A DNA stretch of 64,000 bases from Bacteroidia bacterium (lineage in GTDB: Bacteria > Bacteroidota > Bacteroidia > J057), in NCBI GenBank assembly GCA_033391075.1, contig JAWPMV010000001.1:3348001-3412000 (forward strand), in the 5' to 3' direction. Both the position numbers and the translations under genes were made by a program. A model generated the notes under the pieces. The model saw only the letters and a program-made list of their open reading frames with translations, searched no databases and was not told the DNA's origin. Every line of letters begins with the position of its first letter. The first letter of the stretch is position 1. Of this stretch, positions 1 through 64,000 are shown piece after piece.

Positions 1-1
1 T

Positions 2-481
2 GCATGGATTTCTCCACAGGATCGATCTTATTGCCTTTGGTTCGGGGATTTTCAAAAACACTTTTTATCCCATCCGGATGGAAGCCCCATAGACGAAAAT
101 CCTGATACGCCGGAAATAGATACAACCTTCTTTGACTCCAAGTTTTTGGATGAAAAGAGTTTTGAATTTGCCATAGGCGCCTGCACAGAAAATCAGGATA
201 ACAGTTTATTCCATAATAATCCCGTTTCCGGAGTAGTCGATTTTGAGAATAATTATATTCAGATTTTTATAGATCGAACTGGTAATCCAAGGGTGGGTGC
301 TGTTGAAGAATATATAGGTTCCTTCGTCGATCCAACGGAAGTCCTTAATCCCGCTTTTATGGTGGGAGGTGCCTGTTTGGAAAATCAAAGCATGAATCAA
401 AGACAAAATCTTATGGTACTAAACTCACAGTTGACCGGACATCAATTGATGTTATTTAAAGCGGTTCAGGAAGGAGACTAA
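2..481 (+). CDS. Hypothetical protein, 3' part (5' end outside window)
   Basis: The frame is open from base 2 to the TAA at 479-481 with no stop, so this is the C-terminal 159 residues of a gene that begins before the window. A TTG lies at 146, but nothing suggests translation starts there. I do not recognise the family. The fragment carries two similar short motifs, IGACTENQ and VGGACLENQ, about 65 residues apart. These suggest an internal duplication with one cysteine per copy. No membrane helix is seen, and the composition (acidic, rich in Asn, Phe and Gly) is that of a soluble or exported protein. A perfect terminator hairpin follows 34 bases after the stop, so this is the last gene of its transcript. 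Confidence 0.75.
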   Translation, partial: AWISPQDRSYCLWFGDFQKHFLSHPDGSPIDENPDTPEIDTTFFDSKFLDEKSFEFAIGACTENQDNSLFHNNPVSGVVDFENNYIQIFIDRTGNPRVGAVEEYIGSFVDPTEVLNPAFMVGGACLENQSMNQRQNLMVLNSQLTGHQLMLFKAVQEGD

Positions 482-515
482 AGAATTAGAGAATCCCAAG
501 GTTTTAACAATTGTA

Positions 516-541
516 GCCCTCAGTTTTCTGAGGGCTTTTTT
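516..541 (+). terminator. Rho-independent terminator after the partial first gene
   Basis: A perfect 8-bp stem (GCCCTCAG / CTGAGGGC) closes a TTTT loop and is followed by six T. It lies 34 bases downstream of the stop at 481. Confidence 0.88.
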
Positions 542-619
542 GATTAAGCTAAAACAGAAAGATCAAATCAGGCTAAGAAGGTCGAACTCAACTATAGATA
601 TTCATTCACTCTATACATG

Positions 620-659
620 TTCCTGAAATTTCATTTCCTGCTGAAATTCATTTCAGGAA
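620..659. repeat. Inverted repeat between convergent genes
   Basis: Arms TTCCTGAAAT (620-629) and ATTTCAGGAA (650-659) are exact reverse complements separated by 20 bases. The repeat lies between the two converging terminators and overlaps the T-tract of the minus-strand one. No function is evident. Confidence 0.45.
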
Positions 660-687
660 AACAAAAAACCGGAGCCATCGGCCCCGG
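658..687 (-). terminator. Rho-independent terminator for the outer-membrane barrel gene
   Basis: Read on the minus strand, CCGGGGCC and GGCTCCGG pair over 8 bp with one G-T wobble around a 3-base loop. The run TTTTTTGTTTT follows. It lies 23 bases past the stop at 711. Confidence 0.82.
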
Positions 688-710
688 CACTTTGATTATC
701 ATCAGACAAT

Positions 711-1697
711 TTATATGAGAATTCTTAGCCCCAGACTTATAGAACTCGTACTCCTCGGCACAATTCCCAGCCAGGGAGAGCTAAACCTACTACTTATGGG
801 GAAACTGGCCGTTGTATTCAGGAGGAAACGGCTGTTAAACTGCAATTGAATTCCTAAAAAGGCGGCAAATTGTTGGCTGGTCCATGCCAGTCCTGACTTT
901 CCGCTCAACTCATTGACGGGCTCTGCGTTTATGCTATAGTTGAGTCCGGGATAGACGGTAAATCGTCGGTTGATGCTGGTATGGATAAGGGCAAAATTTG
1001 CTCCTGCCTGGTAGTTCGCCAGGCTATCTTCGCGGTTTTCGAGATCCGTAAATCCATTCACACTGAAGAAATAGTAAACCCGATTATTGAGGGGCGTAAA
1101 ATAGGCTAAATTCAAGTCTAGGCGATCGGCAGTAACAGCCAGGCCATCCTGAAATTCTTCCGACTTCAGTACCGCTGCGGAATATCCTCCAAAGACCGTG
1201 AATTTTTGATTTTTTGCCAGGGGTTTAAGGCGAAATCGCAAGCCGGCTCGGGAAATGCCTCCAAAAGAATTGTCCCAAAGGCCTTGCTGTGGATTGTATT
1301 CATTAAATACTTCACCCACCGAAGATCGGGCAGCATTGTCTAGCCTTCTTCTTCTGTATTCCAGTCGGAAGCCCAAATCAAAACGTCCATTTCGAGACAT
1401 GCCCAAATAGGCGTCCATTCGGCTACTGAAATCCGTCAAGCGACTCAGGTCAGCATAAGGAGAAGTTTCACGGGCTTCTCTCACTCCCAACTGAAAAGAA
1501 CTCAGAGAGGTCAGAACATTTAGCTCAATGGCATTTTTTCTAAGTAAAGTCAAGGAGGAGCCTGCAATGAATAAACTCGTATCAGAAAGCAGGCTAATTC
1601 CTCCTTCTGTTTCTTCGGTTTGTGCTACTAAAGGCTCCATATGCATGTTGAATAAAAGGCATAGGAATCCCAGTACTAAAATCTGTTTAGCATACAT
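711..1697 (-). CDS. Putative outer-membrane beta-barrel protein
   Basis: This 328-residue protein starts with a signal peptide (positive N-terminus, hydrophobic core, cleavage near VAQ at about residue 26). The rest alternates polar and hydrophobic residues with many aromatics, and the last strand ends in LGLRILI, as expected of an outer-membrane barrel. No enzyme motif is visible. The gene lies 24 bp downstream of the effector-associated-domain gene on the same strand and ends at its own terminator, so the two probably form a small operon. The exact family is unknown. It could be a porin-like channel or a structural barrel; assignment rests on the signal peptide and strand pattern only. Confidence 0.7.
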   Translation of the reverse strand: MYAKQILVLGFLCLLFNMHMEPLVAQTEETEGGISLLSDTSLFIAGSSLTLLRKNAIELNVLTSLSSFQLGVREARETSPYADLSRLTDFSSRMDAYLGMSRNGRFDLGFRLEYRRRRLDNAARSSVGEVFNEYNPQQGLWDNSFGGISRAGLRFRLKPLAKNQKFTVFGGYSAAVLKSEEFQDGLAVTADRLDLNLAYFTPLNNRVYYFFSVNGFTDLENREDSLANYQAGANFALIHTSINRRFTVYPGLNYSINAEPVNELSGKSGLAWTSQQFAAFLGIQLQFNSRFLLNTTASFPISSRFSSPWLGIVPRSTSSISLGLRILI

Positions 1698-1721
1698 AGG
1701 TTCTTGCTTGTATTTATGGTC

Positions 1722-2522
1722 TTATTTTCTCTTTCCTTTCCAGCTATTCTGTTGGGCCCTTCCATCGCTATTGCGGAAGTAACCTTCAAAAGCCGTCCCC
1801 TCCCCTTTCAATCCCAGCCTAAATGTTCCATTCATAGCTGGAATAAAATTCTGTTCTGTTTGCCAACTTCCTGTGAGCAAATGATAGCCTTCTTCCACTT
1901 TGATATTTTCCAAGAGCAAGTCATAGCTTGCATCAGCTCCTTCTGCCAGAATGTTTACCCTCCCTCTCCAATTGCTGCTTTCTCTTTCCAATAACAAATG
2001 GGCTTTACGATCTTTCCCTCCACTGACAAAATCTACTTCCCATGCTCCCTCCCAATCTTCTGCAACATATGTCAAGGCTTCAACTTCATTTCCCTCTTTA
2101 TTTCCTAATAGATTCCAAATCAGCAATCCGGAAGCAGAGAGCAAGCTAATTCCCAAAAGCAGCATGCCTACAGAAGCTAATCGAGGAGATTTCCCAGGCT
2201 GTCTGGCAGTCACATTGGCTCTTTCTGGAGAGTCAATCTTATCCTTTTTTTCTCTCTCAAAATCATAACTATCGAGAATCTCCAGCAGGATACCCGAAAT
2301 CTGAGAGCTTTCTACATTCGCGCTATTTCGATCAATGCTACCTTCCAGCCGCTTCCGTTTCAATTTCTGAAATCGATTAGACTGAATCGTGATTTGTCGC
2401 CTGACATCTTTGGGCTGTCCATCCAAATGAGCAAGTAACCAAGTGAGGGCCTGGGACTCTTTACCCATGGCAATCATCCTCCGTAAATCTTCTTTGGATC
2501 TTTTATTACTCATTTTATGCAT
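1722..2522 (-). CDS. Effector-associated-domain-like protein with membrane helix and lipocalin-like C-terminus
   Basis: The 266-residue protein has three parts. Residues 8-86 form a charged all-helical module with the pattern (M/L)I..GK...AL..LL, then NRF.KLKR.R..G.I, then LL.ILD. This resembles the small effector-associated domains (EAD11 type) found in Bacteroidota conflict and signalling proteins. Residues about 115-138 form one membrane helix. Residues 150-266 look like a small beta-barrel, with repeated Trp-Gly-Gly turns (WEGAWEVDF, NWRGRVNI, LTGSW) like lipocalin-like domains. The EAD would be cytoplasmic and the barrel periplasmic. EADs usually recruit a partner effector through a second EAD, and none is seen in this window. 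A second ATG nine bases in could also be the start. The EAD assignment is from memory of the pattern, not from a search. Confidence 0.68.
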   Translation of the reverse strand: MHKMSNKRSKEDLRRMIAMGKESQALTWLLAHLDGQPKDVRRQITIQSNRFQKLKRKRLEGSIDRNSANVESSQISGILLEILDSYDFEREKKDKIDSPERANVTARQPGKSPRLASVGMLLLGISLLSASGLLIWNLLGNKEGNEVEALTYVAEDWEGAWEVDFVSGGKDRKAHLLLERESSNWRGRVNILAEGADASYDLLLENIKVEEGYHLLTGSWQTEQNFIPAMNGTFRLGLKGEGTAFEGYFRNSDGRAQQNSWKGKRK

Positions 2523-2721
2523 AAGATATCCGAGCCCAGATTAGAAAATCTGATCGGGATATAATAGCATAGGAAAATCGCCTGTCTACAATAACTTAGC
2601 AGCGAAATCATTTCATTCCGGGAAAAGCAAAGCTATCTCAGGCTTTCGTCGCTACTATTCCTTAGGCTTATTTCTCAATATGGAAATATAGACACCCAAT
2701 CTCCAACACATTTGTTGCAAA

Positions 2722-5709
2722 TCAGGGGGCTTGTTGAAGAAAGGCCAGCAGATCGGCTAAATCCTCAGGAGAAAGTCCTTCTTCCAGGCCTTCCGGCATG
2801 AGAGAAATCCCCAAAGAGCTTAGTTTTTCTATGTTTTTCTTGGCAATCAATTCTTCTTTGCCACCTGTCATCCTTAGCCTCAATTCTTCATCATTTTCAG
2901 AATAAATAATCCCTGTATAGATATTCCCGTCTTTGGTCCGAATACTATGGTTGAGGTATTTGGTATCTACCGCTGCATTGGGGTCCAGAATATCGTGTAA
3001 TAGAGACTCTTTACTCTTGCGATTTATTTCCGTCAGTACCGGACCGACTTCCTTACCCATTTCGCCATATTGATGACAAGTAGAGCAAAGCAATTCAAAT
3101 TGCTCTTCTCCTTTGTGAATATCTCCGGCTATTCCCAGTGCAGGTCTCATCTTTTCCATAGCTTCTTTTCTTTGCAATACACCAGCATCTGTAAACAAAG
3201 CTTCTGCTCTTGCTTTTACCTTATCATCCTCTGACCAAAGCAATACCCTCCGTCTTTCCAGATCAAGATTCAGTTCTCCCGGATTTACTTTCTTCTCTTC
3301 TAAAGCTGTAAGTAGCAGATCATGATTGTAGGATTTGTACAACATGATGCTTCCGGCCATCTTTCGAGCTTCCGGTCCTAAATCTGGCCAAAGTTTTAAC
3401 AATTCAGCGCCAACTTCGCGATTATCTGAATTCCAGAGTTGTTGTAGGGCTTCTTCTTGTAGGGCGAATGGCTGGAGATTATCCAGCATGGCATATAGAC
3501 TTGTTTTTCTTTCCTCGAAATCACTCAGGCCCATCAACTTTAGTAGTTCCAGTCTTTCTTCTACAGACTTATTCTCATCCAAAATCTCCCCTTTCGCATT
3601 CGCCATCAACTGACGAATCTGCGGAGAAGTATTTAACTCAAAAGCCTTACGGACTTTACCACTAGCCTTTAAAATGCTGATATTCCCTCCCTTTTCCATA
3701 GCCGTCAGATTGGTCTCCAGAGCTGTTGGGTTAAAGGCCGGGCCAGCCTCCCAGTTATCAGCGATATTTTCGAGCAATTTGGCTTGCTGTTTCGGATCAA
3801 AGTTGGGCTTGGTAGCAATGCTTGTAAGAAGTACCTCTATTGCCATTTTATCTGAACTTCTAGCCAGCATTCGGCAAAGGGAAAGCAAAGCCTCCAGATT
3901 ATTTTCGGATAAAGATTTTGGATGATGTTCCAGCAATCGCCGCGCAAAAGTCAGCGGTTGTTTTTTCATAGTAGTCGCCGCTGCAATGGCTGTCCATTTA
4001 TCGGCCTCTTTCTGCTCAAGCATATGTTGAAGGCCGTAAAATATTTCTCGGGCAAAAGAAGCAAAATACTCATCGGGAATTTGTCCTAATGCAAGGGCTG
4101 CACGCATCCTTACCCGAGGGTGCTCATCTTTGCATAGTTCTATGATACTTTTTGCGAGTTCGGGATGGTAGGCCAAATGTTCTTCACTGGCTCGGAGGGC
4201 ATTTTCCCGAACCCCTGCAACTTTATCTGTAAACAAGCCCTCCAGATCATCGACCTCCAGGGCTTTCAGACCTTCAAGCGTCCACATTGCATGCATACGT
4301 CCAAAAGGAGAAGAAGCATGTTTCAGGGCTTCCTTTAATGCCGGAACCAGGTCTTTCATTTGCTTTTCCACAATTAGTCTCTGGGCAGTCAAACGAGTCC
4401 ATTGGTTTTCATGTGAAAGCCCATCCAGGAGGGAATTTGGGTCTGCTGACTCAAAGCTAACAGCCTGAGGAAGCTCTTTAGCTCGGGGACGAATCCGATA
4501 TATCCTGCCATCTTTTTTCCCCGCAGCCAAATCCATCTTCTCCTCTAATTCATCCGGTATCCATTCCGGATGCTCTATCACTTCCCTATGCATATCCAGT
4601 ACATATAAAGAACCATCGGGTCCCGTACTTAAATTCACAGGACGGAAAGCCCGATCTGTAGAAGCCAGAAATTCTACTTTATCCCGATTTCTGGAAGCTG
4701 TAGAAATCGCGCCCTCATCGGAGAGCACATCCATATGGATGAGATTGAGAACAACATCCGCTACAAATAGATTATTATTAAATCCTTTGGGAAAGGCATT
4801 TCCTCCATAAAAACTAATCCCACATGAACCCGAAAAATAGCCAGACTGTTCGGGATGATTGACACGAGTGTCCTGCTCTCCAATCGGATAAATCCTAGAC
4901 AAACCATTTTCCTCATGATCCGAAATGATATTCAGGCTATGCGAAGTCGATACCGGTAGACCCTCCAGATATTTCCCTTGAAAAACCAATTGAGAAACAT
5001 GCTCGAGATTATGGGTTTCGTACATCCGCCCCCAATTGTCAAAAGCCAATTCAAAGCCTCCTGAGGACTCTCCTACCCTTTCCATGATCTTTTTGTCCAG
5101 GTCAAATCGAAAATCCTCTCCTCTCATCTCCAGGGATTTATCTGCTTGCCCCACAAAATAAGGTTTACCTGAATTTCCTCCATTTGCTGCGTATATCCAG
5201 TTATCCAGGCCATAGGTCAAGCCATTGTAATTATGCTGCAGATTGCCCACTCGAAATCCTTCCATCAGAATTTCCCTTTTTTCTGCACTACCATCTCCAT
5301 CTTCATCCTTAAGAAATAACAAATGCGGAGGAGAAGCCACCAGCATACCTCCTTTATATGGCATAAAGGATGAGGCCAGAAAAAGGCTATCGGCAAAGAG
5401 TTCTCTTTTATCAAAGACACCATCTCCATTCTCATCGATCAAATGAACCAGGCGACTTTCTTCATCTCTCAAGGGATATCCCGGCATTTCCAGGACATAT
5501 GCTTCTCCTCTTTCATCAAACTCCATATCGACCGGATCAAATACCAGGGGCTCCGTGGCTACAGCTTCTAATTGAAATTGAGGATGCAAACTAAAGCCAT
5601 CAGGTGCATTGGGAGTAGTGGGTGTTGCTTCCTGGCAGGCAGAAAAATTCAGGAGAAAAAACAAAGAGGCAATAATGCCAGGGAGAAACTTTGGGCGGTA
5701 GTAGTTCAT
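2722..5709 (-). CDS. PVC-type propeller / HEAT-repeat / cytochrome c lipoprotein
   Basis: This 995-residue protein has a lipoprotein signal peptide (lipobox around FSAC, Cys25). Residues about 35-410 form a PQQ/sugar-dehydrogenase-like beta-propeller of the membrane-bound dehydrogenase type (VFDPVDMEFDERGEAYVLEM; acidic DENGDG and DEDGDG loops). Residues 430-830 are HEAT-like helical repeats. The C-terminus has one c-type heme site (CSTCH, near residue 873) followed by the conserved GPVLTEI and LLHDILDPN segment of the Planctomycete-type heme-binding domain. The family is known mainly from Planctomycetes, Verrucomicrobia and Bacteroidota, and oxidation of sugars or alcohols is proposed. The gene lies 74 bp downstream of the hybrid sensor on the same strand, with no terminator between, so co-transcription is likely. 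The substrate is unknown. Confidence 0.88.
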   Translation of the reverse strand: MNYYRPKFLPGIIASLFFLLNFSACQEATPTTPNAPDGFSLHPQFQLEAVATEPLVFDPVDMEFDERGEAYVLEMPGYPLRDEESRLVHLIDENGDGVFDKRELFADSLFLASSFMPYKGGMLVASPPHLLFLKDEDGDGSAEKREILMEGFRVGNLQHNYNGLTYGLDNWIYAANGGNSGKPYFVGQADKSLEMRGEDFRFDLDKKIMERVGESSGGFELAFDNWGRMYETHNLEHVSQLVFQGKYLEGLPVSTSHSLNIISDHEENGLSRIYPIGEQDTRVNHPEQSGYFSGSCGISFYGGNAFPKGFNNNLFVADVVLNLIHMDVLSDEGAISTASRNRDKVEFLASTDRAFRPVNLSTGPDGSLYVLDMHREVIEHPEWIPDELEEKMDLAAGKKDGRIYRIRPRAKELPQAVSFESADPNSLLDGLSHENQWTRLTAQRLIVEKQMKDLVPALKEALKHASSPFGRMHAMWTLEGLKALEVDDLEGLFTDKVAGVRENALRASEEHLAYHPELAKSIIELCKDEHPRVRMRAALALGQIPDEYFASFAREIFYGLQHMLEQKEADKWTAIAAATTMKKQPLTFARRLLEHHPKSLSENNLEALLSLCRMLARSSDKMAIEVLLTSIATKPNFDPKQQAKLLENIADNWEAGPAFNPTALETNLTAMEKGGNISILKASGKVRKAFELNTSPQIRQLMANAKGEILDENKSVEERLELLKLMGLSDFEERKTSLYAMLDNLQPFALQEEALQQLWNSDNREVGAELLKLWPDLGPEARKMAGSIMLYKSYNHDLLLTALEEKKVNPGELNLDLERRRVLLWSEDDKVKARAEALFTDAGVLQRKEAMEKMRPALGIAGDIHKGEEQFELLCSTCHQYGEMGKEVGPVLTEINRKSKESLLHDILDPNAAVDTKYLNHSIRTKDGNIYTGIIYSENDEELRLRMTGGKEELIAKKNIEKLSSLGISLMPEGLEEGLSPEDLADLLAFLQQAP

Positions 5710-5783
5710 ATATAAAAATCCTTATATCCTTAGAAACAAATCTAAAAAATAGCCTTATGCAGAACAAGTACGACTGGGTATAT

Positions 5784-8700
5784 CTAGTTTTCAGATACAG
5801 ATTTTTGTTTTGCGTATTCTGAGGGATTGATACCAAACTGCTTTTTAAAACATTTGCGGAAATACTGGACGTCCATGAATCCCACTTTATATACCACCTC
5901 GGTAATTGTAAACGCCCTTTGTTCGATGATTGCTGCAGCTCTTTTGAGGCGAAGGGATCGGATAAATTCATTAGCTGACTGTCCCAAGAGAGCTTTCATT
6001 TTCCTATACAACTGAGATTTACTGTAACCTAGCTCCCTACAGAGTTGCTCTACCCCAAAATTGGAGTCAGAAAGGTTTTGCTCAATGATATTTACCACAT
6101 TTGACAAGAAGTCCTCATCCTTTGAGCGGGAATCAAGACTGGTCTCATCCCGCGACATAATCTGTTTATTCAGCAATTTGGATTTAAACTCATTTCTTTT
6201 GTCGATCGCATTTCGGATCATGAGCTTCAATTGTTTGGGATTAAAGGGTTTGGACAAATATTGATCTGCCCCATAACTCAGGCCTTCTTCCAAATGCCGC
6301 TCATTGGATTTTACAGAAAGGATGAAAAAGATAATATGGCAGGTTTTCTCATTCTCCCTAATCTTTTTACATAGTTCATAACCTGACAATTTAGGCATAA
6401 TGACATCCGAAAGGATAAGGTCAGGAATGGACAATTGGGTTTGCTCATAGGCCTCTGCTCCATTGGAACAGGGAATGATACGGTATTCATCCTTGAGAAT
6501 ATTGCAAAGAAAGTCTCGAATCTCCTCATTGTCTTCTGCAATCAGAATGATCGGCTTTTGCAGGGGATCGGGCCTTTTGCTTAGCCGGTGTTCTTTTAGG
6601 TCTTTTAAGGGAATGACCGCTTCTTCTTTTGCAAACATCAGCTCCCCCGTGGATGTCAGGATTTCCGTCTGATCTTCATCTACAGTGAGAGGTAAATGGA
6701 TACTAAAGACTGTACCTTTATTTTCTACACTACTAACAGTGATTTCCCCCTTATGCAGTTCAACATATTGCTTGGCAAGGTGTAATCCAATACCCGTACC
6801 ACTGGTATCTCCAGGAGCATTTTGGGAATTATACAGATCAAACACATAAGGCAAATTTTCAGCTTTTATGCCTTTACCCGTATCGGATACGATTATTTTT
6901 ATTTCATTTTCCCCCTTTTCCAGCTCTACGTTGATTTTCCCTGATGGAGGAGTAAATTTGATGGCATTGGAAAGGATATTAAACAAAACCTTTTCCATCT
7001 TATCCGGATCAAACTTCATTCGGATCGTCTCTTTGGGAAAATCTGCGATCAATTCGAGTTTTTGCTTCTTGGCATACTGAGCGAAATAATCCAGAACGGA
7101 ACGCAGGAAGAAACTCATATCTCTGTACTCCTCCTGCAGTTCAATATTGCCAGATTCCAGTTTAGAAATATCCAGGATTTCATCGATCAATTTCTGCAGC
7201 CTTTCTGAATTTTTCTTCATCAAATCCAAATGACCTTTGAAGGGTTGCAACAGTTTCATTTGCATCAACTCAATCAGGGGACTTTGAATCAGGGTAAGCG
7301 GAGTTTTAAATTCATGGGAAATATTGGCAAAAAATCGAGACTTCATTTGACTCAACTCTTTTACTTTATTTCTCTGAATCTGCTCCAGGTATAATTCATT
7401 TTTCAATTTCTCCCGATTGATCAGGATTTGATACATAAAAATGAGGAGTCCAGCCAACAGGAGGAGGTAGGTAAATCGAGCAAAATAGGTCCAGTACCAG
7501 GGATGATGAATCTGAATATTCAGGCTAACAATTTCCTCATTCCAGATTCCATCATTATTTGCTGCCCGTAAGTAAAAGACATAATTTCCAGGAGGAACAT
7601 TGAGATAATTCCTGAAATTCATTTCATTCGGGCTGCTCCACTCTTCTTCCAGAGGTTCCAGCTTGTAGGCATAGAGATTTTTATTGGCCTGGGAAAAATT
7701 GAGTTTGGCAAATGAAAAGTGCAAATCATTCTGTGAATGTTCCAATTCGATCTCTCCCTGAGGAAAAACGATCCTTTCCACTTCCTGGCTTTCTTTTTCT
7801 GTATCGAAGGATTCTATTTCTAATGAGGTAATATAAAATGGCGCTTCATGTCCATTTTCCAGGATTTCTTCATGCTTGAAATAATTGAATCCATTTATTC
7901 CCCCAAAGACCAATGTGCCATCTTTCCTCCTGAGACAGGCACCCATGGTAAATTCTTTATCCTGCAAGCCATCATATACATCAAAGGATTTGATTTGATA
8001 AGGCTTTTCAGCATTCAGGCAGGCAAGCCCATTATTGGTACTCACCCAAATTTTCCCTGACTCATCTTCAAGTCCTGCATAAATTACATTTCCAGGAAGA
8101 GAATCTGAGGTGTTTATCCTTTCTGCTACTTCAGTTTCTGGATTAAATTTATACAGGCCGGCCCCATTTGAAGCTATCCACAAATGATTTTTAGTGTCTG
8201 AAAAAAGATAATTAATATTGTCATGGATGTCAGCTGGTGCATGAGGACCGGCATAATTGGTGAGATTTATTATGTTTTTGTCCTCATCTAGTTCGATTTT
8301 ATCCAGGCCTTTATTTCTGTGTCCTATCCATAATGTCCCTTGCTGATCCTCTAATATGCTGATCACATTATTGGTACTGATTTTATTTTCAGAGGCACCT
8401 GCTACATAGCTATACAATTCTCCGGTTTTTGGAATAAAAAGACTTAAACCGGAACGGTAACTGGCAAACCAGATATTTCCCTCTTTATTTTGATGGAGCG
8501 TACGAATATATTTTCCGGGTTTAGGTCCATGATAGACCTTGACAAAGCTTTCCAGGCTTTTAAAAGTGCGGCTATTTTTCTGTTTGATAAACACACCTTC
8601 TCCCCAGGTAGCTGCATATACCTGATCCTGTGGATCTGCGATCAATCCTACAATTACTTTGTTTTTCAATCCAGGCAATTCACTCTCTGAAACATTTCTG

Positions 8701-9893
8701 ATTTTATGGTCTTGATCCATCAGATCAATCCCTCCTCCTTCTGTACCAATCCATAAATTCCCTTTGCTATCTTCTGCAAAAGCACTTACAAGGCCTCTGC
8801 TTATGGACTTATCTGTTCCACTGGCTTCTGAGACCAGCCCAAAACGATGTTCGATGGGATCAACTTTACACAATCCACTTTTATAACTTCCCACCCAAAT
8901 GGTTCCTGCCTGATCCTCGTATAAGGACCAGATAGAATTGCTATTGATCCCAAAATTATTTCTAACGTCTGTCTGGAACTGGAAAAGTTTGCCGGTAGAG
9001 TTTTGGCACTTGATCAATCCGGCATTTTCGGTACCTACCCAGATATTGGATTTAGAGTCTTCCAATATTGAAAGAACTACCACCCCTTCGAGCAAGTTTT
9101 TTAATTCGGCAAACTTCCCTCCTAATTCTACAATTTGGGAGTTGCCATTTTCATCCTTCTGCAATCGCCTTAATCCATCATTGGTTCCCACCCAAATCTT
9201 GCCAGTAGGACCTTTATGGATACGCCGAATAATATCGTCCTCCGGCAAATCGTATCCTCCGCTATGTTTAAAAAAGGAAATGAAGTCTTTGCGATTATTG
9301 TATTGACATAAGCCTCCATTAAATGTTCCAAACCAGAGATTGCCATCTTCATCTTCTACAATATCCTCTACATGATTGGCACTGATACTTTGCCCTTCAC
9401 GTCCATTGGCAATAAGTTGACCGATTTCCCCTGTTTTGCGATCCCAGAATTTCAATCCGCTGCTTTCGGTTCCTACCCATACGACGGAATCTTTACTTTC
9501 ATAAATGCATTGGACAAAAGAAGATTCAAGGGACTTCCTAAAAACCGGATCAATCTCCTCATTGGAAAATTTCTGCCGGGCAGGATCATATAAGCTAATT
9601 CCCCCACCGTAGGTACCGATCCAGAGTTTGCCCAACATATCGGTAAATAATGCCGAAATAATACTTTCTTCTAGTAGTCCCTGCTCATCCTGAAAAAAGA
9701 CCTCAAAATGTTCTCCATCATACCTATTGAGACCATTATCCGTCCCCACCCATAAAAAGCCCAATTGATCCTGAGAAATTACTTGGATTGTATTTTGTGA
9801 AAGGCGTTGAGAGGGCTGAGAAAAATAGGTAGTCTGTCCCAATGTGTAGAGGGAGCTTGCTAAGAATATGGATAGTAGTAGATAAAATTTCAT
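5784..9893 (-). CDS. Hybrid two-component sensor / AraC-family regulator (HTCS)
   Basis: A one-protein signalling system of 1369 residues. In order: signal peptide (about 1-20); fourteen-bladed-type periplasmic sensor propeller (repeats such as LWVGTDNGLNRY and IWVGTENAGL, about 25-680); Y_Y_Y domain (about 700-785); membrane helix (about 798-820); HisKA with His860 in SHEFKTPL; HATPase with DTGKG and GTGIGLHLAK; receiver with Asp1163 in LSDVIMP; C-terminal AraC helix-turn-helix (about 1260-1360). A ligand bound in the periplasm triggers phosphotransfer and DNA binding by the same polypeptide. In Bacteroidota such proteins normally control the adjacent SusC/SusD locus, here 470 bp away and divergent. 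I place the start at the ATG at 9893, where the signal peptide begins, rather than the upstream in-frame TTG at 9905. Confidence 0.95.
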   Translation of the reverse strand: MKFYLLLSIFLASSLYTLGQTTYFSQPSQRLSQNTIQVISQDQLGFLWVGTDNGLNRYDGEHFEVFFQDEQGLLEESIISALFTDMLGKLWIGTYGGGISLYDPARQKFSNEEIDPVFRKSLESSFVQCIYESKDSVVWVGTESSGLKFWDRKTGEIGQLIANGREGQSISANHVEDIVEDEDGNLWFGTFNGGLCQYNNRKDFISFFKHSGGYDLPEDDIIRRIHKGPTGKIWVGTNDGLRRLQKDENGNSQIVELGGKFAELKNLLEGVVVLSILEDSKSNIWVGTENAGLIKCQNSTGKLFQFQTDVRNNFGINSNSIWSLYEDQAGTIWVGSYKSGLCKVDPIEHRFGLVSEASGTDKSISRGLVSAFAEDSKGNLWIGTEGGGIDLMDQDHKIRNVSESELPGLKNKVIVGLIADPQDQVYAATWGEGVFIKQKNSRTFKSLESFVKVYHGPKPGKYIRTLHQNKEGNIWFASYRSGLSLFIPKTGELYSYVAGASENKISTNNVISILEDQQGTLWIGHRNKGLDKIELDEDKNIINLTNYAGPHAPADIHDNINYLFSDTKNHLWIASNGAGLYKFNPETEVAERINTSDSLPGNVIYAGLEDESGKIWVSTNNGLACLNAEKPYQIKSFDVYDGLQDKEFTMGACLRRKDGTLVFGGINGFNYFKHEEILENGHEAPFYITSLEIESFDTEKESQEVERIVFPQGEIELEHSQNDLHFSFAKLNFSQANKNLYAYKLEPLEEEWSSPNEMNFRNYLNVPPGNYVFYLRAANNDGIWNEEIVSLNIQIHHPWYWTYFARFTYLLLLAGLLIFMYQILINREKLKNELYLEQIQRNKVKELSQMKSRFFANISHEFKTPLTLIQSPLIELMQMKLLQPFKGHLDLMKKNSERLQKLIDEILDISKLESGNIELQEEYRDMSFFLRSVLDYFAQYAKKQKLELIADFPKETIRMKFDPDKMEKVLFNILSNAIKFTPPSGKINVELEKGENEIKIIVSDTGKGIKAENLPYVFDLYNSQNAPGDTSGTGIGLHLAKQYVELHKGEITVSSVENKGTVFSIHLPLTVDEDQTEILTSTGELMFAKEEAVIPLKDLKEHRLSKRPDPLQKPIILIAEDNEEIRDFLCNILKDEYRIIPCSNGAEAYEQTQLSIPDLILSDVIMPKLSGYELCKKIRENEKTCHIIFFILSVKSNERHLEEGLSYGADQYLSKPFNPKQLKLMIRNAIDKRNEFKSKLLNKQIMSRDETSLDSRSKDEDFLSNVVNIIEQNLSDSNFGVEQLCRELGYSKSQLYRKMKALLGQSANEFIRSLRLKRAAAIIEQRAFTITEVVYKVGFMDVQYFRKCFKKQFGINPSEYAKQKSVSEN

Positions 9894-10363
9894 TTTCGAT
9901 CCCAAACCTTAAGAAGCATATCTGGTCCAATCAATTTGAAATGAGGCTAACTAATATTCAAGTTGACTACAAGGCCAAATCTTTCTTTTATAATTTAAAA
10001 GCAGGTCAATAAAGCTATAAAAATAATACTTTTCTGAAATATGAATGATTTACCTTCCTCTTTTGAACCATTTGTCATGCATGGCATTTCTGCTCATTAT
10101 TTAACTTAGCTGTCCGATTCAGGTCTTGCAAACGATTTCGGAATGCTAGAAAGTTTCATTCTGAATCCATGTAAGAATTCATATATAAAAAAAACTATAA
10201 GAAGAGGATACTCAGGAAGGAGATTAAAAAAAAATCCCTAATTTTGATGACTACTAATTACGCTGCATTAAATTATTAAGGATACATTTTAAATACTGCG
10301 AACCCTCCTAAAACATTAATTTGGATAATCTACACTAATCATATAAAACTAATTACTACACTT
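9894..10363. promoter_or_regulatory. Divergent intergenic region between sensor and SusC
   Basis: This 470-bp AT-rich stretch holds no open frame worth calling. It must contain the promoters for the minus-strand sensor and the plus-strand SusC gene, and probably the DNA site for the sensor's own AraC domain. One candidate -7 box is listed separately. I could not recognise a clear direct repeat that would mark the regulator's binding site. Confidence 0.6.
10239..10246 (+). promoter_or_regulatory. Candidate -7 promoter box of susC
   Basis: TAATTTTG fits the Bacteroidota -7 consensus TAnnTTTG and lies 117 bases upstream of the SusC start. No good -33 TTTG is seen at the usual spacing, which would fit a promoter that needs an activator such as the neighbouring hybrid sensor. 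Confidence 0.35.
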
Positions 10364-13300
10364 ATGAGAAAAGGACTCACAACTTTTTTGATTAAGTTCT
10401 GTGCATTAGTGGTGATTACTTGTTTAACGAGTAATTTATCTTTTGCTCAGAGTTTGATTTCAGGTACGGTTACCGATCAATCATCAGGTGATCCCCTCGT
10501 GGGAGCTTCTGTGGTTGTGAAGGGAACCACGAATGGTACTCTTACCAGTGACAACGGTTCTTTCCGAATCAGTGCTAGTCAAGGAGACGTACTCACAATT
10601 TCTTATGTAGGCTATGTATCGCAAGAAGTAACTGTTACTTCTGCTACTACCTATAATGTAGGAATGAGGTTGGGTAGCCTTGATGAAGTAGTGATCACGG
10701 GATATACCGCTCAAAGTAAGGCCAATGTATCCGGCTCCGTTGCCTCCGTAGAAGTAGAAGAACTCAAAACTTTACCAGTAGGTAATGTTGAGGCTGCTCT
10801 TCAAGGACGCGTTGCTGGTGTTACGGTCTCTACCTCTGGTGTACCAGGATCTGCCAGTTTGGTACGTATCCGTGGTTTCGGTACCGTAAACAGTAACCAA
10901 CCGCTCTACATTATTGACGGTCTCCCGGTGCAGGGAGGAATCATTGAATTAAACCCCAATGATATCAAAGAAATGACCGTATTGAAGGATGCATCTGCAG
11001 CTTCTATTTACGGATCACGCGCATCTAATGGTGTAATCATCATTACGACCAAAAATGGATCTGTTGGAGGAAAATCTACCGTTACCTTCGACGCTTCTCT
11101 CGGTTCACAGTATTTCAACAATTTCCCAGACTTTGTTTCAGTTGAACAACTGGCAAATCTGGAAAACTGGGAAAAACCAACCAATCTCGGACAGCCTACG
11201 GGTAGCCCGATTTATGGAACGGGTACTTCTGCAGTCATCCCTAACTACCTGTGGCCCATCGGTGCCAATTCAGCAAATGAGGATGAGTATTTCTATTCTA
11301 CGGATCTTGCTCTGTGGAATGGTATAACCAGAACGAATCCCGCTGGAACTGATTGGTTTGATGAAATTTTCAATCCAGGTCTTATTCAGAATTACAACGT
11401 TTCTGCTACAGGTGGAAACCAGGGAGCGCAGTATGCGATCTCTATTGGACACCTTAATCAGGAAGGTCATAGAATCTATTCTGGTTTTGAACGTACCAAC
11501 GTACGTGCGAACGGAATATTCAGAATCAATGAAAACCTGAGAATCGGACAGAATGTTGCTGTATCTTATTCAGAAGAATCAGGTAACAGACAAATTGCTG
11601 GTGCTCAGTCAATCATTGATATGGCTTCTCGTCAGCCAGGTATCATACCTGTTTATGATATCTCTGGAGTGAATTTCTCTTCAAACAAAGGATTAGGATC
11701 GGCGTCAAACAATCCGGTTCAACAAGCTTTCAATTCAAGAGATGATATCAATACAAAAATCAGAGCGCTTGCTTCTGCATATTTGGAGTGGGACATCATT
11801 GATGGATTGACTGCAAAAACTTCTTTTGCTACTGACTTTGCTAACAGTGATTGGAGAAGCATTGGACGTGCAGTACCCAACGATAGTGAGCCAAGATTAG
11901 GTAACTCTCTTAATAGAGGTACAAATCAAGTACTCAACTGGACTTGGTACAACACCCTGACCTATTCAAAAACTTTTGCAGACGTTCATGATGTAAATGT
12001 TTTAGTAGGTACAGAGGCAATCCAAAACAACTTCAAGCAATTCGGAGCTACAAGAATTCAGTTCCTATTGGAAGATGTTGACTTCATGGTACTGAATGCA
12101 GGTCCTCCAGACGGTCAGAACACTAACGGTTTCCGTTCAGAGTCTACCCTCTTTTCTCAATTTGGTAAAATTGACTATGCTTATGCTGGTAAATACCTTT
12201 TGAGTGCGACACTACGTCGTGATGGATCTTCTGTATTCGGTCCTAACAATCGTTACGCGATCTTCCCTGCATTCTCTGCAGGATGGAGAATTTCTGATGA
12301 GGATTTCTTCAACTCCAGTTTCATCAACGAATTGAAAATTAGAGGTGGTTGGGGTAGAACTGGTAACCAGAACATTAACTCTCTGGCTCAGTTCACCCTT
12401 TATACTACGGCTGACATCGTTACTGCTACTTATGCAATTAATGGTGGAAACAACTCTATCACCAGTGGTATCCAGGCTTCAAGTGTTGGTAACCCTGACT
12501 TGAAATGGGAGGAAACTACTGATATCAACATTGGTTTGGATGCAGCTTTGTTGAATAATAGCTTGACAATTGCATTTGACTTGTACCAGAGAAATACTCA
12601 GGACCTTCTGTTAGGAGTACCTCCTTCTACCCTTCTGGGTCAGGTAGGTAGCCAGTTCAGAAACGTTGGTGAAGTAGAAAACAAAGGATTTGACCTTGCC
12701 TTGGGATACAACAACTTCTCAAGTGGAAGCGACTTTACTTATGATTTCAACATTTCTCTATCTAGATATGTGAACGAAGTTGTTGCTCTTGATGAGTCTA
12801 TTGACTTTATCAGTGGCGGTGGTTTCCGTTCTAACAACTACACCAGAACATTGGAAGGATTCCCGATTTCTTCTTTCTACGGATTGCAGATCGAAGGATT
12901 GTTCCAAACTCAGGCAGAAGTTGATGCTCACCCAACTAACGGTGGTAACCGTGTAGGTGGTTTCAAATTCTCTGACATCAATGGTGATGGAGTAATTAAT
13001 GCTGATGACAGAACTTTCCTAGGAAGTCCTCATCCGGATTTCACCTTAGGTTTCAATACCACTTTGAACTGGAATGGATTTGACTTCAATATGTTCTGGA
13101 CAGGTACTTTCGGAAACGAAATCGCCCTCCTTACAAGATTGTTTACTGATCTTCAGCAATTCCAGGGTAACAGAAGCGTAAATGTACTTCAGTCATTTGG
13201 ACGTGAAGGCGTAAATAATGCTGATGCAATCCTGCCTCCTTATGGAACCATTACTGCTGAGGAAAACGGACCTAACTCATATTACATTGAGGATGGTACA

Positions 13301-13540
13301 TATTTCCGTCTGAAAAATCTTGCTTTAGGATACACACTTGGTAATGATATAGTAGGTGGTTTGGGTATGGAATCTGTTAGATTCTATGTTCAAGGAAACA
13401 ATCTCGTAACATTTACCAACTATCAAGGGTTAGATCCTGAGATTAACTTCGTTGGAGGAAATGACTTGAGTCTTGGACTTGACGGAGGATTCTATCCTAT
13501 TGCGAGGTCATTACAAGGTGGAGTAAGGGTAACTTTCTAA
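10364..13540 (+). CDS. SusC/RagA-family TonB-linked outer-membrane transporter
   Basis: A 1058-residue TonB-dependent transporter. A 29-residue signal peptide (ends FAQ) leads into a carboxypeptidase-regulatory-like domain (about 30-110; ISGTVTDQSSGDPLVGASV), a TonB-box-like segment (LDEVVITGY), and a plug domain (about 118-230) with the SusC/RagA hallmarks RIRGFGTV, PLYIIDG and DASAASIYGSRASNGVIIITTK. The barrel runs to the terminal RVTF. It imports a ligand captured by the SusD lipoprotein encoded 27 bp downstream, using energy from TonB. Codons here are visibly richer in GGT, CGT and AAC than in the following genes, which suggests high expression. The substrate cannot be read from sequence, because no glycoside hydrolase or sulfatase lies in the same operon. 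Confidence 0.96.
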   Translation: MRKGLTTFLIKFCALVVITCLTSNLSFAQSLISGTVTDQSSGDPLVGASVVVKGTTNGTLTSDNGSFRISASQGDVLTISYVGYVSQEVTVTSATTYNVGMRLGSLDEVVITGYTAQSKANVSGSVASVEVEELKTLPVGNVEAALQGRVAGVTVSTSGVPGSASLVRIRGFGTVNSNQPLYIIDGLPVQGGIIELNPNDIKEMTVLKDASAASIYGSRASNGVIIITTKNGSVGGKSTVTFDASLGSQYFNNFPDFVSVEQLANLENWEKPTNLGQPTGSPIYGTGTSAVIPNYLWPIGANSANEDEYFYSTDLALWNGITRTNPAGTDWFDEIFNPGLIQNYNVSATGGNQGAQYAISIGHLNQEGHRIYSGFERTNVRANGIFRINENLRIGQNVAVSYSEESGNRQIAGAQSIIDMASRQPGIIPVYDISGVNFSSNKGLGSASNNPVQQAFNSRDDINTKIRALASAYLEWDIIDGLTAKTSFATDFANSDWRSIGRAVPNDSEPRLGNSLNRGTNQVLNWTWYNTLTYSKTFADVHDVNVLVGTEAIQNNFKQFGATRIQFLLEDVDFMVLNAGPPDGQNTNGFRSESTLFSQFGKIDYAYAGKYLLSATLRRDGSSVFGPNNRYAIFPAFSAGWRISDEDFFNSSFINELKIRGGWGRTGNQNINSLAQFTLYTTADIVTATYAINGGNNSITSGIQASSVGNPDLKWEETTDINIGLDAALLNNSLTIAFDLYQRNTQDLLLGVPPSTLLGQVGSQFRNVGEVENKGFDLALGYNNFSSGSDFTYDFNISLSRYVNEVVALDESIDFISGGGFRSNNYTRTLEGFPISSFYGLQIEGLFQTQAEVDAHPTNGGNRVGGFKFSDINGDGVINADDRTFLGSPHPDFTLGFNTTLNWNGFDFNMFWTGTFGNEIALLTRLFTDLQQFQGNRSVNVLQSFGREGVNNADAILPPYGTITAEENGPNSYYIEDGTYFRLKNLALGYTLGNDIVGGLGMESVRFYVQGNNLVTFTNYQGLDPEINFVGGNDLSLGLDGGFYPIARSLQGGVRVTF

Positions 13541-13567
13541 ACAATTAAAAACTACTCGAATTTAATT

Positions 13568-15325
13568 ATGAAAAACATTATCAAATACATAGCAATTGCT
13601 ACGATTTCAATTTCTATGTTCGTGGTAGCGTGCTCTGAGGAGTTCCTGGAAGTTACTCCTTTCGGAACCCTGAATGAGAGCGTACTAGATAACGTAGACG
13701 GTCTTGATGGGCTCTTGATTGCAGCCTATGCAGAACTGGATGGATGGGCAGGATGGTCTGCCGGTGCAGTCTGGGATGCCACAGCAACCAACTGGGTTAT
13801 GGCTGATGTAACATCAGATGATGCTTACAAAGGAACGGATGCGGGTGACCAGCCTCCGATGAACCCTGTAGAAAGGAATGAACACGATCCTGCAAACCGT
13901 GTTATCAACACGAACTGGAATGCTTTCTATGACGGTATTGCACGTTCAAATGATGTGATCAAAATCGCCAATGAATCAGCAGGCGTAGAAGCCGGAAGAA
14001 TCGCTCAGTATATCGCTGAAGCTCGCTTCCTGCGTGGACACTACCACTTCCAATTGGTGAGAATTTTTGGACCAAATGTTCCTTATGTAGACGAAACAGT
14101 TCCTTCTGATGGTCTGGTAGCTAATGATCGCGAGATCTGGTCGGACATTGAAGCTGATTTCGAAGCTGCTATGGGTACACTTCCTGCTTCACAAGGTCAA
14201 ATTGGTAGAGCTACCAGCTGGGCTGCTAAAGCTTATTTGGGTAGAGTATTTTTGTATCAAGCAAAATATACTCAGGCGCTCGCCATGTTCAATGATGTAA
14301 TCAACAATGGTGGATTCAGCATGATCAACAACTTTGGTGATGTTCATGGAACTGCTGGAAACAATGGTCCTCATTCTATCTTCCAGGTTCAAATGTCTGT
14401 AAATGACGGTGTACCTGACGGACAGAATGGTAACTATGGAGAAGTTTTGAATAATCCTCATAATGGATCTGCCGGTGGTGGATGCTGTGGATTCTTCCAA
14501 CCTACCCATAACCTGGTGAATGCTTTCAAAACTATGAATGGACTTCCTATGGCCAACTTCAATGATGTTGACCTGGGTAATGATCAGGGATGTTTCTCTT
14601 CTGATCCTGGTTGCTGCCAGGCTGATGCGGATGGAAACTGTCTTGAAACTTATACAGTAGATACGCAGCCTGTTGATCCTCGTCTTGACCACACGGTTGG
14701 ACGTAAGGGTATTCCTTACCTCGATTGGGGACTTCATAGTGGTATCGGCTATATCAGGGACCAAACCTATGGTGGACCATTCAGTCCTAAAAAGCGTGTA
14801 TTCAAAGTAGCAGAGCAAAATACCAACTCTATCAGTGGACACTCTTGGGGTGCCAATGGTGCTACAGCTATCAACTACAACATCATCCGTTATGCTGATG
14901 TTCTTCTGATGGCTGCTGAGTGTGAAATCGAAGGTGGTAATTCTACCAGAGGTATGGAGCTTATCAACGAAGTTAGAAGCCGTGTTAAGGATAATCCTGA
15001 CACTTGGGTGAAAAACGGAGGTAATGATGCAGCTACCTATGAAATCGAACTTTATGATACTGGACTTTCTCAGGCTGACGCAAGAGCAGCTTTGAGATTC
15101 GAAAGAAGACTTGAGTTCGCTATGGAAGGTCATCGTATGTTTGACCTCAACCGTTGGGGAACTTCTGTAGAAGTAATGAATGCATACTATTCGAAAGAAA
15201 GTGAAGCGGGTAAGCGTGCTTACCTAATTGGAGCTTCTTTCGGTGCAAACAGAGTTCTCAATCCTATCCCGCAGCAAGCGATCGATAGAAGTGTTGGAAC
15301 ACTGACACAAAATCCTGGATACTAG
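13568..15325 (+). CDS. SusD/RagB-family surface lipoprotein
   Basis: A 585-residue ligand-binding lipoprotein and partner of the SusC gene just upstream. The signal peptide ends at the lipobox before Cys22, followed by Ser-Glu-Glu, an acidic +2 to +4 pattern like the surface-export signal of Bacteroidota lipoproteins. SusD features include the TPR-like helical region with AEARFLRGHYHFQLVRIFG (about residues 150-175), the YADVLLMAAE segment and the C-terminal RRLEFAMEGHRMFDLNRWG motif. An unusual segment at about residues 300-360 holds six cysteines (GGCCG and GCF..DPGCC....GNC) and a DADGN calcium-loop-like turn. The gene is followed by a strong terminator, so SusC and SusD form their own transcript. 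Confidence 0.96.
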   Translation: MKNIIKYIAIATISISMFVVACSEEFLEVTPFGTLNESVLDNVDGLDGLLIAAYAELDGWAGWSAGAVWDATATNWVMADVTSDDAYKGTDAGDQPPMNPVERNEHDPANRVINTNWNAFYDGIARSNDVIKIANESAGVEAGRIAQYIAEARFLRGHYHFQLVRIFGPNVPYVDETVPSDGLVANDREIWSDIEADFEAAMGTLPASQGQIGRATSWAAKAYLGRVFLYQAKYTQALAMFNDVINNGGFSMINNFGDVHGTAGNNGPHSIFQVQMSVNDGVPDGQNGNYGEVLNNPHNGSAGGGCCGFFQPTHNLVNAFKTMNGLPMANFNDVDLGNDQGCFSSDPGCCQADADGNCLETYTVDTQPVDPRLDHTVGRKGIPYLDWGLHSGIGYIRDQTYGGPFSPKKRVFKVAEQNTNSISGHSWGANGATAINYNIIRYADVLLMAAECEIEGGNSTRGMELINEVRSRVKDNPDTWVKNGGNDAATYEIELYDTGLSQADARAALRFERRLEFAMEGHRMFDLNRWGTSVEVMNAYYSKESEAGKRAYLIGASFGANRVLNPIPQQAIDRSVGTLTQNPGY

Positions 15326-15350
15326 ATGATTAGTTTCCTTATATAAAAAA

Positions 15351-15382
15351 CTCAGGCTTTTCATTAAGCCTGAGTTTTTTTA
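15351..15382 (+). terminator. Rho-independent terminator after susD
   Basis: CTCAGGCTT (15351-15359) pairs perfectly with AAGCCTGAG (15366-15374) across a 6-base loop. Flanking A6 and T7 runs extend the stem and give the U-tract. It separates SusC/SusD from the CRTAC1-like genes and may act as a partial terminator. Confidence 0.9.
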
Positions 15383-15446
15383 ATCTCCTTTTGAGAATAT
15401 AAGAATCGATTGCATTTTTTGCTCTTTATTCAAGCAATACACCAAT

Positions 15447-18400
15447 TTGAAGTATACCTATATTCTTTTTATTCTTTTTCTGGGACTGAATTCCTGTTCA
15501 GGTCCTGAATCTGAACCCCTTTTCCGCCTGGTTCCGATTGAAAAGTCCAATGTTGACTTCATCAATCAAATCCAGGAAACAGAGGAGTTCAATATCCTCA
15601 CAGACGAATTCATGTACAATGGGGGTGGAATTGGCGTTGGAGATTTTAACCTTGACGGCCTCTATGACCTTTATTTTACCGGCAATCAGGTACCCAATCG
15701 TCTGTACCTGAATGAAGGATATATGAAATTCAGAGATATAACTGAGGAAGCAGGCGTTGGCGCTGCAGACATCTGGTCCTCCGGAGTCTCTATAGTCGAT
15801 ATCAACAATGACAGACTTCCGGATATCTATGTATCTGCGACCTTCAAGGACGATAAAGAAGAGCGTGTCAACAAACTCTACATCAACGAAGGCAGAAATG
15901 CCAATGGCGTACCAACTTTTTCTGACAAAGCCATCGAATTTGGCTTGGCAGATACCTCCTACAATACACATTCCTATTTCTTTGACTATGATATGGATGG
16001 GGACCTGGACGTCTTCCTCCTGAATGACAAACTCTTTAGCCCAAGAAGCACAACCGATCTAAACCTCCTCATGGAAGGAGGCGAAGCAACCATAGACAAA
16101 CTCTACAGAAATAATGGAGATAATACCTTTACGGACATCTCTACAGAAGCGGGAATCACAGAAGCCGGTTTTGGACTCGGAGCAGCAATATTCGATGCAA
16201 ATGGAGATGGCTTCTTCGATATTTATGTCTCCAATGACTTTATTTCCAATGACCTTCTCTACATAAACCAAAGAGATGGCAGCTTTAAAAATCAAATAGA
16301 AGATTACTTCAAGCATCATAGCTTTTCTTCCATGGGCATAGATGCCACGGACCTCAATGGAGATGGAAAAAGTGATCTCATGACCCTGGATATGCTCCCG
16401 GAAAATCGAGAACGGGTAAAAAGAACCTATGCCTTTCAGAAATTCCAGTTCTACGATCTGATGGAGCAAACAGGCTATCTCATGCAATACAATCGCAATA
16501 GCTTCCAGATGAGCAATTCAGAGGGAAGGTATAGTGAAGTTTCAGAGATGCTGGGCGTGGATGCCAGCGAATGGAGTTGGAGTGTCCTTTTTGCTGACCT
16601 GGACAATGATGGACATAAAGATCTGGCGATCAGCAATGGCTACCCCCGTGACATCACGGATATGGATTTCACAGATTACAATTCCAGCGTCAATAGCATG
16701 ATGACAAAAAAGGAAGATTTGCTAAATCAAATCCCCATCGTCAAAGTGCCCAACTACTTCTTTAAAAATGATGGAGAAAATTCATTTATAGATAAAAGCG
16801 AAGCCTGGGGAATATCAACTCCCAGTTTTTCTAATGGCTCTGTTGTTGCTGATTTGGATAATGATGGTGACCTGGATTATGTGGTAAATAATATCAATGA
16901 TCCGGCACAGATTTACGAAAATCGATCCAATACGAAAAAGCTAGGGCATTCACTCCGTCTATATTTTTCCGGAGAAGAAGGAAACCGGGATGCTATAGGA
17001 ACACAAGTAAAAGTGTATTACGATGGGAAAATGGTTTCAGGAAACTTACTTCCTCAAAGGGGATATTTATCCTCTATCGAACCTAGTTTGCATTTCGGAT
17101 TGGGAGAGGTAAAAACCATAGATAGTATTTTCATTCGTTGGCCGGAAGGAGAACTTTCTTTAGTCAAAGAAGTGGATGTTTCGGATAATAAAGAATTGAG
17201 GCTGGACAAGATGCGAATGAATCGTTTTCTCCGAAACTGGCCAAGCAAAGAAAAATCATGGTTTACCTCCAAAAAACTCAGAGGCCTGAATTTTGATCAT
17301 CAGGAAGTCAATTTCTATGACTACAATTTTCAGGGGCTTCTACAGCGCCTGCATAGCCGGGAAGGGCCCTCTATGGCTGTTGGAGATATTGATGGAAATG
17401 GATGGGAAGATCTCATTATTGGAAATGGGAGCCGGGCATCGACAAAAATATTCAAAGCACAAGCCAATGGGAGTTTCCGGGAGGATTCTCTTACAGATGT
17501 ACGTACTTCAGAAGACCAGGGCCTACTCCTCTTTGATGCTGATGGAGATGGGGACCTCGATCTTTATGTGGGAACGGGCAGTACTGAGTTTCGAAAAGGT
17601 AGCAAGTTTTTCCATGACAAATTTTACCTCAATGACGGGAAAGGCAATTTCAGCCTGAGTCAGGAAAGTATCCCACAGATTCCTATTTCAACCGCTTCGG
17701 TAACTGCTGCAGATTACGATAATGATGGAGACCTCGATATATTCCTTGCCGGTAGAATTGATCCACAAAACTATCCACATGCAACCAATAGTTACCTCCT
17801 CGAAAATGAAGGGGGACAGTTTAGACAGGTAAATGAGGGCAAGGCACCCATTCTTAACGATCTGGGTATGGTTTCTCAGGGACTTTGGACAGATGTAAAT
17901 CAGGATGGTTGGATAGATTTGATTTTGGTGGGCGAATGGATGCCTTTGAGCATACTGATCAACCAGAAAGGAAGCTTTAATGATAAAACCGAGATCCCTC
18001 AGTCCAGTGGATGGTGGAACAGCATCAGCGGGGCAGACCTGGACAATGATGGCGATATTGATTATATCCTGGGCAACCAGGGCCTCAACAATAAAGTTCA
18101 GACAAGTCTTGAACATCCTCTTCTGATTTATGCAGAAGACTTTGATGAAAATGGAAGTGTCGATCCTATAATCGCTGAGTATCAGGAAGGAGATTATTAT
18201 CCCGTTCACCTGAAAATGGACCTCACAAGACAATTGGTGGAACTCCGAAAGCGATATTCCAAATACCAGGATTTTGCTTCCGCTCGGATGGAAGACATCT
18301 TCCCTCCGGAAAAACTCAAGGAATCTAAAACTTATAAAGCTGAAACTTTTGAATCGGCAATTCTCTGGAACCATGAAGGAGACTTCCACTTACAAAGTTT

Positions 18401-18920
18401 ACCCAAAGAAGCCCAGGTCTCCCCTATCTACAATTCCTTCAGTTGGGATATCGATCAGGATGGAGATTTAGACATCATGCTTCAGGGTAATCGCTATGGT
18501 ACGGAGGTTTTTCAGGGCAGGCAGGACGCTTCCAATGGACTGGTCCTTTTCAATGAAGGAAATAAGGAATTTGTTTATAAAGGGAATAAAGGCTTTGTGG
18601 TGGACGCAGATGCACGTTCTATGGTGAGCATGCATACAAAATCAGGCCTCTACCTGCTCTCTGGAGTAAATGATCAAAAGCCCCTTATCTATGCGTTACC
18701 TAATCAGGAATCCCTAAAAGAAATCATTCCTGAAGCGGGAGATATTGCCCTCCTTATTCATTATAAAGATGGAAGGAAACAAAGGCAGGAGATTTATCAT
18801 GGCTCAGGCTTCCTTTCTCAATCCAGTACAAAATTTCTCCTGAATCCTGAATGGGTAAAAGAAGTGGAAATTATCGGCAAGAAAGGATCAACAAGAAAAG
18901 TGAGTTTATCAGAAAACTGA
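15447..18920 (+). CDS. CRTAC1-like FG-GAP/ASPIC-UnbV lipoprotein, copy 1
   Basis: A large surface or periplasmic lipoprotein of 1157 residues. The signal peptide MKYTYILFILFLGLNSC ends in a lipobox. Fourteen D.[DN].DG..D calcium loops (for example DLDNDGDLDYVV, DADGDGDLDLYV, DVNQDGWIDLIL) mark FG-GAP/VCBS propeller blades. They are split into two groups by an ASPIC/UnbV domain at about residues 505-590 (RGYLSSIEPSLHFGLG, then IRWPEG). Known relatives include animal CRTAC1; the bacterial role is unknown but is thought to be calcium-dependent binding. The start must be TTG at 15447: no in-frame ATG lies upstream, and the next Met is inside the first repeat. The gene leads a tight block with the next two genes, 10 bp before its paralogue. 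Confidence 0.9.
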   Translation: MKYTYILFILFLGLNSCSGPESEPLFRLVPIEKSNVDFINQIQETEEFNILTDEFMYNGGGIGVGDFNLDGLYDLYFTGNQVPNRLYLNEGYMKFRDITEEAGVGAADIWSSGVSIVDINNDRLPDIYVSATFKDDKEERVNKLYINEGRNANGVPTFSDKAIEFGLADTSYNTHSYFFDYDMDGDLDVFLLNDKLFSPRSTTDLNLLMEGGEATIDKLYRNNGDNTFTDISTEAGITEAGFGLGAAIFDANGDGFFDIYVSNDFISNDLLYINQRDGSFKNQIEDYFKHHSFSSMGIDATDLNGDGKSDLMTLDMLPENRERVKRTYAFQKFQFYDLMEQTGYLMQYNRNSFQMSNSEGRYSEVSEMLGVDASEWSWSVLFADLDNDGHKDLAISNGYPRDITDMDFTDYNSSVNSMMTKKEDLLNQIPIVKVPNYFFKNDGENSFIDKSEAWGISTPSFSNGSVVADLDNDGDLDYVVNNINDPAQIYENRSNTKKLGHSLRLYFSGEEGNRDAIGTQVKVYYDGKMVSGNLLPQRGYLSSIEPSLHFGLGEVKTIDSIFIRWPEGELSLVKEVDVSDNKELRLDKMRMNRFLRNWPSKEKSWFTSKKLRGLNFDHQEVNFYDYNFQGLLQRLHSREGPSMAVGDIDGNGWEDLIIGNGSRASTKIFKAQANGSFREDSLTDVRTSEDQGLLLFDADGDGDLDLYVGTGSTEFRKGSKFFHDKFYLNDGKGNFSLSQESIPQIPISTASVTAADYDNDGDLDIFLAGRIDPQNYPHATNSYLLENEGGQFRQVNEGKAPILNDLGMVSQGLWTDVNQDGWIDLILVGEWMPLSILINQKGSFNDKTEIPQSSGWWNSISGADLDNDGDIDYILGNQGLNNKVQTSLEHPLLIYAEDFDENGSVDPIIAEYQEGDYYPVHLKMDLTRQLVELRKRYSKYQDFASARMEDIFPPEKLKESKTYKAETFESAILWNHEGDFHLQSLPKEAQVSPIYNSFSWDIDQDGDLDIMLQGNRYGTEVFQGRQDASNGLVLFNEGNKEFVYKGNKGFVVDADARSMVSMHTKSGLYLLSGVNDQKPLIYALPNQESLKEIIPEAGDIALLIHYKDGRKQRQEIYHGSGFLSQSSTKFLLNPEWVKEVEIIGKKGSTRKVSLSEN

Positions 18921-18930
18921 TACGAAATCA

Positions 18931-21900
18931 ATGGTGAACATGAATCGCGGGATACATATACTGGCAATTATATTGCTTCTGGGGCTACTGGGAGCATGTG
19001 ATCAGAGCAATAGCCTCTTCAAGGAGGTAAATGGCAAAAAGCTGGGGGTAAGATTTGTCAATTCTGTAGGACAAAATGATGTATACAACATCCTGACCTC
19101 CGAACACTTGTATAATGGAGGGGGAGTCGCTATTGAAGACTTCAACAATGATGGCTTAGCCGATATTTTCTTCACAGGAAACCTGGTTGAAAACAAATTA
19201 TACCTCAATTTAGGGGATTTAGACTTTGTTGATGTGAGTGAAAGCGCAGGCATTGCTGCCCCCAACAACTGGTGCTCAGGCGTAAGTGTGGTTGATATCA
19301 ACAATGATGGGTGGAAAGACATTTATGTGAGTTCTACCATGTCAGGCAATCCTGATTCACGCACCAATCTCTTTTTCATAAACAAAGGTCTGGATAAAAA
19401 TGGCAATCCCATTTTCGAAGATCAGGCAAAGGCCCTTGGTCTCGCAGATGTAGGCTATTCGACCCAGGCTGTATTCTTTGATTACGATAGAGATGATGAC
19501 CTGGATGTTTACCTGCTAACCAATCAGCTCGAAGTCAGAGCGCCTAATAAATTTTTCTTTAAGCGGAAAGATGGTTCTGCCCCCAATACAGATCGCTTAT
19601 ACAGAAATAATGGAGACGGAAGCTTTAGCAATGTATCGCGCGAAGCAGGAATCCTGATTGAAGGATATGGCTTGGGAATCAATGTATTTGATATCAATCA
19701 AGACGGCTGGCTGGACGTATATGTTTCTAATGATTATCTCAGCAATGACCTCCTGTACATCAATAATCAGGACGGAACTTTTAGCAATAAAATATCAGAA
19801 TACTTCAAGCATCAGGCGCACTCTTCTATGGGCTGTGATGTAGCAGATATAAACAATGATGGCTTACCAGATATAGTGAGCCTGGAAATGCTTCCCAATG
19901 AGATGACAAGAAGGAAGCAAATGTGGGGAGCTCCCAGCTTATCAAAAGACCAAAACAGTGATAAACTGGGTTATGAATACCAGTACATGCGAAATACCCT
20001 GCAGATAAATCAAGGCCTGGGAGAAAATGGAGAAGTAAAGTTCGGAGATGTTTCTCTACATGCAGGTCTTTACGCTACGGAATGGAGTTGGGCAGCCTTG
20101 TTCAATGACTATGACGCAGATGGGAAAAAAGATTTATTCATCAGCAATGGTTTCCCAAAAGACATCACCGATATGGACTTCATGGCCTTCAAGTCCAGCA
20201 CCAATCTTGCTACGAATCGCCAGGCTTTACTGGATGCCTTGCCAGAGGCCAAGATGCGCAATTTCTTTTACAGAAATACAGGTAATCTTAAGTTTGAGGA
20301 TGTATCAGCTAAATGGGGTATAGAAGAAAAAAGTTTTTCCAATGGTGCCGCTTATGGTGATTTGGATAATGATGGCGACCTGGATATTGTCATCAACAAT
20401 ATCAATGATAACGCTTCTTTTCTCATCAACCAGTCAGAAAATATCAATTACCTTCAGATTGCTTTGAAAGATGAGCATGGAGGAGCAAAAGCCCTGGGAG
20501 CAAATGTCGATATATTTATCAAAGGAGAAATCCAAAGTCAGCATTTCATGCCCGTGAGAGGCTATATTTCTTCTGTACAATCCATCCTGTTTTATGGATT
20601 AGGAGATCAAACAGAAGTCGATTCAATCAGAATCCGTTGGGCAGATGGCAGTTATCAAGTTGAAGGCAAGCAAGCTGGCAATCAGAAAATTGAGATCAAT
20701 TATAAAGGAGAAGAAAGGAAGGCGAAAGAAGCTAGAAATCTTCCCTTTGTAGAAATACAGGAAAATCTCAGATACAGACAGCAGGAAGCCCCCTTCATTG
20801 ACTTCACGGTTCAGATGCTCTTGCCAAAGCAATACAGTCGGCAGGGCCCTTCTGTTTCCATTGGGGATGTAGACAACAATGGTGAAGAAGACATTATTGT
20901 CGGAGGTTCCAGTATAGATGTGAGCAGACTTTTCCTTTCTAAAAAAGGAAACTTTGAGCAAAAAAATGTTGAGACCTATGACCTCATCCTGCGACAGGAA
21001 GATGTGGGCACTTTACTCTTTGATGCCGATAATGACAATGACCTGGACCTATACCTCGTAGGAGGAGGATCTGAAAGCGAGGCGGATGATCCCAATTATG
21101 AAGATCGTCTGATGATAAATGATGGGAAAGGAAATTTCTCCCGTGCTTTTAGGCGAATTCCACTAATAAAAACCAGTGGATCTGTTGTGAAAGGAGCTGA
21201 TTATGATAAAGATGGAGACATAGATTTGTTTGTTGGAGGACGATTTCTTCCAAAAGCCTACCCCTCCCCTGTCAACAGCTTTCTATTGAGAAATGATTTC
21301 GAAGGGAAAGACAAACCTCGATTTACAGACGTTGGTGCAGAAAGCTTTCCAGATCTGGATAAACTCGGAATGGTAACAGATGCCAGCTGGTCTGATTTTG
21401 ATGGAGATGGTTGGATCGATTTGCTTGTGATTGGAGAATGGATGGGTCCTCGTTTTTTCAAAAACAATCAGGGGAAATTTGTGGATGTTACAGAAGCCAG
21501 TGGACTAGGATCGCTGGTGGGATGGTGGACCTCTCTCACATCCGGAGATTTTGATAATGATGGAGATATAGACTATATGGCTGGAAATCTGGGTACAAAC
21601 TCATTTTACCAGGCATCTGATTCTATGCCTCTCTATATCTATGGGAAAGACTTTGACGGCAATGGAGGCTTTGACGCCTTCATGGCTAGTTCCATGGGAT
21701 ATGAGGACGGTAGAATATATCCCCTGCATTCCTGGGATGAAATGCAGAAACAAATGAATTTCCTGCGAAAGAAATTCATAAAATATGAAGACTATGCACG
21801 AAGCAGCATCACGGATCTATTTGATCCTGAACAATTGGATGCTGCCCTTGTCTATAAAGCCACTCACCTTAGATCAAGCTATTTTGAAAATCAGGGCAAT

Positions 21901-22437
21901 GGGAAATTTGTAGCCAAAGTACTTCCTCTTGAAGCACAACTGGCTCCTATTCAATCTATGCTCAGCCTTGATCTGAATGATGATTCCTATCTGGATGTAA
22001 TTCTGGTAGGCAATGATTATACGGGCGAATTCTTTTCCGGCCGCTATGATGCATTCAATGGTTTGGTACTTTATGGAAATGGCAAGGGATCTTTCCGACC
22101 TGCTAATTACACAGAGACAGGTTTTTTGGTGGATGGAGATGCGAGGGCGCTCGCCACATATCCTGACCCTTCAGGAAATATGCGCCTGCTTTCCTCCCAA
22201 AATCGAGCTCCTCTCAGTTTCTTTAAGGCAAGTGCTGAGCAAGAGTTCGTCAAGCTAAAAGCCTTGGACACCTGGGCCGAATTCACCTTTGAAGACGGCA
22301 GCAAAAGAAGAGTAGAGTTGACTTACGGAAGTTCCGGGCTCTCCCAGTCTTCTCGTCATCTTTTTCTCCCGAAAAACTTTAGCAGCCTGAAAATCTATAA
22401 TTCCAAAGGCGAACTGAGCTATGATTCAGCCCCCTAG
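18931..22437 (+). CDS. CRTAC1-like FG-GAP/ASPIC-UnbV lipoprotein, copy 2
   Basis: A 1168-residue paralogue of the preceding gene with the same plan. A lipoprotein signal (LGLLGAC) is followed by seven calcium-loop repeats (DFNNDGLADIFF, DINNDGWKDIYV and others), an ASPIC/UnbV domain at about 510-586 (RGYISSVQSILFYGLG, IRWADG), and seven more repeats, with the blades in the same order as copy 1. The two arose by tandem duplication and have diverged widely. It follows copy 1 by 10 bp and overlaps the next gene by 17 bp, so the three are translated from one mRNA. The start is ATG 18931; ATG 18940 is also possible. An outer-membrane location is inferred, and the substrate is unknown. Confidence 0.9.
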   Translation: MVNMNRGIHILAIILLLGLLGACDQSNSLFKEVNGKKLGVRFVNSVGQNDVYNILTSEHLYNGGGVAIEDFNNDGLADIFFTGNLVENKLYLNLGDLDFVDVSESAGIAAPNNWCSGVSVVDINNDGWKDIYVSSTMSGNPDSRTNLFFINKGLDKNGNPIFEDQAKALGLADVGYSTQAVFFDYDRDDDLDVYLLTNQLEVRAPNKFFFKRKDGSAPNTDRLYRNNGDGSFSNVSREAGILIEGYGLGINVFDINQDGWLDVYVSNDYLSNDLLYINNQDGTFSNKISEYFKHQAHSSMGCDVADINNDGLPDIVSLEMLPNEMTRRKQMWGAPSLSKDQNSDKLGYEYQYMRNTLQINQGLGENGEVKFGDVSLHAGLYATEWSWAALFNDYDADGKKDLFISNGFPKDITDMDFMAFKSSTNLATNRQALLDALPEAKMRNFFYRNTGNLKFEDVSAKWGIEEKSFSNGAAYGDLDNDGDLDIVINNINDNASFLINQSENINYLQIALKDEHGGAKALGANVDIFIKGEIQSQHFMPVRGYISSVQSILFYGLGDQTEVDSIRIRWADGSYQVEGKQAGNQKIEINYKGEERKAKEARNLPFVEIQENLRYRQQEAPFIDFTVQMLLPKQYSRQGPSVSIGDVDNNGEEDIIVGGSSIDVSRLFLSKKGNFEQKNVETYDLILRQEDVGTLLFDADNDNDLDLYLVGGGSESEADDPNYEDRLMINDGKGNFSRAFRRIPLIKTSGSVVKGADYDKDGDIDLFVGGRFLPKAYPSPVNSFLLRNDFEGKDKPRFTDVGAESFPDLDKLGMVTDASWSDFDGDGWIDLLVIGEWMGPRFFKNNQGKFVDVTEASGLGSLVGWWTSLTSGDFDNDGDIDYMAGNLGTNSFYQASDSMPLYIYGKDFDGNGGFDAFMASSMGYEDGRIYPLHSWDEMQKQMNFLRKKFIKYEDYARSSITDLFDPEQLDAALVYKATHLRSSYFENQGNGKFVAKVLPLEAQLAPIQSMLSLDLNDDSYLDVILVGNDYTGEFFSGRYDAFNGLVLYGNGKGSFRPANYTETGFLVDGDARALATYPDPSGNMRLLSSQNRAPLSFFKASAEQEFVKLKALDTWAEFTFEDGSKRRVELTYGSSGLSQSSRHLFLPKNFSSLKIYNSKGELSYDSAP

Positions 22438-23983
22438 TTCAGGCATACAGAATCGATTGAATCAACAGTATTTCCTGCTGATACTTTTTTTGCTATGTCT
22501 CTCTTGTGAACAAAGAGAACAAAGTGAAAGAAAGTCTGTAGTCCATCCAGAGGGACTTGAATTGGCACGTAATCATTGCCAGTCTTGTCATATGCTTCCT
22601 CAACCCGGAGAGCTGGATAAAAGCACCTGGAGAAATGAGGTCCTCCCAAAAATGGGATTACGCCTGGGAATCAAAACCAGCAATACCAATTATCAGAAAG
22701 AGCTCGAAGCTCTTCAGCTATTTCCTGAAAGCCCTGCCCTCGAAAGAGAGGAATGGTTATCTGTCATGGATTATTTCATCGACAATGCTCCCCTCTTTAG
22801 TAATTCCTCTGCTTCAAATCAGGAATTAGCCCTCAACATGGCTAACTTCAGGGCCTCCGATGCAGGAATCAAGCTGACTCCTCTGACTACATTGATCCAC
22901 TTCGATGAAGAAAGTCAACAATTATTTATAGGAAACGCAACCGAAGGAAGCTTACACCTCTTCGATACAAAGCTGGAGGCTAAAAAGGTCTACCAGCTCG
23001 ATGGAGCCCCTTCCGATATCATCATAAAAGAAGAAGGGTATTATGTGCTCAGCATGGGCCAGGTAATGCCCCACGAAAAAGAAATCGGAAAATTGAGTTT
23101 TATCCCAAAAGCTGCAGATCGTACTGAGCAAATAAAGCACTTGATCACCGGACTTAAAAGACCCGTTTCAGCTTCCATGGCAGACTTGGATAGAGATGGA
23201 AATGAAGATATGGTCATTTCTTCTTTTGGAAATCTGGATGGGCGACTCCTCCTTTATCTGAATGTAAGGGGAAATAAAAGTTCACAAAAGGTCCTGAAAG
23301 TAAGTGCTGGAGCCAGTAAAAACATACTCCGGGATTGGGACAAAGATGGGGACCTAGATATTGTCGTTCTGATAGCCCAGGGCGATGAAGGAATATACCT
23401 GTTTAGAAATGATGGCCAGGCAAATTTTACAGAGGAAAAAATCCTCAGATTTCCTGCGAGCTATGGATCTACCCATTTTGAAATCCTCGATCTGAATGAA
23501 GATGGAAAAGAAGACATCCTGTATACCAGTGGAGATAATGGGGACTATTTTCCCGTGATGAAGGATTTTCATGGCATACGGATTTTTCTTCAGAAGGAAA
23601 ATGGAGTGTTTAAAGAGGAAGTTTTTCTCCCTCAAAATGGGGTTTTCAAAGCCCTCGTACAGGATTTTGACCAGGATGGAGATATGGACATTGCTAGTAT
23701 ATCTTATTTCCCTGATTATAAAAAGCGGCCCCATGAAAGTTTTGTTTACTATGAAAATCAGGGAAATTTTGAGTTTAAAGCCACTTCTTTTCCAGAAAGT
23801 ACGTCAGGTAAGTGGCTGACCATGGCTCAGGCCGATTGGGATGGAGATGGAGACCAGGACCTCTTTTTGGGTTCAGCTTTGTTCATGCGAACAGGAGTTT
23901 CCGCAGAAATAAAAACTGCCTGGCGAAAACATGCGCCTCCTTTATTTGTTTTGGAGAATATGACTAATGACGAGCAGGAATAA
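22421..23983 (+). CDS. c-type heme / FG-GAP repeat lipoprotein
   Basis: A 520-residue lipoprotein (lipobox LCLSC, Cys29). It has one covalent heme site, CQSCH at residues 53-57, with a possible methionine ligand in VLPKMG. A propeller follows with five calcium loops (DLDRDGNEDMV, DWDKDGDLDIVV, DLNEDGKEDIL, DFDQDGDMDIAS, DWDGDGDQDLFL). The first 17 bases overlap the end of the previous gene in another frame, a sign of translational coupling. It has no ASPIC/UnbV domain, so it is a related but distinct member of the block. The heme suggests that electrons are moved, perhaps from an oxidation done with the CRTAC1-like partners. That is inference from co-occurrence only. Confidence 0.9.
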   Translation: MIQPPSSGIQNRLNQQYFLLILFLLCLSCEQREQSERKSVVHPEGLELARNHCQSCHMLPQPGELDKSTWRNEVLPKMGLRLGIKTSNTNYQKELEALQLFPESPALEREEWLSVMDYFIDNAPLFSNSSASNQELALNMANFRASDAGIKLTPLTTLIHFDEESQQLFIGNATEGSLHLFDTKLEAKKVYQLDGAPSDIIIKEEGYYVLSMGQVMPHEKEIGKLSFIPKAADRTEQIKHLITGLKRPVSASMADLDRDGNEDMVISSFGNLDGRLLLYLNVRGNKSSQKVLKVSAGASKNILRDWDKDGDLDIVVLIAQGDEGIYLFRNDGQANFTEEKILRFPASYGSTHFEILDLNEDGKEDILYTSGDNGDYFPVMKDFHGIRIFLQKENGVFKEEVFLPQNGVFKALVQDFDQDGDMDIASISYFPDYKKRPHESFVYYENQGNFEFKATSFPESTSGKWLTMAQADWDGDGDQDLFLGSALFMRTGVSAEIKTAWRKHAPPLFVLENMTNDEQE

Positions 23984-24076
23984 ATGGGAAGAAAAATGAG
24001 TCTAATGCCTGAGAATTATGGAGGGATATTCAAACCCTCAAGAATAAGTAAAATTGCCTTAAAGAAGGATCAATTC

Positions 24077-26785
24077 ATGCGAATTACAACAGTCTTATTG
24101 GGATGTTTTTTATGCTGCTTATCTAGCATGTACGCCCAGTCCAATGGAGAAAGAATCAGTTTGACAGAGGGGCTTAAAAAACTGGAGAAGCAGTTTGGAG
24201 TCAGCTTGTATTATGATGCAGAATTTCTCCCCAAAAGGGAGGTCAATATGCCAGATGCTGCTGAAACTATTGAATCCTCTTTGGATGCAGTGTTGAAGAA
24301 TACCGGGCTCTCATTCATAAATTATCGAGATTATGCATTTATCATCGCTCCCGTAGATCAGATAGATCGCAAGTATAACCGCCAATACTTTGCGGAAAGA
24401 GATAGTATAAAAGAAAGCATTGCCCGATTTAAAGAAGAAGTGGAAGCTTTTAGTGTAGGAACAGCCGGAGCTACAGAAACGGGCGGCAGCTATACCATAG
24501 AAGGATTTATTACAGACGATGCCAGCGATGAATTTCTGGTAGGTGCGAGTATATCTGTTGAAGGAACAGGTAAAGGAGCCATCAGTAACGAAATTGGGAA
24601 ATTTAAGCTCAGCCTGACAAGTGGAGATTATGTACTCCTGATGAAATCCATGGGCTATGTCGACAGTCGAATTAAACTGACTGTTTTAGGAAGCGGAAAC
24701 CTGGATTTGAACCTCAGCAAAGAAGCCATTCAATTGGATGAGATCGTTATCAGTTCTGAGGCCCAAAACTCAAATGTCAGCAGTACAGATGTCGGCAGAG
24801 AGGTTTTGTCTGTGAAAGAGATGAAACGACTTCCAGCATTTATGGGAGAAGCAGATGTGATAAAAACGCTGCTTTTGCTACCTGGAGTGAGTTCTGTGGG
24901 AGAAGGAGCAGGAGGATTAAATGTGAGGGGAGGAAATGTTGATCAGAATCTGGTGATGCAAGATGGTATGTATCTTTTCAATACTTCTCATGTATTAGGT
25001 TTGTTCTCTTTATTCAATCCCGATGTAGTGAACAAGGTTGATTTATATAAAGGAAGCATGCCTGCTCGATATGGAGGTAGATTATCCTCTATCCTGGATG
25101 TAGAACTCAAAGAAGGAAATTATCAGAAATTTACGGGAAAAGGAGGTCTCGGTCTGGTCTCCAGTCGTCTTACCCTGGAAACTCCTATCCAAAAAGGGAA
25201 AAGCTCCATCATTGTCGGTTCCCGTTTTTCTATTTCAGATTACCTTTTTGATGTGATTGAAATTGCCGAAATCCAGGAAAGCTCGGCCTTCTTTTATGAT
25301 ACCAATGCAAAATTTACCCAAAGATTTGGGGATAAGGGCAAACTGAGCCTGAGTGGATACTATAGCCAGGATAGATTCAAGTTTGACCAGGAATTTGATT
25401 TCAGGTGGAAAACCAGAGGCGTGAATGCCAATTTCAATTACCTTTTCTCCAATACCTTTTCTTTCAATCTTGAGGCAGTCTATAGTTTATATGAAAGTAG
25501 CTGGACAGAGGAAAATTCCAATCGGGCCTTTTTATTGGAAAATGGCATCAACTACCTGAAAGTAAGGCCAGAGATAAATCTGAGCATTGGAGATTTGCAT
25601 AATCTAAATGCCGGGATAGAATTCAATAATTATGAAGTTGATCCGGGAGCAATAAGTCCCCTCAATGCTTCTTCCACGACCATTGCCAAAGATGTTCCGG
25701 ATGAGCAGGGAAGAGACATTGCTCTATACCTCAATGATGAATTTGCCCTTACGGATCAACTTTCCTTAAACCTGGGTCTGAGGTATGTATACTATCAAAG
25801 TCTGGGGCCGGGAGAGGTTTCTCTTTATGCTGAAGGAGTAGCTCGTTTGCCTGAAGCTGAAATTGGAACAGTCAATTATGGGGATGGTGAATTGATTACC
25901 AGCTATTCAGGCCTGGAACCAAGGGCTTCCCTTAGATTTAGTTTTGATGAAACTGCTTCTATCAAAATGAGCTATAATCGCACCCAGCAATTTATCAATC
26001 AGCTTTCAAATACAACAGCCGTATCTCCCGTGGATATTTGGCAATTGAGCAATACTTATATTGAACCTCTTCGAGCCAATAACTATTCCTTTGGTTTCTT
26101 TAAAAACTTTATCAGCAATACCTGGGAGAGTTCGCTGGAGGTCTTTTTCCGGGATATCGATAACCTGATTGAATATAGGGACCTGGCCAATCTTCTCGTA
26201 AACGATCAGTTGGAAACGGAGATCCTTTCCGGGATAGGGAGAAGCTATGGAGCCGAATTTTCTCTGAGGAAAAATAAAGGCCGCCTGACAGGTTGGCTGG
26301 GCTATACCTACTCACGAACAGAAAGAAAAACCGAGGGAGAATTCATCGAAGAATCGATCAATAATAATGAGTGGTTTTTATCAAACTACGACAGGCCTCA
26401 TGATATCAGTTTTGTCCTGACTTTCCAGGCCAATAAGAAGAATCATTTCGGACTAAATTTTGTCTATAGTTCCGGTCGCCCCATTACGGCTCCGGCAGCT
26501 AGTTTTAGTGTAGGGAATGCATTGAATGTCCCTATTTATTCTGAAAGAAATAGCATCAGGATTCCCGCCTATCACCGCCTGGATTTCTCTTATACCGTTG
26601 GACAAAGTCATAAGAAAGAACAATTGTGGCGAAGTAGCTGGACCTTTGGCGTGTTCAATGTTTATGGTCGTAGAAATCCTTTTACTGTCTTTTTCACCCA
26701 GGATGCAGCCGCTCCCCCTCAGGCAAACAGACTTTCTGTATTGGGGAGCATCATTCCTTCTATCACCTATAATTTTAGTTTCTAA
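24077..26785 (+). CDS. TonB-dependent receptor with N-terminal STN domain
   Basis: A 902-residue outer-membrane receptor. Counting from the chosen start, a signal peptide (MRITTVLLGCFLCC... ending at YAQ) leads to an STN-like domain (about 25-105; LTEGLKKLEKQFGVSLYY), a carboxypeptidase-regulatory-like domain (about 140-220), a plug (LPAFMGEADVIKTLLLLPGVSSVGEG, split here by length; NVRGGNVDQNLVMQDG) and a barrel ending in YNFSF. The frame also opens at an ATG at 23984, directly after the previous stop, but the signal peptide begins at 24077, which has AGGA upstream. STN domains often talk to an anti-sigma factor (FecR), yet no FecR or ECF sigma gene is near. It is followed with a 1-base overlap by its usual DUF4249 partner. 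Confidence 0.92.
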   Translation: MRITTVLLGCFLCCLSSMYAQSNGERISLTEGLKKLEKQFGVSLYYDAEFLPKREVNMPDAAETIESSLDAVLKNTGLSFINYRDYAFIIAPVDQIDRKYNRQYFAERDSIKESIARFKEEVEAFSVGTAGATETGGSYTIEGFITDDASDEFLVGASISVEGTGKGAISNEIGKFKLSLTSGDYVLLMKSMGYVDSRIKLTVLGSGNLDLNLSKEAIQLDEIVISSEAQNSNVSSTDVGREVLSVKEMKRLPAFMGEADVIKTLLLLPGVSSVGEGAGGLNVRGGNVDQNLVMQDGMYLFNTSHVLGLFSLFNPDVVNKVDLYKGSMPARYGGRLSSILDVELKEGNYQKFTGKGGLGLVSSRLTLETPIQKGKSSIIVGSRFSISDYLFDVIEIAEIQESSAFFYDTNAKFTQRFGDKGKLSLSGYYSQDRFKFDQEFDFRWKTRGVNANFNYLFSNTFSFNLEAVYSLYESSWTEENSNRAFLLENGINYLKVRPEINLSIGDLHNLNAGIEFNNYEVDPGAISPLNASSTTIAKDVPDEQGRDIALYLNDEFALTDQLSLNLGLRYVYYQSLGPGEVSLYAEGVARLPEAEIGTVNYGDGELITSYSGLEPRASLRFSFDETASIKMSYNRTQQFINQLSNTTAVSPVDIWQLSNTYIEPLRANNYSFGFFKNFISNTWESSLEVFFRDIDNLIEYRDLANLLVNDQLETEILSGIGRSYGAEFSLRKNKGRLTGWLGYTYSRTERKTEGEFIEESINNNEWFLSNYDRPHDISFVLTFQANKKNHFGLNFVYSSGRPITAPAASFSVGNALNVPIYSERNSIRIPAYHRLDFSYTVGQSHKKEQLWRSSWTFGVFNVYGRRNPFTVFFTQDAAAPPQANRLSVLGSIIPSITYNFSF

Positions 26786-27834
26786 TGCAGTCAATATATA
26801 TGAGAATATTAGCAATAATTTCAGGCATAGGCTTACTCATTATGGGAGCCTGTATTGATATTATTGAATTGGAAACGGAGAACAAAGCGGACGGTATCAT
26901 CATTGTTGATGCAAATCTGGAATTGAGTTCCCGTTCCGCAACTGTGCAAATCAGACAAGCCGCAGCTTTCTCTGCCGGTCCGGATGGGGTGGAACTTCCC
27001 GTAGGAGGAGCAAGGGTTCGATTAGAGGAAATAGGAGGTACAGAATTGACTCTGATTGAAACAGAAACCGGAATATATAAAACAGATGATGCGATTGGAG
27101 AAGCAGGTAAATCCTACCAATTATTTATAGAAGTCAATGGAGAAAGCTATGAATCTAAAATTGAAGTAATGCCTGAAAGGGTCCCCTTTGATTTTATAGA
27201 TCATGTACAACGCCTTGAAAGTTTCAACAATTCACAGGGCAATATTGAAACGCAGGAGGTAGTTGCAATTCGATCTACCACTGACTTACCCAATAATGGA
27301 GAAGGAATCTTTTTGCGTTACCGGGCCTCAGGAGTTTACCAGTTCAATGAACGGGTAAGTATCAACGATAAGATTTGCTATGTTCCAGAAAGAATTGATA
27401 ACAATCAGCTCACCATTATTAATGGTTCCAGTCTGAATAATGGCGCACTCAATCAACAGGAATTTCTACTCAAAAGAGTAGATAGCAGGCTGGCAAAACG
27501 TTACTGCTTTACCCTTGTTCAAATATCTATTACCGAAAATGAATACAATTTCTGGACAGCTATAGAAGATGAATTTGACCGTACGGGAGATATCTTCGAG
27601 ACTCCTCCCGCCAAAATCAATGGAAATATCCTCAATACAGTTAATACCAAAAACGATATCATTGGCCTTTTCTCAGTTACGGTCGCAGATTCCGCCAAAT
27701 ATGTGATTACAGGATCAGATGTAGGTTTTAGTAGAGGCCCCTGTGAAGGATTCCCGCCACCTGCTCAAGGTTCTCCTTGCTACAATTGTCTACTTATTCA
27801 AAATTCTTCCTATCAGGAACCTGATTGTTTCTAA
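26785..27834 (+). CDS. DUF4249-family lipoprotein
   Basis: A 349-residue lipoprotein whose signal peptide ends at MGAC, followed by the DUF4249 plan: an N-terminal beta-sandwich with IIIVDANLELSS, VPVGGARVRLEE-like and GKSYQLFIEV segments, then a second beta domain. The C-terminus holds a cysteine-rich tail (GPCEGFPP, SPCYNC, PDCF). DUF4249 proteins occur almost only beside TonB-dependent receptors of this type and are presumed surface partners that help capture the ligand. The start ATG shares its A with the stop TAA of the receptor. ATG 26800 is an alternative start that would give a tighter signal peptide. Confidence 0.88.
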   Translation: MQSIYMRILAIISGIGLLIMGACIDIIELETENKADGIIIVDANLELSSRSATVQIRQAAAFSAGPDGVELPVGGARVRLEEIGGTELTLIETETGIYKTDDAIGEAGKSYQLFIEVNGESYESKIEVMPERVPFDFIDHVQRLESFNNSQGNIETQEVVAIRSTTDLPNNGEGIFLRYRASGVYQFNERVSINDKICYVPERIDNNQLTIINGSSLNNGALNQQEFLLKRVDSRLAKRYCFTLVQISITENEYNFWTAIEDEFDRTGDIFETPPAKINGNILNTVNTKNDIIGLFSVTVADSAKYVITGSDVGFSRGPCEGFPPPAQGSPCYNCLLIQNSSYQEPDCF

Positions 27835-27840
27835 AAAATT

Positions 27841-29460
27841 ATGCGAATTACACTGATCATTTTATTCAGCTTTCTCTTAAGCAATCTTAGTGCGCAGCAA
27901 CGCTTGACGGTTCTTACTGACAAGGGTTTTTACAGCAGTGGAGAAAAGATGGGGGTAACCATCCAGAATAATTCCGGAGGAGAAAATGAGATTGTTTATC
28001 TCGAACTCCTGGATAAAAATTCTACCGTAATCCAACGAATAACAACGCGTTCAGATGGGAGATTGGCTTCCGCAATTATAGATATACCCCTCGAATGGAA
28101 AAGCGATTGGTACCTCTTGCGAGCCTTCAATCTGTGGGTCCCAAATATGGAAATCAAAGATATGGGAATCCATGTAGTACCGATTTACAGTGAATTTGAC
28201 GAAAGCTCTTCGAATATGGAAGCCTTAAGTCCCGACCTCACAAAACTGGGCTACGATTTCCAAATAAGAGATGCAGAAGAAATATACAGCCAGGGAGATG
28301 AAGTTAACATACGGGCAGAAAACACTGATAATGAGCCAGGTACGAGATGGGAAGTATTGGTAGTAGATCAGCAGAGTTTCGATATCATGGGAGGGCTTTC
28401 AGTGCTCCGGCCCCATGTAAATCCAAAACTTTCACAAAAAAAGACCGAAGGAGGAGAAGCTCAAAACTCCCTTTTATATGTAGGTTTTGTCGGTAAAGCA
28501 GGGGACTTCAATCCCAATGGATTAGCAGCTATTTATATTGCGGAAAAACTGGACTTTACCTGGTTATCTATGGGTGAAGGGCAGGTTTTTGGTCTCTCAA
28601 TGGAGGATTTCAAGGGGAATATGAATGCCCAAATCTTATCTATTGAGGCTTTTGGTGGAGTCGATTATCCTGGAGTAGAAATGATTTCCCCTTCAGCTTC
28701 TTTTGAAAAGATCGCTTATAATTTTCCTGCATTGCCCTACCCTCCTCAAATTGTCAACTACCTGGAGAACGCCAGGAAAAGAAGAATTATCTCCGATATT
28801 TTTAATCAAACACAAGCTCAGGAAGTAGAAAAAGATTTGCGGCCAGAAGATTTGGCTTTTACCAAAGCCGATAAAAGTTACGCACCCGAAGATTACATCC
28901 GCTTTAATGATACCCGTGATTTCATCAATGAAGTGGCGACTTTCATGAGAGTCGAAAAAGATGATAAAGGGGAAAGTTTTCGGGTTATGATGGAAAGAAA
29001 TACTCTGGCCGAATTTCCGCCAGCCATGTTCATAAATGGGTATATGTTCACCGATCCCCAAGAGTTGTTTGAATTGAATTTGGATGATATTGAGCGGATT
29101 GATATCTACCGGAAAGAAAGAACCATTCTCAAACAATTCAGGACTTTGGGGAGAAATGGAGTAATCGCTATTTATACCAAAAATCCTAAAACAAAACCCA
29201 CTTCAGGTACACAAAGCCTACTACAGGGTTTCCAGGAAAATGATAGCAAGATTGAGTCTCACAGGTATTCTTCCGGCCCCAACTTGGCTTCTCGTCTATT
29301 ATGGGATGTGCGTCCGGAACAAAATGAAAATGGAGATTTGGTCTGCAATTTCAAATTGGGAGACGACCAGGGAGACTATGTCATACTCGTAAATAAATAT
29401 ACAGCCAAAGAAGGATTTCAATCCAGCCGAGTGCTCAAGGTCAAAGCTAAAAAGCCTTAA
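27841..29460 (+). CDS. MG2-like secreted protein with C-terminal plug-like domain
   Basis: A 539-residue exported protein (signal peptide ending SAQ) encoded 6 bp after the DUF4249 gene. The N-terminal part resembles a macroglobulin MG2 domain (LTDKGFYSSGEKMGV, WYLLRAFN). The last third resembles the plug of a TonB-dependent receptor (AMFINGYMFTDPQEL, DDIERIDIYR, LGRNGVIAIYTK) but lacks any barrel. Similar MG2/plug proteins follow TonB receptors in other Bacteroidota and are usually annotated as plug-domain proteins of unknown role. It may bind the receptor or act as a periplasmic gate. Confidence in the domain naming is moderate. Confidence 0.78.
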   Translation: MRITLIILFSFLLSNLSAQQRLTVLTDKGFYSSGEKMGVTIQNNSGGENEIVYLELLDKNSTVIQRITTRSDGRLASAIIDIPLEWKSDWYLLRAFNLWVPNMEIKDMGIHVVPIYSEFDESSSNMEALSPDLTKLGYDFQIRDAEEIYSQGDEVNIRAENTDNEPGTRWEVLVVDQQSFDIMGGLSVLRPHVNPKLSQKKTEGGEAQNSLLYVGFVGKAGDFNPNGLAAIYIAEKLDFTWLSMGEGQVFGLSMEDFKGNMNAQILSIEAFGGVDYPGVEMISPSASFEKIAYNFPALPYPPQIVNYLENARKRRIISDIFNQTQAQEVEKDLRPEDLAFTKADKSYAPEDYIRFNDTRDFINEVATFMRVEKDDKGESFRVMMERNTLAEFPPAMFINGYMFTDPQELFELNLDDIERIDIYRKERTILKQFRTLGRNGVIAIYTKNPKTKPTSGTQSLLQGFQENDSKIESHRYSSGPNLASRLLWDVRPEQNENGDLVCNFKLGDDQGDYVILVNKYTAKEGFQSSRVLKVKAKKP

Positions 29461-29480
29461 GGGACAGATAGTCCCTTGTT
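29461..29480 (+). terminator. Weak hairpin after the receptor operon
   Basis: GGGAC / GTCCC pair around AGATA directly after the stop codon, followed by TTGTT. The stem is only 5 bp and the T-run is poor, so termination would be partial. Confidence 0.3.
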
Positions 29481-29501
29481 GACATTTCCCTTGTTAGCAG
29501 C

Positions 29502-29509
29502 TATCTTCA
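29502..29509 (+). promoter_or_regulatory. Candidate -7 box (TATCTTCA)
   Basis: TATCTTCA lies 22 bases before the amidohydrolase ATG and partly fits the Bacteroidota TAnnTTTG box. The same octamer precedes the S9 peptidase gene, and a near copy precedes the VOC gene. No -33 box at the right spacing was found. Confidence 0.3.
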
Positions 29510-29530
29510 TTAGCAAATCACACAAATGCT

Positions 29531-31123
29531 ATGAAATTAAGACTGCTACGCTCAGCCTCTCTTTTGGGAGTATGCTTCCTGTTTATTTCCAGTTTTCTCT
29601 ATGCGCAGGTAAAACCCGCTCCTGATCGCACAGAAGGAGAAGGTCCTTTTGAGAAACTTATCATCCGTGGTGCCACCCTCATAGATGGAACTGGTTCTCC
29701 CCCTATAGGCCCTGTTGACATCGTGGTCGAAAATAATATGATTACTGATGTTCGGGTGGTTGGAGCCCCTTTCCTCGAAATAAATGAAAACCGCAGACCT
29801 AAAGGCGCAACCAAGGAGATAGATGCCAGAGGAAAATATGTTATGCCTGGTATTATTGACCTCCATATCCATACAGGCGGAGTTCCTAAAGCACCTGAGG
29901 CAGAATACGTTTATAAACTTTGGCTTGCTCATGGGATAACTACAGTTAGAGGAGTTCCAGCCGGAAATATGGAATGGTCCCTCAAGGAAAAGGAAAGAAG
30001 CGCAAAAAATGAAATTACAGCTCCCAGAATGGTCTCCTTCCATCGTATGGGAACAGGAAAAGGCTGGGGAGGCAAAAAAATCCTCACTCCAGAAGATGCC
30101 CGTGAATGGGTTCGTTATGCCCATAAAATGGGAGCAGATGGTCTGAAATTAGGAGCTCATCGCCCCCCCATAATGGAAGCCCTCATAGATGAAGCCAATA
30201 AACTGGGCATGGGATCTACCGCTCACTTGGGACAAATGGGGGTTGCGCAAATGAATGCTATTGACGCAGCTCGTCTGGGTATGACCGGCATGACGCATTA
30301 TTATGGTCTCTTTGAATCTCTATACAAGGACCATGATGTACAACCCTGGCCGGTAGATATGAATTATATGGATGAGCAAGATCGCTTTGGGCAGGTTGCC
30401 AGACAATGGAAACTCATTCATGAAAGAGGAAGTGAAGAGTGGAATGCCTTGCTTGAAGAATTTCTTGAGCTCAAATTTTTCCTCAATCCAACCATGACCA
30501 TTTACTCAGCAGGCAGAGATGTCATGCGAGCCAGAAATGCGGATTGGCATCAAACATACACCTTGCCCAGTTTGCAGGATTTTTATGACCCAAGCAGAAA
30601 AAGTCATGGTGCTTATTGGTTTTACTGGACTACTGCAGATGAGGTAGCCTGGAAGAAATTTTACCAAATCTGGATGAGTTTTCTCAATGATTATAAAAAT
30701 AAAGGAGGGAAAGTTACCGTAGGTTCAGATTCCGGATTCATCTATCAACTTTATGGTTTTGGTACAATCCTCGAATTAGAACTGCTGCAGGAGGCTGGTT
30801 TTCATCCCCTGGAGGTAATCAGGTCTGCCACCATGCATGGAGCAGAAGAAATCTTTTTTCCCCTTCAAAAGGAAATTGAATACGGAGTTGTACGCCCGGG
30901 TTTGAAAGCAGATATGCTGATCGTAGGAGAAAATCCCCTGGAAAATCTGAAAGTACTATATGGAACCGGAGCGGTAAAGCTCAATGATGAAACTCAAAAA
31001 GTAGAACGTGTAGGAGGCGTAGAATATACCATCAAAGACGGGATCATATTTAACGCTAAAGAGCTACTGGAAGATGTAGCTGAAATGGTTGAAAAACAGA
31101 AAAACGAAAGAGCTAAAAAATAA
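29531..31123 (+). CDS. Secreted amidohydrolase
   Basis: A 530-residue metal-dependent hydrolase of the amidohydrolase superfamily with a signal peptide (ending YAQ). The N-terminal beta-sandwich (IIRGATLIDGTGSPPIGPVDIVV) leads into the TIM barrel with the first metal pair His112 and His114 (DLHIHTG), further histidines in STAHLG and MTHYYG, and Asp400 in VGSDSGF. The C-terminal GLKADMLIVGENPLENL closes the sandwich. Family members act on imides, peptides and related amide bonds, or as imidazolonepropionase-like enzymes. The substrate is not predictable. Together with the peptidases downstream it suggests periplasmic breakdown of peptides or cyclic amides. The small membrane-protein gene starts 22 bp after it. 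Confidence 0.9.
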   Translation: MKLRLLRSASLLGVCFLFISSFLYAQVKPAPDRTEGEGPFEKLIIRGATLIDGTGSPPIGPVDIVVENNMITDVRVVGAPFLEINENRRPKGATKEIDARGKYVMPGIIDLHIHTGGVPKAPEAEYVYKLWLAHGITTVRGVPAGNMEWSLKEKERSAKNEITAPRMVSFHRMGTGKGWGGKKILTPEDAREWVRYAHKMGADGLKLGAHRPPIMEALIDEANKLGMGSTAHLGQMGVAQMNAIDAARLGMTGMTHYYGLFESLYKDHDVQPWPVDMNYMDEQDRFGQVARQWKLIHERGSEEWNALLEEFLELKFFLNPTMTIYSAGRDVMRARNADWHQTYTLPSLQDFYDPSRKSHGAYWFYWTTADEVAWKKFYQIWMSFLNDYKNKGGKVTVGSDSGFIYQLYGFGTILELELLQEAGFHPLEVIRSATMHGAEEIFFPLQKEIEYGVVRPGLKADMLIVGENPLENLKVLYGTGAVKLNDETQKVERVGGVEYTIKDGIIFNAKELLEDVAEMVEKQKNERAKK

Positions 31124-31145
31124 GTTTAGCACCAAAGAAAAGCTT

Positions 31146-31565
31146 ATGAACCCCTTACTTAGAAACATACTGGCAGTAATAGCCGGTCTTATCATCGGAG
31201 GCCTGGTAAACATGGGCCTCATTAGCCTGGGTCCCTCCATCATTCCTCCTCCTGAAGGAATGGATCCCAGTGATATGGAAAGCCTCAAGGAATTCATGCC
31301 TCAAATGGAATTCCGGCATTTTATTTTCCCCTTTTTAGCACATGCATTAGGTACACTTGTTGGTGCCTTTACAGCTGCTAAACTTGCGATTAGCAAGCAC
31401 ATGAGTCTGGGACTCATTGTTGGTGCTTTTTTCCTCATTGGCGGTATTATGATGGTCGTTCAGCTTCCATCGCCTATGTGGTTTAATATCGTAGATTTGG
31501 TAGGAGCGTATTTTCCGATGGGATACCTGGGAGCTAAATTGGCAATGGGAGCTGTGAAGACCTAA
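31146..31565 (+). CDS. Small four-helix membrane protein
   Basis: A 139-residue integral membrane protein with helices near residues 6-27, 60-80, 85-108 and 115-135. The frame extends upstream to an ATG at 31089, but that would overlap the amidohydrolase and add a lysine-rich leader. ATG 31146 gives a clean start. Helix 1 is glycine-rich (AVIAGLIIGGLVNMGL). No catalytic motif was seen. Proteins of this type are common hypothetical genes in Bacteroidota, and the function is unknown. It ends 39 bp before a REP-like repeat. Confidence 0.75.
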   Translation: MNPLLRNILAVIAGLIIGGLVNMGLISLGPSIIPPPEGMDPSDMESLKEFMPQMEFRHFIFPFLAHALGTLVGAFTAAKLAISKHMSLGLIVGAFFLIGGIMMVVQLPSPMWFNIVDLVGAYFPMGYLGAKLAMGAVKT

Positions 31566-31604
31566 GTTGGATATGCTAAACGCAATCTGACATCCCGTAC
31601 AGCT

Positions 31605-31700
31605 GTCATTGCGAGGGTAGCGAGGCAATCTCCTTCATGCAAAATAGTATTGCGGATGTAATGAGATTGCTTCGCCTGACATTCAGACTTGCAATAACAG
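31605..31700. repeat. REP-like palindromic intergenic repeat
   Basis: GTCATTGCGAGG..AGCGAGGCAATCTC is followed after about 30 bases by GAGATTGCTTCGCCTGAC. The arms GCGAGGCAATCTC (31620-31632) and GAGATTGCTTCGC (31663-31675) pair over 13 bp with one G-T. The outer TCATTGC and GCAATAA ends also partly match. The TCATTGCGAGG / GCAATCTC pattern is a widespread bacterial intergenic repeat. No second copy was noticed in this window. Confidence 0.7.
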
Positions 31701-31716
31701 GAGTATTAAAGTTTTG

Positions 31717-31724
31717 TATCTTCC
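31717..31724 (+). promoter_or_regulatory. Candidate -7 box (TATCTTCC)
   Basis: TATCTTCC lies 41 bases before the TTG start of the VOC gene, differing in one base from the boxes at 29502 and 36769. No clear -33 element is seen. Confidence 0.28.
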
Positions 31725-31764
31725 TTTATCCTTCAACCTTATATCTCGCTAAAAAACAAACACA

Positions 31765-32184
31765 TTGGAATCAAGATTATCCATCATAACCCTGGGAGTA
31801 TCTGACCTCAACAAATCTGAAGACTTCTACCTGAATATATTCGGCTGGGAGAAAAGTCAGCAAAGCAATGAGGATATCCTTTTTATGCACCTGAATGGCA
31901 TCTATCTCGCCTGCTATAAGCGAGACAAACTTGCTGAGGATGCAGAAATGTCCCCAGAGGGAAATGGTTTCAAAGCCTTTACGCTTGCATTTAACACCCG
32001 CAGTGAAGAAGAAGTAAATGAGCTTTTTGGCTACTTTGAAGAAAAGGGGGTTAGCATCATTAAAAAACCCGAAAAGGTCTTTTGGGGAGGCTACAGTGGA
32101 TACATTGCTGATCCGGACGATAATCTTTGGGAGATTGCCTACAATCCATTTGTAGAAATTGATGCTGAAGGGAATATAAAATAG
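31765..32184 (+). CDS. VOC (glyoxalase/bleomycin-resistance fold) protein
   Basis: A 139-residue cytoplasmic protein of the vicinal oxygen chelate superfamily. The two beta-alpha-beta-beta-beta halves are visible: ITLGVSDLNKSEDFYLNIFGWE at the N-terminus (shortened pattern V.DL..S..FY...G) and FWGGYSGYIADPDDNLWEI at the C-terminus, with Asp-Pro-Asp and the terminal Glu (WEI) as in metal-binding members. It could be a dioxygenase, isomerase or antibiotic-binding protein. The start is TTG at 31765: the fold begins at once and the next Met is residue 42. It stands alone between a repeat and the next operon. Confidence 0.85.
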   Translation: MESRLSIITLGVSDLNKSEDFYLNIFGWEKSQQSNEDILFMHLNGIYLACYKRDKLAEDAEMSPEGNGFKAFTLAFNTRSEEEVNELFGYFEEKGVSIIKKPEKVFWGGYSGYIADPDDNLWEIAYNPFVEIDAEGNIK

Positions 32185-32325
32185 CAGGCCAATGACCTTC
32201 ATCCAACAAGAGTTAAAACTTCGTATGTAATTTTTTCCATTTGGTCGATTGAATAGAGGAATCTTAGCCATTCCTCCGGGAATTCTTTACCTTTCTTAAA
32301 AGGAAACACCAGCAAATACGACAAC

Positions 32326-35300
32326 ATGATGGATCTAAAACTACTGCTGAGAATGGGTATAATATTCCTTCTCTTGAGCATTTTAAATGTAGAAATTAGC
32401 CGTGGACAGGCAGATTCAAGCAAAAACGATAATAAAAAAGGCTTGCCACTCGAAGCAGCCAGAAGCATTCCCTTTAGGAGTACAGAAGCCACCTGGCTTT
32501 CGCTTGATGTCAGCCCAGATGGTTCACAAATTGTTTTCGACTTCCTGGGTGATTTATACCGTATGTCTATTTCAGGAGGTAAAGCAGAAGCCCTGACCTC
32601 TGATCTGGCATTTGAGGGTCAAGCCAGATTTAGCCCCGATGGTAAATTTATAGTCTATACCTCTGATAGAAGTGGCGGGGAAAATATCTGGACCATGGAT
32701 TTGGGTAGTAAAGAGGAAACGCAATTGACCAAAGGAAATGCCAATCGATATCAATCTCCGGAATGGACGCCGGATGGAGAATATATTATTGCTTCAAAAG
32801 CAGGTATGCGCAGCGGTTCGCTTACCCTGTGGATGTATCACAAAGATGGCGGAGGAGGAACCAAACTGATAGAAAAACCGGATGATCTCAAGACCACAGG
32901 TGCTGCTTTCAATCAGGAAGAAAGGTACATCTGGTTTGCAGAAAGAAGAAGAGATTGGCAGTACAATGCAATTTTTCCCCAATACCAAATCGCACAATAT
33001 GATCGGGAAACGGGAGAAAAAAACACCCTTACCACCCGATATGGATCGGCCTTTCGCCCTACCCTATCTCCCGATGGAAAATGGCTGGTGTACGGAACAC
33101 GCCATGATGAACATACAGGCCTAATGCTGCAAAACCTGGAAACCGGAGAAGAGAAATGGTTGGCCTATCCCGTCCAACATGATGATCAGGAATCGAGAGG
33201 CACAAGAGATGCTTTACCTGGCATGTCTTTTAGCCCTGACAGCAAGAACCTCCTGGCATCCTATGGAGGAAAAATTTGGAAAATCCCCATAACGGGAGGA
33301 GCTGCCAGCGAAATTCCTTTTGAAGTGGAAACAGAATTAGCTGTTGGTCCAAGACTGGATTTTGATTATCCGATAGAAGACTCCGAAGAATTTACGGTAA
33401 AGCAAATCAGAGATGTCGTCGTTTCGCCAAATGGAAAACGCCTGGCATTTACTGCTCTCAACAAACTATATGTCATGGACCTGCCTGCTGGCAGTCCACA
33501 AAGTTTAACCTCTGATGCACATGTAGAATCCATGCCTGCCTGGTCAGCGGATGGAAATTGGATAGCCTATGTCAGTTGGGAAGGCGAAGCTGGCAATATC
33601 TATAAGGTCCGCAGCAATGGAAATGGACAGCCTCAAAAGATCAGCAATGAAGCAGCCTATTATCAGACTCCAGTATGGTCTCCCAAAGAAGATCGAATTG
33701 TGGCCATCAAAGCTCCTGCGAGTGCTTTCCGGAATTCTCCTCGTCAACGGGCCTTCTCGAGAAAAAATGAGATCGTCTGGTTTCCGGCCAATGGAGGAGC
33801 AGCCCAACTTATTGCTCCAGCCAAGGGAAGAAATTTCCCTCATTTTGATTCAAGTGGAGATCGCATTTATCTTTCCTCTTCTTCAGAGGGCCTTATCTCT
33901 ATTCGTTGGGATGGATCAGACGAAAAAAACCATATAAAAATTACGGGCGAGAAGGCTCCAGGTGCCAATTCTCCGGTTTCTGCTAAAAAGATTTTGATCT
34001 CTCCTGACGGCAAAAGTGCGATAGCGGAGGTGTACTGGGATATTTATTGGGTTAAGGTTCCCTATGTTGGAGGAAAAGTCAGGAGTATCTCTGTGTCCAA
34101 TCCAGACAATAGCAGTTTTCCCAGCAAAAAGCTCTCTGATATCGGCGGGCAATTTCTTTCCTGGGGTGCTGGAGGGAAGCAGGTACATTGGGCTATAGGC
34201 AATGCGTTTGCGACTTATGATCTGGATGCAGCAGCCCAAGCAGATAGTGCCTATGAGGCCACAGAAAACATCATCGAAGTAAGCGCAAAAAGAGACATCC
34301 CTCAGGGAAGTGTTTTGTTGAGAAATGCCCGACTTATCACCATGAAAGGAAATGAGATCATCTCCAGTGGCGACATTTATATCCAAAACAATCGAATCAA
34401 AGGCATAGGGAGAAGTGGATCAATAAAGGTTCCTTCGGGCACACGCAGATGGGACATGAAAGGGAAAACCATAGTTCCCGGTTTTGTGGATACACATGCA
34501 CACTTACGTCCTGCCTGGGGAGTTCACAAGGATAAAGTCTGGCAATACCTGACCAATCTGGCCTATGGAGTAACTACAACACGTGATCCTCAAACTTCAT
34601 CTACGGATGTTTTGACTTATGAGGATATGGTTAGGAGTGGAGATTTGACAGGTCCAAGAATTTACTCAACAGGCCCCGGAGTTTTTTGGAACGAACAGAT
34701 CAAAAGCCTGGATCATGCCCGCAAAATCCTCAGCCGCTATAGCAAGCATTACGATACGAAAACCATCAAGATGTATGTCGCAGGAAACCGACAGCAAAGG
34801 CAATGGATCATTATGGCGGCTAAAGAGCAGCAACTTATGCCTACTACAGAAGGTTCTCTCAATTTCAAACAAAATCTGACGCAAGTCATAGATGGCTATC
34901 CCGGACATGAACATTCCTTTCCCGTATTTCCGATTTATTCAGACGTAATCAAGCTCGTAACCGACATGCAAACCTGCTATACACCTACCCTTCTGGTAGC
35001 TTATGGCGGCCCCTGGGCGGAAAACTATTTTTATACCCGCGAAAACCCGCATAATGATGAGAAGCTGGCCCATTTTACGCCCCATGATGTATTGGATGCG
35101 AAAACGCGTAGACGGGGACAAGGAAGTGGTCCTGGACCCGGAGGATGGTTTATGGACGAAGAGCATGTATTTGTAGAGTTGGCAGAGTTTGTCAAAGACC
35201 TGGTCGAAGCAGGCGGAAAGGCGGGTGTCGGAAGCCATGGACAATTGCAGGGACTCGGCTTTCATTGGGAATTGTGGGCTATGCAATCGGGGGGAGCAAG

Positions 35301-35583
35301 TCCCCATGATGCGCTGAAGATGGCAACGATTTTTGGGGCAGAAGGCATTGGACTGGAAAAGGAATTGGGAAGCCTGGAAGTTGGGAAACTCGCTGATTTG
35401 CTCATTCTTTCAAAGAATCCCCTCAGCGACATACGGAATACCCGATCAATCGAAATGGTCATGAAAAATGGCCGCCTATATGAAGCTGATAGTATGAACG
35501 AAATTTTCCCCAATCAAAAAGAGGCAGGAAGCTTCTACTGGAAAAGGGAGGAGCCTGTGAACCTTCCTGGTGTAAACAATTAA
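32326..35583 (+). CDS. TolB-like propeller / amidohydrolase fusion
   Basis: A 1085-residue exported enzyme (signal peptide ending near SRGQ). Residues about 45-640 hold WD40-like/TolB repeats (SPDGSQIVFDFLGDLY, FSPDGKFIVYTSDRSG, WSADGNWIAYVSW). Residues 660-1070 form an amidohydrolase: the outer sandwich (NARLITMKGNEIISSGDIYI), the metal pair His724/His726 (VDTHAHLRP), later His residues in PGHEHSF and VGSHGQLQG, and GKLADLLILSKNPL. The propeller may gate access or bind peptide, as in S9 peptidases. The enzyme probably cleaves peptide-like amides in the periplasm. It is followed after 9 bp by a beta-lactamase-fold hydrolase, so the pair is an operon. Confidence 0.9.
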   Translation: MMDLKLLLRMGIIFLLLSILNVEISRGQADSSKNDNKKGLPLEAARSIPFRSTEATWLSLDVSPDGSQIVFDFLGDLYRMSISGGKAEALTSDLAFEGQARFSPDGKFIVYTSDRSGGENIWTMDLGSKEETQLTKGNANRYQSPEWTPDGEYIIASKAGMRSGSLTLWMYHKDGGGGTKLIEKPDDLKTTGAAFNQEERYIWFAERRRDWQYNAIFPQYQIAQYDRETGEKNTLTTRYGSAFRPTLSPDGKWLVYGTRHDEHTGLMLQNLETGEEKWLAYPVQHDDQESRGTRDALPGMSFSPDSKNLLASYGGKIWKIPITGGAASEIPFEVETELAVGPRLDFDYPIEDSEEFTVKQIRDVVVSPNGKRLAFTALNKLYVMDLPAGSPQSLTSDAHVESMPAWSADGNWIAYVSWEGEAGNIYKVRSNGNGQPQKISNEAAYYQTPVWSPKEDRIVAIKAPASAFRNSPRQRAFSRKNEIVWFPANGGAAQLIAPAKGRNFPHFDSSGDRIYLSSSSEGLISIRWDGSDEKNHIKITGEKAPGANSPVSAKKILISPDGKSAIAEVYWDIYWVKVPYVGGKVRSISVSNPDNSSFPSKKLSDIGGQFLSWGAGGKQVHWAIGNAFATYDLDAAAQADSAYEATENIIEVSAKRDIPQGSVLLRNARLITMKGNEIISSGDIYIQNNRIKGIGRSGSIKVPSGTRRWDMKGKTIVPGFVDTHAHLRPAWGVHKDKVWQYLTNLAYGVTTTRDPQTSSTDVLTYEDMVRSGDLTGPRIYSTGPGVFWNEQIKSLDHARKILSRYSKHYDTKTIKMYVAGNRQQRQWIIMAAKEQQLMPTTEGSLNFKQNLTQVIDGYPGHEHSFPVFPIYSDVIKLVTDMQTCYTPTLLVAYGGPWAENYFYTRENPHNDEKLAHFTPHDVLDAKTRRRGQGSGPGPGGWFMDEEHVFVELAEFVKDLVEAGGKAGVGSHGQLQGLGFHWELWAMQSGGASPHDALKMATIFGAEGIGLEKELGSLEVGKLADLLILSKNPLSDIRNTRSIEMVMKNGRLYEADSMNEIFPNQKEAGSFYWKREEPVNLPGVNN

Positions 35584-35592
35584 GATTACAAA

Positions 35593-36759
35593 ATGAAAAA
35601 AACACGCATATTCCCAGCAATTCTCTTTGTCCTAATTCTCTCTGGCTGGCAGTTTGGACCTCTTCAGACCCAGGAAAGCTACTGGCCCATTTCTACTCCT
35701 GAGAAGGAAGGAGTTGATCAGGCAGTCCTGGACGAAATTCATGCGGATATACAGGCAGGAGAATATGGATTGATAGATCACTTTCTTCTCATTCGAAATG
35801 GAAAAATCATCGCTGACCATTCATACGAACAAGATTACAAAAGCATAGCTGCCCAATATGATACTACCAATCATATGTACAATTATGATCATCCCGATTG
35901 GCATCCCTTCTACAAAGGGAGTGAGCTTCATAGCCTTCAATCCGTAACCAAGAGCATTACTTCAGCTGCCCTGGGAATTGCCATAGATGAAGGACATCTC
36001 GCGGGAGTGGATGTAAAAATTGCAGAGCTCTTCAAAGACTATAGATTTGATAAGAATGATCCCCGCATGATGGAAATGACATTGGAAGATTTATTGACCA
36101 TGCGGGCTGGCATTAAATGGGATGAGGCCTCCTATGATGAAGCAGACAATAGTTGTATTCTCATGGAAGGCAGTGAGGATTGGATTCAGTTTGTCTTTGA
36201 TCAGGGAATGGATATGGAAGCAGGTAAGGAATTTGAATACAATAGCGGAGCCAGTGTTCTGATCGGTAAGGTGATTCATTTGATGACTGGGAAGTATGCG
36301 GATGAATGGGCAGAAGAAAAACTGTTCAAGCCACTGGGAATCGAAAACTATTACTGGAAGAAAACACCTCTGGGAGAGATTGATACCGAGGGAGGTCTTT
36401 ATCTAAGCAGCCATGACCTGGCTAAAATCGGTTATCTCTTTTTACACAAAGGAAAATGGGAAGGGAAACAGATCATTTCGGAAAGCTGGGTTGAGAAATC
36501 TGTTTCTCCGATAATTCCAGATCTAAGCCCTCCCGGAGATGGCAGGGAACCGGGCTATGGATATCAATGGTGGGTTCCAGAACACGAAGCAGGAGAGACA
36601 AAAATCTTTGCAGGAAATGGCTATGGAGGGCAATTTATACTTGTCGCTCCAGAATATGATATGCTTGCAGTTTTTAATGGATGGCAAATCCACGGCAATC
36701 CTAAAAAATTCACTTGGAATGTTTTGATGAGAAAAATTCTACCCGCTAGTAAACCTTAA
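35593..36759 (+). CDS. Secreted serine hydrolase, beta-lactamase/class C fold
   Basis: A 388-residue exported protein (hydrophobic N-terminus ending near LQTQ). The active-site SxxK is SVTK, Ser117 and Lys120; the tyrosine motif is EYNSGAS with Tyr216; a third motif is GNGYGGQ near residue 342. The length and fold fit the penicillin-binding protein 4*/EstB-like serine hydrolases (esterase family VIII, D-amino-peptidases) more than true beta-lactamases. The N-terminal leader lacks the usual lipobox. It lies 9 bp after the amidohydrolase and before the S9 peptidase, so it probably acts on peptides or esters in the periplasm. Confidence 0.9.
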   Translation: MKKTRIFPAILFVLILSGWQFGPLQTQESYWPISTPEKEGVDQAVLDEIHADIQAGEYGLIDHFLLIRNGKIIADHSYEQDYKSIAAQYDTTNHMYNYDHPDWHPFYKGSELHSLQSVTKSITSAALGIAIDEGHLAGVDVKIAELFKDYRFDKNDPRMMEMTLEDLLTMRAGIKWDEASYDEADNSCILMEGSEDWIQFVFDQGMDMEAGKEFEYNSGASVLIGKVIHLMTGKYADEWAEEKLFKPLGIENYYWKKTPLGEIDTEGGLYLSSHDLAKIGYLFLHKGKWEGKQIISESWVEKSVSPIIPDLSPPGDGREPGYGYQWWVPEHEAGETKIFAGNGYGGQFILVAPEYDMLAVFNGWQIHGNPKKFTWNVLMRKILPASKP

Positions 36760-36768
36760 TCTTTTTCC

Positions 36769-36776
36769 TATCTTCA
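36769..36776 (+). promoter_or_regulatory. Candidate -7 box (TATCTTCA)
   Basis: TATCTTCA lies 20 bases before the ATG of the S9 peptidase, identical to the box at 29502. No matching -33 box is evident. Confidence 0.3.
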
Positions 36777-36796
36777 CCAGCCTAAAACACTAAGCT

Positions 36797-39535
36797 ATGC
36801 GCAAAACCAAAGCATCAACCCTCTTTGGGTTCTTCTTTAGTATTCTACTGATCACTTCAAGTCAATTAGTTGTAGCCCAAACCGAAGGAAAAATTCCTGG
36901 TCCCGAGGATTATGATAAATGGGAAAGACTGGGAAGATATGCCTTATCCGACAATGGAAAGTATCTAGCTTATCAGGTAAATAAAAATAATAAGGAATAT
37001 GAGCTGATATTAGTAAATCTTGAACTAAATGAGCCAGATAGCCTGGGATATGGCTCAAATCCTTATTTCACGGAAGACGGAAAGTATTTTTTCTACTACA
37101 TAAATCCAGATGCCGAGTCCACCAAACAAATGAGAAATAATGGCGAGATCCCCGGCAAGGATTTAGCTATTCATAATCTTGAATCTGATGAGTTACAGAT
37201 CATAGAGAATGTCAGTTCCTATGAAATTTCGTCCAGTTCTCAGTACCTGGCCATATCCTTTCCCAATTCCAATGGAAGTGATGCATTAGGAACGGATATC
37301 GCCATCATGAATCTGGAAAGCTGGGAGGAAACTAATTTGGGAAATGTAGCTGAATATGCCTGGTCAGAACAGGGCAACCTTTTGGCTCTTATTCTCGAGA
37401 CTGAAGCCAGAAGAGGAAATGCAGTTCAGTTATTTGATGCAGAAGAAAGCAGGTTAAAAACCCTGGATAAAGCTAATAGCAGTTATTTAGGATTGACCTG
37501 GAGAGAAGACTCCCGAGATTTAGCTGTTTTTCGATCTAGTGTAGATAGTATTTATGAAGATTCCACTCATCATATATTGGTTTGGAAGGATCTGGCTGGG
37601 CTAGCAAAGCAAGCCCAGGAGTTTTCTCAGGAAAATTTCAAAAATTTCCCCAAAGATATGCGTCTGCTCAGCCAAACATTGGGATGGTCAAAAGGAGGAG
37701 AATCTCTTTTCTTTGACCTAAAATCCTGGGAGCAAAAGCAAGACAAAGATAGCCTTGAAAGTATGGGATCCGCAGCTCCAGGCATTCAAATCTGGCATAG
37801 TAAAGATGTGGATATTATCCCCGCACAGGAACTCGCTCGACGTCCCATGCATACCTATCTCTCCGTTTGGCATATAGATACGGATAAATTTGTCCAGTTG
37901 GAAAATGAGTTAATCGATGACATTTCTTATCAGGAAGATGTCCAGACCTTAATTGGAGCTGATAGCGACCCCTATAATTTAGAGGCTATGTTTGGCAGGC
38001 CCAATAAAGATTATTACACGGTCGATATTCGTAGTGGTAAAGCCCATAAATTTCTGGAAAAATGCAATCATGTTTATGGTGTCAGCCCGGATGGCAATCA
38101 GGTTGTGTATTTGAAGAACGACAATTTTCATGTGTATAATTTCAAAGCCGGGACACACACCAATGTAAGCAAAGGGCTCGAAGCCTCATTTGTGAACCAG
38201 GATGATGATCACCCTGTAGCTCAGAAACCTATTTACCGATATTGGATCATAGGTTGGGCAGAAAACAGTCAATCTTTTTTCGTCCACTCCAAATACGATA
38301 TCTGGCAAATTCAAGCTGATGGTTCAGGAGGAAAGGCCCTCACAAATGGGAAAGACAAAAAGATCATTTATCGACATATCAATACAGACTTTGAAGCTGA
38401 ATACATTGATCCAACGCAAAGAATGTATGCCAGTAAAAGCGGGGAATGGAGCAAGGAATCCGGCTACGTCAGCTTAATGCCTGGAAAAAAAGAACAGGAG
38501 ATTAGTTGGGGTACCTTTCAGCACTATCGATTACGCAAAGCCAAGAAAAGTGAGGCCCTTGTTTTTAGTAAAGAAACCTTTAGCCAAAGTCCTAATTTCT
38601 ACTATAGTGAAAAGGGAGATAAAAAACAGAAGAAGGTCAGTGATATCAATGCCTTTCAAAAAGATTTTGCCTGGGGAAAATCAGAATTGATCGAGTATAA
38701 AAATGCAGATGGGAAACGACTTCAGGGAGTACTTTTTTATCCAGCCAACTATGAAGCAGGGAAAAAATACCCGATGATTACCTATATCTATGAACGGCTT
38801 TCTCAGCGCCTCAATCAATATATGCCACCTTCCAATACCAATTATTATAACCATACGGTCTTTACCCATCATGGATACTTTGTCCTGATGCCTGACATTA
38901 TCTTTACTGAAGGCGAGCCGGGTATTTCCTCTGCTAAAACCATAGAAATAGCTGTAAAAAAAGCCCTGGAAAGCGGTATGATCGATGCGGAAAAAGTAGG
39001 CCTTGTCGGACACTCATGGGGAGGCTATCAGGCAGGATTCGTACCTACACAAACTGATATATTTGCTGCTGCAGTTTCCGGTGCGGGCTTGATGAACCTA
39101 ATCAGTATGTATGGAACCGTTACCCGTGCTTTCGGAGGAAACCTGGAAAGCGACCATTTTGAAACTTCCCAGGAACGCATGGGCGTAAATCCCTGGCAGG
39201 ATCCTGACAGGTATTTGAGAAATTCACCCATCATGCAAATAGAAAACCTAAATACCCCCATGTTGGTTGAAGTGGGAGACAATGATCAGAATGTCAGCTG
39301 GACTCAGGGAATAGAATTCTATAATGCTGCCCGAAGACATGGGAAGCAGTGTGTCATGATCTCATATGCCAATGAAGGACATGGGCTCAGACAAGAGAAG
39401 AATCAAAGAGATTATCAACGGAGGATACTTGCCTGGTTTGGACACTATTTAAAAGGAGAAGAAGCTGAAGACTGGATACTTAGCGGTATTCCATTGGAAG
39501 AACAGAATCGAAGACTTAAAAACTGGAAAGAATAA
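36797..39535 (+). CDS. Secreted prolyl oligopeptidase-family (S9) peptidase
   Basis: A 912-residue exported serine peptidase. A signal peptide (ending VVAQ) is followed by a beta-propeller-like region (about 35-600) and an alpha/beta-hydrolase domain (about 640-905). The triad is Ser740 (GHSWGGYQAG), Asp830 (VGDNDQNVS) and His862 (NEGHGLRQ). The N-terminal blades are less regular than in classical POP. S9 enzymes cut short peptides, often after proline or as acyl- or dipeptidyl-peptidases. Here it would act in the periplasm, together with the M28 aminopeptidase encoded 18 bp downstream. Confidence 0.93.
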   Translation: MRKTKASTLFGFFFSILLITSSQLVVAQTEGKIPGPEDYDKWERLGRYALSDNGKYLAYQVNKNNKEYELILVNLELNEPDSLGYGSNPYFTEDGKYFFYYINPDAESTKQMRNNGEIPGKDLAIHNLESDELQIIENVSSYEISSSSQYLAISFPNSNGSDALGTDIAIMNLESWEETNLGNVAEYAWSEQGNLLALILETEARRGNAVQLFDAEESRLKTLDKANSSYLGLTWREDSRDLAVFRSSVDSIYEDSTHHILVWKDLAGLAKQAQEFSQENFKNFPKDMRLLSQTLGWSKGGESLFFDLKSWEQKQDKDSLESMGSAAPGIQIWHSKDVDIIPAQELARRPMHTYLSVWHIDTDKFVQLENELIDDISYQEDVQTLIGADSDPYNLEAMFGRPNKDYYTVDIRSGKAHKFLEKCNHVYGVSPDGNQVVYLKNDNFHVYNFKAGTHTNVSKGLEASFVNQDDDHPVAQKPIYRYWIIGWAENSQSFFVHSKYDIWQIQADGSGGKALTNGKDKKIIYRHINTDFEAEYIDPTQRMYASKSGEWSKESGYVSLMPGKKEQEISWGTFQHYRLRKAKKSEALVFSKETFSQSPNFYYSEKGDKKQKKVSDINAFQKDFAWGKSELIEYKNADGKRLQGVLFYPANYEAGKKYPMITYIYERLSQRLNQYMPPSNTNYYNHTVFTHHGYFVLMPDIIFTEGEPGISSAKTIEIAVKKALESGMIDAEKVGLVGHSWGGYQAGFVPTQTDIFAAAVSGAGLMNLISMYGTVTRAFGGNLESDHFETSQERMGVNPWQDPDRYLRNSPIMQIENLNTPMLVEVGDNDQNVSWTQGIEFYNAARRHGKQCVMISYANEGHGLRQEKNQRDYQRRILAWFGHYLKGEEAEDWILSGIPLEEQNRRLKNWKE

Positions 39536-39553
39536 GGATAAATTGAGCTTTCT

Positions 39554-40480
39554 ATGAAAAAATATGCGCTGTCGGGAATTTTGATAATTTCCCTACAAAT
39601 CGGTTTTGCACAGGAGATCAAGTCAGATGTGCTCTTAAATGCGGTCAGGGTATTAGCTGCTGACTCATTAGAAGGAAGAGGTTTTGGTTCAGAGGGTAAT
39701 GTAAAGGCCCGCAAATTTATGGCCGCTCAATTCAAAGCTCTGGGGATTGCTCCAGCATTCTCTGAGGGATATTTCCAGGAATTTGAACATAAGGTCCCAA
39801 AAGGCCCTTTACATGGCTCACATGCCAAAGGAGAAAAGCCCAAAGGTAGTCGTATGGTAGTTGGTGCCAATGTAGTCGCCAAAATCAAGGGTCAGTCTGA
39901 GAAGACCATCGTAATTACTGGTCATATCGACCATCTGGGAATCATAAAAGGGAAAATTTATAATGGAGCAGATGATGATGCTTCAGGTACTGCTGCTCTG
40001 CTGGCTATCGCAGATTACTTTCAAAGAAATCCTCCTACACACACCTTGATCTTCGCAGCAGTGGATGGGGAAGAAATTGGTTCGCCCGGAGCGAAATATC
40101 TCCTGAAGAATTTCCCGAATGGAAAAGAAAATATTGTCCTGAATGTGAATATGGATATGATCGCTCACAATGACAAGGAATTGTATGCCTGTGGGATGTT
40201 TCACTACCCCCAACTTAAGCCATTCATTTCTTCCATAGAAAGCCCCATTCAAATTTCATTTGGACACGATAACCCAAATGACAAAAAGAAGGATGACTGG
40301 ACAAACTCCTCTGACCACAGGATTTTTCACCTGGCAGGAATACCCTTCATGTATTTTGGGGTTGAGGATCATGAGGATTACCACAGGCCTTCAGATATTT
40401 ATGAAAATATCAATCCGGACTTTTACATTGAAGCTGTAAAAGTGATCATCAAAGCTATTGAGAATTTCGATAAGAGTTAA
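39554..40480 (+). CDS. Secreted M28-family zinc aminopeptidase
   Basis: A 308-residue exported metallopeptidase (signal peptide ending FAQ). The two-zinc site is intact: His124 (GHIDHLG), bridging Asp140 (NGADDDASG), general base Glu173 and ligand Glu174 (DGEEIGS), Asp201 (NMDMIA) and His277 (DYHRPSD). Family members remove N-terminal residues from peptides, so it complements the S9 endopeptidase just upstream. Its TAA overlaps the stop of the opposing flavodoxin-like gene within the palindrome TTAA, and no terminator lies between the two converging genes. Confidence 0.93.
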   Translation: MKKYALSGILIISLQIGFAQEIKSDVLLNAVRVLAADSLEGRGFGSEGNVKARKFMAAQFKALGIAPAFSEGYFQEFEHKVPKGPLHGSHAKGEKPKGSRMVVGANVVAKIKGQSEKTIVITGHIDHLGIIKGKIYNGADDDASGTAALLAIADYFQRNPPTHTLIFAAVDGEEIGSPGAKYLLKNFPNGKENIVLNVNMDMIAHNDKELYACGMFHYPQLKPFISSIESPIQISFGHDNPNDKKKDDWTNSSDHRIFHLAGIPFMYFGVEDHEDYHRPSDIYENINPDFYIEAVKVIIKAIENFDKS

Positions 40481-40998
40481 GCCAGAACTACTTCTGGTTC
40501 AACAGCAAATTGTCTCAGGATGCTTTTGGAAAAATCTCCGATTCTTTCGGACTCTTCTTCATTTATACCAAATGGATGCATCTCAAATCCCGGGAATTCA
40601 GGACCTGCTTCCACATGAAGGATCGAATTTAACCAACTTCCTATCGCATAAAAGGGAGATTTACCTATGGGAAATAAGGCCAAGTTCACAATTCTCGCTC
40701 CCAGTTTATCGGCTCTTTTCCTAAGATAAAAGAGGGATCTGCGGCTTGTTGCGAATAAAGCCACACGTTCATGTGCAAAAATTTCCGTTTCGTTACGAAA
40801 GTTTGAATCAGCATTTTCTGTTCCCAGACAGACCAGATCAAATTCTGCCAACTCCTCTCGGCTAAATTCGTCAGGACTAGAACTGAGCACAACTTTTAAT
40901 CCGCGGGAGCTCAAGATTTGAGCCATTTCATTGGCAATTGCCTCGACTTGATTTGTTACAGAGCTATGGAGTACAAGAATACTTCCAGTATGATTCAT
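40477..40998 (-). CDS. Flavodoxin-like protein
   Basis: A 173-residue cytoplasmic protein with a flavodoxin-like fold: the first strand and loop ILVLHSSVTNQVEAIANEM would hold the phosphate of FMN, the second strand LKVVLSSSP follows, then FDLVCLGTENADSNF. The classical T.TGNT loop is altered to SSVTNQ, and the C-terminal half has no obvious FMN aromatic pair, so cofactor binding is uncertain. The upstream in-frame TTG (41043) would add an unlikely Cys-rich leader, so the ATG at 40998 is chosen. It converges on the M28 gene with a 4-base overlap. Its role is unknown. Confidence 0.72.
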   Translation of the reverse strand: MNHTGSILVLHSSVTNQVEAIANEMAQILSSRGLKVVLSSSPDEFSREELAEFDLVCLGTENADSNFRNETEIFAHERVALFATSRRSLFYLRKRADKLGARIVNLALFPIGKSPFYAIGSWLNSILHVEAGPEFPGFEMHPFGINEEESERIGDFSKSILRQFAVEPEVVLA

Positions 40999-41118
40999 TG
41001 GGGGTAGATTTCTGATTATACAAGTAGTCAAAAAACAGGCCAATTTCTATGGCGATACAGCTGCTTTTCTTACCACTTGTCAGAAATCCCGAAATCCCGT
41101 ATGATTTGGCAATTTTCC

Positions 41119-42315
41119 CTATTGAAATACGCGCAAATAATCTACTTCCATTGTTTGTGGAAATACGGTTGTACTATCTGGAGAGCCCGGCCATTGTCCT
41201 CCCACAGCAACATTCATGATAAAGAACATCTCCTGATTGAAGGGGTAAGGTTTGCCCCTCATATCGTTGGTAGTAATACTATGAAAGCGGGTTTCGTCTA
41301 CATACCAGACAATTTCTCCTGATTCCCATACAATGCTGAAAACATGGAAATTATCAGCGAAGTCTTCGGCGATGGTATATACTGAGGTAGAATAGGTACT
41401 ATTCCTATCGCCCTGGGCTCCCCAATGAGCGGTTCCATGAGAAGCTTTCGCTTGATGACCTACCAACTCCATAATGTCAATCTCTCCGCAAGCGGGCCAA
41501 CCCACTTCATCTATATTGGATCCCAGCATCCAAATGGCAGGCCATATTCCCTGCCCTTTGGGAAGTTTGGCTCTTACATCTATACGTCCAAATTTGAATT
41601 CTTTCTTGCCTTTGGTTTGTATCCGTGCAGAATTATAGCTCGCTGCACCTGTTTTGGTAGCTGTAATGATCAATTTCCCATTCTCCAGCTTAATATTCCT
41701 GGATAAATCTGTGTACCACTGCAACTCCATGTTTCCCCATCCACAAAGGTTGGGACAACCATCTTCCAATTCGTAATTATAGTGATCCGGATTGAGTTCT
41801 GCAGCATCAAACTCCTCATTCCATACCAGTTGATATCCAAAATGTGTATTTGAGGTTTCATAGCCTCCATCTGCGGCTGTAAATTCTGAGCGGTCATTAT
41901 CTTCAATCAGACCTACTCCTGTCATTCTACTGATTTCTGCCTGCTCAGGAGAGCTAAGATTTACCAGAATCTTTTCGTTCACTTCTTTATCAGTATCATC
42001 CAGGATCTCAACGGAAAAATCAGCACTCAAAGAACCGGCTGGAATAGTAAGAGTCCCTGAGGTAGGCGTAAAATCCTTTCCCGGCTCAGCTGTTTTCCCT
42101 TCTACTGAATAACTGACTTTTATATCCTGTTCCCATGTTTTAGAAGTCCGAACTTCAAAGGTCATATTCGAATTTCCAGCTTTCTCAAAGCTCCTACTAT
42201 CCTGAATACTCAATTTTGGCAAATCAGCCTGAGGACCGGGTTCTGGTTCCCCTTCACACCCAAAAATAAAGAGAATACTCAGGGCCAAAAGGAGGTAGGT
42301 TTTGATGAAGTTCAT
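41119..42315 (-). CDS. GH16 endo-glucanase lipoprotein with Calx-beta domain
   Basis: A 398-residue lipoprotein (lipobox IFGC, then acidic EGEPEPG, which may send it to the cell surface). Residues about 30-145 form a Calx-beta-like domain (KDFTPTSGTLTIPAG, DDTDKEVNEKI). Residues 155-398 are a glycoside hydrolase family 16 domain with the catalytic E.D..E set Glu278, Asp280, Glu283 (GEIDIMELVG) and typical WNEEFD, GIWPAIWML and EVDYLRVFQ segments. The lack of the beta-bulge of agarases and the EIDIME form favour beta-1,3-glucanase (laminarinase-like) activity. No SusC/SusD lies beside it. The metallo-beta-lactamase gene is 51 bp upstream on the same strand. Confidence 0.93.
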   Translation of the reverse strand: MNFIKTYLLLALSILFIFGCEGEPEPGPQADLPKLSIQDSRSFEKAGNSNMTFEVRTSKTWEQDIKVSYSVEGKTAEPGKDFTPTSGTLTIPAGSLSADFSVEILDDTDKEVNEKILVNLSSPEQAEISRMTGVGLIEDNDRSEFTAADGGYETSNTHFGYQLVWNEEFDAAELNPDHYNYELEDGCPNLCGWGNMELQWYTDLSRNIKLENGKLIITATKTGAASYNSARIQTKGKKEFKFGRIDVRAKLPKGQGIWPAIWMLGSNIDEVGWPACGEIDIMELVGHQAKASHGTAHWGAQGDRNSTYSTSVYTIAEDFADNFHVFSIVWESGEIVWYVDETRFHSITTNDMRGKPYPFNQEMFFIMNVAVGGQWPGSPDSTTVFPQTMEVDYLRVFQ

Positions 42316-42366
42316 AGGAAGAAATTTTAAGCAAAATACGAATATATATAGAAAAATATATGTCTT

Positions 42367-43668
42367 CTATTTATTATTTCCCGAAATTATAGAATCGATT
42401 TCTCTAATACCAAAAGAAAGCCAACCTTTTTCATTGACATTTTGGCTGCCTTGCAGGAGCAGACTTAGCACTTCTTTTTTCAGCAATAGGGTTTTCCTAT
42501 GGACAGGATCATATGTCAGACCTATATCAGCCAAGTGCAAAGCCTTCTCATATTTTTTCTCTCCGATATAGTACTCAATTTTTTCATTCAACTTATTAAG
42601 CCCTCCCATCATTTCAACTAAATCAGGGTAAACGCTTTCTGGCCCTGAGCTATACATACTGGAAGGATTCGCGTCAAACCAGCCTGAATAGCCCTCATAA
42701 ATTCCCCTTATACTCCAGGCAATTTTTCCATAAGTTCCCCCAAAACTCAGAGAAGGAGGAAGTTTAATTTCTCGCATTAATTGTTCTACTGCTTTCCCTT
42801 CATTCATTCCTCTTACCGTCTCATCATGAACATAGAGGATAACATCTCTATATTTTTTTACAAGCTTTTCAATTTTCTCTTTTCCTTTCAAGGCAGGACC
42901 ATGACTGGGAATCAATACATCAGGCTCCCAGCCTAATACCCTATCCAAAGACTGGACATAGTCAAGGGCCCAGCGGGGCTTGGTTCCTCTCAGTGTATAT
43001 ATATTGGGAAAAGAGCGATAGAAATTGTCTCCAACAAAAGCAGCTTTCAATTCCGGAATCCAAACATTCAGGTGGTCATAGGTTTCCCCGGGAGCATGAT
43101 AAATCTTGATGGTCAATTCTTCCCATTTCAGGATCAGGCTATCCTCCACAAAAAGATCTGCCTCTATTTCAGCAGCATAGTTACCCTGAGCTTCTCTGTC
43201 AGGATTGCGTGTATTGAATTGTGCATTTCCTCTTCTGTTGAAAAAAGGAGCCAAACGCTCCTGGTAATGCCTAAACTCTTCAAAATTTTCATGGGCAATG
43301 ACTTCCGTTTCTTCTTCCTTCCAGACACTGACTCCTCCTCTATGATCTTTATGCCCATGGGTCAGGATGATGTATCGGGTCGGTTTGTCGTTTATTTTTC
43401 TCAATAATTCCTTATGTCTTTCAGCATTGAAAGGCATAGAGGTATCAATGATCAAATTAGCCTCCTTCCCTCTGATCATAAAGGTATTTCCAAATCCTTC
43501 TGCCCAGTATATGGGGCCTATAATCTGTTCTGCAGCTTCTTTATCCTGGCCCTGGCGAAACATTTGAAGCGGATCAGTAGGTGCACCCTTTTCAAAATCT
43601 TCCTGGGCAATAGTTTGAAATGGGATAAAGCAGCAACATAAAATAAAGAGTAAGCTCAGCTTTTTCAT
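42367..43668 (-). CDS. Secreted metallo-beta-lactamase-fold hydrolase, alkyl-sulfatase-related
   Basis: A 433-residue exported enzyme (signal peptide MKKLSLLFILCCCF..., ending IAQ). The metal site is THGHKDHRGG: His104, His106, Asp108, His109. After the MBL domain (to about residue 270) comes a helical segment (about 285-400) like the dimerisation domain of alkyl sulfatases (SLSFGGTYGKIAW, GWFDANPSSMY, EKKYEKALHLADIGL). The SCP2-like C-terminal domain of full-length (about 650-residue) Sdsa1/BDS1 enzymes is missing. The MBL fold is certain; the sulfatase substrate is inference. Its ATG lies only two bases after the T-tract of the hairpin at 43671-43712. Confidence 0.88.
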   Translation of the reverse strand: MKKLSLLFILCCCFIPFQTIAQEDFEKGAPTDPLQMFRQGQDKEAAEQIIGPIYWAEGFGNTFMIRGKEANLIIDTSMPFNAERHKELLRKINDKPTRYIILTHGHKDHRGGVSVWKEEETEVIAHENFEEFRHYQERLAPFFNRRGNAQFNTRNPDREAQGNYAAEIEADLFVEDSLILKWEELTIKIYHAPGETYDHLNVWIPELKAAFVGDNFYRSFPNIYTLRGTKPRWALDYVQSLDRVLGWEPDVLIPSHGPALKGKEKIEKLVKKYRDVILYVHDETVRGMNEGKAVEQLMREIKLPPSLSFGGTYGKIAWSIRGIYEGYSGWFDANPSSMYSSGPESVYPDLVEMMGGLNKLNEKIEYYIGEKKYEKALHLADIGLTYDPVHRKTLLLKKEVLSLLLQGSQNVNEKGWLSFGIREIDSIISGNNK

Positions 43669-43670
43669 GT

Positions 43671-43712
43671 AAAAAAAATTATAGGCAAGAAGTAAAAAAA
43701 ACTCCTTGCCTA
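43671..43712 (-). terminator. Terminator/hairpin abutting the next start codon
   Basis: On the minus strand TAGGCAAGGAGT and ACTTCTTGCCTA form a 12-bp stem with one G-T around a T7 loop. TAA and eight T follow. It ends the alpha/beta-hydrolase gene (stop at 43737), and its T-tract stops two bases before the metallo-hydrolase ATG, so it may also act as an attenuator. Confidence 0.85.
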
Positions 43713-43736
43713 ATGGTTAATTTTTATAGGTTGATC

Positions 43737-45314
43737 TTATTTCCAGATCACCTTATCTGTTACGATGCCTTCATCAAACTGTATCCGTAGTCCATAAACT
43801 CCCGGAGGATAGTTTTCTCTTCGGATCTCGACATCCATCATTCTCAGGTTGGAGATTCTTTGAATAACTCTTCCCTGCATATCGATCAAGTCCACTCCAC
43901 GGATGATTTTTTCCGCTTCCAGACGAATCGTTTCCGTGGCCGGATTTGGATAAACTTTGAGGTTAACCTCTGATCGTATATCCCGCACACTCGATATAGT
44001 CGTATTGGGGATATTCATGGCCAAAACCATATGGTAAGCCAGGTAAGTAGCAACTGTATCTACATAGAGTTTGGACAAATCCGGATCATTGGGATTGCCA
44101 AGATTCTGACGGCAAATTTCAACAGCTGCAGGAGTTATCTGGAACATGGACCATGCGGCTGCATACCATTGTTCGTTGTACCAGGCCCAGGGATCATTAT
44201 TGTTTCCATAAGAATCTGGAGCTACCCCCGCAGTAGAATCACAAATTACCTGACCGGTATCACGAGCAGGAGTTTGGAGAACCAACATTCCAGGTACTCC
44301 CCCACTTCTTTGCAATGCCAGATCAACAATAGGATTGTTCATGGGTTGGTCAAATACATCATTATTGCCTACCTCAGCTGATCTAAAGGCAATAGTATCA
44401 GCCCAGGCACCATCGGCAAAGAGGATATCTCCGGATGCTCCAGGAGTTACGTCTCTAATACCGTTGCTGTTGTAGTCGGCTATATTTTGTACTCCCACAT
44501 AAGGAGCTTCCATCGAGTCGATCCAGCTAAAGTCCCCCAATCCTCCTTGTAGAGAGAATCCCATGCTCACACTTGAAGAGTAGCCTACATGGTTTGCATT
44601 ACACAAAGGTCTGGCTACATTTGCCTTAATATTACCCCAAAGTGTGGTATCAATAATGAGTTTAGGAGGACTAACAGAGAAGTCCAAAAACTTAGGGAGA
44701 GCAGCTTCTGACAGATCCCCAAGGAAAATCAGGTTTGTCGAAGCAAAGCCAGCAGCATCTTCTCCACCAGCAGCAATACGGGCAGAATCAATTCGCCAGG
44801 GGTTGCCATCTTCTGAATAAGTTTTGCGCAACCAGCGGACTGCCGTATGCATATCCTGGGTAGCTCTTACGCTGGCTTCCAGGATTCCCTGGGTTCTTTC
44901 AAGTGCGACAGGGCTAGTAGGGTTCCAGCCTTGACGATGGTTCATTGCGATAGCAACGAAACCTCTTTTGGCGAATTCTGTACAAAATGCTACCAAAGAG
45001 CTATCCTGCTTATCTCCAAAAGGAATAGTATTCAGGACAGGAGGGAGAAAGTCCCCTGCATGGGTAAGAATTACCACAGGTCTTTCTGATACAGTGTCTC
45101 CCACAGGTTCATAAATATCCAGCACAAGCGGAACATTCACAGGAACAGAATCCATACCCAAAATGATGGGAAGTATGCTAAAGTTAGAGCCATACTGTTC
45201 ATTGGAGGTAACCATTACATCCGAAAATATTTCGTCCAGGTATCTTTCCTGAGCAGAAAGCGGAAGTAGTAACCCAAACAGCAAAGTGCTTAAAAGGAGT
45301 AGTTTTAATTTCAT
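43737..45314 (-). CDS. T9SS-exported alpha/beta-hydrolase-like protein with Ser-to-Asp change
   Basis: A 525-residue secreted protein: signal peptide (ending LSAQ), alpha/beta-hydrolase-like domain (about 60-330; PVVILTHAGD, KRGFVAIAMNHRQGW, RIAAGGEDAAGF), and a C-terminal type A T9SS sorting domain (about 445-525; VYPNPATETIRLE, PPGVYGLRI). In carboxylesterases the nucleophile elbow reads GESAGG. Here it is GEDAAG, so the serine is Asp186. The protein may have lost esterase activity or use Asp as nucleophile. It lies 34 bp after a TonB-dependent receptor and ends at a strong terminator, so the pair is an operon. A conserved GxSxG elsewhere was not found. Confidence 0.82.
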   Translation of the reverse strand: MKLKLLLLSTLLFGLLLPLSAQERYLDEIFSDVMVTSNEQYGSNFSILPIILGMDSVPVNVPLVLDIYEPVGDTVSERPVVILTHAGDFLPPVLNTIPFGDKQDSSLVAFCTEFAKRGFVAIAMNHRQGWNPTSPVALERTQGILEASVRATQDMHTAVRWLRKTYSEDGNPWRIDSARIAAGGEDAAGFASTNLIFLGDLSEAALPKFLDFSVSPPKLIIDTTLWGNIKANVARPLCNANHVGYSSSVSMGFSLQGGLGDFSWIDSMEAPYVGVQNIADYNSNGIRDVTPGASGDILFADGAWADTIAFRSAEVGNNDVFDQPMNNPIVDLALQRSGGVPGMLVLQTPARDTGQVICDSTAGVAPDSYGNNNDPWAWYNEQWYAAAWSMFQITPAAVEICRQNLGNPNDPDLSKLYVDTVATYLAYHMVLAMNIPNTTISSVRDIRSEVNLKVYPNPATETIRLEAEKIIRGVDLIDMQGRVIQRISNLRMMDVEIRRENYPPGVYGLRIQFDEGIVTDKVIWK

Positions 45315-45348
45315 GAAAATAGGTTTTGGTTATTGATTTATAGCTAGG

Positions 45349-48111
45349 TCATTTTAACTGAAATCCCCAGGAAGCATAGACAAATCTTCCGATTACTGGG
45401 GCTCCATATAATCCATTTTGTCTTCTATTCAGAAGATTTGAACCCGCAATTTTAAAGGAGCTACGAATTTTGGGGATGTCTTTACCGATCTGTCCACTCA
45501 GGAAATACTGGGCAGGTATCCTTCCGGAGAATTGAGGAGAACTTTCAAAAGTATATCCTTCTATCCATCTGAAAGTAAGGCCCCAATTCCAGTTTTTAAT
45601 CCCTCCAATTTTCATATTTCTTCCACTCAAACCGATATTAAATTTATTTTCAGGGGTATTATATGCGGGAATCAAGGGATCATCTTTATCGACCAGGATT
45701 CGGTTCCAGGAATAGTTTCCTTTTATCCCCAGCCAATTATTTATCTGGTGATTTATATTGACCGATAAGCCAGTCGTTAAGGTGATTTCTTTGGCATTGG
45801 CGGAAAATCTGAATATGCGAGGCAGAAGTACGATGGGTTGATTAGGAACCTGAAGGCCTATTTTAAATCCGATAAAGTCCCGGTATCTACTAATATAATA
45901 AGTCGCGTTTACAGCTGTCCTTCCTCCGAAGAATATTCCGGAGTAGGCAATTTCTGAGGAGATGTTTTTCTCTGGCACAATGGGATCTTCATCAAATCGT
46001 TCCCAGAGGGTCGTATCCAGAGTTTGACTTCTTCTGTAATCGTCAAAGGATTCCAGGGTTACCAGATTATCATATCCATTTAAATTACCCAGGAGGAATA
46101 CATCCCCCACCCGGAAATAGTAGAACTGTTCAATCAGGGTTGGATTTCTCAAGGCATAGGAAAGAGACATCCGAATAGAATGATTTTCGGAGAATTGATA
46201 ACTCGCGGATACAGCTGGACTAAATAAGAATCCATAATTCACATTTTTATCCAGACGGGCGGCAAAATTCAATTTCACCAAATCACTCAAAATGGATTTT
46301 TCTGCTCCTGCATAGATCCCATATTCTGAATTTCGAATAATAGTCCCCGAAGTATCACTGAATATGGTACCCTCAGAATAGGGTCGATATGCCCGAAAAT
46401 TTCCCCCAATGACTACTTCATCCAGGAAACCAGGTTTGAATCGGTATTCTCCATGCACATGGAATAATTTTGACCTGTCTACGAGTCGGGTTCCTCCTTC
46501 TGAAACCGGCGTACCCGTAATGTCATCAAAAACTTCCTGGTATTCAGGCGTCCCAGGCATGAGCATAGCTCCGTCTTGACTAGCACGAGCCATTCCATGC
46601 CATTTAGAGAGAGAATCCTGATTCGCAGCTAAAACAGCATTAGCCTGATCAAAATCAAACTCAAACAATGGGGGTTCAAGGGTCGGGAATCCTTCCAGAG
46701 CTTTCACCTTGGGAACAATATTTCTAAACCAGTAATTTCGATACCCATCTACCCAGGCACTATTTCCTCTCCATCTGCTTTGTAGAATTTGGGCAGTACC
46801 AATGATGTCATAAGTTCTACCCGCCGATTCTTCAGAATGGTAGGCCCTTAAAAAGAATCGATCTTTATAGGTTACTTCAATTTTATTCTGGATTAACCAT
46901 ACATCGTTCAATTTAAGGCGGTTATCCAGTTGCATAACCGTAGAGCCCATCCCAAAATTACTGGCGAGAGCAATTTCCCAATTGGGTTTAGGCTTAAAAT
47001 GAAGAGCAGCACTGGTCTTCAGGTTATAACTTCCGTAGTCTACGATATCTTCTTCTCTATAGCCAGTCCGATAAAAAACGCCCAAACCGGGATGTCGGGT
47101 AGGAATTTGTTCGAAGAGGGAGCTAAAATCTCCTTTGGTTTCGTCTCCGTAAATATTCACGGCATCTATGCCCCCAGGATTATCGAGCCCAACACTGTCT
47201 TCTTCTGCACCCCTGGAAGGAGAATAATCTACGGCATTCCAGTCTTCAATGAGGGAATAGGCTCCATTGATTTTGAAGGCCCATTTCTTTCGCTTGCCTT
47301 TCTTACCGAGGGTCGTTGCGTAGCGAAATAATACTTCCCGATAATTTCTTTCCCCGCCCTTTATCATCAATTCAAGGCCCTGGTATTTAAAAGGGTTTTT
47401 GGATCGCATATTGATTACCCCATTGAAGGCACCCGGTCCAAAATAGGCACTACTGGCCCCAATAACCAGATCTACACCTTCTACATCCAAATCTCCAATT
47501 CCTACAAAGTTTCCTACGGGATAGTTAAGTCCGGGAGAAGCATTGTCGAAGCCATCTATAAGTTGAAGAGAACGTATGGGAGCACTGCTATTAAAACCCC
47601 GGGTATTGACCACTTTAAAGCCAAAACTCACTGTCAACAAATCTACTTCCCGTAAGTTGGCCAGTTCATCATAGAAAGAAGCCTCACTTGAATTTTTCAT
47701 GGTTTCTATGCCAATGCTTTCCACCGTAAGAGCCAGGTCTTCCTGTAGCTTGGAACGCCTTTCAGCAAAAATATCTACAGAAGCCATTTGGACTTCATCT
47801 TGTTCCAAAACTAATTCTAAAGGCTTACTCAAAGACTTTACCGTATACACCAGGGTATCATAACCGATATATGCCAGTTGAATATCGAAAGGAGGGTTTT
47901 GTTTTACCTCCAGTCTAAAGCTTCCATCAGCATTGGTATAAGCCCCAAGATTGGTACCTATTACCCGTACTAATGCACCTGCAAGTGGATCACCAGAATC
48001 ACTATCCGAAATAGTTCCTCGGAGGCTTTGTGAAAAGGTAATGGATGGAATGAAGATGAGCAGACACAAGCCGAAAATCAGCTGTTTGGGTAATAGTAGA
48101 AATCTAGTCAT
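45349..48111 (-). CDS. TonB-dependent receptor with carboxypeptidase-like domain
   Basis: A 920-residue outer-membrane receptor. Signal peptide (ending FSQ), carboxypeptidase-regulatory-like domain (about 27-110; LRGTISDSDSGDPLAGALV), plug (about 135-245; VNTRGFNSSAPIRSLQLIDG, GIGDLDVEGVDLV, FNGVINMRSK) and barrel ending WGFQLK. It lacks SusC signatures and a SusD partner. The gene starts after a 189-bp AT-rich gap, and the T9SS hydrolase-like gene follows after 34 bp. The two may act as receptor and surface ligand handler. The substrate is unknown. Confidence 0.93.
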   Translation of the reverse strand: MTRFLLLPKQLIFGLCLLIFIPSITFSQSLRGTISDSDSGDPLAGALVRVIGTNLGAYTNADGSFRLEVKQNPPFDIQLAYIGYDTLVYTVKSLSKPLELVLEQDEVQMASVDIFAERRSKLQEDLALTVESIGIETMKNSSEASFYDELANLREVDLLTVSFGFKVVNTRGFNSSAPIRSLQLIDGFDNASPGLNYPVGNFVGIGDLDVEGVDLVIGASSAYFGPGAFNGVINMRSKNPFKYQGLELMIKGGERNYREVLFRYATTLGKKGKRKKWAFKINGAYSLIEDWNAVDYSPSRGAEEDSVGLDNPGGIDAVNIYGDETKGDFSSLFEQIPTRHPGLGVFYRTGYREEDIVDYGSYNLKTSAALHFKPKPNWEIALASNFGMGSTVMQLDNRLKLNDVWLIQNKIEVTYKDRFFLRAYHSEESAGRTYDIIGTAQILQSRWRGNSAWVDGYRNYWFRNIVPKVKALEGFPTLEPPLFEFDFDQANAVLAANQDSLSKWHGMARASQDGAMLMPGTPEYQEVFDDITGTPVSEGGTRLVDRSKLFHVHGEYRFKPGFLDEVVIGGNFRAYRPYSEGTIFSDTSGTIIRNSEYGIYAGAEKSILSDLVKLNFAARLDKNVNYGFLFSPAVSASYQFSENHSIRMSLSYALRNPTLIEQFYYFRVGDVFLLGNLNGYDNLVTLESFDDYRRSQTLDTTLWERFDEDPIVPEKNISSEIAYSGIFFGGRTAVNATYYISRYRDFIGFKIGLQVPNQPIVLLPRIFRFSANAKEITLTTGLSVNINHQINNWLGIKGNYSWNRILVDKDDPLIPAYNTPENKFNIGLSGRNMKIGGIKNWNWGLTFRWIEGYTFESSPQFSGRIPAQYFLSGQIGKDIPKIRSSFKIAGSNLLNRRQNGLYGAPVIGRFVYASWGFQLK

Positions 48112-48300
48112 TGAGTGAGACTATTAGGCTAGTAGTAGAATAGATGAAAACAATATAGGAAAAAAGGTCGTGAAAAAAACTCAAACTTTGTTTGACAAGT
48201 AAATCTTTGCGTCTTAGTAAAACCAATAAATGGGACGAATTTTCTCTATTTGGGATGAAAGATCAGATTCGCCCAAACAGAATGATAAAATTGTTGAGCC

Positions 48301-49788
48301 TTAGTCTATGTATAAATTCAATTCCTTTTGAGCTTCTTCTGCCAATATGATCATTTCCCAATAGGGCGGCAGGTAGTTTTTTTCTGTGCGAAATGCTTCC
48401 GCTTTCTGGAGAGTAAGTTCGCGGATTGCCTGATATTTCTCAACGAATGAATTGTTTTTCAAGGCCTGTGTAGCACTCATCCCCTCAGGGATAAGCCCTT
48501 CTGTGCCAAATAGGTTCAACATCATACAATAGCCTTTTAAGCCTCTTGCTACTGGCAGCATAAAAGGATTGTGGTCTATCTGTTTTCCTTGATCTGCACT
48601 TAGCCACATGGCATCCATGACTGCATTATCGATATGGTCTTTATACAAGGTTTCCGGATCTCTCCATTCTGCTACGACCGTCAATTGTGGGTCATATTCA
48701 AGGTCCGAAGGCATCTGAGTTACAAAATTTTCAACTCCAAAAGTATTGAGCCATTCGACTACTCCCGGAGATGAAATGGTTGACTCTGCCTGCCACAATT
48801 GCAAACCTTTCTTCTTATAAGCATAGGAGCCTACCTCTGAACAGAACATAGCGGTAGAGTCATGAAAATTCATTTTGAAGTCATAGGGTATATGCCGAGC
48901 CTTGCTTGCATCAAAGGCAGCCCGTGCAGCTTTCTGAGGAAGCATAGGATCCTCGATCAATTGATTGAGGTCGCTACGAGGGCGAAGGACCATAAATCTA
49001 AGTTTGGTATCCTTGAGATATTCTGAAACCGTGGCTATATCTACTCCTCTTTCAATATGAGCTTCTACCAAATAGGGTCGATGCTCTTCTTCATCAATAT
49101 AGATCATAGCTACATGGGAAAAATTGCCGGGATAGTCATTCCCCCTTGAAATAAAAGCTGAAGCCTCTGCTCCTCCACGGGACACCAGAAGGTCCCCGCT
49201 ATGTACTTCTATCCCAAAGATATTGGTGGAAGGAGTAGCTGATTTTTCTTCTTCCACAAACATGGCAGCTTCAAATTCCAATCCCTCCGATTGTAGCAAA
49301 ACTTCTTCTACAGCTGCTCTCATCCCATAAAAAAGTCGGTAGAGGGTGTTCCTGCTGCTTCGATTTTCCATGTCCCAGCTATGGGATTGTTTTTTGAGCC
49401 ACATACGGGCAAAACGATAATAATTGAGTAACCAGGGTCTATGTTTTTGACGGGCTGCAATCAGCGGTGCGAGTGAAAAGAATTTCACTTCCAATTCCAC
49501 AAAAGTCGAATCTTCTGGTCCCAGGTTGGCATCGGCTAGGGGAAACAAGAATGCTTCTGCTTCTTTCTCCAATCCCAAAATCATGGAATCCAACAGATTT
49601 CCATCCAAACTTCTGGCCAGCACAAAACTTTCTTCCAGATACTCCCAGGTTTCATCCTGATCCCATTCGAAAGCTACTTCATCACTGATACTCATTTTCT
49701 TTTCTTCTGCATCCGGGATCATCAGGATCACAAATAGCAAAAGAAGTACTGCAGGAATCAGAAAACGTTTTCTTTTATAGAAGGGCAT
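48301..49788 (-). CDS. Membrane-anchored YiiX/YebB-like (C92) cysteine peptidase
   Basis: A 495-residue protein with an N-terminal membrane anchor (residues 8-24). A helical region (about 40-190) precedes a permuted papain-like domain of the YiiX/YebB (C92) type: HSGDLLVSRG, catalytic His225 in FSHVAMIY, a Glu in LVEAH, and Cys316 in MFCSEVGSYAY. Known family members cleave amide or ester bonds, and some act on lipids or murein, so this one could act on cell-wall peptides or lipoproteins in the periplasm. The C-terminal 100 residues are helical with no recognised domain. It stands alone, with about 150 bp on the downstream side and 190 bp on the other. Confidence 0.85.
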   Translation of the reverse strand: MPFYKRKRFLIPAVLLLLFVILMIPDAEEKKMSISDEVAFEWDQDETWEYLEESFVLARSLDGNLLDSMILGLEKEAEAFLFPLADANLGPEDSTFVELEVKFFSLAPLIAARQKHRPWLLNYYRFARMWLKKQSHSWDMENRSSRNTLYRLFYGMRAAVEEVLLQSEGLEFEAAMFVEEEKSATPSTNIFGIEVHSGDLLVSRGGAEASAFISRGNDYPGNFSHVAMIYIDEEEHRPYLVEAHIERGVDIATVSEYLKDTKLRFMVLRPRSDLNQLIEDPMLPQKAARAAFDASKARHIPYDFKMNFHDSTAMFCSEVGSYAYKKKGLQLWQAESTISSPGVVEWLNTFGVENFVTQMPSDLEYDPQLTVVAEWRDPETLYKDHIDNAVMDAMWLSADQGKQIDHNPFMLPVARGLKGYCMMLNLFGTEGLIPEGMSATQALKNNSFVEKYQAIRELTLQKAEAFRTEKNYLPPYWEMIILAEEAQKELNLYID

Positions 49789-49942
49789 GAGGCAGGTTTA
49801 TGTGGAATAGGAGCTATATCTACCAAAATATAATTCTCTGAGCAGAAATGAAATCTGCCAGAGAAATTCTCCTCCTATAGGACAAAGAATTTATTCCTTA
49901 TCCCTTATTTCTTTAGACAAAAAATCAGCTTTTCAGCAGCTG

Positions 49943-50143
49943 CTAAAAGAAATAATCATCCGACTGACTGCCCTTTTTCCTCGAATTTTTATTGAAATAC
50001 CAGGCAGCATAGATGAAAGCCATTCCTATTACAGCGATACCTGCCATAGGGGCAAATATGGTTTTACTGGCAATAAGGCTCATACCTAGTAGTAGTAAAC
50101 TGAGGCAGAAAAGTTGGTTGGCGTATTTAATTAATTTCTTCAT
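49943..50143 (-). CDS. Small two-helix membrane protein
   Basis: A 66-residue protein with two membrane helices (about 11-27 and 33-51) and a short charged, hydrophilic tail ending in SDDYFF. The ATG at 50143 starts a lysine-rich leader (MKKLIKY); the upstream in-frame TTG at 50149 is less likely. No family was recognised. The repeat region at 50202-50411 lies in its upstream flank. Length and composition suit a small inner-membrane protein, but it could also be a chance frame. Confidence 0.6.
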   Translation of the reverse strand: MKKLIKYANQLFCLSLLLLGMSLIASKTIFAPMAGIAVIGMAFIYAAWYFNKNSRKKGSQSDDYFF

Positions 50144-50201
50144 GATCAAAAGCTATCGAGTTAAATAAATACAGCATAGCTTGGTATATAGCTTTGACGA
50201 T

Positions 50202-50227
50202 AAAGTAGAACGGAAATCTTCTACTTT
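50202..50227. repeat. Perfect 9-bp inverted repeat
   Basis: AAAGTAGAA (50202-50210) and TTCTACTTT (50219-50227) are exact reverse complements around 8 bases, about 60 bases upstream of the small membrane-protein start. Neither side is T-rich, so it is not a typical terminator. An operator is possible. Confidence 0.4.
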
Positions 50228-50282
50228 GGTTGTGCATCCCAGTAAAGACAAGGGAAATTGGGAAAGGTTGGAAAGGGAGGAA

Positions 50283-50411
50283 ATGTTTTCTTGTGTTCTT
50301 GTGTTCTTGTGTTCTTGTGTTCTGGTGTTCTGGTGTTCTGGTGTTCTGGTTTTATTTGAGCTTGATAAGCAACTCTCGAGAACACTGGAACACCTGAATA
50401 CGAGAAAACAT
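50283..50411. repeat. Long imperfect inverted repeat built from octamers
   Basis: The 35 bases at 50283-50317 match the reverse complement of 50377-50411 at 28 of 35 positions by eye. Each arm has a head ATGTTTTCT(T/C)G and then three TGTTC-type octamers, those of the right arm degenerate. The right arm ends two bases from the ROK-kinase stop, so the transcript could fold into a long hairpin after that gene. Confidence 0.6.
50294..50349. repeat. Octamer tandem repeat, 7 copies
   Basis: Three TGTTCTTG units are followed by four TGTTCTGG units, exactly head to tail, with a near-copy (TTTTCTTG) before them. The array is intergenic, on the 5' side of the small membrane-protein gene. Such arrays change length by slippage. 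Confidence 0.88.
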
Positions 50412-50413
50412 CT

Positions 50414-51322
50414 CTATTCTACCAACATCGCCGCTCCGAAAACACCTGCACTATCGCCTAATTTGGGTTTCAGGATAGGTGTACGCAGTATGGGATTGAA
50501 GACATGCTTTTCAATTTCTTTTACTCCCTGATCGTAAAGTTCCGGGATGTTTCCCAGGCCGCCACCTATGACGATGGCGTCCGGATCGAGGATATTGACA
50601 ACAACTGCCAGGGCTTTACCGAAAAAGTGTAAAAGCCGATCTATGGTTTGTATGGCGAAAAGGTCTTCTCCTCCCTCCGCCTTTTCATAGATTTCTTTGA
50701 AGCTTAAATTTATTCCTGAGATGCTTTTGTAAAAGTTTTCGAGAGCCGGACCAGAAAGAAGCGTTTCCACGCAGCCCACTTTTCCACAATAGCAGGGCCC
50801 ACCGGAAATATCGAGCACGTTATGGCCCCATTCGCCGCCTATACCATGTCTCCCGTTGAGTACCTTCCCCTCTATGACTACTCCTCCCCCAACCCCTGTT
50901 CCCATAATGATCCCAAAAACAACTTTTGCCTGGGGTAATTGTTCTGCTACAATTCCCAGTTTTGTCTCGGCTATGGCAAAGCAATTGGCGTCATTTGCCA
51001 ATTTCATTGGAACTTTCAACAGCTTTTCGAGGTCTTTTTGTAAAGGCTGATTGAGCAATTGTTGGGAATTGCTGTTTTTGAGTTTTTCGGTATCTGGATC
51101 CATCGCACCCGGAGTTCCCATGCCAATAGCAGCAGGCTGTAGGGAAGTTTCTTCTTCCAGGAGATTCACCAGATGGGCTATACGACCCAGGGTATGTTGA
51201 TAACCTTTGGCTCGCTCCGTCGGAATCCTCTTGCGCGCCAGCGTACGATAATTGTCTGCTGCATCGATAACGATGCCCTCGATCTTGGTTCCTCCCAGAT
51301 CAATGCCCCACAGTGGCTTCAT
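50414..51322 (-). CDS. ROK-family sugar kinase
   Basis: A 302-residue cytoplasmic ROK protein. N-terminal phosphate loop GIDLGGTKIEG, sugar-site LANDANCFA (catalytic Asp in NDAN), the phosphate-2 loop MGTGVGGGVVI, and the zinc motif CYCGKVGCVE with ligands His and Cys after EWGH. It lacks an N-terminal helix-turn-helix, so it is a kinase (glucokinase, fructokinase or N-acetylglucosamine kinase type) and not a NagC/XylR repressor. Sugar specificity cannot be told. It is the last gene of a run with the serine hydrolase (20 bp before) and YbaK, and it is followed by the inverted repeat. Confidence 0.94.
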   Translation of the reverse strand: MKPLWGIDLGGTKIEGIVIDAADNYRTLARKRIPTERAKGYQHTLGRIAHLVNLLEEETSLQPAAIGMGTPGAMDPDTEKLKNSNSQQLLNQPLQKDLEKLLKVPMKLANDANCFAIAETKLGIVAEQLPQAKVVFGIIMGTGVGGGVVIEGKVLNGRHGIGGEWGHNVLDISGGPCYCGKVGCVETLLSGPALENFYKSISGINLSFKEIYEKAEGGEDLFAIQTIDRLLHFFGKALAVVVNILDPDAIVIGGGLGNIPELYDQGVKEIEKHVFNPILRTPILKPKLGDSAGVFGAAMLVE

Positions 51323-51342
51323 TGTGTGTGTATTAGAGGGTA

Positions 51343-52881
51343 CTATTTTACTCTTTTCGCATGGATTTCGTCGAAAAAGATATCATCATTAGGCACATCG
51401 AATTCGATGCCCGTAATATCGCGATTATTGTTCTGGACAAACTTTATCGTACCAAATCCAAACCAGGCATGTACTTCTCTCCATTTGATTTCAAAGGTAT
51501 CATCATGCCAATGCTCCAGTCGGGCATTGAGGGCAGGAGCATGGGGAAATTCCAATAAGAGCCTATCTTCCTCTACTCTGAGAATTACATCTCCATACAT
51601 TGGATCATTATAAGTTCCGGCATAGGCTTCCAGATCAAATCCAGGACTAGTTCCGGTTTTTCTTTTGTCCAAACGCTCTTGCCGACGCTTATTCCAATTG
51701 GCGATGGCATTTTTTTCATAGGCTAGGTTAGTGTTACTCCAGTCCTTTTCCTCCTGATTCATAAAACGGTCCAGGATATAGTAAACCACCGGAGATGCTA
51801 TTCCCCGCATGGTATTGGTTAGGACAACGATGCCCAGATTCTCTTCAGGGATAACAGCAACCTGGGAGTACATTCCATCATAACCTCCTCCATGACGGTA
51901 AACCATACGACCGGCATAATCAAAGTATCCCCAACCTAAAGCATAACCAGATACATTTCTATTCCTAAAATTGTCATTGGCAAATTTGCTCACAAAGTAA
52001 TTGTTGTGGGGTTTCCAGAATTGTCCCTGGGCCTCTTCGCTAAAGATTTGTTTGTTTTCATGTGTACCATGATCCAATTGGAGCTGAATCCATTTGAGCA
52101 TATCATCTGTGGATGACAATATTCCTCCTGCTGCGCCCATATTGTCCCATTTCGCATAAGGAATGGGCTGGCTGATCCAACCATTGGGTTTATGCGGTTG
52201 AGCGACATTGGCCATGAGTTCCAAATCTGTGACGGTCGTACGGGTTCTATCCATACCCAGAGGCTGAAAAATTCTTTCCTTGATAAATTCATCCCAGGAT
52301 TTGCCACTGGCAGCCTTTATCACCTCTCCCGCTGTTATAAACATGAGGTTTGTATATCCATAACCGGCGCGATATTCATAGGCCTGTGGGACATATTTGA
52401 TTCTCTTGATTACCTCTTCTGCCGAATAATTGCTTTTGTACCAAATGGCATCTCCACTGAAGGTTCCCAATCCCACTCTATGGCAAAGCAAGTCTCGTAC
52501 AGTTGTATGTTCGCTTGCATAGGAATCATAGAGGGCGAAATAAGGCAAATGCTTTCTCACCGGATCATCCCAGTTTAGTTTTCCTTCATCCACCAATATC
52601 CCAATAGCTGTAGAAATGAATGCTTTTGTATTGGAGGCAATGGCATAAATGCTTCCTCCATTTGCAGGATCTGTCTTTCCTGCTTCCAGCATGCCGTATC
52701 CTTTAGACAAGACCACTTCACCATCTTTGATAATACCGATAGACATACCCGGTATTTTCCAGTCTTTCTGGGCTTTACTCAAATAGGCATCCAGTTTATC
52801 TACATCGACCTGAGCTTCTAATGAAGTATGAGGAATAAAGGCCAGGAAGCAAATGAGGAAGAAACGAGAAATCAACTGCAT
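51343..52881 (-). CDS. Secreted serine hydrolase (beta-lactamase fold) with DUF3471-like tail
   Basis: A 512-residue exported protein (signal peptide ending LEAQ). The active site is SNTK (Ser83, Lys86), with GYTN as the tyrosine motif and HGGGYDG as the third motif. The C-terminal 100 residues form a beta-rich domain like DUF3471 (AYAGTYNDPMYGDV), common in periplasmic hydrolases of this type. Activity could be D-aminopeptidase, esterase or carboxypeptidase. The upstream in-frame ATG would run into the YbaK gene, so ATG 52881, seven bases after that gene's stop, is used. The signal peptide begins exactly there. Confidence 0.92.
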   Translation of the reverse strand: MQLISRFFLICFLAFIPHTSLEAQVDVDKLDAYLSKAQKDWKIPGMSIGIIKDGEVVLSKGYGMLEAGKTDPANGGSIYAIASNTKAFISTAIGILVDEGKLNWDDPVRKHLPYFALYDSYASEHTTVRDLLCHRVGLGTFSGDAIWYKSNYSAEEVIKRIKYVPQAYEYRAGYGYTNLMFITAGEVIKAASGKSWDEFIKERIFQPLGMDRTRTTVTDLELMANVAQPHKPNGWISQPIPYAKWDNMGAAGGILSSTDDMLKWIQLQLDHGTHENKQIFSEEAQGQFWKPHNNYFVSKFANDNFRNRNVSGYALGWGYFDYAGRMVYRHGGGYDGMYSQVAVIPEENLGIVVLTNTMRGIASPVVYYILDRFMNQEEKDWSNTNLAYEKNAIANWNKRRQERLDKRKTGTSPGFDLEAYAGTYNDPMYGDVILRVEEDRLLLEFPHAPALNARLEHWHDDTFEIKWREVHAWFGFGTIKFVQNNNRDITGIEFDVPNDDIFFDEIHAKRVK

Positions 52882-52888
52882 ATTGGGT

Positions 52889-53350
52889 TTATGTTTTTGA
52901 GAAATGTAGTATTTCATGAGGAGCAATTTTGAGGTAATCTTCTACATGCATGATCACAGAATCTGTCAGTGAACCCGCATTGAAGGCTATACGCTCATTT
53001 TCAACAATAGATGTATCAAGATATAGATCAAAGTCCAAGAGTGGTCGACCGAAGGGAGGAACCGAACCGGGAACTAATCCGGTCATTTCCATCAATTCTT
53101 CCCGACTGGCAAAGCGAAGTTTTTTTGCTCCAAAGTGCTTTTTGATTGCATTTGAGTCCAGTTTTTTAGCTGCACTCAATACAAAAAGCGCAAACTCCTT
53201 ATCGTATTTCAGCAAAAGCGCCTTTCCCCCGATAGATATATCTTCTCCTCTTACCCGGGCTGAATCTTCAGAAGTTAACGTAACTTCATGATGAAGACTT
53301 TTATAAGTCAATCCATGTTCATCCAGGTAAGCCAATATCCGTTCGTGCAT
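52889..53350 (-). CDS. YbaK/ProX-type aminoacyl-tRNA deacylase
   Basis: A 153-residue cytoplasmic protein of the YbaK/aminoacyl-tRNA editing family. The domain begins at MHERILAYLDEHG and contains the conserved KALLLK, LDSNAIKK and GLVPGSVPPFG segments; the catalytic Lys is in KALLL. It hydrolyses mischarged tRNA (Cys or Ala on tRNA-Pro, depending on subgroup). In-frame alternatives at 53401 (ATG) and 53428 (TTG) exist, but they would sit inside or beyond the terminator hairpin at 53405-53450, so the ATG at 53350 is the likely start. It precedes the serine hydrolase by seven bases. Confidence 0.88.
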   Translation of the reverse strand: MHERILAYLDEHGLTYKSLHHEVTLTSEDSARVRGEDISIGGKALLLKYDKEFALFVLSAAKKLDSNAIKKHFGAKKLRFASREELMEMTGLVPGSVPPFGRPLLDFDLYLDTSIVENERIAFNAGSLTDSVIMHVEDYLKIAPHEILHFSKT

Positions 53351-53404
53351 GCTAGAAATTTGCGGGAATTTAGTAAAGATCAGGGAATTGCTCCCGTACA
53401 TTTT

Positions 53405-53450
53405 GTCAAAAAAATAAGCTCCGTCCAAGCAAGTGCCTGACGGAGCTTAT
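53405..53450 (-). terminator. Rho-independent terminator of trigger factor
   Basis: A perfect 12-bp stem (ATAAGCTCCGTC / GACGGAGCTTAT) surrounds a 13-base loop. On the minus strand it is followed by six T and then GACAAAA. It lies 22 bases past the trigger factor stop. Confidence 0.9.
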
Positions 53451-53472
53451 ATTTATTTGCTAAGAGAAAACC

Positions 53473-54864
53473 CTATTTGTCTTCCTCTTTTGACATTTCT
53501 ACAAATTTGGTCGCAGTGATCTTTCCTGCCTTTGATCCTACTTTTTCCTCCAATACATCATACAGCTTTTCATCACGAATCCGGCGGTAATGCTGCTCGA
53601 GCATTTCCTGATTCTGCATGATGTAGTTGATGTACTCCTCTTCTCTGGATTCTCCATCATCTCCCATAGCAGGAAGATTTTTACGAACAAAATCACGAAT
53701 AGAATCCTTGAGGTCTTCCTCTTCTACTTTGATGTCTTCGTCCTTGGAGATATTCTCAACGATCATAGACCAGGTAACCGACTTGCTGAAATCTTCATAT
53801 TCAGTTTCAACACGCTCTTCGGTATAATCTTTTTGAGTTTTCAGCATCCATCTTTTGAGGAATTCATCCGGGAGGTCAACTTTGTTTCCCTCCATCAATC
53901 CCTTCTGCACTTCATTCCTATAAAACCATTTGCTGTTTTCTTCAAACTCTTTCTCTAGTTGCTTAACCATGCGCTCTTTGAAAGCCTCCTCTGTTTCAAT
54001 CTTCAATTCCGTCTCTCCTTCTTCGGGTGTCCACTGAAGACTTGCAGCTACTTTACCAAAGAATTCTTCATTCATCTCAGCGGTCTCAACGCGGTTGATC
54101 TTTTTCAACTCCATTTTCATTGCTTTTCCCTTCAACTCCTTCAGCTCATCTTCCTGCATGAAAAGGACCTCAGCTACGTCTGCATGTTTTTTGGCAATCT
54201 TGAAAACATCAAGGTCAAATACCTCATCTACTTTTTTGCCAATATAAGGCTTGAAGAATGACTTGGACTCAACCCTATCAGGATTAAGGGCAATCATTTT
54301 ATCAAATCCGCCTTCAACTGCATTTCCGTCTCCATCTACTTCATGGATTCTTCCATACATGATATCGCCTTTGGCTACTTCTTCTGGATTGCTAACCTCA
54401 CCAAAACGATCTTTGAAATTTTCGATTTGCTCACTTAGAAAAGCATCATCGATGGAAATGTTGTATTTGGTAGGCTTCTTTTTGAGTTTGTAATCCACTT
54501 CAATTTGTGGAGCCAATCCTACTTCAAAGACAAAATCGAGTTCCTTTTCACAGTTTACATCGAAATCATCTTCTGTTTTTTGGGTATTGGGCATAGGATC
54601 TCCCAATAGGTTGATCTCTTCATCTCTCAGATAATCACTCAGCGCTTTGCTGACAATTTTATTCACCTCTTCGATCAAAACCGGCATGCCCACCATTTTC
54701 CTTACCAGGCCAAATGGAACTTTACCAGGACGGAAGCCTGGCATAGAAGCTTTTTTAGCTTGTTTTTTCAGCTCTTCTGTTACCTGGGGTTTGTAATCTT
54801 CCGGGCTAAGAAGAACGGTAATGTTTGCTGTTAAATTCCCGGTACTTTCCTGGGTAATATTCAT
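53473..54864 (-). CDS. tig: Trigger factor (ribosome-associated chaperone)
   Basis: A 463-residue protein with the ribosome-binding signature GFRPGKVPFGLV near residue 43, a middle PPIase-like domain (KGDIMYGRIHEVDGDGNAV) and a long helical C-terminal chaperone arm. It binds ribosomes near the exit tunnel and shields new chains. The acidic, Lys- and Glu-rich character is normal for Bacteroidota. The in-frame ATG at 54900 would add a hydrophobic leader that does not fit, so 54864 is used. In many bacteria clpP and clpX follow; here a terminator and then YbaK follow. A tRNA-Leu lies 108 bp upstream on the same strand. Confidence 0.93.
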   Translation of the reverse strand: MNITQESTGNLTANITVLLSPEDYKPQVTEELKKQAKKASMPGFRPGKVPFGLVRKMVGMPVLIEEVNKIVSKALSDYLRDEEINLLGDPMPNTQKTEDDFDVNCEKELDFVFEVGLAPQIEVDYKLKKKPTKYNISIDDAFLSEQIENFKDRFGEVSNPEEVAKGDIMYGRIHEVDGDGNAVEGGFDKMIALNPDRVESKSFFKPYIGKKVDEVFDLDVFKIAKKHADVAEVLFMQEDELKELKGKAMKMELKKINRVETAEMNEEFFGKVAASLQWTPEEGETELKIETEEAFKERMVKQLEKEFEENSKWFYRNEVQKGLMEGNKVDLPDEFLKRWMLKTQKDYTEERVETEYEDFSKSVTWSMIVENISKDEDIKVEEEDLKDSIRDFVRKNLPAMGDDGESREEEYINYIMQNQEMLEQHYRRIRDEKLYDVLEEKVGSKAGKITATKFVEMSKEEDK

Positions 54865-54972
54865 CTTACTCTCCTGCTTTTGGATAAAGAAAAATTCCAA
54901 ACCTCATGCTTCGCGGAACTTATCTGCATGAAGGGACAAGAAACCTGCTCTGAGATTTGGAATTGATATGTG

Positions 54973-55056
54973 TGCGGATGGAGGGACTCGAACCCCCACG
55001 CCGGTTAAAGCACTAGATCCTAAATCTAGCGTGTCTACCAATTTCACCACATCCGC
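54973..55056 (-). tRNA. tRNA-Leu (anticodon UAG)
   Basis: Read on the minus strand, GCGGATG pairs with CATCCGC in the acceptor stem, with discriminator A. The anticodon stem CTAGA / TCTAG encloses the loop TTTAGGA, giving anticodon TAG (plus strand 55020-55022). The GTTCGAGTC T-loop and a long variable arm fit a class II Leu tRNA of 84 bases. CCA is not encoded. Confidence 0.95.
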
Positions 55057-55131
55057 AAATGAACGATTGCTATTTTCAGGCCGACAAATGTATGTTTTTT
55101 TTCACTAAGAGAAAAATAATTGCGAATTTTA

Positions 55132-55150
55132 TTGAGAAAATAATTCTCAA
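55132..55150. repeat. Inverted repeat upstream of rel
   Basis: TTGAGAA (55132-55138) and TTCTCAA (55144-55150) form a 7-bp stem with a 5-base loop, 32 bases before the rel start. No T-run follows. It could be a leader hairpin or operator. Confidence 0.35.
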
Positions 55151-55182
55151 AGAGTTTCAGCCTTAATTTTCCGGTCCAGCAC

Positions 55183-57420
55183 ATGCCCACGACAAAGAAT
55201 GCAGAAGTAGAAGTCGACTATGAAAAGCTCATCTTGAGAGCTTATCGACATATCATTCGCCCGATGCGAAATACATCTCGTAGTGAGAAGGCCATTATCC
55301 GTAAGGCTTTCGAAATGGCACGAGATGCACATGAGGGAGTAAAACGTAAATCTGGAGAACCTTATATTCTCCATCCCCTTGCTGTTGCCAAAATTGTGGT
55401 GGTGGAAATGGGACTGGAAGATACTACTTCGGTAGTATGCGCTTTGCTTCATGATACGGTAGAAGATACCAATATGGAGTTGGCGGATATCAAGCGAGAG
55501 TTTGGAAATAAAGCCATGGCCATCATTGATGGCCTTACCAAAATTTCTGGTACTGCTCTGGATCAAATAGAAATCAGTTCCAAACAGGCTGAAAATTTCC
55601 GTAAGATTCTTTTAACCATTTCGGATGATGTTCGTGTGGTTATGATAAAACTTGCGGACCGCCTCCACAATATGCGGACACTGGGTTCTATGCGGCAGGA
55701 GAAAATGCTCAAAATTGCCTCTGAAACCCTGTATATATATGCGCCTCTGGCTCACAGATTAGGGCTCTATGAGATCAAGACTGAGTTGGAAGATCTCTGC
55801 TTCAAATTTATGGAGCCGGCCAAATATGACAGGATCAAGCGCAAACTGGAGGCGATTCGTACCGAGGATCAAAACTATATTGATCGCTTCATGAAAGGGA
55901 TTAAAAAAGCCCTTATTCCCCTGGATATAGACTTTATGGTGAAAAGCAGATTTAAATCTATTTATTCTGTTTATTCTAAAATGATCCGTAAGGAATTACC
56001 CTTTGAAGAGATTTATGACAAATACGCGATTCGGATCATACTGGAAACCCGGGAAGGACATGAGCGGGAAGATTGTTGGTTCGTTTATTCCCTGATCTCT
56101 GGTATATTTCAACCCAATCCCAAAAGGCTTAGAGATTGGATTACGGTACCCAAAGACAATGGCTATGAATCCCTGCATACCACCCTTATGGGACCTGAAG
56201 GGAAATGGGTAGAAGTACAGATTCGTACAGAGCGCATGGACGATATCGCAGAGAAAGGGATCGCTGCTCATTGGAAATACAAGGACGATGGAGAGCAACA
56301 GGAAGAATTCATTACAGAATGGATTGGACAAATCAGAAATATCCTCCAGAATCCCAGCTTAAATGCTCTAGAGGCTGTTCGGGAATTTAAAGATAATCTA
56401 CAGCCGAATGACGTATATGTATTTACCCCTAAGGGAGAACTCATACGTCTTCCCATTCACTCGACGGTTTTAGATTTTGCCTACAAAATCCATAGTAAAA
56501 TCGGTCATGAAGCAATAGGGGCCAAGATCAATAACAAAGTAGTCAGCCTGGACTCCGAAGTTCGCCCTGGAGATCAGGTAGAGATCATTACTTCCAAAAA
56601 GCAGAAACCCAAAAAGGATTGGCTACGCTACGTACGGACAGCCAAAGCCCGTGACCAAATCAGGCTGGCCTTGCGTAAAGAGCGGCAGGAATTTGTCGAT
56701 CAGGGTCGTCAATTATTTCTCTGGAAATCCCGTCAATATGGAGTAGATGAAAAGCATCCTATGATCAAGGAGCTGCTTTCCTATTTCAAATATCCCAATA
56801 TAGAAGAGCTTTTTTATGCGATAGGAACCCATAAAATCGATACGAAACGCATACCGGAATTTATCGAATTGAAAAAAGCCGGGAAGGAGTTGGATACTTC
56901 TGAATGGGAGCGCCTGCAGAAGGATCATGATGATAAATGGCAAGCCATTGGGGTTGATACCGATACCCTGCTACTGGGTAAAGAACAAAGCATAGATAAC
57001 TACGGACTGGGGACCTGTTGTGGTCCCTTGCCCGGCGATGATATCATAGGCCTAGAAGAGAATAATCGAATTGTTATTCATAGAACCAGTTGTGAAGAAG
57101 CGGTCTCCTTTATGTCCAATTATGGATCGAAGATCGTCAAAGCAAAATGGGCCTCTAAATCTGATGTGAGTTTCCTTGCAGCGATAAAAGTGGTAGGGCT
57201 GGATAAGCAAGGGATGCTCAATGACATTATCCGTATCATTTCGCTTCGGATGAAACTGAATATTCGAAAAGTTACCATAGATGCAGAAGACGGCATGTTT
57301 GAAGGGGTATTCCATATCTATGTTCGAAATATTGACGAACTCACACAGGTAATGCAGAAAATAGAGAATTTGAAAAATGTATATACAGCCAGTAGATATG
57401 AAGAGGATCAAAAAGAATAA
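55183..57420 (+). CDS. rel: Bifunctional (p)ppGpp synthetase/hydrolase Rel
   Basis: A 745-residue stringent-response enzyme. The HD hydrolase is intact (YILHPLAVA, LLHDTVEDT, LADRLHNMRT, about residues 45-200). The synthetase domain follows (about 250-380; KSRFKSIYSVYSKM, DKYAIRI, GYESLHTT, VEVQIRT). Then a TGS domain (about 405-465; DVYVFTPKGEL), a Cys-Cys zinc-finger-type region (GTCCGPLPGDD) and a C-terminal ACT domain (about 665-740). It makes (p)ppGpp on amino-acid starvation and removes it when the HD side is active; Bacteroidota usually have this one long enzyme. It has its own 126-bp upstream gap after the divergently placed tRNA. Confidence 0.96.
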   Translation: MPTTKNAEVEVDYEKLILRAYRHIIRPMRNTSRSEKAIIRKAFEMARDAHEGVKRKSGEPYILHPLAVAKIVVVEMGLEDTTSVVCALLHDTVEDTNMELADIKREFGNKAMAIIDGLTKISGTALDQIEISSKQAENFRKILLTISDDVRVVMIKLADRLHNMRTLGSMRQEKMLKIASETLYIYAPLAHRLGLYEIKTELEDLCFKFMEPAKYDRIKRKLEAIRTEDQNYIDRFMKGIKKALIPLDIDFMVKSRFKSIYSVYSKMIRKELPFEEIYDKYAIRIILETREGHEREDCWFVYSLISGIFQPNPKRLRDWITVPKDNGYESLHTTLMGPEGKWVEVQIRTERMDDIAEKGIAAHWKYKDDGEQQEEFITEWIGQIRNILQNPSLNALEAVREFKDNLQPNDVYVFTPKGELIRLPIHSTVLDFAYKIHSKIGHEAIGAKINNKVVSLDSEVRPGDQVEIITSKKQKPKKDWLRYVRTAKARDQIRLALRKERQEFVDQGRQLFLWKSRQYGVDEKHPMIKELLSYFKYPNIEELFYAIGTHKIDTKRIPEFIELKKAGKELDTSEWERLQKDHDDKWQAIGVDTDTLLLGKEQSIDNYGLGTCCGPLPGDDIIGLEENNRIVIHRTSCEEAVSFMSNYGSKIVKAKWASKSDVSFLAAIKVVGLDKQGMLNDIIRIISLRMKLNIRKVTIDAEDGMFEGVFHIYVRNIDELTQVMQKIENLKNVYTASRYEEDQKE

Positions 57421-57469
57421 AGGATCTTCTCTTTAAATGGTCAGAAGTATTTTTCAGCGGGAATAAATC

Positions 57470-57487
57470 AAGACTTTCTCAAGTCTT
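57470..57487 (+). terminator. Hairpin after rel, weak terminator
   Basis: AAGACTT / AAGTCTT form a 7-bp stem around TCTC, about 50 bases after the rel stop. The T-run comes only after ACACCC, so it is not a canonical terminator. Confidence 0.3.
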
Positions 57488-57585
57488 ACACCCTCTTTTT
57501 TGATAAATCATGGACTTCCTTTCCTGAGGCAGTTTTGGATAGCTTTTAGGTGTATTTTAAGTCAGACTTAAGATGCCGAAAAACC

Positions 57586-59316
57586 ATGATTAAGAATCTC
57601 ATTTCCTTTCCGGTTTTCTCCTTGCTAATTCTCATGCTTTCCTGTACCACTTCTCAGGAAACTCATCAAACAGCCGCAGCTGAAGCCACCTCCGAGGAAA
57701 CTCAAGCGGTTCCCATTGTAGATACAGAATCCCCAGACGATCGAATAAGTCAGGAAGTTCAAGAGCAACATATTCAGTATATCGAAGCATGGGAGAAAAC
57801 TTTCAAGGAAAGAGAGAAAACAGGACAGATTGCCAGTTTTCCCCTTAACCTAAAGGGACTTATAAATGCTGAAGCTTTCTTTTTCGAAGGGAAAATTCAA
57901 ATGGTAAGCTGGAACGATCCTGCTGCAGGTATAAATGCCTTGAGGAGTTGGATATTTGAAGGAGAAAGGGCCAAATTCAGTAAAATTTTTGATCATGGGA
58001 ATAATTGGTACAGGTACAACTACTCTTTTATAGATATCGACTTAGGCTGTATTCCTTATATCAATATGGGAGAATTACCCAAAAGTAGGGCGGGTTTAAT
58101 TTCTTTAGATCAAAAAGTAGTAGAATTTTCCTGCGACAATATTTCTCAGTATACAGCACATAAACTCTATCATACTGCAGTACTTCAGCATGGAATGAAG
58201 GAGATATTTTACGAAGGCAAGATTGCGGAAAAAACTGGCTTACATCTGAGATGGGAGAAAATAGGAGAAAAGATTAGGGGTTCTTACTATAATTCAGATG
58301 AAATCGATGAGGTTGATCTAGCTGGATATCAGCTAAAAGACAGTATTCACTTGTATGAATTTCAAGGAGAGGACACCACCGGGAAATGGGAAGGAATTCT
58401 TGCAGAAGATAAATCTATAAGCGGAAGCTGGACAAATTTTAAAGACGGCAAAAAATCTCCTTTCAGCTTACAAAGAAGTCGAGTCTATACGGCAGCAAAT
58501 GGAGAAAAAACTTACCAAGAGATATACACGCCTCCTGACTTTGAATCTTCCTATCTGTTATTTGATGATACAGAAATTCCCTTTGAAGAAGTTGAATATC
58601 TCAAGGAATATTATGGCTTTACATCGACTTCCGTAGTACTGCGGGGAGACAATGATTATCGAGCGATCTATGATTACTTTGAATATGCGATGACCAATAC
58701 CCTTGTACCAGAATCTATCACCCGCGATGAAGGATTCCCGGATCCAGAATTCAACTATTTCTATTTCATAAATCTCCACCAACCTGACTTTGTCAGTGAA
58801 AAAGAACGAAATGATGGATACTATAGTGATTTAACAGATGGTTTTCAGAAAAAAAATCGGATGATGGCTTATCTCATTAAGCATATCGACCGAAGTCCGC
58901 GTAGCCTGGAAAAGCTTTTTTCCTGGTATGAAAGTAGCATCTATGAAGCCCTTCCTGACCATCTTTATGAAAAAATGCGGTTAGGGGTTTACTTTGATGA
59001 ATTGCTCTCCAGTTATGATAGCATCCAGACGTATACGAACTATGAAATAAAACTTGAGGAGGTTTATCATAAATTAGACTCACTCGATCAAGCCCGCTTG
59101 AATAAAGTTGCTGGTGCATACGGGCGAATCGAATGGGAAGATAGAAAGGAATGTTTCAGGGCATTTTTCGATGAGAAAGGCTTTGTAGATCATATACCTA
59201 AGCTGGATTTCTGGGCCAGGAGGCAGCATGAAGGAAATGCTCGAACTGTAGCAAGTATCCTTCGCAGACTCAAAAAAGGCTACGAAGAGGGAAAAGGTGT
59301 TGATGAAGGGCATTAG
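57586..59316 (+). CDS. Lipoprotein of unknown function
   Basis: A 576-residue lipoprotein: signal MIKNLISFPVFSLLILMLSC, lipobox LMLSC, then a low-complexity Thr/Ala/Glu linker (about 22-45). The middle (about 200-300) has Trp-Gly turns like lipocalin-like or MORN-like beta modules (KIRGSYYNS, TGKWEGILAEDKSISGSW). The C-terminal third is helical and aromatic-rich, with no motif I recognise. An upstream GTG (57550) is in frame, but the lipoprotein signal begins at 57586. It converges on the DUF1501 gene 38 bp away and follows rel by about 165 bp. No function is proposed. Confidence 0.78.
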   Translation: MIKNLISFPVFSLLILMLSCTTSQETHQTAAAEATSEETQAVPIVDTESPDDRISQEVQEQHIQYIEAWEKTFKEREKTGQIASFPLNLKGLINAEAFFFEGKIQMVSWNDPAAGINALRSWIFEGERAKFSKIFDHGNNWYRYNYSFIDIDLGCIPYINMGELPKSRAGLISLDQKVVEFSCDNISQYTAHKLYHTAVLQHGMKEIFYEGKIAEKTGLHLRWEKIGEKIRGSYYNSDEIDEVDLAGYQLKDSIHLYEFQGEDTTGKWEGILAEDKSISGSWTNFKDGKKSPFSLQRSRVYTAANGEKTYQEIYTPPDFESSYLLFDDTEIPFEEVEYLKEYYGFTSTSVVLRGDNDYRAIYDYFEYAMTNTLVPESITRDEGFPDPEFNYFYFINLHQPDFVSEKERNDGYYSDLTDGFQKKNRMMAYLIKHIDRSPRSLEKLFSWYESSIYEALPDHLYEKMRLGVYFDELLSSYDSIQTYTNYEIKLEEVYHKLDSLDQARLNKVAGAYGRIEWEDRKECFRAFFDEKGFVDHIPKLDFWARRQHEGNARTVASILRRLKKGYEEGKGVDEGH

Positions 59317-59354
59317 GAGAAGTTCAGAATCTCGGGTTTAAGCTTTCTGCTTTT

Positions 59355-60800
59355 TCAGCCTAGTTTAGGATCCTTCATTAATAATTCAGGGATGATCTTT
59401 CCTTCTCCATCAGGGGTTGTATAAAAGGGACGTTTTTCAATGGTGTAATGGGTTTCCGGAGAAATTCCCAGACAGTGATATATGCTTTGGTGAATTTGAT
59501 CAATATAGACGGGTTCAGTGATCGCTTTGAAAGGACGTTCATCAGCGGTTTCTCCATGTACGTATCCTTTCCGACTACCTCCACCAAAGAGCAGCATAGA
59601 GCATCCATCTGTAAAGTGTCTATGCATGCCATAATGTTTGAGTGCTTCGACCCGATCCGGAACGGGGACCTGATCCAGGACTTTCTTCCCGGGCCTTCCT
59701 TCCATCAGCATATCCCGACTAAATTCACTGGCTAGTACCACTAAGGTCCTGTCAAGCAGACCTCTTTCCTCCAAATCACGAATTAATTGAGCTATCGGTC
59801 GATCGATTTGCTCTTTCATATTTTTCAAACGGCTATGGCCATTTTCATGCGTATCCCATCCCAGAAAGGGAACATATTCTGTTGTCACACTGATAAAGCG
59901 CGCCCCTTTTTCCGCCAATCTTCTGGCCAATAGACATCCCAGACCAAATCTTCCGGTATTGTAGCGATCATAGGTCTCTTTAGGTTCTTGTGAAAGGTCA
60001 AATGCCTTCGCATCCGGAGATTTCAATAAGCGATAAGCTTGCTCCATAGAACGCATGAGAGACTCCTCTTGATACGTGCTGGCATTCCCTTCAAATGGAC
60101 TTTGCTGGATCAATTCTTTATAGAGCTTATTACGACTTTCAAAACGCTTGAGGTCCATTCCTTTGGGCGGAGCTACACTGCTCAGACCTTTTTCCGGTTC
60201 TGGAATGAAAAAGGGACCATATTCGGTTCCCAAAAAACCAGAAGAATGAAAAGCTTTTAACTCCTCCCCTTCTCCCACTGTAAATCTTTGTCCAATATCT
60301 ATGAATGCAGGAATGACGGGATTTAAAGGTCCTAATTCTCGAGAGATCCATGCACCCATATGAGGCACCTGTACAGACTGGGGAGGCTCATAACAGGTAT
60401 GCCAGTGATATTGATGGCGGGTATGGAGAATGTGCCCCAAATCTGCTGCCCGATAAGACCTCAGCAAAGTCCCTCTATCCAGTACTTTTCCAATTTCCTC
60501 TAATCCTTCAGAAAAAAATATACCATCCAGAGCCGTTGGAGAAGAAGGGAAGGTACTGATCACAGATTTGCTCTCCATGCCTTTTTCAAAAGGGGTATAG
60601 CTTTTCGGGTCGAAGGTCTCTGTATGACACATGCCTCCAGCCATCCATAAAAGAATCACGGTATCGGCTGTACTCTCCCGAATTTCTTTACAACTACTCA
60701 TGAAACTCAGGCTCGGCACAGTCGCTGCCATAGCCGCTAGACTCGCCTGATTCATTTTCCGGATGAAACTTCTCCGATCCATCTGATTTGACTCCTTCAT
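59355..60800 (-). CDS. DUF1501 protein with Tat-type signal
   Basis: A 481-residue exported protein with the twin-arginine motif DRRSFIRK near the N-terminus, followed by a hydrophobic stretch. The body has the DUF1501 (sulfatase-fold) landmarks ILLWMAGGMCHTETFDPK, RHQYHWHT (H-rich) and LVVLASEFSRD. Such proteins are almost always encoded beside DUF1549/DUF1553 cytochrome proteins, as here, where the partner ends 2 bp upstream. The role is thought to be a metal-dependent hydrolase of sulfated or phosphorylated glycans, but it is unproven. The start ATG is at 60800. An ATG at 60782 has AAGGAG nine bases upstream and gives a tighter Tat signal, so either is possible. Confidence 0.9.
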   Translation of the reverse strand: MKESNQMDRRSFIRKMNQASLAAMAATVPSLSFMSSCKEIRESTADTVILLWMAGGMCHTETFDPKSYTPFEKGMESKSVISTFPSSPTALDGIFFSEGLEEIGKVLDRGTLLRSYRAADLGHILHTRHQYHWHTCYEPPQSVQVPHMGAWISRELGPLNPVIPAFIDIGQRFTVGEGEELKAFHSSGFLGTEYGPFFIPEPEKGLSSVAPPKGMDLKRFESRNKLYKELIQQSPFEGNASTYQEESLMRSMEQAYRLLKSPDAKAFDLSQEPKETYDRYNTGRFGLGCLLARRLAEKGARFISVTTEYVPFLGWDTHENGHSRLKNMKEQIDRPIAQLIRDLEERGLLDRTLVVLASEFSRDMLMEGRPGKKVLDQVPVPDRVEALKHYGMHRHFTDGCSMLLFGGGSRKGYVHGETADERPFKAITEPVYIDQIHQSIYHCLGISPETHYTIEKRPFYTTPDGEGKIIPELLMKDPKLG

Positions 60801-60802
60801 AA

Positions 60803-63634
60803 TTAGAGGTATTGAAATTCGGGTAAAAGAATAACTGACCAGATCAGGTCCTCGATTTCTGAAGATTCAGGATTCGCACTGATGATCTTGTGAATACTTT
60901 CCAGTTCACCTTCAGCCGGCCTCCTTCCTAAAGCTGCATAAAATATATAATCTATGATTTCGTCTCTTTGCTTCAGTTTTCTGTGTAAGTTCTCCGCTGC
61001 CTCTTGAATCCCCTGATGAAGGAAATTATCGTTGCTGAGCATCAGGGCCTGCAACATGGTCGTTTCTTCCTCTCTATCTGTAGCTACATTTTCTCTACTG
61101 GGTCTTCCAAGTGTCTTGAGAAAAGGGTCTTGCTGGACTAAAGAGGCTCGCAGAAATTTCCCCTCCAGTAATCTTTCTTCAAAACTAAAATCCAGCAATT
61201 TCCCCCAATAATGGCTGGACGGACGAGCGACTACTTTTTCCCATTCCTCATCAGAGAATGCATATGATTTCCAATTTTTCTCAGGCAAGCTATCCCGGCT
61301 CTTCCAATCTCTATCTGAATAGAGAAATTCTTCTGCACCATTTTCATAGCTAAACTTAATTGCTAATAATACGCCGGCCGGATTGGGGAGACTTCCTTCA
61401 TTTTTCGCTTCTACGGCAAGGATATTAGTCGGCTTCAGATCATTGCTTTGTAAGGGAATGCGATTGACTTTTCGCCAATCATTCCCCTTCCCTATTTGCT
61501 TTTCATTGAGGTACAATTCAAAGGAATGATCGGCCGTAATCAAAAGTTCCGCATCCTGGATTGCCGAGGGATTTTTCAGGCTAAATCTCTTTCGAAAATA
61601 ACGGACTCCCGGCTTGGGCAAGGTACTGCGATCGACTTCTTTATCTCTAAACCAAATCCATCTGGCAGGAAACTCAGGATTACCAGGTATAAAGGCTGCC
61701 CCATAATATAAAGCTTGAAATTGCTGACTAATTGCATCTGCAAATTGTTCTGCAGAGAGTCGTCGTGGCAGGGGTCCCTGAAAAACAAACTGTTCGGATT
61801 TCACATAATTGGGTGAAGCATAGGCAACTCCTTTCAGTTGATAGGTCCTGGATTTCATGATTCTGGCCAACAGCTTTTTAAAACTATATCCCTGCTCAAT
61901 AAAGTCCGAAGCCAGCCAATCCAATAATTCCTGATTCCAGGCCTGATTATCCATTTCATCTACCGGACTAATGATTCCTCTTCCAAAAAGCTTGTCCCAA
62001 TAGCGATTGACAAGGGTTCTGTATAATCTACCATTTTGGGGCTGGACGACTACATTGGCCAATTGTTCCAAACGATCTTTAAGCAATTCAGCATCTACCT
62101 CACCTAATTCCGGATAGATAAAAGCCGGCTGGGAAAAGCGACCTGTGGGCTTATCACAGCGGTGGATTTCTAAAACTGTATCCGCAAAGATATTGGCGAA
62201 AGCATAGGCCTGATCTAGGCTTACATTATTCACAAAACTATCATGACAGGAGGCACATTTTAGATTAAGTCCCAAAAAGGTTTGAGAGACATTTTGGGCA
62301 GCTTGCATTTCTACACTTTGGCTGGAATTGACAACCCCTCTCCATTTAATTCCTCTCAGGAATCCCTGAGAATTTTCATTAGGATTGAGAACTTCTGCTA
62401 CCATTTGATCATAGGGCATTTCCTCCAGAAGGGCCTGATACAACCAATCTGTAATCCTTGTCCTTCCTCCTGTAATAAATCCGGTACCCGAATAATCATT
62501 CCTCAACAGGTCGTTCCAAAAACTCAACCAGTGCAGCGCATAGGCCTGATCTTCTCCTAATAATTTATCTATCAGTCGAGATCTTTTGTCTGGAGTTTTA
62601 TCATTGACAAAGGCTTCGACAGTAGTTTTTTCAGGTAACAAACCCAAAATATCCAGGTAGACCCTACGCACAAATCTCCGGTCATTGATCAATTCCGGCC
62701 ACTCGAGATTATTCGTCTGAAAGTATTGTTCCAGGAATTTATCAATCGGCTGCTCAACATGATCAGCGCGGGGCAATTCAGGTCTGCTTAACGCCATTTT
62801 CGCTTCCGGGAAAATCTTCAGGCTTTCGTTTGCCCAATGAGCGCCCTGATCAATCCAAAGTTTTAGCAGGCCGATTTCTGCAGTTGAAAGTCTTTTGCCT
62901 TTAGGAGGCATAGCTTCTTTATCCTGTTTACTGAGATTTATTCTTCGATACAATTCGCTGGCTTCGGCATTTCCCGCTACAATTACTTTTCCACTTTCTC
63001 CTCCAAGAAAAATCCCATCTCGATCATCCAGTGCCAATTCTCCTTTTTTCTTGGCTGTACTGTGACATTGATAACAGCGGTGTGCAAAAATGGCCCGTAC
63101 TTCCAGGTTCAGTTTGTCCAGCTGTTTCTCACTTAGCGTATCTGTATCCGTATAATTTGCAAACTGCGCCCAACTGGCCTTTGTGGTCTCTTCTCCAGTA
63201 TCTTCCCTAGCTAGACTAAGATAATCCTCTCCATGCGTAATACTGGCTCCCAGATGTCCGGAAATCCCGATAAACAAACAACTGATTCCCAATGCACTGA
63301 TGGGGAGCCAGCCGGGCAATTTTTTCCTCCGTGAATAGATAAGAGCAGTCAGTATAGCAAACCCACTAGCGATAAGGGCTTTTTCTTGATGGTTTTCCAG
63401 GAGTTCTCCCGCATATTCTCCTCCCCAATACAACAATTGACCAAAAGCAGCTGCAAACAAACAAGAGATCGCACCCAAATAGATCAGTTTGCTATAATCC
63501 TGATTTTCTTTCTTGCCTAATTTCCACAACTCAAGCACAAAAGCCGTTATCAGGATTCCCACAGGAAAATGAACCAACATAGGATGTAATCTCCCTAAAA
63601 AACTGAGGAACCAGGAATCGGCAACAACTTCCAT
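60803..63634 (-). CDS. DUF2231 membrane / PSCyt1 heme / DUF1549-DUF1553 protein
   Basis: A 943-residue membrane protein. The N-terminal DUF2231-like part has four helices (about 15-38, 50-70, 85-103, 110-130) beginning LHPMLVHFPVGIL. Next comes a cytochrome c domain of the Planctomycete PSCyt1 type with CYQCH near residue 186 and the usual GELALDDRDGIFLGGESG and MPPKGKRLS segments. Then DUF1549 (PSCyt2; about 290-480; RRVYLDILGLLP, CASCHD) and DUF1553 (about 520-930; NRYWDKLFGRGI, RIMKSRTYQ). The CASCHD motif is a possible second heme site. The family, best known from Planctomycetes, is linked to polysaccharide breakdown coupled to electron transfer. It is transcribed together with the DUF1501 gene. 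Confidence 0.92.
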   Translation of the reverse strand: MEVVADSWFLSFLGRLHPMLVHFPVGILITAFVLELWKLGKKENQDYSKLIYLGAISCLFAAAFGQLLYWGGEYAGELLENHQEKALIASGFAILTALIYSRRKKLPGWLPISALGISCLFIGISGHLGASITHGEDYLSLAREDTGEETTKASWAQFANYTDTDTLSEKQLDKLNLEVRAIFAHRCYQCHSTAKKKGELALDDRDGIFLGGESGKVIVAGNAEASELYRRINLSKQDKEAMPPKGKRLSTAEIGLLKLWIDQGAHWANESLKIFPEAKMALSRPELPRADHVEQPIDKFLEQYFQTNNLEWPELINDRRFVRRVYLDILGLLPEKTTVEAFVNDKTPDKRSRLIDKLLGEDQAYALHWLSFWNDLLRNDYSGTGFITGGRTRITDWLYQALLEEMPYDQMVAEVLNPNENSQGFLRGIKWRGVVNSSQSVEMQAAQNVSQTFLGLNLKCASCHDSFVNNVSLDQAYAFANIFADTVLEIHRCDKPTGRFSQPAFIYPELGEVDAELLKDRLEQLANVVVQPQNGRLYRTLVNRYWDKLFGRGIISPVDEMDNQAWNQELLDWLASDFIEQGYSFKKLLARIMKSRTYQLKGVAYASPNYVKSEQFVFQGPLPRRLSAEQFADAISQQFQALYYGAAFIPGNPEFPARWIWFRDKEVDRSTLPKPGVRYFRKRFSLKNPSAIQDAELLITADHSFELYLNEKQIGKGNDWRKVNRIPLQSNDLKPTNILAVEAKNEGSLPNPAGVLLAIKFSYENGAEEFLYSDRDWKSRDSLPEKNWKSYAFSDEEWEKVVARPSSHYWGKLLDFSFEERLLEGKFLRASLVQQDPFLKTLGRPSRENVATDREEETTMLQALMLSNDNFLHQGIQEAAENLHRKLKQRDEIIDYIFYAALGRRPAEGELESIHKIISANPESSEIEDLIWSVILLPEFQYL

Positions 63635-63858
63635 ATCGGGAAAAAATTAAAAGCTCAATATGGGATATGAGCCCTAAGTAGTAGTATGAATTTTCAGTTG
63701 ATTTAGAAATATCAGCTGAGCAATACTTTAATATAGCAAGCCCTGAGAATAATGTAAAATTTGATGTAAAACGAAATTGTCGGCTCGTTATACAAACAAC
63801 ATACACAGTTACATGCAAAGGATCTACCCGATTTAAGAATTATAGTATCCTAAGAAGC

Positions 63859-64000
63859 ATGATAGAGATTATCCCCGCAAACAAGAAACATATTGCTTCT
63901 ATTGAAGCATTAGCGAAAAGAAGGCCTAAGAAAAATATTTGTAAGGAGTCCCCTATACTTTATTATCTAGCCTGTACCGTTTTGAAAAACTACTCTTTTG
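63859..64000 (+). CDS. Possible 5' end of a gene running off the window
   Basis: From ATG 63859 the frame stays open for 47 codons to the window edge. The N-terminus (MIEIIPANKKHIASIEALA) is faintly like GNAT acetyltransferases, which often begin this way, but what follows does not clearly match. It lies after 224 bp of AT-rich intergenic DNA. Whether it is a real gene cannot be decided from the window. Confidence 0.35.
   Translation, partial: MIEIIPANKKHIASIEALAKRRPKKNICKESPILYYLACTVLKNYSF

Follow-up and report, generated by a model that had tools for sequence, protein, structure and literature searches.

The genes at 10364-23983 of this Bacteroidota sequence probably encode a SusCD-type outer-membrane uptake system whose surface partners are tandem CRTAC1-like lipoproteins. 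The usual view of a SusCD system is that of a glycan importer accompanied by SusE/F-like binders and hydrolases. In the window (the whole stretch of 64,000 nucleotides that was analysed) the SusC and SusD genes are followed instead by two genes, V1 and V2, for large proteins that resemble cartilage acidic protein 1 (CRTAC1), and the same SusC-SusD-V arrangement recurs in related genomes far beyond chance.

Genes and domains of the block

The window comes from a Bacteroidia bacterium (GTDB Bacteroidota; Bacteroidia; J057), assembly GCA_033391075.1, contig JAWPMV010000001.1, positions 3,348,001-3,412,000 of the forward strand. Its genes between 2722 and 29460 are:

2722-5709, minus strand: PVC-type heme-binding lipoprotein, behind the sensor (TIGR02604 at 247.4 bits and TIGR02603, both over cut-off; one CSTCH at residue 875)
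5784-9905, minus strand: HTCS hybrid two-component sensor, divergent (Pfam Reg_prop, Y_Y_Y, HisKA, HATPase, receiver and AraC-type HTH)
10364-13540, plus strand: SusC/RagA TonB-dependent transporter (TIGR04056 at 828.8 bits, cut-off 368.25; TIGR04057 signature)
13568-15325, plus strand: SusD lipoprotein lid (PF07980 at 148.2 bits, cut-off 23.1; PF14322; lipobox-like Cys22)
15447-18920, plus strand: V1, tandem CRTAC1-like predicted lipoprotein (Pfam UnbV_ASPIC and FG-GAP; lipobox-like Cys17)
18931-22437, plus strand: V2, second tandem CRTAC1-like predicted lipoprotein (Pfam UnbV_ASPIC and FG-GAP; lipobox-like Cys23)
22421-23983, plus strand: H7, predicted lipoprotein with heme c motif and FG-GAP (CQSCH at 53-57; Pfam FG-GAP; lipobox-like Cys29)
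23984-26785, plus strand: second TonB-dependent receptor (Pfam)
26785-27834, plus strand: DUF4249 lipoprotein, partner of the second receptor (PF14054 at 85.3 bits)
27841-29460, plus strand: g10, predicted exported protein (no family over threshold)

The genes from SusC to g10 form a co-directional run on the plus strand (10364-29460). H7 starts 17 bases within the end of V2, the receptor gene abuts H7, and the DUF4249 and receptor genes overlap by one base, so that the genes from V2 to DUF4249 look co-translated. A promoter and terminator scan gave 32 promoter-like sites versus 42.8 in shuffles and 24 terminator-like sites versus 16.2, and because of these counts it was left out of the argument on operon boundaries. 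As for family membership, a SusC of the SusC/RagA family stands beside a SusD, all six sensor and regulator domains of an HTCS lie within one protein, the gene at 2722-5709 has both TIGR02604 and TIGR02603, and a TonB receptor gene is adjacent to a DUF4249 gene.

An earlier sequence-only reading of this DNA had the gene order, the overlaps and the calls of SusC/SusD, V1/V2, H7, HTCS, PVC-type heme protein, receptor and DUF4249 right, together with the heme motifs (CQSCH at residue 53 of H7, CSTCH at 875 of the PVC-type protein) and the calcium loops (13 matches to D-x-D/N-x-D/N-G in V1 and 11 in V2). Its reading of g10 as an MG2-plug protein found no backing in Pfam, where g10 has no match up to E 0.01; there is one weak NCBIfam match (E 0.0035). 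It had also noted the lack of a glycoside hydrolase, and none was matched by Pfam, nor any lyase, among the ten proteins of 2722-29460, which by this measure do not make up a polysaccharide utilisation locus (PUL). A GH16 gene lies outside the block, at 41119-42315, 12 kb downstream. Its further conclusion, that the locus is no ordinary polysaccharide locus, applies to the window and does not extend to all V loci, some of which carry GH2, GH3-like or fucosidase genes.

The V proteins

V is a predicted lipoprotein of about 1,150 residues, a tandem duplication of a CRTAC1-like unit made of an FG-GAP propeller and an UnbV/ASPIC domain. V1 and V2 belong to the UnbV/ASPIC family (PF07593 at 72.9 and 56.3 bits, respectively, cut-off 23.4, with FG-GAP_3) and are 43% identical in alignment. 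The halves of V1 align with each other nearly end to end (hhalign: 486 columns, probability 99.9, E 2.3e-32), and V1 is therefore taken as a tandem duplication of a propeller plus an UnbV-like part. Its structure model (pLDDT 89.6, pTM 0.88) has murine CRTAC1 (9etn) as top fold match, with Z 36.9 and rmsd 2.6 over 468 residues at 21% identity; the next match has Z 31.3, and 9etn is the sole CRTAC1 entry among the matches listed. A profile search agrees with the fold (9etn, E 2e-28). Cys17 of V1, in its lipobox-like context, is invariant in 40 aligned rows.

Like CRTAC1, V has an FG-GAP propeller followed by an UnbV/ASPIC domain; unlike CRTAC1, it is duplicated in tandem and predicted to be lipid-anchored, and no EGF-like domain was matched by Pfam in V1 or V2. 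CRTAC1 proper is described as having a calcium-binding EGF-like domain after UnbV/ASPIC (PMC10477339), so V is called CRTAC1-like and not CRTAC1 proper. Residues ~1095-1157 of V1 form a C-terminal tail that resembles a second UnbV domain; it is present also in V2 and some relatives and absent from shorter forms. Much longer UnbV/FG-GAP open frames (~1,900-2,700 residues) occur elsewhere in the home genome, away from SusCD (L071, L074, L075).

Conservation of the SusC-SusD-V arrangement

A scan of genome contigs yielded 537 confirmed V loci, of which the best 80, selected by V similarity, were compared. In 53 of these best 80 SusC, SusD and V are contiguous on the same strand, with one to three V copies per unit and a median SusD-to-V gap of 97 bases (53 pairs). 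The contiguous order is absent from the other 27 of the best 80: 15 have SusC or SusD elsewhere in the locus and 12 have none, several being cut by a contig end. For the proteins of neighbour cluster 13, among them those from loci L068 and L072 of the home genome, the assignment to SusD is by position and similarity; those of cluster 5 are presumably sulfatases. One locus (L147), where V adjoins a haloperoxidase homologue and has SusC and SusD in its neighbourhood, comes from a metagenome-assembled genome labelled Gemmatimonadetes, a record named outside Bacteroidota, which may reflect gene transfer or a binning error.

Because the 80 loci had been chosen by V, a second genome set was drawn without regard to SusD. 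Leaving aside the home genome, at least 20 of 99 genomes of the phylum, with up to 7 candidates scored in each, have a V match over 900 bits. In these, a same-strand SusD_RagB match precedes 41 of 60 long V genes by no more than 12 kb, versus 0.73 expected (expected values here and below assume uniform gene placement), and V behind SusD was seen in 18 of the 20 genomes. The remaining 19 long V genes have no SusD match ahead of them. Counted from the SusD side in the same 20 genomes, 23 of 144 matches have V behind and 121 are V-less. In the home genome an UnbV partner stands behind 7 of 14 SusD_RagB genes, and 12 of 22 UnbV matches sit behind such genes. Four relatives have UnbV behind 5/23, 2/15, 1/7 and 0/2 of their SusD genes; together with the home genome, whose family they share, they have 15 linked SusD genes out of 61 and 24 linked UnbV matches out of 57. 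Genome G010 has ten UnbV matches, none of them behind its two SusD genes. Among 14 well-known control genomes UnbV_ASPIC was found in none and SusD in one, a Bacteroides. The proposal that SusCD and CRTAC1-like proteins form one conserved unit is borne out by the 53 contiguous loci among the best 80 of 537 and by the 41 of 60 placements versus 0.73 expected; the gene-order comparison that had been suggested as a check finds the order kept for SusC, SusD and V, and for H7 in a subset.

Shared inheritance of SusC and V

The association is also seen in the phylogeny of SusC. On a tree of 105 SusC rows the V label changes 18 times versus 28.8 in shuffles (0/500 as low), and the same test on the 38 SusC of two whole genomes gives 6 changes versus 11.5 (1/500 as low). 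The label was given where V or a short FG-GAP gene lay within three genes after SusD; under this rule L055 is labelled on account of its H7, and so is the first SusC in L094 and in L133, where the V comes behind a second SusCD pair. SusC proteins under 850 residues, those without a following SusD and V-less rows with less than 3.5 kb of room were excluded, L181 of G003 being among the rows dropped. The window SusC falls in a 27-row clade with support 99, in which 25 rows are V-labelled and the remaining two (L112, L114) have V adjacent in divergent orientation. When the two whole genomes are considered, this clade takes 6 of 14 V-linked versus 0 of 24 V-less SusC (Fisher ~0.001). Distances of SusC and V are correlated over 63 loci (r 0.547, 0/999 permutations as high), a value that partly reflects shared species history and is below that for SusC and SusD (r 0.889).

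The heme c protein H7

H7 had been assigned to the same system, and this applies to a subset of loci: the H7 family occurs in 10 of the best 80 of 537 V loci, with 12 copies, co-directional and downstream of V in nine of the ten and convergent in L118. All nine H7 loci that have a full SusC in the tree lie, with the window, within the 27-row SusC clade. A protein search, with up to 15 candidates scored per genome, gave at least 12 further H7 relatives, from related genomes or from other parts of the home genome. The copy in L064 is behind SusC-SusD-V, outside the 27-row clade; the one in L059 adjoins V, that in L055 follows SusC-SusD but no V, and that in L058 is convergent with SusCD. For the other eight of the 12 the fetched stretch, shorter than 7 kb in three cases, contains neither SusC nor SusD nor a long V.

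Residues C53, C56, H57 and M78 are invariant in an alignment of 13 H7 rows, and our guess is that M78 could be the second heme ligand. In the model of H7 (pLDDT 83.0) the signal is followed by four N-terminal helices, and these by the propeller; no fold row covered the cytochrome part, and Pfam matched no known oxidase domain. Is H7 itself an enzyme? The best fold match of its propeller is aldos-2-ulose dehydratase (4a7y; Z 28.1, rmsd 3.5, 349 aligned residues, 9% identity), but unrelated propellers reach Z 25-27 and the sequence match is just E 0.099, and we do not read the match as function.

Haloperoxidase homologues and other neighbours of V

The third commonest cluster of V neighbours is a protein of ~440 residues, with 33 copies in 30 loci when all clustered loci are counted. 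Six of these proteins, one of them from the home genome, were scanned and have a PAP2 domain. One matches the vanadium iodoperoxidase of Zobellia galactanivorans (4cit, 4usz) with E 1.1e-112; it also has a weak match to fungal vanadium chloroperoxidase in the region of the PSGH and SR-H motifs. Lys320, Arg327, His356, Arg406 and His412, which we take to be the vanadate site, are invariant in 26 rows of the family, and the neighbours are predicted to be of a halide-oxidising type. A homologue is found in 29 of the best 80 of 537 V loci, in 22 of them directly after V on the same strand, and is absent from 51. In the 20-genome set 9 of 26 haloperoxidase matches have a long V no more than 12 kb away, versus 0.49 expected, and all nine rank among the 15 strongest; 17 are not near V, and 7 of the 20 genomes with long V lack a haloperoxidase match at E 1e-20. 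The home genome has six matches, none of them inside the window, so the V genes of the window differ from such loci in having no haloperoxidase alongside; one of the six (L065:11769-13121) is by a V, directly behind another SusC-SusD-V run.

Other scanned neighbours of V include GH2 and GH3-like enzymes (L087), an alpha-L-fucosidase (L104), GMC oxidoreductases (L094, L124), a homologue of gluconate-2-dehydrogenase subunit 3 (L156), xylose-isomerase-like barrels (L094, L156) and thioredoxin-like proteins (L094, L104). Judged by these predicted families, the small hand-picked sample leans to sugars and redox chemistry. A lipoprotein-like protein of ~190 residues (cluster 6) stands beside V in ten loci, for instance L157:9441-10004; the one copy scanned had no Pfam match.

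Limits of the system

The sequence-only reading had treated the whole block 2722-29460 as one system. We reject this because the HTCS, the PVC-type heme protein and DUF4249 are rare in V loci, being found in 4, 3 and 1, respectively, of the best 80 of 537. From its position the HTCS likely regulates the locus, without being a conserved member of it, and it is doubtful that the PVC-type heme protein belongs to the unit. The second receptor is co-directional and likely co-transcribed, and is a separate transporter module. Receptor/DUF4249 is described as a transporter pair in its own right (PMC11003636), and the window receptor (23984-26785) and DUF4249 protein (26785-27834) are like the BT2172-BT2173 pair of that source. 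Unlike BT2172-BT2173, the window pair follows a SusCD-V-H7 run, of which it is not a conserved part in V loci.

Several genes outside the block are also of note. A protein with Effector-associated domain 11, a domain of conflict and defence systems, is encoded at 1722-2522 on the minus strand (PF19964, 46.6 bits), next to a gene without family at 711-1697. Downstream of the SusCD-V block, a plus-strand row of amidohydrolases, a beta-lactamase-like protein and S9 and M28 peptidases (29531-40480) looks, from its predicted families, like a peptide or amide catabolic cluster, and a protein with a metallo-beta-lactamase fold and an alkyl sulfatase dimerisation domain is encoded at 42367-43668 on the minus strand.

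Function of the SusCD-V system

Are V1 and V2 binders of an ordinary PUL, adhesins, or parts of an oxidation system? An HTCS next to SusCD is the classical PUL core, and this, the GH2, GH3-like or alpha-L-fucosidase genes of some V loci and the GH16 gene 12 kb downstream would fit a PUL with hydrolases elsewhere in the genome, in which V would be another surface glycan-binding protein. We regard this as less likely than the reading that we favour: the block has no CAZyme match, and CAZymes were seen in just three examples of a small, hand-picked neighbour set. This explanation overlaps the preferred one where V acts as a glycan binder. We think it improbable that V is an integrin-like adhesin or matrix protein, merely co-regulated with SusCD and without a role in uptake. 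FG-GAP/integrin and CRTAC1/LGI1 are indeed binding folds and V is away from SusCD in many loci, but the fact that V follows SusD so closely (a median of 97 bases over 53 pairs) and the co-inheritance of SusC and V over many lineages argue against it.

That V, H7 and partners are an extracellular oxidation system, modifying the ligand chemically before import, is in our opinion unlikely. The heme c motif of H7 is consistent with such a role, as are the haloperoxidase homologues directly after V in 22 and in the locus in 29 of the best 80 of 537, the proximity of 9 of 26 such genes to a long V (12 kb or less; 0.49 expected), the Zobellia match (4cit/4usz, E 1.1e-112) with its five residues invariant in 26 rows, and the GMC oxidoreductases in two scanned loci and gluconate-2-dehydrogenase-subunit-3 homologue in one. 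Against it, the V genes of the window have no haloperoxidase nearby (0/6 home-genome matches in the window), 51 of the best 80 of 537 V loci and 7 of the 20 long-V genomes lack one, 17 of 26 matches are not near V, and H7 has no known oxidase domain. Bolder, and more doubtful still, is the idea that SusCD with tandem-CRTAC1 proteins is a distinct uptake class coupling import to extracellular oxidation, in which substrate held at the surface by the propellers would be oxidised or halogenated ahead of import by SusC, either by a vanadium haloperoxidase or by an oxidoreductase linked to a cytochrome (H7 and partners).

The uptake system with CRTAC1-like surface partners is the preferred explanation, and V most likely captures the ligand for SusCD at the surface, the part taken elsewhere by SusE/F-type proteins or BtuG. 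Surface binders combined with SusCD are known from the levan and dextran utilisomes (PMC7618045). The window resembles these and SusCD-SusE/F systems, as described in that source, in its SusC barrel, SusD lid and co-encoded lipoproteins with an adjoining HTCS; it differs in that the partners are tandem CRTAC1-like propellers and the block has no glycoside hydrolase. BtuG is described as a seven-bladed propeller lipoprotein that forms the lid on a TonB transporter (PMC10404256), so that BtuB-BtuG vitamin B12 uptake, like the system proposed here, pairs a lipid-anchored propeller with a TonB-dependent transporter. As presented there, BtuG is a single propeller and itself the lid, whereas the window has a SusD lid, and V has a double propeller and UnbV domains.

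In the mechanism that we propose, V1 and V2 would replace SusE/SusF-type glycan binders as partner proteins. We infer that, as calcium-stabilised double propellers lipid-anchored at the cell surface beside SusCD, they contact SusCD, capture the ligand and present it; SusD would then close over SusC, with TonB energy powering import. H7 would be an accessory of one SusC subgroup, a small tethered cytochrome c on an FG-GAP propeller that may pass electrons to or from an oxidoreductase acting on the same ligand. Since GH2, GH3-like, fucosidase, GMC oxidoreductase or xylose-isomerase-like genes adjoin the unit in some relatives, we lean to a sugar-like ligand. Oxidation of the ligand at the surface, which the sequence-only reading had proposed, is hinted at by the haloperoxidase genes next to V in relatives and by the GMC oxidoreductases of a few of their loci; this support is circumstantial, and neither enzyme was found beside the V genes of the window.

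In the open-licence literature we found no description of SusCD paired with CRTAC1-like (UnbV/ASPIC, VCBS) proteins and none that ties the vanadium iodoperoxidase of Zobellia to TonB-dependent transport; a search there for vanadium haloperoxidase with SusD gave just a genome announcement that lists them separately. The branch of SusCD with CRTAC1-like partners is recurrent, accounting for half of the SusD_RagB genes of the home genome, and it would escape CAZyme-based searches. Its V loci could allow the function of CRTAC1-type proteins to be tested in bacteria, and the link between haloperoxidases and V is a testable proposal on the role of those enzymes in Bacteroidota.
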